Source of the DNA: a virus
Reading direction: 5' to 3' (one strand)
DNA: 22,699 bases
IMG/VR virus record: IMGVR_UViG_3300007735_000496
Coordinates: 1 to 22,699 of that record
Shown here: piece after piece, positions 1 to 22,699 of the stretch
How positions within the stretch are numbered: the first letter of the stretch is position 1
Layout of the letters: every line of letters starts with the position of its first letter
Position numbers and translations under genes: made by a program
The notes under the pieces: model-generated
Database searches by the model: none
What the model saw: only the letters and a program-made list of their open reading frames with translations
What the model was told of the DNA's origin: nothing

Positions 1-145
1 ACACCTGCCCGCAGTCGGAACAGGTGTCGGCCTCCAACTCCCCCTCGTCTAAATCATACCCGCAGGCCGCGCAAACTACCTCAATGAGGTGGGCGGGCTC
101 AATCAGGCCCTGATCCGTGGTCCGTGAGGCTTGTTCAATGCGCAT
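1..145 (-). CDS. Zinc-ribbon protein, 3' part outside window
   Basis: This gene starts at an ATG whose first base lies in the TAATG overlap with the lysozyme stop. A good AGGAG ribosome binding site sits 8 nt upstream, inside the lysozyme gene. The 48 visible residues contain two CxxC knuckles: Cys25-Ala-Ala-Cys28 and Cys42-Ser-Asp-Cys45, separated by an acidic linker. This is the spacing of a small zinc-binding ribbon. The reading frame runs off the left edge of the window, so total length and any further domain are unknown. Its position directly after the lysis genes suggests co-expression late in infection. I cannot assign a function; nucleic-acid binding or a structural zinc finger are both possible. 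Confidence 0.75.
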   Translation of the reverse strand, partial: MRIEQASRTTDQGLIEPAHLIEVVCAACGYDLDEGELEADTCSDCGQV

Positions 146-633
146 TAGGCTACTCCTGATAGGTACATGGCCCGCTCATCCTGGCGTCGCTTGACGAGGC
201 CTGGTAAGACACGGCCCGCAGCCTTGGTCCACTTCAGGAACTCATCGGCTGCTTCCATAAGATCGCCCCGGTTAGTCTTCATCCGCAACCCAGAGCGTTG
301 CAGATTGCCGAGGCCCACGTTGAAGGAAAAAGAAACGAGGCTATCAAAGATCCCTTGGCTACTAAGAGCAGCAGGGCAAAGTCGAAGAACCCCACGCTCA
401 AACCGGCCAAGATCTTGAGCAAGAATAGCGTCCACCTCTCCCATACTGAGGACGCGATCCCAGCCTGTGGGTATCGGTAGATTCTTGCGCTCCTCATACT
501 TTATCGCTGCATGACTCGGGTCAATCACGTGGCCCACGCCCACCGTCCACAAAAGCGCCGGACAGCGGTAAGGCTTCACCCTCACGCCCTCGTGGTGCTT
601 GATCATCTGGATGGCAGCGGGGCTGACCTTCAC
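145..633 (-). CDS. Phage lysozyme / endolysin (GH24 muramidase)
   Basis: This 162-aa endolysin should cleave the peptidoglycan glycan backbone between MurNAc and GlcNAc during lysis. The GH24 (T4/P22-type) signature is visible: catalytic Glu15 in HHEG, then Cys24, then Thr30 followed by VGVGH. The spacing E-8aa-C-5aa-T fits the family's E-8aa-D/C-5aa-T triad, with Cys replacing the more common Asp. The C-terminal part carries the family's FNVG (about residues 104-107) and the basic 'LVKRRQDERAMYL' helix near the end. Length is normal for a single-domain lysozyme. There is no N-terminal signal or SAR segment, so export should depend on a holin. The start is GTG with a GAAGG-type RBS about 8 nt upstream, inside the holin gene. 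It follows two membrane proteins, giving a compact lysis cassette. Confidence 0.92.
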   Translation of the reverse strand: MKVSPAAIQMIKHHEGVRVKPYRCPALLWTVGVGHVIDPSHAAIKYEERKNLPIPTGWDRVLSMGEVDAILAQDLGRFERGVLRLCPAALSSQGIFDSLVSFSFNVGLGNLQRSGLRMKTNRGDLMEAADEFLKWTKAAGRVLPGLVKRRQDERAMYLSGVA

Positions 634-636
634 GCA

Positions 637-1125
637 TCAGCCCTTCTTCTGGAATGCCTGCGTCCCGAACCAAAACGCGATAATTGAAGACAAAATCAGC
701 ATCTCGTCGTCCGAGAAGACATTCTCCATCGCAATCGCAAACGGAATGCCCGTGGTGTACGCATACCAGACCCCGGCGACATTCAGCGCCACGAGTTCCA
801 ACACGAAGATATACGTCACCACGGGGCGGACGCTGGCTCGGAGATTGATCATCCACTGCGAGGCCCCTTTGCCGATCTCGATGTCATGCTGGTAGAGAGC
901 CTGACGTTCCTCGGCAGCGGTCTGGGTCTGGATTTGCTCCAGTTTGATCTCCTCGACTTTGGCCTGTGCAATCAGGCCACGCTCGGCTAAAGCAAGTTCC
1001 CGCTCTTTCTGAGCAGCGACAAGGGCCAACTCGTGCTTCTTATCCTGCCGGTCTTGGAAGATCGACAAGATCTTGGGCAAGCCGCCCGCGAGGAACGATA
1101 GGAATGTCGAGACTAACGTCATCAT
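637..1125 (-). CDS. Holin, GTA_holin_3TM-like
   Basis: This 162-aa membrane protein resembles the 'holin of 3TMs, for gene-transfer release' family. It has an N-terminal hydrophobic segment (about residues 2-21) and a long charged helical stretch rich in Glu, Gln and Ala (about 25-85, likely coiled coil). The conserved-looking SQWMINLRASVRP precedes a second membrane segment (about 101-123), and a third (about 142-157) leads into FWFGTQAFQKKG. The hydrophobic-coil-two-TM layout and the W-RASVRP and F-FG motifs are the reasons for the call. It lies immediately upstream of the lysozyme (3-nt gap), as expected for a protein forming the pore that releases a soluble endolysin. Two ATGs stand in tandem; either could initiate, and the first overlaps the upstream TGA. 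Confidence 0.8.
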   Translation of the reverse strand: MMTLVSTFLSFLAGGLPKILSIFQDRQDKKHELALVAAQKERELALAERGLIAQAKVEEIKLEQIQTQTAAEERQALYQHDIEIGKGASQWMINLRASVRPVVTYIFVLELVALNVAGVWYAYTTGIPFAIAMENVFSDDEMLILSSIIAFWFGTQAFQKKG

Positions 1126-1535
1126 TTGCTGGCCCTCACTACATCATCGCCCTTGGTCACAATAACGTGGCCGTTTTCAACGTCCACCCGCATTGGCTGC
1201 TCTTTACGGTCAAGCCTGTCTAGTTTGGCGATCAGGTCTTTAATCACACCAAACTCGGGCTTGTCCTCTTTCTCAACCGTGCCTGCAATCGAAGCCAGCA
1301 TGGAGATCAAAGCCGTCAAGGACGCCCCAAGCAACCCCATGACCGCAGCAATCTTGTCCGAGTCCAGCGCAAGGCTAGAGAGAACGCCGATTACTACAAT
1401 GGCTGTGATGTACTTGAGCCCGTCCTTGCCGATGGCCTTACCCGCGACATCCTTTGCGGAAGACTGAGCTTCCAACCGCTGCAACTCAGCCTGAATCTGG
1501 ACCTTGAGTAATTGGATGTCGGTAGGTTCGGTCAT
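1122..1535 (-). CDS. Two-TM membrane protein of the lysis cassette (candidate holin/antiholin)
   Basis: This is a 137-aa protein with a helical, charged N-terminus (residues 5-40). Two hydrophobic segments follow (about 42-57, ITAIVVIGVLSSLAL, and about 63-86, rich in Ala, Leu and Gly), separated by a short DSDK loop. The C-terminus is charged (about 88-137). I chose the ATG at 1535 because it forms a TAATG overlap with the upstream DUF7936 stop and has GGAGT just before it; a start 12 nt further upstream is possible. The topology and the position just before a GTA-type holin and a lysozyme suggest a holin, antiholin or other lysis-timing protein. This is inference from topology and context; I do not recognise a named family with certainty. 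Confidence 0.7.
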   Translation of the reverse strand: MTEPTDIQLLKVQIQAELQRLEAQSSAKDVAGKAIGKDGLKYITAIVVIGVLSSLALDSDKIAAVMGLLGASLTALISMLASIAGTVEKEDKPEFGVIKDLIAKLDRLDRKEQPMRVDVENGHVIVTKGDDVVRASK

Positions 1536-1843
1536 TACGCACTCCAAGGCAGCGGCTTCGCCACCGTCGGCGGGTTCACCTGTGCATCCAGTTCCCGCGC
1601 CACGTTCGCCTCAACCTCGGCCTTGTCCACGCCGTTCGCCCAGACCCAGCCCAGCACATCGGCTTCGGTAAGATCGGGGTAGGCGATGAAGTCGCCGCTC
1701 GGTGAGGCAAAACCCATGCTCCCGTAGTTGGACGCGCTGTGGTCGCCATCCACCGCCGTGCAGCGCCATGCCGCCGTCACCACAACGTCCGTGTACGAGC
1801 CGTCTACCGGCTTCACGACCATGTTTTCAATTTTCCAATTCAT
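1535..1843 (-). CDS. DUF7936-like small phage protein, copy 2
   Basis: This 102-aa protein begins with the NWKIENMVVKPVDG motif and contains a Trp-Arg-Cys segment (about residues 26-28), GSMGFASPSG and a WANGVDKAEVEANVARELD helix. I recognise it as the small acidic phage protein usually filed as DUF7936, often found near tail-fibre genes; its function is not known. It is nearly identical to the copy at 22064-22381: five substitutions across about 98 aligned residues by hand count (Y/H, D/E, A/D, D/T, V/I), with different C-terminal ends. Start and stop both form TAATG overlaps with neighbours, so its translation is probably coupled to the 51-aa gene upstream. Function is unknown; a tail-fibre-associated role is inferred only from context. 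Confidence 0.85.
   Translation of the reverse strand: MNWKIENMVVKPVDGSYTDVVVTAAWRCTAVDGDHSASNYGSMGFASPSGDFIAYPDLTEADVLGWVWANGVDKAEVEANVARELDAQVNPPTVAKPLPWSA
1548..1837. repeat. Direct repeat copy A (about 290 bp), paired with 22083-22372
   Basis: This stretch aligns without gaps to 22083-22372 at a constant offset of 20,535 nt and in the same orientation. I count about 19 mismatches by hand, about 93% identity. It covers nearly the whole DUF7936-like gene. Identity stops abruptly on both sides. Confidence 0.9.
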
Positions 1844-1998
1844 TACTTCGACTCCTCTTGTTTCGGCAGCAACGGCTTGACCTGTTCGGTCAACTTAATC
1901 CAAAGCGGATGCGCTCCCTGTGCTGTCGGGAGAGATCCAAGTAGATTAACAATAGCGACGGCTTCTTCCAGCGTCACTTCAAGTTTTACAGATTCCAT
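1843..1998 (-). CDS. Small 51-aa protein paired with DUF7936 (copy 2)
   Basis: This short gene encodes 51 residues starting MESVKLEVTLEEAVAIVNLL and ending LLPKQEESK. It is a predicted mostly helical, acidic protein with an amphipathic helix (about residues 9-20) and a conserved-looking GSLPTAQGAHPLW turn. It shares pattern with the 47-aa gene at 22374-22517: KLE-T-EE, an LG-LPT turn, a P-L residue pair and a charged C-terminal helix. Like that gene, it lies directly upstream of a DUF7936 gene. Both its ends are TAATG overlaps (with the sulfotransferase stop and the DUF7936 start). That overlap, the shared context and the pairwise resemblance are the evidence that it is real. Function is unknown; a small partner of the DUF7936 protein is a reasonable guess. 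Confidence 0.75.
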   Translation of the reverse strand: MESVKLEVTLEEAVAIVNLLGSLPTAQGAHPLWIKLTEQVKPLLPKQEESK

Positions 1999-2585
1999 TA
2001 GTACTCCTTACCTAGTCTATCTTTAGCCAGCGCGTAGTCGGCAGCGTATTCCTGCCGGACAAAGTCAATGACCTTTTGCGTTACGACGCTGCGGCCAAAG
2101 TCCGTGGACTTGTTCTTAATAACGAGCGGGATGGTGTAGTTCCCTGAGATGCGACGGATCTCGGCTTCGTAGTTATCAAAGTCCAGAATTTCTGTGTTGG
2201 GCAACGTAGCCCAACGGGACTGCGGAAAAAACAAAACATTGAATGTAGACTTAAAATGATCAAAATTGTCTACAACCTGTTCGTATGAACACGCCTCAAC
2301 AGATTCTTGAATTTCGCATGTATCTAAAACCTGTTGGAATCTTTCGGAATCTCTTTGTTTATTAAATAAAATTGTGCTTACAAACCGATCCAACGGGTTT
2401 CTAACAAACATTAGATAGTTGTACTGAGTAAGGTTCGGCCATTTTTCTACGGCGTGTTCAGGCAAAATGTGGCTTAGCGGCTTAACCATTTTCCAGTTTT
2501 CTTCCCTTAAAAAAGTCATAGCTGTTTTTGTCCCGTTTTTAGGCGGCACAAACAAACACAGCTTTTGTTCTTTCTGAAATAACAC
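1998..2585 (-). CDS. Sulfotransferase-family protein
   Basis: This gene probably encodes a 195-aa enzyme that would move sulfate from PAPS to a hydroxyl, most likely on a carbohydrate. The evidence is a 5'-phosphosulfate-binding-like loop near the N-terminus (FVPPKNGTKTAMTF, about residues 12-25) preceded by a beta-strand. A 3'-phosphate-binding-like motif (LMFVRNPLDRFVS, about 58-70) follows, with an Arg and a Ser in the expected places. The remainder is typical of the Sulfotransfer_2 type but short. I chose the GTG at 2585 because it overlaps the upstream stop (TAGTG) and the homologous fold begins right there. An ATG at 2669 would add 28 residues that only shadow the upstream gene. The region is AT-richer than its neighbours, suggesting recent acquisition. 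The acceptor is unknown; host surface glycan or a virion component are possibilities. Confidence 0.72.
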   Translation of the reverse strand: MLFQKEQKLCLFVPPKNGTKTAMTFLREENWKMVKPLSHILPEHAVEKWPNLTQYNYLMFVRNPLDRFVSTILFNKQRDSERFQQVLDTCEIQESVEACSYEQVVDNFDHFKSTFNVLFFPQSRWATLPNTEILDFDNYEAEIRRISGNYTIPLVIKNKSTDFGRSVVTQKVIDFVRQEYAADYALAKDRLGKEY

Positions 2586-2938
2586 TACGGCGTTTCCTGA
2601 TCCCAAGTCTTTGTTGCCGCGTTCCAAACGTAACTGCCGCCATCTCCCGGAGGACAATTCCACTTGCAATTGTCTGGATCAAGCACGCACTGGGGATCAG
2701 GCTGCGGCGGGATAAAAGCATCCAAAACCGAGTCATAAGTAAACCCGATGCCAGCGTAGTTTTTGCGGAAGTTCCCGTTGTAAGAAGTCTGCTTCCAATT
2801 GCCGCCAAGCAAACGAACGCAAAAAGCCTGACCAATCCATTCCTGCTCAACGCCATTGGCATCCGCCGTGTTTTTGTTATCCACAACAATGACGCGAAGC
2901 ACAACGTTGTTAGCATCAAGTTCTGCAAAGTGAGCCAT
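2585..2938 (-). CDS. Conserved phage protein (MAHFAELD family), tail-fibre region
   Basis: This 117-aa protein begins MAHFAELDANNVVLRVIVVDN. It contains WKQTSYNGNFRKNYAGIGFTYD (split here as WKQTSYNG then FRKNYAGIGFTYD, about residues 48-69) and an IPPQPDP turn. I recognise this as a small protein common in marine and freshwater phages, including cyanophages, usually downstream of tail-fibre genes; its function is unknown. The C-terminal third has three Cys (CVLDPDNCKWNC) and ends with a W-N-A-TKTWDQ motif. The ATG at 2938 is preferred over a TTG two codons upstream because GAGGGA lies about 7 nt before it. It starts just past the 2OG-oxygenase stop and its own stop overlaps the sulfotransferase GTG. 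A virion or adhesin accessory role is inferred only from position. Confidence 0.8.
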   Translation of the reverse strand: MAHFAELDANNVVLRVIVVDNKNTADANGVEQEWIGQAFCVRLLGGNWKQTSYNGNFRKNYAGIGFTYDSVLDAFIPPQPDPQCVLDPDNCKWNCPPGDGGSYVWNAATKTWDQETP

Positions 2939-2940
2939 GT

Positions 2941-3546
2941 TCAATCCCTCAAATGGAGCGCGGTCAAGTTTTCTTCCTGACCCACATAACCTACTGGAAA
3001 CGTATTAAAAGCCAGACTGACGCGAGTTTGATCCGCCTGAACCTTCTCAACTGAATGCGTAAGCGAAGACGGAAACAACATTAGATTGCCCGTTTCAACC
3101 GGAAGCCACCAAGACTTGCTGTTGTAAAGATTGTAGTTTTCGGTGGGTAGATCAATCGTCTTGTATTCGTCACCGTAAAAATAAATCTTGTCGCTGTCTT
3201 TAACCGCCTTCATGTACAGCACGCCCGAGACAAACGAATTAGGATGTGCGTGTTTGTGGTGCCATTCACCGGGTTTGCTGTAGTTCAACCACGACTGCGT
3301 AACCCGCAATGACACATCGTTCTTGGGCGCGTAGATGTTCTGCAAATAAGTGCCGACACAAGATTTCACAAAGTCATAGACCGAAGCCATTGTCTTGTGC
3401 GTGAGAACATACCGATCATCGCTTGTTGTATTTCCCACGTTGTTATGAGTTTGCTGCTGATCCACAAAGTCCAACTCCTCGGTCGTGAATGCACGATCCA
3501 AGGTGAACTTGGCAACCGGAGTGGGGAACAGGTTATGCACAATCAC
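2941..3546 (-). CDS. 2OG-Fe(II) oxygenase family protein
   Basis: This 201-aa protein resembles the phage-borne 2OG-Fe(II) oxygenases of the 2OG-FeII_Oxy_5 type. Such enzymes hydroxylate a substrate using 2-oxoglutarate, O2 and ferrous iron. It opens with the family's NLFPTPVAKF-like start. A His-rich strand (EWHHKHAHPNSFVSGVLY, about residues 94-111) supplies candidate iron ligands His99 and His101. A distal His164 (LTHSVEKV) and Arg175 (TRVSLAFN) fit the second iron ligand and the 2OG-binding arginine. It overlaps the upstream 85-aa gene by 4 nt (ATGA). It lies in the adhesin block, next to a sulfotransferase. The substrate cannot be read from sequence. Fibre residues, host surface components or metabolic targets are all possible. 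Confidence 0.85.
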   Translation of the reverse strand: MIVHNLFPTPVAKFTLDRAFTTEELDFVDQQQTHNNVGNTTSDDRYVLTHKTMASVYDFVKSCVGTYLQNIYAPKNDVSLRVTQSWLNYSKPGEWHHKHAHPNSFVSGVLYMKAVKDSDKIYFYGDEYKTIDLPTENYNLYNSKSWWLPVETGNLMLFPSSLTHSVEKVQADQTRVSLAFNTFPVGYVGQEENLTALHLRD

Positions 3547-3800
3547 GAGTTGTTGGCCTGTTCAATTTGGTCTAGTTGAGCCTTAAATTTAGCTTCCTGT
3601 TCAGGCAACAAGATCGTGTTGATGGAGTCCTCAAACGCTTTGATCTTCTCTACGGTATCCATCACTTCTTGCCATGACGGGCAGGGGCGCGGGTCATCCC
3701 AGCGAGAAAAATAGCTGTTCGTGATTTCCCACTTAGCACCCGGACGCAGCAAGTGCATGGCTACGTCAATCCCTACAAGTTGATAGGTCTTTAGTTTCAT
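3543..3800 (-). CDS. Small tail-fibre-accessory protein (XkdW-like guess)
   Basis: This 85-aa protein has an N-terminal segment (about residues 8-30, VGIDVAMHLLRPGAKWEI) followed by a YFSRWDDPRPCPSWQEV stretch. The C-terminal helix (about 48-85) is charged and probably coiled. The pattern 'LRPGA-W-I...W-D...P-P-W-EV' resembles the small XkdW-like or assembly-helper proteins that follow phage fibre genes. The resemblance is weak and I offer it only as a guess. It begins 1 nt after the glycine-rich adhesin stop and overlaps the oxygenase start, so it is translationally tied to the adhesin. A chaperone or assembly role for the neighbouring fibre or adhesin is the most natural hypothesis. Confidence 0.65.
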   Translation of the reverse strand: MKLKTYQLVGIDVAMHLLRPGAKWEITNSYFSRWDDPRPCPSWQEVMDTVEKIKAFEDSINTILLPEQEAKFKAQLDQIEQANNS

Positions 3801-3801
3801 A

Positions 3802-5481
3802 TTAGTTGAACTTAATGATTACGATGCCGGAGCCGCCAGCGGCAGACTGATTTGGATTATTACATCCACCACCACCGCCGCCGCCGGTATTAGCGGTTCC
3901 CGCAACAGCCGTAAAAGGCCCCGGTGAAGGTTTTGTAGAACCTGCATTCCCCCCTCCGCCAGCGCCGCCAAGCCCATATATTTGAGAAAGGCTATTTCCG
4001 CTGCCTCCCCCTCCGCCAGCGTAAGTTACAGATGCGCCAGAAAGAGTTGAAGCAGAGCCGTCTCCACCATTTGATCCGTACCAATTTGGCGCAACATTTA
4101 AAGTTGCATCACTTCCGACGGCTGAAGCTCCTCCACCACCGCCACCGCCAGAAGCGCCATTTAAAGTTCCGTTTCCTTGGCCACCGTTGTTGCCTTGCGA
4201 AGGACTTACAGAGGGGGTATTGCCACTTCCAACCGTTCCGCGAACTACCGCAGGATTGCCGTTGCTAACACCACTACCTCCACCAGAACCGCCATTTTTT
4301 CCGTTTCGGTTGGTTGTATTTTGGGTTTCAAAACCGCCGCCACCGCCGCCAGTAGATGTAATGGTATTAAATATAGAATCGCTGCCGTTGTTACCTCTGT
4401 TACCTGAAACTACAGACCCGCCAGCGCCCACCGTTACGCCGTATTCACTTCCCGCTGTAACGGAAAACCCTGAACCCGTGCGGAACCCACCTGCGCCGCC
4501 TCCTGCTCCACTTGGGCCATCTCCGCCAGCACCGCCACCCGCCACAACCAAGTAGTCGCAACTCGTCACGCCGGTTGGAACGATAAATGTACCAGAGCCG
4601 TAGAAAATAAGCGGGGATGCGGTAGTCGTTGCGTATTTCAGAATGACAGTGCCGGAACCGCCGGGACCGCCAGCCTTACCTTGGACGCCCCCGCCGCCAC
4701 CGCCACCGCCTAAATTTGCCCCTCCTGCTACGGCATTAGAGCCAACGTACGCCCCGGCTCCCCCGCCTCCCGTGCCGCCACTACCTGATTGGGTAGTGCC
4801 TGAAGCACCTCCGCCGCCGCCTGCGTAGGTAACTGAAGTGCCTGTAATACTAGAAGCGGTTCCGTTTCCGCCATTTCCTCCAACGGCGCCTGATCCATTA
4901 GCACCAGCAGCACTAGCCCCGCCCCCACCGCCACCAGAATTAGTGGCTGCTCCTGTGGTACTAGCATTACCACCATTGTTTCCTTGCGAGGGACTTACGG
5001 ATGGACTGTTTCCAGTTCCGCCTCCCGCTGCGGTTCTAGTTACTGGGTAATAGGGAGCTGGGCCAACTTCCTCTACCATTGATCCGCCGCCGCCACTACC
5101 TCCATTTGCGCCCGCAGCGCCGGGACCATCTTGTCGAAGTTGCCCACCATTTCCACCGCCAGTAGATGTAATGGTGCTAAATACAGAATTTGATCCACTT
5201 GCATTTCCACCACCGCCCGCGCCGACGGTAATGGTGTAAGAAGTTCCGGCGGTTACAGCAAATGATGTTGCAGTACGAAATCCTCCAGCACCTCCACCAC
5301 CGGCTATGCCGCCGAGGCTATAAACTTGACCTCCACCACCACCGCCTGCGACAACAAGATAATCAACGCTAGTCACGCCAGTCGGCGCGGTCCATGAACC
5401 GGCACCGGTAAAAGTAACTACAACAGTAATGTCTCTAGCCTGAATGACTCCAGCCAGAAGCAGTTGCATGATTCCAGACAT
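3802..5481 (-). CDS. Glycine-rich tail adhesin with duplicated domain
   Basis: This 559-aa protein is dominated by glycine runs (many GGGGG, GGAGG and GGNGG blocks). It consists of two tandem copies of one domain, at about residues 21-290 and 291-559. Each copy opens with a beta-rich leader (GAGSWTAPTGVTSVDYLVVAGG in copy 1, GSGTFIVPTGVTSCDYLVVAGG in copy 2; key shared residues are PTGVTS-DYLVVAGG). An AGGFRT motif, a T-T-Y-VTVGAGG strand and a SPSQGNNGG motif follow. The protein ends GSGIVIIKFN and copy 1 ends GSGTVILKY. This matches phage glycine-rich adhesins that fold as polyglycine-II helix bundles and decide receptor specificity at fibre tips. The start lies 3 nt after the fibre stop. 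The N-terminus (MQLLLAGVIQ) is hydrophobic but not a convincing signal. The repetitive DNA could collapse or vary in assembly. Confidence 0.85.
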   Translation of the reverse strand: MSGIMQLLLAGVIQARDITVVVTFTGAGSWTAPTGVTSVDYLVVAGGGGGGQVYSLGGIAGGGGAGGFRTATSFAVTAGTSYTITVGAGGGGNASGSNSVFSTITSTGGGNGGQLRQDGPGAAGANGGSGGGGSMVEEVGPAPYYPVTRTAAGGGTGNSPSVSPSQGNNGGNASTTGAATNSGGGGGGASAAGANGSGAVGGNGGNGTASSITGTSVTYAGGGGGASGTTQSGSGGTGGGGAGAYVGSNAVAGGANLGGGGGGGGVQGKAGGPGGSGTVILKYATTTASPLIFYGSGTFIVPTGVTSCDYLVVAGGGAGGDGPSGAGGGAGGFRTGSGFSVTAGSEYGVTVGAGGSVVSGNRGNNGSDSIFNTITSTGGGGGGFETQNTTNRNGKNGGSGGGSGVSNGNPAVVRGTVGSGNTPSVSPSQGNNGGQGNGTLNGASGGGGGGGASAVGSDATLNVAPNWYGSNGGDGSASTLSGASVTYAGGGGGSGNSLSQIYGLGGAGGGGNAGSTKPSPGPFTAVAGTANTGGGGGGGCNNPNQSAAGGSGIVIIKFN

Positions 5482-5484
5482 GGT

Positions 5485-8085
5485 TTAGCTCACGTTTCCA
5501 TTGACGACGCAGACCGTGCCGCTGATGAACAGGATCGTTGCGACGCCGCGTGTTGCCAAAGTGATGGTTGCTTTGTCGGTGTTGGTGCCGCCGATATAAG
5601 CCGTCGTAATCGTCATCGTCAGCGTCACGTTGCCCGTGGTGTTGTTAAATACTGAGACCACATCCCCGGTTGCGAAAGTTGCATCCGGTACGGTGATGCT
5701 GCCGCCTGAGCCGACGCCAATGAACCTACCGACATCCGTTGTTGCGAGCGTATAAGAACCCGTCTTGTCCGATCCTGACTGCGGGATGGCGCGGATGTTG
5801 CCGTATTGATCGCTTATTTTGCCGCTGGAGTCAATAGCAAAACGGTCTGTACCGCCGGTCACATCACGGATGAGGTAGCTTCCGTCGGCCGAGCGCATTG
5901 AATATGTTCTGGTGGGACTGCCCGCGTTGTCAGTAAGTCGCAGCGTCGGGTCATTTCCCGTCAAGTCCAACAGCGAAGCAGGCGACGCAGTACCAATACC
6001 GACGTTGCCGGAGGAGTCAATAATTGCCCGCAGCGTATTATTGGTTGAAAAGCCAATCGGGTGAGTGCTAACTGTAATTAAATTTAAACTGTTGTTACCC
6101 GCATAAGATCCTTGTGCAGACCCGTTGCGGTAAATACCGGCGTTTGCATCGCGAAGTTGGATGGTGCTGTACCCGTCAGTTGCGGTGTTGGTAATTCGCA
6201 ACGCAAGGTTATTCGCGGCTGCGGTTCCGTAAATTTCTGTCTTTGTAGCAGGCGACGCAGTACCAATCCCGACGTTACCGGAGGAGTCAACGGTCATGCG
6301 GGTCGTATTATTTGTCCCAATATTTAGACCATACGCTCCCGTAACTAAAATGTTTCCGGTGCCTGCGGAATTATAAAAATAGAAGTTTGTGTTTGTGCCG
6401 CCGCTGTCTTTTACTAACGCATTGAATCCAGTTTGACCAGATGTTGCGGCATTTCCAATGACTCTTGCATAATAAAAATTGTCTGAATAAAAATCCGCTG
6501 GATTTGTTGCAGATGACCGCACATCTATTTTTGCATTGGCCGACGCAGTACCAATCCCGAGGTTTCCCGACGTATCCAGCCGCATACGCTCGCTGCCGCC
6601 GGTATAGAAGGTCATCGGCAGGTAGGTGCCGGTGCCGCGAATAGCAGACTGAATTAACGCTTCCGTTGCGTTTGTGCCAGCCAAAAGCAAAGACGAGTTT
6701 GTTGGATCGCTGTTGTTGTAACAGTTGATGTTTGAGGCGGTGCCAGTTCCGTTTGGCAGCGAAGAAATTGACGTTGCGCTATTGGCCGTGCTTGTCTGGA
6801 AAGCCAGCCGATTGCTAAATGTCGCATTGGTCATATCGCCCGTGATGCGCTGGGCGGTGGACGAGAAGGTGAGGTTGCCGGAGGCGTCCAAAGTCATTTT
6901 CGTTGAATAATTGATGCCAAAATTCAACGGAATTGCGCCCACGGTGTAAAGATTTAATTCTGTGCCGCCAGAGTAAAGGCCACCTCTTGATGCGCCTCCT
7001 GTTCCCATTTCAAAGCGCGAAGTGCTAGAACCGTTTAGCGTTAAAACTTTGCTTGCTGAGTCAAAAGCCGACGTCGTGCCGATGCCGAGGTTGCCGGAGG
7101 CGTCAAATCTTGCAGTCTCCGTGCCAGCGCCAGAACCGCGCCAAAATACTATGCTTCCTGCGCCAGAATCGCTGTTCCAAATGTTTAAGTTTTGAGAGTT
7201 GTCAAGGTCTACGATTGCAAATCTGCCTGTGCTTGAATTATCCAAGCGAATTGACGAACCCGTTGTTGCGGCAAATACGCCTGATCCGCTTATCGTAAGT
7301 TTTCTTGTCGGACTCGCCGTGCCAATGCCAAGGTTGGTGCCGTCAAATACCAGCGCACTCCCGCTCGTCGCCACCTTGGAGCCGTTCAGGTACAGGACGC
7401 CGTTGGCGGTGCCGCCGGAGAGGGTGGGGTTAGCCGTAAAGGTGGCTGCGCCGGTGACCGCAAAGACACCGCCGACCGACAGGGCCGAGGTGATCGACAC
7501 GTTGGCCTGAAAGCCCGCGTTGCCGGTGACCGTCAGCGTGCCGTTGATCGTTGTGTTACCGAACGAGTTGGCGGCGTTAATCATCTGGAAGCGCGTGCCG
7601 TCGTAAATCACGACGACCACTTCACCCGAGTTGATGTCGCCAGCGGCAAGGGCGCTGCTACCGTCGCGGGTGATGCTCTTGGCACCGAGGCTGTCGATGT
7701 TCAGCGTCACCGCGCCTGTGTTGGCTGCGTTAGCGACAAAGTAAAACAACTGCCCCGCTGCATAAGCGGTCAACTGCGGCGACATGGAGCCCGTGATCGT
7801 GTCCGTGCCTGTCACCGTGATGAGTTTGGCGACGGTGGACTGCACCTGCCCCAAATTCGCGGCATCCGCTGCGGCAGTACCCGACCCCAGCCCCGTGATT
7901 TTGTTAGACCCAAAGGGGATGTTGTTGGTGATCGTCGTCTGACCGTCTTTGGTAATCGCCGTGGAAAGACCCGTTGCAAGGTCAGAGGTCAAGGCGTTAA
8001 AGACCGTGGCCGAAATGACGGTGTTAGCGACGACAGGCTGGCCTGCCGAGTTGATTAAGAACGTTCCCGAGCCATTATACGACAT
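5485..8085 (-). CDS. Tail fibre protein
   Basis: This 866-aa beta-rich protein is the main tail fibre candidate. Residues 1-170 form a virion-attachment-like region with the SNKITGLGSGTAAADAANL motif (about 60-78) and a GQLFYFVANAANTGAVTLNID strand (key GQLFYF, about 111-116). The shaft carries a recurring (N/V)LGIGTASP-type motif at about residues 252, 335, 510, 603 and 695, each followed by a short beta segment. This is a typical trimeric fibre-shaft repeat. The C-terminal part (about 760-866) has a GSYTLATTDVGRF segment and a final run of beta strands ending VVNGNVS. I see no peptidase S74 chaperone domain. The start follows a GAGG-TATAGGTAA leader 30 nt after the upstream stop. Together with the glycine-rich adhesin it should mediate host recognition. 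Confidence 0.9.
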   Translation of the reverse strand: MSYNGSGTFLINSAGQPVVANTVISATVFNALTSDLATGLSTAITKDGQTTITNNIPFGSNKITGLGSGTAAADAANLGQVQSTVAKLITVTGTDTITGSMSPQLTAYAAGQLFYFVANAANTGAVTLNIDSLGAKSITRDGSSALAAGDINSGEVVVVIYDGTRFQMINAANSFGNTTINGTLTVTGNAGFQANVSITSALSVGGVFAVTGAATFTANPTLSGGTANGVLYLNGSKVATSGSALVFDGTNLGIGTASPTRKLTISGSGVFAATTGSSIRLDNSSTGRFAIVDLDNSQNLNIWNSDSGAGSIVFWRGSGAGTETARFDASGNLGIGTTSAFDSASKVLTLNGSSTSRFEMGTGGASRGGLYSGGTELNLYTVGAIPLNFGINYSTKMTLDASGNLTFSSTAQRITGDMTNATFSNRLAFQTSTANSATSISSLPNGTGTASNINCYNNSDPTNSSLLLAGTNATEALIQSAIRGTGTYLPMTFYTGGSERMRLDTSGNLGIGTASANAKIDVRSSATNPADFYSDNFYYARVIGNAATSGQTGFNALVKDSGGTNTNFYFYNSAGTGNILVTGAYGLNIGTNNTTRMTVDSSGNVGIGTASPATKTEIYGTAAANNLALRITNTATDGYSTIQLRDANAGIYRNGSAQGSYAGNNSLNLITVSTHPIGFSTNNTLRAIIDSSGNVGIGTASPASLLDLTGNDPTLRLTDNAGSPTRTYSMRSADGSYLIRDVTGGTDRFAIDSSGKISDQYGNIRAIPQSGSDKTGSYTLATTDVGRFIGVGSGGSITVPDATFATGDVVSVFNNTTGNVTLTMTITTAYIGGTNTDKATITLATRGVATILFISGTVCVVNGNVS
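5977..6020. repeat. 44-nt fibre-shaft repeat, copy 1
   Basis: This 44-nt stretch matches 6247-6290 with two mismatches by hand count. A partial third copy is at about 6541-6577. It encodes the NVGIGTASPA motif of the tail-fibre shaft. Confidence 0.85.
6247..6290. repeat. 44-nt fibre-shaft repeat, copy 2
   Basis: Second copy of the fibre repeat at 5977-6020, in the same orientation and 270 nt (90 codons) apart, so exchange between copies would preserve the reading frame. Confidence 0.85.
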
Positions 8086-8115
8086 TTACCTATACCTCGG
8101 TGATGGCATAAATCG

Positions 8116-9792
8116 TTAAAATTGATTCGTTGTTGCAAACGGATATGGCCGCGTTTCTTCGCCATATGCGCCTGCGCTTGCGCGTAATGCAGCAACTAAT
8201 GCTGCGCGTTCTTCAGGCGACAATTTGCGTTTGAATTTTTCTTCAAACTCTTGGATTGCGCGTTGTCCTTTTGTTCCACCCAACATCAATTGCCGAGCAA
8301 GCCGTGATGCAGGGCTTTGTCCATAAAGTGGATACGTTGCAACGCCTGCAACTGTCCCGGCAATTTGCCCCGGAAGTTGTCGTCCCGTCATGGGCTGCTG
8401 TGTTGGAAACACCTCTGCTGATGCTTGCGAAATATCGCGCATCCGACCGCCGCCGCCTGCATACTGGCCTTTACTTCCTGCGCTTTCTTTTACTGCTGTA
8501 GAAAACTGAGCGGGAGTAAATGCATCAGGCTTATCTTTTGATTTGTCAATGGCGTTTTGCAACACTTTGAAGTTGCCGTATTTGGCATCAACATCGCGCA
8601 ATGCTTGCATTACGTCTGGCGGCAACTGCGACTCAAGAATTTCTGTTGCTTTTTGCTCGGCAGACTTAAACAATTGTTCGGCGTCAGGGTAATTTTTATT
8701 GCCAGCAAACTCCCGTGCCTTTGCGCGGATGTTTGAACGGATAGTAAGCAAATCTTCGCTGTCTAATTGACGCCCTTTAATACGGTCTAATTCGTTATCA
8801 ATATAAGTTTGCACATATTGCCGAGATTTTCTGTCTGCTGCGGCTTGACGCGGTACCGCCATTGCTTGCGAAAGCGGCACATCACCGCCCTGAACGCGAA
8901 CTAACGCAGGGCGCAGCGGGAAACCTTTGAATTGCCCATATGATTGCGTGTAGGCATCTTCAAGGTCGTTATACATTTCGCGTACATCGTCTTTAACGGG
9001 CAACTTGTACCCCGGCGGTGCGGCCTCTTGTGCAATCAAACCTTGGGTTTCGCGCCATCCTTGCTGACGCGCTTTTGTAACGCGTGTTCCTAAAAACGGA
9101 AGCCCCATAATGGACTCTTCAAGCATGGCCCAATTGCTTTCTGGTTTAACTTGCCCCGGGGTTAACGTGACCCCGCGACGACCCAAATCCGCAGCGCCTT
9201 CAGCAGCCTCCATGCCACGGGTTAGGCCACGATACACACCGCCTGTAGCCGGAACCGCGAGCGCGGTCGCGCCCCCAAACGCAGCCCCTGTGCGGCGGTC
9301 GCCGGGGCCAGCCGTGATTGCGCCTGACAAACCGCCCTCTGCCATTCCGCGAACAAAAGGGCCGCCATAGCCCATCAAACGACCGCCTGCACTAACCGTG
9401 CTGCCAAATGGCCCCGTCACAGGAGTCAAAGCGCCCGTTTCGCCAACAAAACCACCAATTTTGCCTGCCGTGTTCTGCATAAACGGCTCATTGGCACGCA
9501 ACCTTTCTTGTGCCGCTTCAGTTGGCACTATGCCGGTCATTTCGCCAATGTTGGTTAGCACGTTTTCAGCGCCAGCGCCCGTCCCCATGATGAACCGCTC
9601 TAACGCACTTGCAGGACGCATTCCGCGTTGCGGATCGTTAATCATCATCGTTGGGCCACGGCCCGTTATGTTGTACGGAGCCTTTGGATGCGTCATTGCT
9701 GACGCAATAGATTGTTGCTGTGTAACGGCCATTTGCTCAGCAGCAAAACGACGCTTGAATCGCTCTTCTTCTTCAGGCGTGTAATCGTCCAT
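8116..9792 (-). CDS. Internal virion / DNA-ejection-type protein C
   Basis: This 558-aa protein starts MDDYTPEEEERFKRRFAAEQ at an ATG with an ideal GGAGG site 6 nt upstream and a TAATG overlap with the previous gene. A start nine codons upstream is less likely. The N-terminus is charged and helical. A long Gly/Ala-rich hydrophobic stretch (about residues 90-190, with GAITAGPGDRRTGAAFGGATA) could insert in a membrane. A helical middle (about 255-430) has Tyr- and Arg-rich segments such as MYNDLEDAYTQSYGQF. The C-terminus has FKRKLSPEERAALVAALRAS. This layout and the position between nozzle and fibre genes fit podovirus proteins packed in the head and released with DNA into the host envelope. 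No enzymatic motif is apparent. It is not assigned to a named family. Confidence 0.72.
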   Translation of the reverse strand: MDDYTPEEEERFKRRFAAEQMAVTQQQSIASAMTHPKAPYNITGRGPTMMINDPQRGMRPASALERFIMGTGAGAENVLTNIGEMTGIVPTEAAQERLRANEPFMQNTAGKIGGFVGETGALTPVTGPFGSTVSAGGRLMGYGGPFVRGMAEGGLSGAITAGPGDRRTGAAFGGATALAVPATGGVYRGLTRGMEAAEGAADLGRRGVTLTPGQVKPESNWAMLEESIMGLPFLGTRVTKARQQGWRETQGLIAQEAAPPGYKLPVKDDVREMYNDLEDAYTQSYGQFKGFPLRPALVRVQGGDVPLSQAMAVPRQAAADRKSRQYVQTYIDNELDRIKGRQLDSEDLLTIRSNIRAKAREFAGNKNYPDAEQLFKSAEQKATEILESQLPPDVMQALRDVDAKYGNFKVLQNAIDKSKDKPDAFTPAQFSTAVKESAGSKGQYAGGGGRMRDISQASAEVFPTQQPMTGRQLPGQIAGTVAGVATYPLYGQSPASRLARQLMLGGTKGQRAIQEFEEKFKRKLSPEERAALVAALRASAGAYGEETRPYPFATTNQF

Positions 9793-11069
9793 TAGCCGCC
9801 TCCTTGACGACGTTTCCACCTTTGATAACGTATTTCTTCATCATCAAATTTTTTATATGGAATTCTTGAATCTTTGTAAGTTGATTTGTAATCGTCAATT
9901 AACGAATCGTATTCATCAATTACGTCAAGTTGTTTATTGCGAATGATGTTTCCAATTGCAATGCGCGCTTGTGGGCTGTTAACAATTTGCGGAAACATTC
10001 TTTCCAAGATTGCCGTTTCTTCTTTTGTAAACCCGCGAGCGCCACCAAGTGCGGCTTGAGTTGACAAAACAAGATTGCTTGCTTCTGCTTGAAATTGCTC
10101 CGTATTCGCTAAAACCTCTGGGGCCACTTTTAATCCTAACCCGCTTAAAAACTGAGAAGCCCCGACCGCTGTTGGCGCAAGAGAGCCAACATAAGTGCCT
10201 TTTGCAGTCAAACGATCCAAGTTGTTAACTGATCTAATGATATTTGCAGCCGCTTGCGCTTTTGGACGCATATTGCCAAGGTCTTGAATAAAGACTTTTT
10301 GCGCTTCTACATCGCCCTTTGAACCAAGGTCAATACTAACTGGCGGCGACTTTTGACCTGCTTTCCATTGCTCAAAGGTTTTGGTAGGACGGCCAGCAGC
10401 GGATTCTTGCTGAACGTAATACTGATAACTTTGCACATCGCTTGGCAATTCTGCGGGCTTTGGCGCAGCCGTAACCGGCTTTCCACCCATCGTTACAGGC
10501 GTTGCTACGTCACCCGTTACGTTGAGCAGTTGGTTGCCAAATTCAGTTGTAGTCGTTTTTGGTTCTTGAGCCGCTAAAAATTGCGCCAGTTGTCGCGCCA
10601 TTGGCGTACCGCGCACCATTGTCTGCGTCAACAAGTCACGGCGTTCTTGTGCCGTCGGCATTACGGCTTCCATCATAGGCTGTTGCGCCATCTCTGGCTG
10701 ATACGCACTAGCCACGCCAGTTACATCAACTTCTGGCAATGCGCCGCCCGTGACGCTGCGGGTTTGTGGCGCAAGGCCGTGCAACACCTGCTCTGCACCT
10801 GCAACGTCAGCCTCACGCGCTGCGCGGGCGGCTTCGTCGGCTTGTTCTTCGGCTTTGCGTGCGCCATACGATTTCAATACTTTTGCCAAACCGCCAGCAA
10901 TAGATGGCATGGCGCGAAAGCCTTGAAACGTGTATTCCTGATCTGGCACTTCAGCCTGTTGGCGCAACATTTCTGCCAATTGTTGTTGGCGTTGCGCTCG
11001 CAGCATTGCTTCCTCATATGCTGTCGGTGCGCGAAAAGTTGGAACGTAACGAGGTTTATTCTGCGCCAT
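9792..11069 (-). CDS. Internal virion / DNA-ejection-type protein B
   Basis: This 425-aa protein starts MAQNKPRYVPTFRAPTAYEE. The ATG at 11069 has GGAG 8 nt upstream; a TTG two codons earlier is not needed. The first 100 residues are helical and rich in Gln, Arg, Ala and Glu. A Pro/Thr-rich middle (about 100-240) includes SYQYYVQQESAAGRPTKTFE (about 215-235), a motif seen in other podovirus virion proteins. The C-terminal half is helical, with LSTQAALGGARGFTKEETA and IVNSPQARIAIGNIIRNKQ, and ends basic (YQRWKRRQGGG). It overlaps the upstream 131-aa gene by 14 nt and the downstream gene by 1 nt. A virion ejection role is inferred from context and composition. I do not recognise a catalytic site. 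Confidence 0.72.
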   Translation of the reverse strand: MAQNKPRYVPTFRAPTAYEEAMLRAQRQQQLAEMLRQQAEVPDQEYTFQGFRAMPSIAGGLAKVLKSYGARKAEEQADEAARAAREADVAGAEQVLHGLAPQTRSVTGGALPEVDVTGVASAYQPEMAQQPMMEAVMPTAQERRDLLTQTMVRGTPMARQLAQFLAAQEPKTTTTEFGNQLLNVTGDVATPVTMGGKPVTAAPKPAELPSDVQSYQYYVQQESAAGRPTKTFEQWKAGQKSPPVSIDLGSKGDVEAQKVFIQDLGNMRPKAQAAANIIRSVNNLDRLTAKGTYVGSLAPTAVGASQFLSGLGLKVAPEVLANTEQFQAEASNLVLSTQAALGGARGFTKEETAILERMFPQIVNSPQARIAIGNIIRNKQLDVIDEYDSLIDDYKSTYKDSRIPYKKFDDEEIRYQRWKRRQGGG

Positions 11070-11451
11070 CGTCAAAATCTCCTCTGTACCGACCGCCCTG
11101 CGGGGTCGTCATACCGGGCGAGGACACGCGGGGACGCGACTGCATACCGATCTGCGGTGATCGCACGGGGGGCGGCCCCATTTGTCGCATCGGCGCTGAA
11201 CCGTAACGTCCCGGTGCGCCCATCATGCCCGCTGTGCCGGGTTGTGCGGTCATCTGGGGGCCGTTGAAGTTCATGGCCTGTGGGGCAACGCCCGTCGCGG
11301 TGTTTGGCGTAGCGCCGCTGTACGCGAGGCTAGGGCGCATGACGGGCATACCGTCACGCTGGCCCGGTGGGGCGTTGATAGAACGGTTGCGCTCCTGCAT
11401 GGCGAGCATCTGTGCCATGCGCTGCGGTCTGTCGGGTGTAAATCCGTTCAT
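11056..11451 (-). CDS. Small disordered Pro/Met/Gly-rich virion-region protein
   Basis: This 131-aa protein is low in complexity and probably disordered. It is very rich in Pro, Met, Gly, Gln and Arg, with repeated PxM, GPP and RPR patterns, and its C-terminus is acidic (DFDDGAE). It begins 4 nt after the stop of the 781-aa gene with no clear ribosome binding site, so it probably depends on coupled translation. It overlaps the next gene by 14 nt. Such small disordered proteins occur between ejection-protein genes in podovirus clusters; I cannot name a family. It could be a linker, an accessory packed with the ejection proteins, or unrelated. That it is coding is supported by frame continuity within the tightly packed operon. 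Confidence 0.65.
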   Translation of the reverse strand: MNGFTPDRPQRMAQMLAMQERNRSINAPPGQRDGMPVMRPSLAYSGATPNTATGVAPQAMNFNGPQMTAQPGTAGMMGAPGRYGSAPMRQMGPPPVRSPQIGMQSRPRVSSPGMTTPQGGRYRGDFDDGAE

Positions 11452-11455
11452 AACG

Positions 11456-13801
11456 TTATTTTCCGAGTAATGAAGTTAGGAAACCGCCGGTTGGAGCGCC
11501 TGCAATTGCTCCAGCCAACCCAAACAACCCGCCCATGTTGCTTGCGGCCTGATTGGCTTGGATACCGTACCGTTGCATAGCGGCAGCATCTTGTGCCTGA
11601 CCCGCTTGGAATACGGGAGCCGGGGCAACGCTGACGCCGCTGTAGCCTTGGAACTGCGGCACGTTGACCTGACCGCCCGAGAGCAATGCGCTGATCTCGT
11701 TGACCGGGATGCTGCGGATTGCGGCCTGCTGCGCCAGCGCTTGCTGTGCTGCCGTGTTGTAGAACTGCTGCGCGGCAATGTTTTGCTGGAACTGCTGCTG
11801 GTGGGCGGCATTGGCGGCGGCAAGGCGCTGGTAATCCTGCGCGTACATCTGCGCGATGGCTTGGTTGCGTGCGCCCGTGATGTCCATGCCCTGACCGAAT
11901 ATCTGCTGCTGGCGGGCAAGGTTTGCGGCCTGTGCGGCTTGCTGCTGTGCAAAGTTTTGTGCAGCGGCTTGGTTTGCCATCTGCTGCGCCTGCTGGCCCA
12001 TGCCAAACTGCTGCAGCAAGGCTTCGCGGTTAAACTGCTGCCCTGCCATCGCCTGCTGATAGGCTTGCTGCTGCGCTTGGTTGAATGCCTCACGCGAGGC
12101 CAACGCTTGCTGGAAGTTCTGCGCTCCAGCCGCGTTAATGATCTGCTGCAACTGCGCCTGCTGACCAAACTGCTGTCCACCAAGTTGCGCGGCGAGTTCG
12201 GCGGTGCCTTGGGCCTGCCCGAAACGCTGTGCCTGTGCGGCACGCTGCGCTTCCTCGGCGGCAAGGGCTGACTGCAGGTTCTGCTGAACCGCTTGATTCT
12301 GCATTTGCTGCGCGGCCTGCGCTTGGGCAAAGTTCTGCGCGATAGCGCGGTTCTGCGCTTCCTGCGCCGCTTGGCCTGTCTGGAACGAGGCCAGTTGCGC
12401 GTCACGGCCAAACTCACCGGCCTGCACCCGTTGCTGGAATGCCTGCTGCTGCGCCTGATTGGCGGCGGCTTGCGTGGCAAGTGCCTGCTGCACGTTCTGA
12501 CCGAGGCCGACGTTGTAAAGACCCGCCTGCTCCATGCCAGCGCCAAAGCCTTGCAGTTGCGCTTGGTTGGCGAACATCGCACGGGCCTGCTGTTCGGCAA
12601 CGCCCTGTTGACGGGCTGCCTGATCCAGACTGATGCCCTGCGCTGCGGCTTGCAACAACAGGTCGTTTTCTTTCTGCGCCTGCGCCTGCATCGCGGCGTT
12701 AAACGCCTCACCGCCCGGTCGCAGACCTTGGTTGACGAGTTGCGTGTATAGCGCCTGACGCTCACCCTGCAACTGTGGCGCAAGGCGCGACATAATCGCC
12801 CGCTGCGCCGTGGTGCCTGCCTGCACAGGGGCGGCAGCAAGTCCTTGTAAGTCAATCTGGCCCTGCAACTGCGGGCCTTGGACAAACTGCTGGGCGTAGC
12901 CAAACTGCCCTTGTCCCGGTGCGGCCTGAACGCCGCCAACACCCGACACGTCTAGCCCTTGAAACTGCACGCCAGCGGGGCCACCGCCTGCGAAGCCAAA
13001 CAACCCTGCGGATGGGCCGCCCTGCGCCATGCCGAACTGGCCTGCGCTGACGCCTTGGCCGACACCGCCCACGCCCGTGTAATCTGCGCCGTATTGCTGC
13101 GGCACGCCGATGTAACTTGCGCCAGCAGGGGTGAAGCCCATTTCGCCTACCGCCGTCTGCGGGCCGCCATACTGGAACGCTGCGAGATTCTGTGCAGCAG
13201 GGCCGCCTCTTGCTTGTTCGCCTGTGCCAATCGGGCCGGGAACGCCGCTTGTAAGTTCATACGGGGCCATTTCCACGCCCGGGCGGGTCGGGATTACGCC
13301 CTCCACCGTATGCACGCCGGGGATGCGGGCCTGACCCGTCTGCAGGTCATAGCGTAGGCCGGGGAGGTTTTCGGGCCGGAATGCTGACGCAATACCAAGC
13401 CCGCCTAACCCTTGTGCGGCACCCGCTGCCGCTTCTGACATATACCGCTGCGCCAACTCCTGCTGGCGTAATGCCGCTTCCGCGTTCGGGTTAATGGTCT
13501 GCCGGACGGTTGGCTGTTCAATGTAGGTCGTGAACTGTTCTTGCGTCGGCTCTGGGCCACCCGATCCCGGGCCAAATTCCGCTTGTCGGTCGTAATACGC
13601 CTGCAGCGCCTTTTGGTAGGCGTCCGTATCAATTTGCGGGGTTCTTGTCCAACTAACAGTCTGCGTTCCCGTAGGACTGTAAATGTTGGGATTGCTCATG
13701 TACGCCGACTGCTTTGCAGCGGCGAGGTTAGCCTCTCCCTGCTTAATGGCTAACGTGGCGTAATCAGGCGCTGGCGGTGGCGCTGGCGATCTTTTGCCCA
13801 T
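11456..13801 (-). CDS. Ala/Gln-rich internal virion / ejection-type protein A
   Basis: This 781-aa protein is the largest predicted ejection-type protein. It has a Pro-rich N-terminus (RSPAPPPAPDYATLA), a helical segment (about residues 90-135) and a Gly/Gln/Pro-rich middle (about 180-320). A long Ala/Gln-dominated helical stretch (about 320-690) follows, built of irregular units like AQNFAQAQAAQQ and QANQAQQQAFQQRVQAGEF. The C-terminal region has IPVNEISALLSGGQVNVPQF, then a hydrophobic Gly/Ala segment (about 755-780) that could enter a membrane. The composition and hydrophobic tail fit proteins ejected from short-tailed phages to help cross the cell envelope. It overlaps the acetyltransferase gene by 38 nt. 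No lytic transglycosylase motif is visible. The long Ala/Gln stretch has strongly biased codon content that creates long spurious frames opposite it. Confidence 0.78.
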   Translation of the reverse strand: MGKRSPAPPPAPDYATLAIKQGEANLAAAKQSAYMSNPNIYSPTGTQTVSWTRTPQIDTDAYQKALQAYYDRQAEFGPGSGGPEPTQEQFTTYIEQPTVRQTINPNAEAALRQQELAQRYMSEAAAGAAQGLGGLGIASAFRPENLPGLRYDLQTGQARIPGVHTVEGVIPTRPGVEMAPYELTSGVPGPIGTGEQARGGPAAQNLAAFQYGGPQTAVGEMGFTPAGASYIGVPQQYGADYTGVGGVGQGVSAGQFGMAQGGPSAGLFGFAGGGPAGVQFQGLDVSGVGGVQAAPGQGQFGYAQQFVQGPQLQGQIDLQGLAAAPVQAGTTAQRAIMSRLAPQLQGERQALYTQLVNQGLRPGGEAFNAAMQAQAQKENDLLLQAAAQGISLDQAARQQGVAEQQARAMFANQAQLQGFGAGMEQAGLYNVGLGQNVQQALATQAAANQAQQQAFQQRVQAGEFGRDAQLASFQTGQAAQEAQNRAIAQNFAQAQAAQQMQNQAVQQNLQSALAAEEAQRAAQAQRFGQAQGTAELAAQLGGQQFGQQAQLQQIINAAGAQNFQQALASREAFNQAQQQAYQQAMAGQQFNREALLQQFGMGQQAQQMANQAAAQNFAQQQAAQAANLARQQQIFGQGMDITGARNQAIAQMYAQDYQRLAAANAAHQQQFQQNIAAQQFYNTAAQQALAQQAAIRSIPVNEISALLSGGQVNVPQFQGYSGVSVAPAPVFQAGQAQDAAAMQRYGIQANQAASNMGGLFGLAGAIAGAPTGGFLTSLLGK

Positions 13802-14207
13802 ACCGAGGCTCCAAGTATCGACACTTATCGGGTGTCTGCGTCATCAAAACAATGTCTCCAGAGTCGTGCGCGGCACCTTTAATCCGCGCTTCTTCCGAAA
13901 ACCCCATCTTGCTGACCAATGCGAGCGCCCGGGTATGGTTGCTGCTAATTGGCCCTATGATCTTATCAACATTTGCGACGTTGTACGCATAGTCATACAC
14001 CGCCGCCATATACGCTGGGGTAACCCGTTCCCACGCTATGTGGCAAACCACGGATCGCCCGTTCCAGTTCTCGTAGACCGTCCCTGCGACGATCTTGCCG
14101 TCACGCTCAAGACCAATCGCGGTTGAGCGGTTAGGGTCAAACGCACCCTCTGTCTGCGCCGTGACCCATGCCCCAACATGGGGGCCGCTTACGATGCGCC
14201 AGCCCAT
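13764..14207 (-). CDS. GNAT-like acetyltransferase
   Basis: This 147-aa protein has the size and layout of a single-domain GCN5-related N-acetyltransferase. It has an N-terminal strand-helix (residues 1-30), a beta hairpin (IGLERDGKIVAGTVYENW, about 31-48), a strand (VVCHIAWERV) and a helix that leads into NHTRALALVSKMGFSEEAR (about 90-108). The Asn...RA...L..K.GF pattern resembles the acetyl-CoA-binding end of GNAT proteins. The glycine-rich Q/RxxGxG/A loop is not clean, so activity is not certain. It overlaps the nozzle-like gene upstream by 19 nt and the 781-aa gene downstream by 38 nt. The ATG at 14207 has no clear RBS, so coupling is likely. Similar GNAT genes occur in the tail region of podophages. 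The substrate is unknown; virion-protein or host-factor acetylation are guesses. Confidence 0.65.
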   Translation of the reverse strand: MGWRIVSGPHVGAWVTAQTEGAFDPNRSTAIGLERDGKIVAGTVYENWNGRSVVCHIAWERVTPAYMAAVYDYAYNVANVDKIIGPISSNHTRALALVSKMGFSEEARIKGAAHDSGDIVLMTQTPDKCRYLEPRYGQKIASATASA

Positions 14208-15751
14208 CCGAGTTGGTACACGATGTCAGTAGAGGCCCACTCCAGCGTCAGGTTCTTGCTGCTGCTGTTGAAGTTAACGGCAGCGCAGTACCCAATGCCT
14301 TGTAGGCCCACAAAGTTGTTTGACACGACCGTATCCGACCCCCACAGCGCTTGGCTCCACAGGCCCGTATTCCACAGCCCATAAGCCGTGGGCGAAAATG
14401 ACAACGCGCCCACAATGTCGGCGGTCTGAAAGTCTACGTTGACGCCAATGCTGATGGCGGGAACGCCGTTGCTGTAAATCGTCGGACGCCCACGGGTGAA
14501 ATACTTAATCACACCGCGTGTCTCAAAGTAGTTAAACGCCTGCAACGCCCGCGTTGGGATCGCCGTGTCATTGTCGGCGTAATCCGTCGTCCACGCCTTT
14601 GCGACAACGCCATTGGTGCCAAAATACGGGGTGTCGTCTAGCAGCGCCCAACAGTTTGCGTACCAGCCTGTAAAGCGGCTCCACGCTTTCGTGATGTTGT
14701 TCATCACAAACTGCTGTTGTGCGCCCGTGCTGACGGGAATATTGACGATGAGGGCGTTGTTGAGCGGGTTATAAAGCAAACACCAGCCAAAATTGCCCTT
14801 GTATTGGCGCGTTGCTGCTGCAAAGGCACCCTGTATCTTGTCTGACAAGGCTACCTGCGGGTCAAGGCGCGAGGATTGCAGCGCAGAAGCGAGCGGGATC
14901 AACCCGTCTAGCGTAATGACAAGCAAATCGCCGCCATATTTCGCTACGCAGCGGCGCGAGATAGGCGAGCCGACCTGCCACACGCCAATCAACGCCCAAG
15001 TGGAGGCGCTGGAAGGGTCGGTGCCACGGTAGACGATGATTTCGCCCTGATCCGTGACAAAAACGAGGTTATCGTCAACGCCATAACCTGCGTCAATCGT
15101 CCACGTTGCCATCGCAATCAACGTGCCGCCATTACGCGCTACCGATGACAGGTCTAGGACGTTTGCCGCACCGCCGACCGATGCCGTGGGCAGATACCAC
15201 GCTTTCAGCGTGTCTTTTTGGATAAACCACAGGCGGTTTTTGAACAGCGTCGGCACGACCAAACTTGTTGTCGTGACGCCTGTGATCGCAGGGGTAGATA
15301 CGCCTGTGATCGCCGTCCACGATGACCCGTCATAGAGCCGTGGCGCGTCTACGCCGTTCGCGGCGTACAGGTAACTGCCGCCCGAGGTTGTGATGTTGAC
15401 GTATTCCCAGCGGCTGTTGGTCAGGCCAGACACTACCGCCGCGCCCACAACCCCTGCGGTCGTAACGTCATAGATGTTGCCGCCTGCAATGCCGAACATC
15501 TTGTCCGTGCTGCCGCCGTTGTAGGTCATCAGGGTTTCGACCTGACCCGTGATGCCCGTCACATGGTTTTGGTAACCCCCACGGAGGCCAACGCTAGAGA
15601 CACCCGGGAACAGGTTATCTAGCGTTACCGCATCGGTCGGGGCCATGTTGGCGAGCGAGTCGCGGGCGTTCCAACCGCCCACGGGCGCGGGCAACGAGGC
15701 GACGTTGTTGCTCGTCCTTTGGATTAGCCGTCTGCGAACGGGCGAGGCCAT
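14189..15751 (-). CDS. Tail nozzle / packaged-DNA-stabilising virion protein
   Basis: This 520-aa beta-rich protein is the likely nozzle or plug component under the head-tail adaptor. This is the role of T7 gp12 and P22 gp10-type proteins. The N-terminus shows the characteristic PAPVGGWNARDSLANM segment followed by DAVTLDNLFPG (about residues 21-50) and LRGGY. The rest alternates short beta strands with W-x-x-I/V motifs and repeated 'GT-P...WAL' blades, suggesting a propeller-like fold. Near the C-terminus FETRGVIKYFTRGRPTIYSN precedes a final domain rich in Trp (GLWNTGLWSQALWG). The start overlaps the adaptor stop by 1 nt (TAATG). The fold call is from pattern and position only. Confidence 0.78.
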   Translation of the reverse strand: MASPVRRRLIQRTSNNVASLPAPVGGWNARDSLANMAPTDAVTLDNLFPGVSSVGLRGGYQNHVTGITGQVETLMTYNGGSTDKMFGIAGGNIYDVTTAGVVGAAVVSGLTNSRWEYVNITTSGGSYLYAANGVDAPRLYDGSSWTAITGVSTPAITGVTTTSLVVPTLFKNRLWFIQKDTLKAWYLPTASVGGAANVLDLSSVARNGGTLIAMATWTIDAGYGVDDNLVFVTDQGEIIVYRGTDPSSASTWALIGVWQVGSPISRRCVAKYGGDLLVITLDGLIPLASALQSSRLDPQVALSDKIQGAFAAATRQYKGNFGWCLLYNPLNNALIVNIPVSTGAQQQFVMNNITKAWSRFTGWYANCWALLDDTPYFGTNGVVAKAWTTDYADNDTAIPTRALQAFNYFETRGVIKYFTRGRPTIYSNGVPAISIGVNVDFQTADIVGALSFSPTAYGLWNTGLWSQALWGSDTVVSNNFVGLQGIGYCAAVNFNSSSKNLTLEWASTDIVYQLGWAGAS

Positions 15752-16665
15752 TATTGGCTATCCGTTCCGTAGCCGCTGTCAGGGATGTTGTCGTAACCGA
15801 TAAGAACGGTGCCGGGGCGCGGCGCAAACGAGAGGTTTGCCGCTGCCGTGTCCTGCGCTACCGCTGTCTCAAACTCCATGAGGTAATCGCGGTAAAGGGC
15901 GGTCGTGTCAAAGCCCTTTGCCTCAAAATACTTGAGTTTTGTACCCAGCACCATTAAGCGATCTGGGTAGATGCAAGTGTCATCGTCAGCGGTAAACGAA
16001 CTCTTGGGTGCGCCTGCCGCGCTTTCGGCCCAAGATCGGCTGCGGTACTCAAACCCAAGCAGTTCGCCTGCGTTCATCCCCGGCCAAATCTGAAAGTATT
16101 TGCCGAGCAGACGCCAGCGAATACGCGGGCCGGTGCTGATATAGCCCGAGAGCAGCCATTCCCATTGCTGCGCGGACTCGGGGCCGAGCATTTCCCAACG
16201 CTTGCTCTTGTCCCAATGAGTGCGGTTGACCGTGCTGTTGTAGTCAGCGGGCAGGTCGTATTTGACCTTCTGGAAAATCAACTGACCGCCAACCTGCGCC
16301 TCGGTCGGCGCGTAGTTCAGCGTCACCGACGTTGCGGAGTCTACCGAGGTGATGTAGGTGGCGTTCGGGATGCCAACGCCCTGCACCTGATACGAGGTCG
16401 ATAGCCCTGCGGTGGAGGGAATGCCCGTGATCGTGTAACTACTTGTCGTCCACGTCCCCGTGGTCGTCGTCGCCTCGGTGTAGAACGTATGTTGCTTCGT
16501 CAATTCACGCCAGTCGGCGCGGCGCAGCAACTCATAGCCACAGGCGTTCATCAACGCCAATAACTGCACGATGTCCTGACTACTATTCCCCGCCACCGTC
16601 GTCGGGGTCGGAATGCCTAACTCTTGCGTGCATTCCGTAATCAACTGAACCATCGTGCTGCCCAT
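15751..16665 (-). CDS. Head-tail adaptor protein (gp11 / gp4-like)
   Basis: This 304-aa protein most resembles phage adaptor (tail tubular A / P22 gp4-like) proteins that join portal to tail. Features are the N-terminal helix MVQLITECTQELG, a NACGYELLRRADWRELTK helix (about residues 40-57), a central DLPADYNS...HWDKSKRWEMLGPES segment, IRWRLLGKYFQIWPG and the C-terminal LGTKLKYFEAKGFDTTALYRDY helices. Residues about 64-128 are a beta-rich Thr/Ser insertion (TGTWTTSSYTITGIPST) splitting the helical bundle. GGAGA precedes the ATG by about 8 nt. An internal ATG four codons later is an alternative start. It lies just before the nozzle-like gene, the usual adaptor-nozzle order. Confidence 0.85.
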   Translation of the reverse strand: MGSTMVQLITECTQELGIPTPTTVAGNSSQDIVQLLALMNACGYELLRRADWRELTKQHTFYTEATTTTGTWTTSSYTITGIPSTAGLSTSYQVQGVGIPNATYITSVDSATSVTLNYAPTEAQVGGQLIFQKVKYDLPADYNSTVNRTHWDKSKRWEMLGPESAQQWEWLLSGYISTGPRIRWRLLGKYFQIWPGMNAGELLGFEYRSRSWAESAAGAPKSSFTADDDTCIYPDRLMVLGTKLKYFEAKGFDTTALYRDYLMEFETAVAQDTAAANLSFAPRPGTVLIGYDNIPDSGYGTDSQ

Positions 16666-16666
16666 A

Positions 16667-17203
16667 CTATGTCTCCACTACTTTTGCGGGACGACCGCGC
16701 TTCGGCTTGTCCATCATGGCAGCCATCTGCGCCTGAAGTTCGGCTAACTGGCGCTTCGTGTCGGCCAGTTCTTCGTTGCTTTCGCTGCGGTTCTTGCGGT
16801 TAAGGTACATACGCGCCTTTTCGCGCATCCCCACGGCACCCATACCAATCCGCTGCAGTTGACCGTCAGAGGCCAATGCCAACTGCTCCACCGTCACAAA
16901 CTTAAGGATGTTGAGTTCCGCGATCATGTCCTTGCTGACATCCTCGGGAAAATCCCGATGCCATTGCGTGAGCGGCGTGCCGATCTGTTCGGCGGCGCTT
17001 TCGCTCTGCTGCATCTGGTAATACAGCCATTGCCGAGGGAAACGCTGCTTGTGATCATCGCGCACCGGCTGGTCGATGATGTTGGTCTTGTCTCCCGGGG
17101 CCATGATCCGCACATAGGACTTGCCCTTCTTTGGGCCGTCCTCGCGGGTGTAAAACTCAACGTGCAGTTGGGCGTCGGCGTTGTTGATGTCGCTGTCCAG
17201 CAT
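16667..17203 (-). CDS. Phage virion-region protein with helix-hairpin-like and AT-hook-like segments
   Basis: This 178-aa protein starts at an ATG with a strong AGGAGAAAGGAA site; the reading frame stays open a further 27 codons upstream into the previous gene, but those codons contain the RBS. Residues 12-95 are mixed alpha/beta (HVEFYTRED, YVRIMAPGD, RQWLYYQMQQSE). Residues about 93-134 (AELNILKFVTVEQLALASDG then LQRIGMGAVGMREKARMYL) look like a helix-hairpin-helix. Residues about 140-165 form a short coiled coil, and the end KPKRGRPAK is an AT-hook-like basic tail. The protein sits between virion genes and the adaptor. I do not know its named family. DNA contact inside the capsid or a head-completion role are inferences from the basic tail and place. 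Confidence 0.75.
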   Translation of the reverse strand: MLDSDINNADAQLHVEFYTREDGPKKGKSYVRIMAPGDKTNIIDQPVRDDHKQRFPRQWLYYQMQQSESAAEQIGTPLTQWHRDFPEDVSKDMIAELNILKFVTVEQLALASDGQLQRIGMGAVGMREKARMYLNRKNRSESNEELADTKRQLAELQAQMAAMMDKPKRGRPAKVVET

Positions 17204-17209
17204 TTCCTT

Positions 17210-17226
17210 TCTCCTGTGGGGATTGG
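17210..17226 (-). promoter_or_regulatory. Repeated translation-start element (17 nt), copy 1
   Basis: On the coding strand this reads CCAATCCCCACAGGAGA. It ends in the Shine-Dalgarno of the 178-aa gene (AGGAGA, then AAGGAAATG). An identical 17-mer precedes the scaffolding-like gene at 21337-21353. Confidence 0.7.
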
Positions 17227-17229
17227 GGC

Positions 17230-18057
17230 TTACAGGTTGTTGACCTGTGTTACGGTGCAAATTACTGACGGGATCGCGGGCCATACGCTTGTGGCGCTGG
17301 CTGCAAGGATTCTAGCGTTTGTGGTACTGGTTGCCCACATCAACTCAACGTAATTGGTTGGCTCTAATTGAATAATGAAATTCCACGCGGCAACTAACCG
17401 AGCAGACGTGCCTTGCAACGCAACCGTGCTGGCTGAATTTGGCACATTAGTGCCGTTTTTACGCAGCCAAATGTAAACGTTTGCGGTGGCTCCTGACGTT
17501 TGGTCTAACTGCGCCGAAAACTGGACGTTGTAAACGCCCTGATTAGCCACTACAAGGCGCGAGGTCGGTGACCCAATGGACACGCCGTTGCTGCTGTCGG
17601 TCGTGTTAAACGTCATGGCATAGGCGGTATTGATAGAGGCCGCCGTCTGCAAAGTAGTGTCCGAAAACGCCCCGTAATGCAGGATTGGGACTGCCGAGTT
17701 AAAGCCCTGCAAGCCTTCCCACCGGCTATTGCTGACAGCGAAAAACACCGCTGAACAGCCAATGTTGACCGTTGAAAATGACCCGCCGTCTATTTGCGTG
17801 GTGGATTCATAGGGATAAACGGTTAGCGCATTTGCGCCCGAGTTTGTTACCCAAATCGTTTCGCCCATTTCGGTTGGCGGCAGTTTGACGCCTGTGCCAG
17901 AGGCTACCGTTGTGACGTTGTTATAGACGTAGGTAATGGCCGTGGCGCTACCCGCTGACGTACCCGCTGCGGTCACCGATGCATTGCCGTCGCCGCAAAT
18001 GGACACCGTGGATAATTGGCTAATGCCGCTACCCAAGACTCGGGACGGGATCGCCAT
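17230..18057 (-). CDS. Virion-type protein with C1q/TNF-like jelly-roll C-terminus
   Basis: This 275-aa protein is probably displayed on the head or tail surface. Residues 1-125 are a beta-rich virion-type segment rich in Ser, Thr, Ala and Gly (TYVYNNVTTVASGTGVKLPP, ETIWVTNSGANALTVYP, SRWEGLQGFNS). Residues about 127-275 look like a C1q/TNF-type jelly roll: HYGAFSDTTLQTA, then YAMTFN, GVYNVQFSAQLDQTSG, NVYIWLRKNGTNVPNS, AAWNFIIQLEPTNYVELMW and a final strand SVICTVTQV. The FSAQLD...WLRKNG...NFII-L...YVEL-W pattern is the evidence. Such domains are used by phages as head fibres or receptor-binding decorations. The start is a TAATG overlap with the frameshifted gene upstream and has GAGG 6 nt before it. 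Whether it attaches to head or tail cannot be told. Confidence 0.75.
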   Translation of the reverse strand: MAIPSRVLGSGISQLSTVSICGDGNASVTAAGTSAGSATAITYVYNNVTTVASGTGVKLPPTEMGETIWVTNSGANALTVYPYESTTQIDGGSFSTVNIGCSAVFFAVSNSRWEGLQGFNSAVPILHYGAFSDTTLQTAASINTAYAMTFNTTDSSNGVSIGSPTSRLVVANQGVYNVQFSAQLDQTSGATANVYIWLRKNGTNVPNSASTVALQGTSARLVAAWNFIIQLEPTNYVELMWATSTTNARILAASATSVWPAIPSVICTVTQVNNL

Positions 18058-18310
18058 TACGCCGCCTCGGCGCGTTCAGCCCTTACGCGCATGATCTCTG
18101 CGATCAGCCCCGGCCCCTTAACGTCAAGCGTTACATCGGGCATGACCTCAAAAATCTTCTGAAATTCGTTGGCCTGCTGGGCCATTGCCATGTTGCAGTT
18201 AAACTTCTTACCCGTTGGGCCGCCTACCCAAATATCTACCGATGGGCCGGTTGTCTCGCCCGTGAATCGCTTAAGGCCGTCTGCGCGGTTGCAGGAGTCG
18301 TAGCCGTAAA
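18057..18310 (-). pseudogene. Displaced 3' part of the MptE/DUF115-like gene (frameshift remnant)
   Basis: Read in the other frame from about 18310, this stretch continues the homology of the upstream gene. It opens with YGYDSCNRADGLKRFTGETT, then has a VDIWVGGPTGKKFNCNMAMA segment, QQANEFQKIFEVMPDVTLDV and a charged C-terminal helix (LIAEIMRVRAERAEAA). Its stop overlaps the next gene's ATG as TAATG, the rule in this operon, which shows this is the original gene end. One base is missing in a T run on the coding strand (AAA at 18308-18310 on the plus strand). Restoring one T gives an uninterrupted gene of about 258 aa over 18057-18832. Confidence 0.85.
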
Positions 18311-18832
18311 GCGTAAATTGCGGAATCCGAGGATGTAGCCAATGTTAATGGCACGCAGACCCGAGGTCGTGCCGCCACCGATGGCTAACTTGTTTGGCCC
18401 CAGCGCCTCCATCTCTGCCCCCGGCGCCCATGAGTGCCATAGCAACACCTTCTTACCCTTCAGGTAGTCAAAGGTGGAGGGCGGGCAGCGCGAGGCGGGC
18501 ATATAGGTCGTATGGTCGTTCAGCCGCTGGATGCCGCTGGTGCGGTCGCGGGGGTCAAGGTTGACCCACAGATCAGGCTCCACGCCGTTCGTCACCAAGT
18601 AGTCGTGCGTGGCCTTGATGCTGACAATCGGTCGCCCTGCCTTGCGGTGGGCTTTGATCTCATCAATGTAGTCAGGCATAGACCACCCGCTCGCCACCAG
18701 CACCATGTTGCCATCGTGTTTGGTGGGAGCGAGGGTCAGTTCTGGTAGACCACGGGCCAGCGCCGAGCGGATATTGGAACAAAGTTCCTCGTCCGTCCCT
18801 GCCGCCTGTACCGTGATCTCCAGAGGCTTCAT
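18236..18832 (-). CDS. MptE/DUF115-like protein, truncated by frameshift
   Basis: This reading frame starts at the ATG overlapping the decoration-gene stop (TAATG) and ends early at a TAG. It carries 175 residues of genuine homology, then about 23 out-of-frame residues. The real part contains NMVLVASGWSMPDYIDEI (about residues 42-59), RPIVSIKATHDYL (67-79), VEPDLWVNLDPRD (84-96), PASRCPPSTFDYL (112-124) and LAIGGGTTSGLRAINIGYIL (149-168). This is the pattern of phage proteins related to 6-hydroxymethylpterin pyrophosphokinase MptE-like / DUF115 proteins, which also resemble flagellin-glycosylation MAF-type proteins. Enzyme activity in phages is untested as far as I know. The intact product would need the 3' part at 18057-18310. 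A longer start 15 codons upstream is unlikely. Confidence 0.78.
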   Translation of the reverse strand: MKPLEITVQAAGTDEELCSNIRSALARGLPELTLAPTKHDGNMVLVASGWSMPDYIDEIKAHRKAGRPIVSIKATHDYLVTNGVEPDLWVNLDPRDRTSGIQRLNDHTTYMPASRCPPSTFDYLKGKKVLLWHSWAPGAEMEALGPNKLAIGGGTTSGLRAINIGYILGFRNLRFTATTPATAQTALSDSRARQPAHR

Positions 18833-19305
18833 TAAGCGTTCAGACCCGTCAGAACGTGCGGGTAGCCCGCAACGCAAGTCGGAGCCGAGGCCGATGCCGC
18901 CGAGGTGGTTGCCACAAGGCCCGCAACCAAACCCGCCGTCACGGTGGCGTCGTCAAGCGAGCCAGCCGTTGCGGTGGTGAAGAGCGGGACGTTGGGCTGA
19001 CAACCGATCAGCACGTTGACACGCGGCTTACCGCCCAACTGCACCCAGCCGTAGTAGGCCGAGGCAATGGACGCCTGAGCAAAGCCAATGGCCTTGCTGT
19101 TAGCCGAGTTGGTCGTGGTGAGCGGGACAACGGTGTTATCCACACGGACGGAAACCGCCATGTAGGTAGACACCGTGGACGCCGCCTGCACATAGACCGC
19201 CTGACCGCCATCGTTCAGGTTGACCGTGGTGCCGGTGGCAAACGAGGGCGTGGTGTCGGTGTAATCAAGTGCCACACCGATCAATGCACTAGTAGAGATC
19301 GACAT
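18832..19305 (-). CDS. Putative capsid decoration (cement) protein
   Basis: This 157-aa protein begins MSISTSALIGVALDYTDT. I chose this ATG because a strong AAGGGGGG site lies 7 nt before it; a start seven codons upstream would overlap the capsid gene. It is small, beta-rich and rich in Ala, Thr, Val and Ser. It has AVYVQAASTVSTYMAVSVRVD, NSKAIGFAQASIASAYYGWVQLGG (key GFAQ...YGW-Q-GG) and VPLFTTATAGSLDDATV, and a hydrophobic C-terminus. These features and the position right after the major capsid gene fit the small cement proteins that stabilise the expanded capsid. Some residues (YGWVQLGG-P-V, VPLFTTATAG) are typical of the phage structural repeat. There is no named family I can assign with certainty. 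Confidence 0.75.
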   Translation of the reverse strand: MSISTSALIGVALDYTDTTPSFATGTTVNLNDGGQAVYVQAASTVSTYMAVSVRVDNTVVPLTTTNSANSKAIGFAQASIASAYYGWVQLGGKPRVNVLIGCQPNVPLFTTATAGSLDDATVTAGLVAGLVATTSAASASAPTCVAGYPHVLTGLNA

Positions 19306-19318
19306 TTCTATGCCCCCC

Positions 19319-20338
19319 TTAATCAATCAACACGCCTTGGAACTGGCTGCCCGAGCAGGTGAGGTTACCCGCCCAGCCAATCAATTTCACAATGGCGTCT
19401 TGGTTAACGGCCTGCCGCTCGCCGCCAATCGGCACAAAGTTGCGATCCTTGTGCGGACGGAAGTGCAGGTACTTGGTGTTCAAGAACCACATATGGTTGG
19501 CGTTTCCTGAACCGCTGTTGTAGGTGGACGAACCGATACCACCGTCCAGCACAACGTCGGAGGCCATGCCTGCGCCGTAATACTTGAGGGAGGCAAAGCC
19601 CGCGCCAGCCATGCTTGAACCGCTGTCGGTCACGCGCTGAATGTTCTGCAGCGACTGCAGGTAATAACGGTAGTAGTTATTGTCTGCAACGATGAGATCA
19701 GGCTTGTCGGTGCCACGGATCAACTGCACAGCGAGGGCGTCCATGTAACCCTGAATGGTGGTGGACGACACAACGCCCGAACCACTCACCGAGGCATCAA
19801 ACACTTTCGACTGCCAGAACGTCCACACGGCGCGGTTGATGCCGCCGTAGGTTCCCGTGGTCGGGTCATCCGGCACAGCAGCAGCAAGGCCCGTCAGGTT
19901 TTTGCCTGCGTTGCCGAGGCCGTCACCGTACAGGTCGCCGGAGATGCGGTTAGCGAGTTGCGCTTCCGCGACCGACATACGACCGTCAAGAAGGTCGATG
20001 ATCGCCTCCTTGCCCGAGTTCTGGATCATTTCCAGACCCGAGATCGTCACGGCGCTGGCGTACTGCGTGATGGAGAACTGCGCCGCACTAATGGGCGAGT
20101 TCTGTCCCACGTTCAGCACTTCATAGCCGCTGTACGAGTTCGTATTGTTAGTCGTGGGGTCGGTATACATGATTTCCTGCAAAATCACGTTACCGCCCGA
20201 GAACGTCTTGACGTTCCCACGCTCCTTGAGGCGACGAAGCAACGCATTGTTGTTCGTCACGTTGTCAGCGAGTTCACCGCTACGGCTCTGGATCGTAGTA
20301 GCGATGATGTCGCTGATACTAGAGTTGGCAAATGCCAT
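19319..20338 (-). CDS. Major capsid protein (HK97-fold type)
   Basis: This 339-aa protein fits a phage major capsid subunit. It has MAFANSSISDIIATTIQSRS at the N-terminus, LADNVTNNNALLRRLKERGN (about residues 23-42), then TFSGGNVILQEI. The characteristic VTISGLEMIQNSGKEAIIDLLDGR (key ISGLEM-QN-GKE, about 97-109) comes next, followed by a RISGDLYGDGLGN loop, a GGINRAVWTFWQSKVFD segment and the DLIVADNNYYRYYLQSLQN helix. The end has a MWFLNTKYLHFRPHKDRNF strand region. Length is normal for this family. The strong AGGAGA site 6 nt upstream and the largest gap in the head block (15 nt) fit high expression. It follows the scaffolding-like gene and precedes the decoration gene. Confidence 0.92.
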   Translation of the reverse strand: MAFANSSISDIIATTIQSRSGELADNVTNNNALLRRLKERGNVKTFSGGNVILQEIMYTDPTTNNTNSYSGYEVLNVGQNSPISAAQFSITQYASAVTISGLEMIQNSGKEAIIDLLDGRMSVAEAQLANRISGDLYGDGLGNAGKNLTGLAAAVPDDPTTGTYGGINRAVWTFWQSKVFDASVSGSGVVSSTTIQGYMDALAVQLIRGTDKPDLIVADNNYYRYYLQSLQNIQRVTDSGSSMAGAGFASLKYYGAGMASDVVLDGGIGSSTYNSGSGNANHMWFLNTKYLHFRPHKDRNFVPIGGERQAVNQDAIVKLIGWAGNLTCSGSQFQGVLID

Positions 20339-20344
20339 TTGAAG

Positions 20345-20350
20345 TCTCCT
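20345..20350 (-). promoter_or_regulatory. Strong ribosome binding site of the capsid gene
   Basis: On the coding strand AGGAGA lies 6 nt before the ATG of the major capsid gene, in the 15-nt gap after the scaffolding-like stop. It is the clearest independent (non-overlapping) initiation site in the head block. Confidence 0.75.
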
Positions 20351-20353
20351 ATA

Positions 20354-21331
20354 TCAGTTAATTACAAACGGCGATTCCAGATCGGCAAACTGCTCCTCCA
20401 AAATCGCACGACGGTCGCCGCCTTTGGGAGCCGTGTTAACGCCGGGTGTGGCGCTTCTGACACTCACCGCTGCTGCTCTGGCTGCTTTCGCTGCTCGGTT
20501 TTTCTCTGCGGAAACTTGTGCGCTCTGTTTAGCCTGTTGGGCCGACAAAATGCGTTCCCGCAAATCTTTATTTCCATAAACGGCCTTATCATACGCCTCC
20601 TCCAATGTTTCGGCGCTACCGCCTTGGAGGAGCTTGATCATTTCGGGGCGTACTTCCTCAAAATGCTCGGCCTTCTGGGCAAAATCCTCAATTTCGTTCA
20701 GCAGCACAGCCTGTTCGGCCTGCTCTTGCTGCTGCTTCCAAGTCATGACCTCGCCACGCACGTTTGCCAGCTCGTTTTTGAGGGCAAAAATGGTGGGGTC
20801 AGCGGTCGGTGCGCCGGTCTGCGGCATACCGCCTAAATTGATGCCGTATTCGTTCGCCAACTGCATGAAATACTGCTGACGGGTCTGCGGATCGCTCGTT
20901 CGTAGCGTGTGATCGGCCTTCATCAGCGCGGCGATGGCCTGCTCGGGCTTAAGTCCAAGGCCGTTTAGCGTGCTGATGTACGGATTGATCGCCTCGTTGA
21001 TGGCGTCGGCAAACTGCTTGGCTTGCAGCAGCGGTTCCACGCCCCGGCGCATCTGCTCCTCGCGCTGGTAGGCGTACTCCTGTAGCCGGGGGTCGGCTTT
21101 CTGCCAAACCTCGTGGTAATCCTTTTTCCAAGAAAGCGGCGGGCGCTTCCAGACGGGTTCTTCGGCGGGTTCGGGCGCTTCTTCCTCGGGTTCTGCCTTG
21201 GCAAAGCGGCCCTGCGCGTCACGGTCGGCGTCGGCAGGCTCGTTGTTTTCTACCGCGTCAAAGCCCTGCTCCAAAATAGCCCTGCGGTCGGTAGTTTCAA
21301 CCTCTGGGGTGTCAACAGTTTGGTCGGTCAT
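20354..21331 (-). CDS. Scaffolding-like protein
   Basis: This 325-aa protein lies directly before the major capsid gene and has scaffolding features. It has an acidic, disordered N-terminus (about residues 1-60, EPEEEAPEPAEEP), a PPLSWKKDYHEVWQKADPRL segment and a charged helical coil middle (about 110-280). The basic Ala/Lys-rich tail (AEKNRAAKAARAAAVSVR, about 275-293) is of the type that binds coat protein. The motif DRRAILEQGFDAVE near the N-terminus (about 15-28) reappears as DRRAILEEQFADLE at the C-terminus (about 306-319). It starts with a TAATG overlap and a repeated 17-nt leader. Scaffold is inferred from position, composition and the basic C-terminal helix; no protease signature is present. 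Confidence 0.8.
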   Translation of the reverse strand: MTDQTVDTPEVETTDRRAILEQGFDAVENNEPADADRDAQGRFAKAEPEEEAPEPAEEPVWKRPPLSWKKDYHEVWQKADPRLQEYAYQREEQMRRGVEPLLQAKQFADAINEAINPYISTLNGLGLKPEQAIAALMKADHTLRTSDPQTRQQYFMQLANEYGINLGGMPQTGAPTADPTIFALKNELANVRGEVMTWKQQQEQAEQAVLLNEIEDFAQKAEHFEEVRPEMIKLLQGGSAETLEEAYDKAVYGNKDLRERILSAQQAKQSAQVSAEKNRAAKAARAAAVSVRSATPGVNTAPKGGDRRAILEEQFADLESPFVIN

Positions 21332-21678
21332 TAGCCTCTCCTGTGGGGATTGGTGAAATTAAACTCTTGGCGCAACTGACGCAGCACGCGGTCGGCCTGC
21401 TCGTTCGTCATGCGCTTGTTGACCTCCCACTTCAGCCGCTCTAAACGCTCGTTGGTTTGGCGTTCGGGCTTGATATGGCGGGCAGGATCGTCGTTGCCGA
21501 CCTCAATGCAGTTGTTGGCTTTAAGGTGACGGCGATGTTCGGAGCGCGAGGTAATCATCTTGCCGTCAATCATGCTCTTGTAGGGCTGGATGTCGGGCTG
21601 GACGTAGTGATAGCGACCCTTGGCGTCTTTTTTACGCTCTACGAACTCGCCATCCATGTAAACGTAAGTGCGTTTCAT
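21331..21678 (-). CDS. Conserved phage protein of unknown function upstream of scaffold
   Basis: This 115-aa basic protein begins MKRTYVYMDGEFVERKKDAK. It contains a VQPDIQPYKSMIDGKMITSR segment (about residues 27-46) followed by SEHRRHLKANNCIEVGND. The rest is helical (RLKWEVNKRMTNEQADRVLR) and ends NFTNPHRRG. I recognise the DIQPYKS-IDGK-I-SR-EHR-HLK pattern from other tailed-phage head regions, but have no function for it. A DNA- or capsid-associated role is inferred from its charge and place. Its last codons encode the scaffolding gene's leader and RBS. It overlaps the upstream gene by 4 nt (ATGA). Confidence 0.72.
   Translation of the reverse strand: MKRTYVYMDGEFVERKKDAKGRYHYVQPDIQPYKSMIDGKMITSRSEHRRHLKANNCIEVGNDDPARHIKPERQTNERLERLKWEVNKRMTNEQADRVLRQLRQEFNFTNPHRRG
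21337..21353 (-). promoter_or_regulatory. Repeated translation-start element (17 nt), copy 2
   Basis: On the coding strand this reads CCAATCCCCACAGGAGA. It lies in the last codons of the 115-aa gene and supplies the Shine-Dalgarno of the scaffolding-like gene (GGAGA, GGCTA, ATG). It is identical to 17210-17226. Confidence 0.7.
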
Positions 21679-22064
21679 AGCAGTAACAATACTTCCTCGT
21701 CGTCCTTTTCTTGCAGCTCGCGGTACAGCGCCTCAATGCGCGTTACGTCCGCAAGCAATGCGTCAAAATCAATGGCGTTGACTGGCGGGATCGGAATGCC
21801 TGCGGCCTCCTCCTCCACAAACGGGGCCACAATCTCCGCGACAATGCGCGGGCGGCCTTCAACAAGTTCCTCGTAAACCGCAATAACTTCTTTACGCCGC
21901 GCCTGACGGAGTTTTTCGTACTCGTCATACTTTGGTTCAGGGCGTTTCCGATGCGTATTCTTGCCACCATCGTGCATATCCGTAATGACGATGGGGGTGG
22001 GCGGCGTGATAACCGTCCCCGCATCGGCAAATGGCAATACGCAAAATGGAGCAAGTGCAAACAT
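21675..22064 (-). CDS. Small acidic helical phage protein, unknown function
   Basis: This 129-aa protein starts MFALAPFCVLPFADAGTVIT and is followed by a Pro-rich segment and a basic patch (NTHRKRPEPKYDEYEKLR). The C-terminal half is acidic and helical, with FVEEEAAGIPIPPVNAIDFD and a final helix ending EKDDEEVLLLL. The short hydrophobic N-terminus is not a convincing signal peptide. It starts with a TAATG overlap with the DUF7936-like gene. The same type of gene follows DUF7936 or fibre genes in other phages, as I remember it, but I am not certain of that and know no function. Confidence 0.65.
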   Translation of the reverse strand: MFALAPFCVLPFADAGTVITPPTPIVITDMHDGGKNTHRKRPEPKYDEYEKLRQARRKEVIAVYEELVEGRPRIVAEIVAPFVEEEAAGIPIPPVNAIDFDALLADVTRIEALYRELQEKDDEEVLLLL

Positions 22065-22381
22065 TAGGCAGCATTAACCCACGGCAACGGCTTGGCAACA
22101 GTCGGCGGGTTTACCTGTGCATCCAGCTCCCGCGCCACGTTCGCCTCAACCTCGGCCTTGTCCACGCCGTTCGCCCAAATCCAGCCCAGAACAGTGTCCT
22201 CGGTAAGATCGGGGTAGGCGATGAAGTCGCCGCTCGGTGAGGCAAAGCCCATGCTGCCGTAGTTGGACGCGCTGTGTTCGCCGTCTACCGCCGTGCAGCG
22301 CCATGCCGCCGTCACCACAACGTCCGTGTGCGAGCCGTCTACCGGCTTCACGACCATGTTTTCAATTTTCCAGTTAGCCAT
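22064..22381 (-). CDS. DUF7936-like small phage protein, copy 1
   Basis: This 105-aa protein starts MANWKIENMVVKPVDGSHTD and is nearly identical to the copy at 1535-1843 apart from its ends. It shares WRCTAVDG, GSMGFASPSGDF, AYPDLTE, WANGVDKAEVEANVARELD and VNPPTVAKPLPW. I place it with the phage proteins filed as DUF7936, of unknown function. It overlaps the 47-aa gene by 8 nt and the next gene by 1 nt. No catalytic motif is visible. Unlike copy 2, it lies upstream of the head genes and just after a fibre-like gene fragment. Confidence 0.85.
   Translation of the reverse strand: MANWKIENMVVKPVDGSHTDVVVTAAWRCTAVDGEHSASNYGSMGFASPSGDFIAYPDLTEDTVLGWIWANGVDKAEVEANVARELDAQVNPPTVAKPLPWVNAA
22083..22372. 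repeat. Direct repeat copy B (about 290 bp), paired with 1548-1837
   Basis: Ungapped, same-orientation match to 1548-1837 with about 19 mismatches by hand count. It covers most of the DUF7936-like gene. The flanking genes are diverged or unrelated. Confidence 0.9.
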
Positions 22382-22517
22382 TGCTCTGCTCCTTCAAGGC
22401 TTCTTCAGCCTGCTCTTTGATTTTGACCAACAACGGCCACGCGCCGCTGCTCGTCGGGAGTTGTCCCAATACTTGCAGGATGGCCTGCACTTCTTCAGTC
22501 GTCAGTTCAAGTTTCAT
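22374..22517 (-). CDS. Small 47-aa protein paired with DUF7936 (copy 1)
   Basis: This gene encodes 47 residues, MKLELTTEEVQAILQVLGQL then PTSSGAWPLLVKIKEQAEEALKEQSNG. It is predicted to be two acidic helices joined by a LPTSSG turn. It starts at an ATG with GGAGT just upstream and overlaps the DUF7936 gene by 8 nt (ATGGCTAA). It resembles the 51-aa gene at 1843-1998: the KLE-T-EE start, the LG-LPT turn, G-(A)-P-L and a charged C-terminus. The two are far more diverged from each other than are the DUF7936 genes downstream of them. Function unknown. Confidence 0.75.
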   Translation of the reverse strand: MKLELTTEEVQAILQVLGQLPTSSGAWPLLVKIKEQAEEALKEQSNG

Positions 22518-22526
22518 CGTCACTCC

Positions 22527-22699
22527 TTATGGGCCAGCATCGCGCCAAGCGCCACCGCTGTAGAAATAGAGTTTGTTGTTGGTCGTGTTGACCACAATCG
22601 GGGCCATACCCGTAATCGCAGTCGGCGTACCCGTCGGCGTACCCGCTCAGGTCGGGACATACAAAAAGCCATCTGTCGCGGTTGTGGCAAGGGCTGCGG
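22527..22699 (-). pseudogene. 3' end of a tail-fibre-like gene with in-frame TGA, truncated by window
   Basis: Translating the right edge on the minus strand gives AALATTATDGFLYVPT, a TGA, then AGTPTGTPTAITGMAPIVVN, TTNNKLYFYSGGAWRDAGP and TAA. This is the phage fibre or virion C-terminal motif that usually reads FLY(V/I)PTCAGTPTG, so the TGA (22647-22649) replaces a conserved Cys by one base (TGC or TGT to TGA). The rest of the frame is intact up to the TAA, which is followed after 9 nt by the 47-aa gene start. Either the gene is broken here, or the base call is wrong, or the stop is read through. The bulk of the gene lies beyond the window. Confidence 0.75.

Follow-up and report, generated by a model that had tools for sequence, protein, structure and literature searches.

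The window analyzed here is the whole of IMG/VR record IMGVR_UViG_3300007735_000496, a linear contig 22,699 bases long, one end of which falls within a fibre gene. Two of its open reading frames, and no others in the record, match the PF25590 (DUF7936) profile, both above the curated cut-off of 27 bits: copy 1 at 1535-1843 (minus strand; 93.3 bits, E = 1.7e-26; also phrog_7802), located at site 1, between fibre/modification genes and lysis genes, and copy 2 at 22064-22381 (minus strand; 90.5 bits, E = 1.4e-25), located at site 2, upstream of the scaffold and capsid genes. A repeat search identified a single long direct-repeat family in the window, an ungapped pair of 297 nt at 1544-1840 and 22079-22375, with a spacing of 20,535 between the copies, 93% identity, 21 mismatches and a longest exact run of 50 nt; a chance origin of this repeat is excluded. 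Within the DUF7936 genes, the repeat extends from codon 2 to a few codons before the stop, halting at both gene ends, with the small partner genes left outside. The repeat noted in the preliminary description, 290 nt with about 19 mismatches counted by hand, is confirmed, exactly 19 mismatches being found by base-by-base alignment. The accompanying statement that the copies flank the whole virion module is supported only for the capsid, scaffold, tail and fibre genes, which lie between them.

All genes of interest, here and below, are on the minus strand, and transcription therefore runs from site 2 to site 1. The order begins with the 3' end of a second fibre gene (22524-22699), which is cut by the contig end and has homologous ends in the related loci L008, L010, L069 and L039, and continues with a small partner gene of the sm49 type (22374-22523; 47 aa from the ATG at 22517), then DUF7936 copy 2, g129, g115, a scaffold-like gene (20354-21331), so called from its ORF and synteny only, by position before the capsid gene, and the major capsid protein gene (19319-20338; phrog_9953, E = 2e-103), the product of which is 54% identical to the capsid protein of Myxococcus phage Mx8. 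The tail genes follow, and then the site 1 region, with a tail fibre protein (5485-8085; phrog_9942 tail fiber protein, E = 2.8e-18), a glycine-rich fibre-like protein (3802-5481; PF21722, E = 2e-39; phrog_2295), a 2OG-Fe(II) oxygenase gene (2941-3546; PF13759, E = 1.3e-21) and, upstream of the site 1 pair, a sulfotransferase-like gene (1998-2669; phrog_3347, E = 6e-4; Sulfotransfer_2, E = 3e-4, just under the curated cut-off). The pair itself consists of a small partner gene of the sm51 type (1843-1998; 51 aa), which overlaps the DUF7936 start, and DUF7936 copy 1; downstream lie g141 (1122-1535), a conserved gene that served as the right-hand anchor in the comparison of related loci, g162 and the lysozyme gene.

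In the fibre end at the right edge, an in-frame TGA is present at 22640-22660 (minus strand; GFLYVPT*AGTPTG), where L008, L010, L069 and L039 have a TGT/TGC cysteine codon; it reflects either an end-of-contig error or a truncated fibre. The sulfotransferase and 2OG-oxygenase genes (1998-3546 in the window) recur between fibre genes and DUF7936 in L299, L313 and phage S-TIP37 (L463), and may be involved in modification of the host surface or of the fibre.

Module edges and typed gene pairs

Both window regions were compared with related loci by blastn, and the ends of the matches were tallied (n = 53 for copy 1, n = 50 for copy 2). The matches of copy 1 stop at the 3' edge of DUF7936 in 49 of 53 cases and at the 5' edge in 46 of 53; those of copy 2 stop at the 3' edge in 45 of 50 and, on the 5' side, at the DUF7936 start in 28 and at the small-gene start in 16 of the 50. 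Continuation into the scaffold and capsid genes was observed only in the close site 2 relatives L003, L007/L008 and L044, and some carriers have very different virion and lysis genes, e.g. L163 (lysozyme 30%, a structural gene 29% and DUF7936 95% identical). Since the matches end at gene edges, islands in unlike surroundings, comprising the gene alone or with its partner, are the general state between genomes. Neither a recombinase gene nor terminal repeats were found travelling with the unit, homology being confined to the ORFs, with nothing shared in the flanks beyond them; transposon or inverted-repeat mobility was rejected, as only the ORFs move.

A survey of the site 1 slot across 77 distinct loci yielded about 30 arrangements, with alternative variants between conserved flanks; the slot is also occupied by g119, by 2OG-oxygenase or sulfotransferase genes, or by nothing. 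At site 2, L161 has 3.5 kb in common with the window up to the sm49 start codon, followed by a different fibre. In S74-type fibre ends (L161, L174, L189 and others), the last ~12 residues (ELEAKVAALEAK or ELTARVAELEAK) track the downstream gene order and not the fibre body, which suggests that recombination occurs within the conserved VKAIQEL coiled coil of these ends.

The small proteins of the two sites, previously described as sharing only pattern, are indeed much less conserved than DUF7936 but are homologous (22 of 45 residues identical, 49%, no gaps, E = 3e-13). Two small-gene types (sm49-like and sm51-like) and two DUF7936 types (common and diverged) were distinguished, and the types are linked: where the small gene is directly upstream, the common DUF7936 is accompanied by sm49 in 23 of 24 cases (23:1) and the diverged DUF7936 by sm51 in 27 of 28 (1:27; Fisher p = 1.6e-12). 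Site 2 shows the usual pairing, sm49 with a common DUF7936, and belongs to the backbone of the close relatives. Site 1 is a rare mismatch, with sm51, the usual partner of the other DUF7936 type, beside a common-type gene; the only other locus with an sm51-type gene before a common-type DUF7936 is L019, and in L060 sm51 and g141, as found at site 1 of the window, enclose a diverged DUF7936. Given the mismatch, the site 1 gene probably replaced another allele: the likeliest history is that DUF7936 was exchanged while the genes on either side stayed in place, or that a hybrid pair was imported; a donor of copy 1 was not found among the related DUF7936 genes compared. The natural hybrids (window site 1 and L019) allow a test of whether the small protein and DUF7936 must match.

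The order of the small gene and DUF7936 varies, and arrays occur, e.g. sm49-DUF-sm51-DUF in L026. Tandem arrays of two DUF7936 genes of differing types are present in L009, L021, L026, L038, L047-L050, L052-L058 and L060, with small genes before, between or after DUF7936, and the order of small gene and DUF7936 flips between phages.

Origin of the two copies

A set of some 70 distinct DUF7936 genes, drawn from related contigs, was compared at the nucleotide level and used to construct a tree. In the codon alignment, the closest relative of copy 1 is L005 (94.1% nucleotide identity) and that of copy 2 is L161, at site 2 of another phage (94.0%), whereas the two copies are 90.5% identical to each other, i.e. 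less than each is to its best outside relative. The neighbour of copy 1 in the tree is L019 (bootstrap 82), and the maximum likelihood tree in which the copies were forced to be sisters was rejected by the AU test (p = 0.023), a result that, for ~300 nt of a recombining gene, is only moderately strong. Between the copies, dN is 0.057 and dS is 0.273 (dN/dS about 0.2); purifying selection therefore acts on DUF7936, and the copies did not diverge recently. Taken at the sequence level, these comparisons make it probable that each copy was obtained independently, from a pool of genes shared by phages.

Of the causes offered in the preliminary description, which are supported in part but mostly not, the one with which the evidence agrees well is cassette import at two sites next to fibre genes. 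A recent duplication of DUF7936 within the genome, also offered there, would agree with the 93% identity over the gene, but given the closer relatives of both copies elsewhere, the rejection of sisterhood, a dS of 0.27 and the differing small partners, it is largely refuted already and retains hardly any probability. Gene conversion, in the sense of conversion-like gene replacement at site 1, finds support in the mismatch of the small gene. Conversion could also have been ectopic and within the lineage, the site 1 allele being overwritten by the phage's own site 2 copy, with divergence of both since. That the repeat ends exactly within the gene, that the small gene at site 1 is of the kind associated with another DUF7936 type and that L060 has this other type between the same flanks are all in line with such an event; nevertheless, we regard it as improbable, because copy 1 is nearer to L005 than to copy 2, the sister topology is rejected and L019, with another backbone, carries the same hybrid pair. 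For recombination or swapping of the whole 20-kb structural block through the repeats we found no evidence: the relatives exchange the fibre end just upstream of the pair, and, from reading of the comparison, in the ten records spanning both sites, DUF7936 is confined to site 1 (four, one of them of the diverged type) or to site 2 (two), or is absent from both (four).

A misassembled or chimeric contig is very unlikely. The record is a metagenomic linear contig in which the TGA near the right end makes base errors possible, but the copies differ at 21 sites with no exact run above 50 nt, L003 and L007/L008 are colinear with site 2 for 3.5 kb (90-92%), and the site 1 stretch that starts with sm51 and extends to the lysozyme gene has a colinear counterpart in L060 (76%); the assembly was judged by the divergence of the copies and the colinear contigs alone.

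Association with fibre loci

The loci were retrieved using these same genes as queries, so that the counts refer to a non-random sample, in which the only filter against near-duplicate contigs was sequence identity over the compared region. In this sample, a large, fibre-like ORF (at least 300 codons, ending within 200 nt) directly precedes DUF7936 in 86 of the 105 distinct places with enough upstream sequence, compared to 36 of 167 controls, genes of about the same length taken from these loci (p = 3e-23). The fibre ends before DUF7936 are interchangeable (S74-type closing LVKAIQEL..LEAK; GGAWRDAGP; VPCVLYCG; and others), and a bond of DUF7936 to one fibre tip type was rejected, as several unrelated ends precede it. 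Among cultured marine phages, DUF7936 is found behind tail fibre or structural genes in S-CBP1, CRP-7, CRP-345, S-H1, WH11-B and CRP-5, and in S-TIP37, a cyanophage whose genetic engineering has been published (PMC8776855), the DUF7936 gene STIP37_43 comes behind a fibre gene, a hypothetical gene and a 2OG-oxygenase gene; the position behind fibres is kept in podo-, sipho- and myophages. We looked among the retrieved loci for DUF7936 fused to a fibre and found no such case.

In L020 and G103 (= L467), from another phage group, the order fibre-DUF-fibre-DUF precedes the scaffold and capsid genes, the copies being only 37% and 30% identical; thus, two fibre loci with one companion each are not unique to the window. 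Possession of the same DUF7936 allele class at both fibre loci is unusual. Two DUF7936 genes occur in about a dozen of 135 other records, in all cases within 3.6 kb, and copies more than 5 kb apart in none of the 135 records screened; many relatives are without any DUF7936.

Known systems and a possible role

In the DUF7936 family, 16 of the 20 invariant residues are in the C-terminal half. An AlphaFold2 model (pLDDT 86, pTM 0.71) places strands at residues 3-13, 21-33 and 36-47 and helices at 61-70 and 75-90, i.e. DUF7936 is predicted to combine a three-stranded N-terminal sheet with a conserved C-terminal helical hairpin. No match of DUF7936 to other families was found in Pfam and PHROGs, the Tfa and tail-fibre chaperone families (PF02413, PF16778) did not appear when 32 members were scanned against Pfam with matches up to E = 10 included, no relative with a solved structure was found, and a PDB fold search gave no match at E ≤ 0.001, with Mu Tfa (5YVQ) and Pam3 gp25 (7YPX) both outside the best 50. 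Weak matches to a Rad52-like fold (E 0.03, TM about 0.3) were judged to be due to chance, and a literature search for DUF7936 yielded no paper.

Pam3 gp25 is a fibre chaperone encoded beside its fibre; the N-terminal beta domain of this protein varies, and its helical C-terminal domain is conserved (PMC9608196). The DUF7936 gene, like those of the Tfa type (phage Mu Tfa, Pam3 gp25), lies directly behind a fibre gene, and its product resembles Pam3 gp25 in having an N-terminal beta part and a conserved C-terminal helical part, a likeness of layout only. Unlike the Tfa type, DUF7936 shows no chaperone-family match or significant fold match and accepts several fibre ends that are unrelated to one another, among them those of self-processing S74 fibres. 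Phage Mu has paired fibre and assembly genes, S-U and S'-U'; the window likewise has two versions of the fibre and a related companion gene for each, but no invertible segment or recombinase is seen here and the copies are direct repeats 20.5 kb apart. In environmental phages, flexible gene modules or metaviromic islands are exchanged as variants of host-recognition genes between near-identical backbones (PMC7468147, PMC3909814). The exchange of homologous variants between near-identical backbones is shared with the present case, in which, however, what is conserved is a pair of small genes that follows a variable fibre and is present at two places in a single genome.

By analogy, DUF7936 may work like Tfa, although without a match to the Tfa family, and we give a role in fibre assembly or attachment an even chance, the remaining probability being divided between unrelated cargo and other roles. 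A simple tip chaperone is disfavoured by the occurrence of DUF7936 behind fibres carrying their own S74 chaperone, by the PF16778 tail assembly chaperone that adjoins DUF7936 in MW202675, and by the enzyme genes, encoding a sulfotransferase or a 2OG-oxygenase, that precede DUF7936 at window site 1 and in L034, L072 and S-TIP37. DUF7936 could instead be hitch-hiking cargo with a role in host takeover or defence, the slot behind fibres being merely permissive as the end of a late operon. The other genes that fill this slot, or its being empty, and the many relatives lacking DUF7936 speak for this; it appears doubtful, given that podo-, sipho- and myophages alike have DUF7936 behind fibres, that two-fibre phages repeat DUF7936 at each fibre locus and that no match to other families was found in Pfam or PHROGs.

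Beyond the positions, module boundaries, allele relations and type linkage, which are directly observed, we moderately favor the view that DUF7936 is a mobile companion of fibre loci, acquired separately at the two sites, and serves as an assembly or attachment factor, the transfer mechanism and the role being what we infer. DUF7936, usually with its ~50-aa partner gene, would move between phages and between sites as a gene-sized module by recombination, and the two fibre loci of the window, on either side of the capsid and tail genes, would each have their own companion. At site 1, an older allele would have been replaced by a common-type DUF7936, or a ready-made hybrid pair imported (cf. L019), and the near-identity of the copies would reflect a shared allele pool under purifying selection, not fresh duplication. 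The factor would act on the fibre made just before DUF7936, independently of the type of fibre tip. More tentatively, DUF7936 and the ~50-aa partner could form an undescribed two-protein system of fibre assembly or attachment, unrelated to Tfa, which would serve many aquatic phages whose virions are unrelated and would accept any fibre tip, and the conserved DNA of which would also anchor swaps of fibre ends. On the favored view, a widespread gene of unknown function would gain a concrete, testable role at a locus that decides host range, and DUF7936 would mark the place where environmental phages exchange fibre ends.

In the GenBank records of phages S-EIVl (AHV82128.1), DSL-LC07 and CRP-901, DUF7936 proteins are labelled lysozyme. 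This label is apparently wrong: the members scanned have no lysozyme match, and their Pfam match is to DUF7936.
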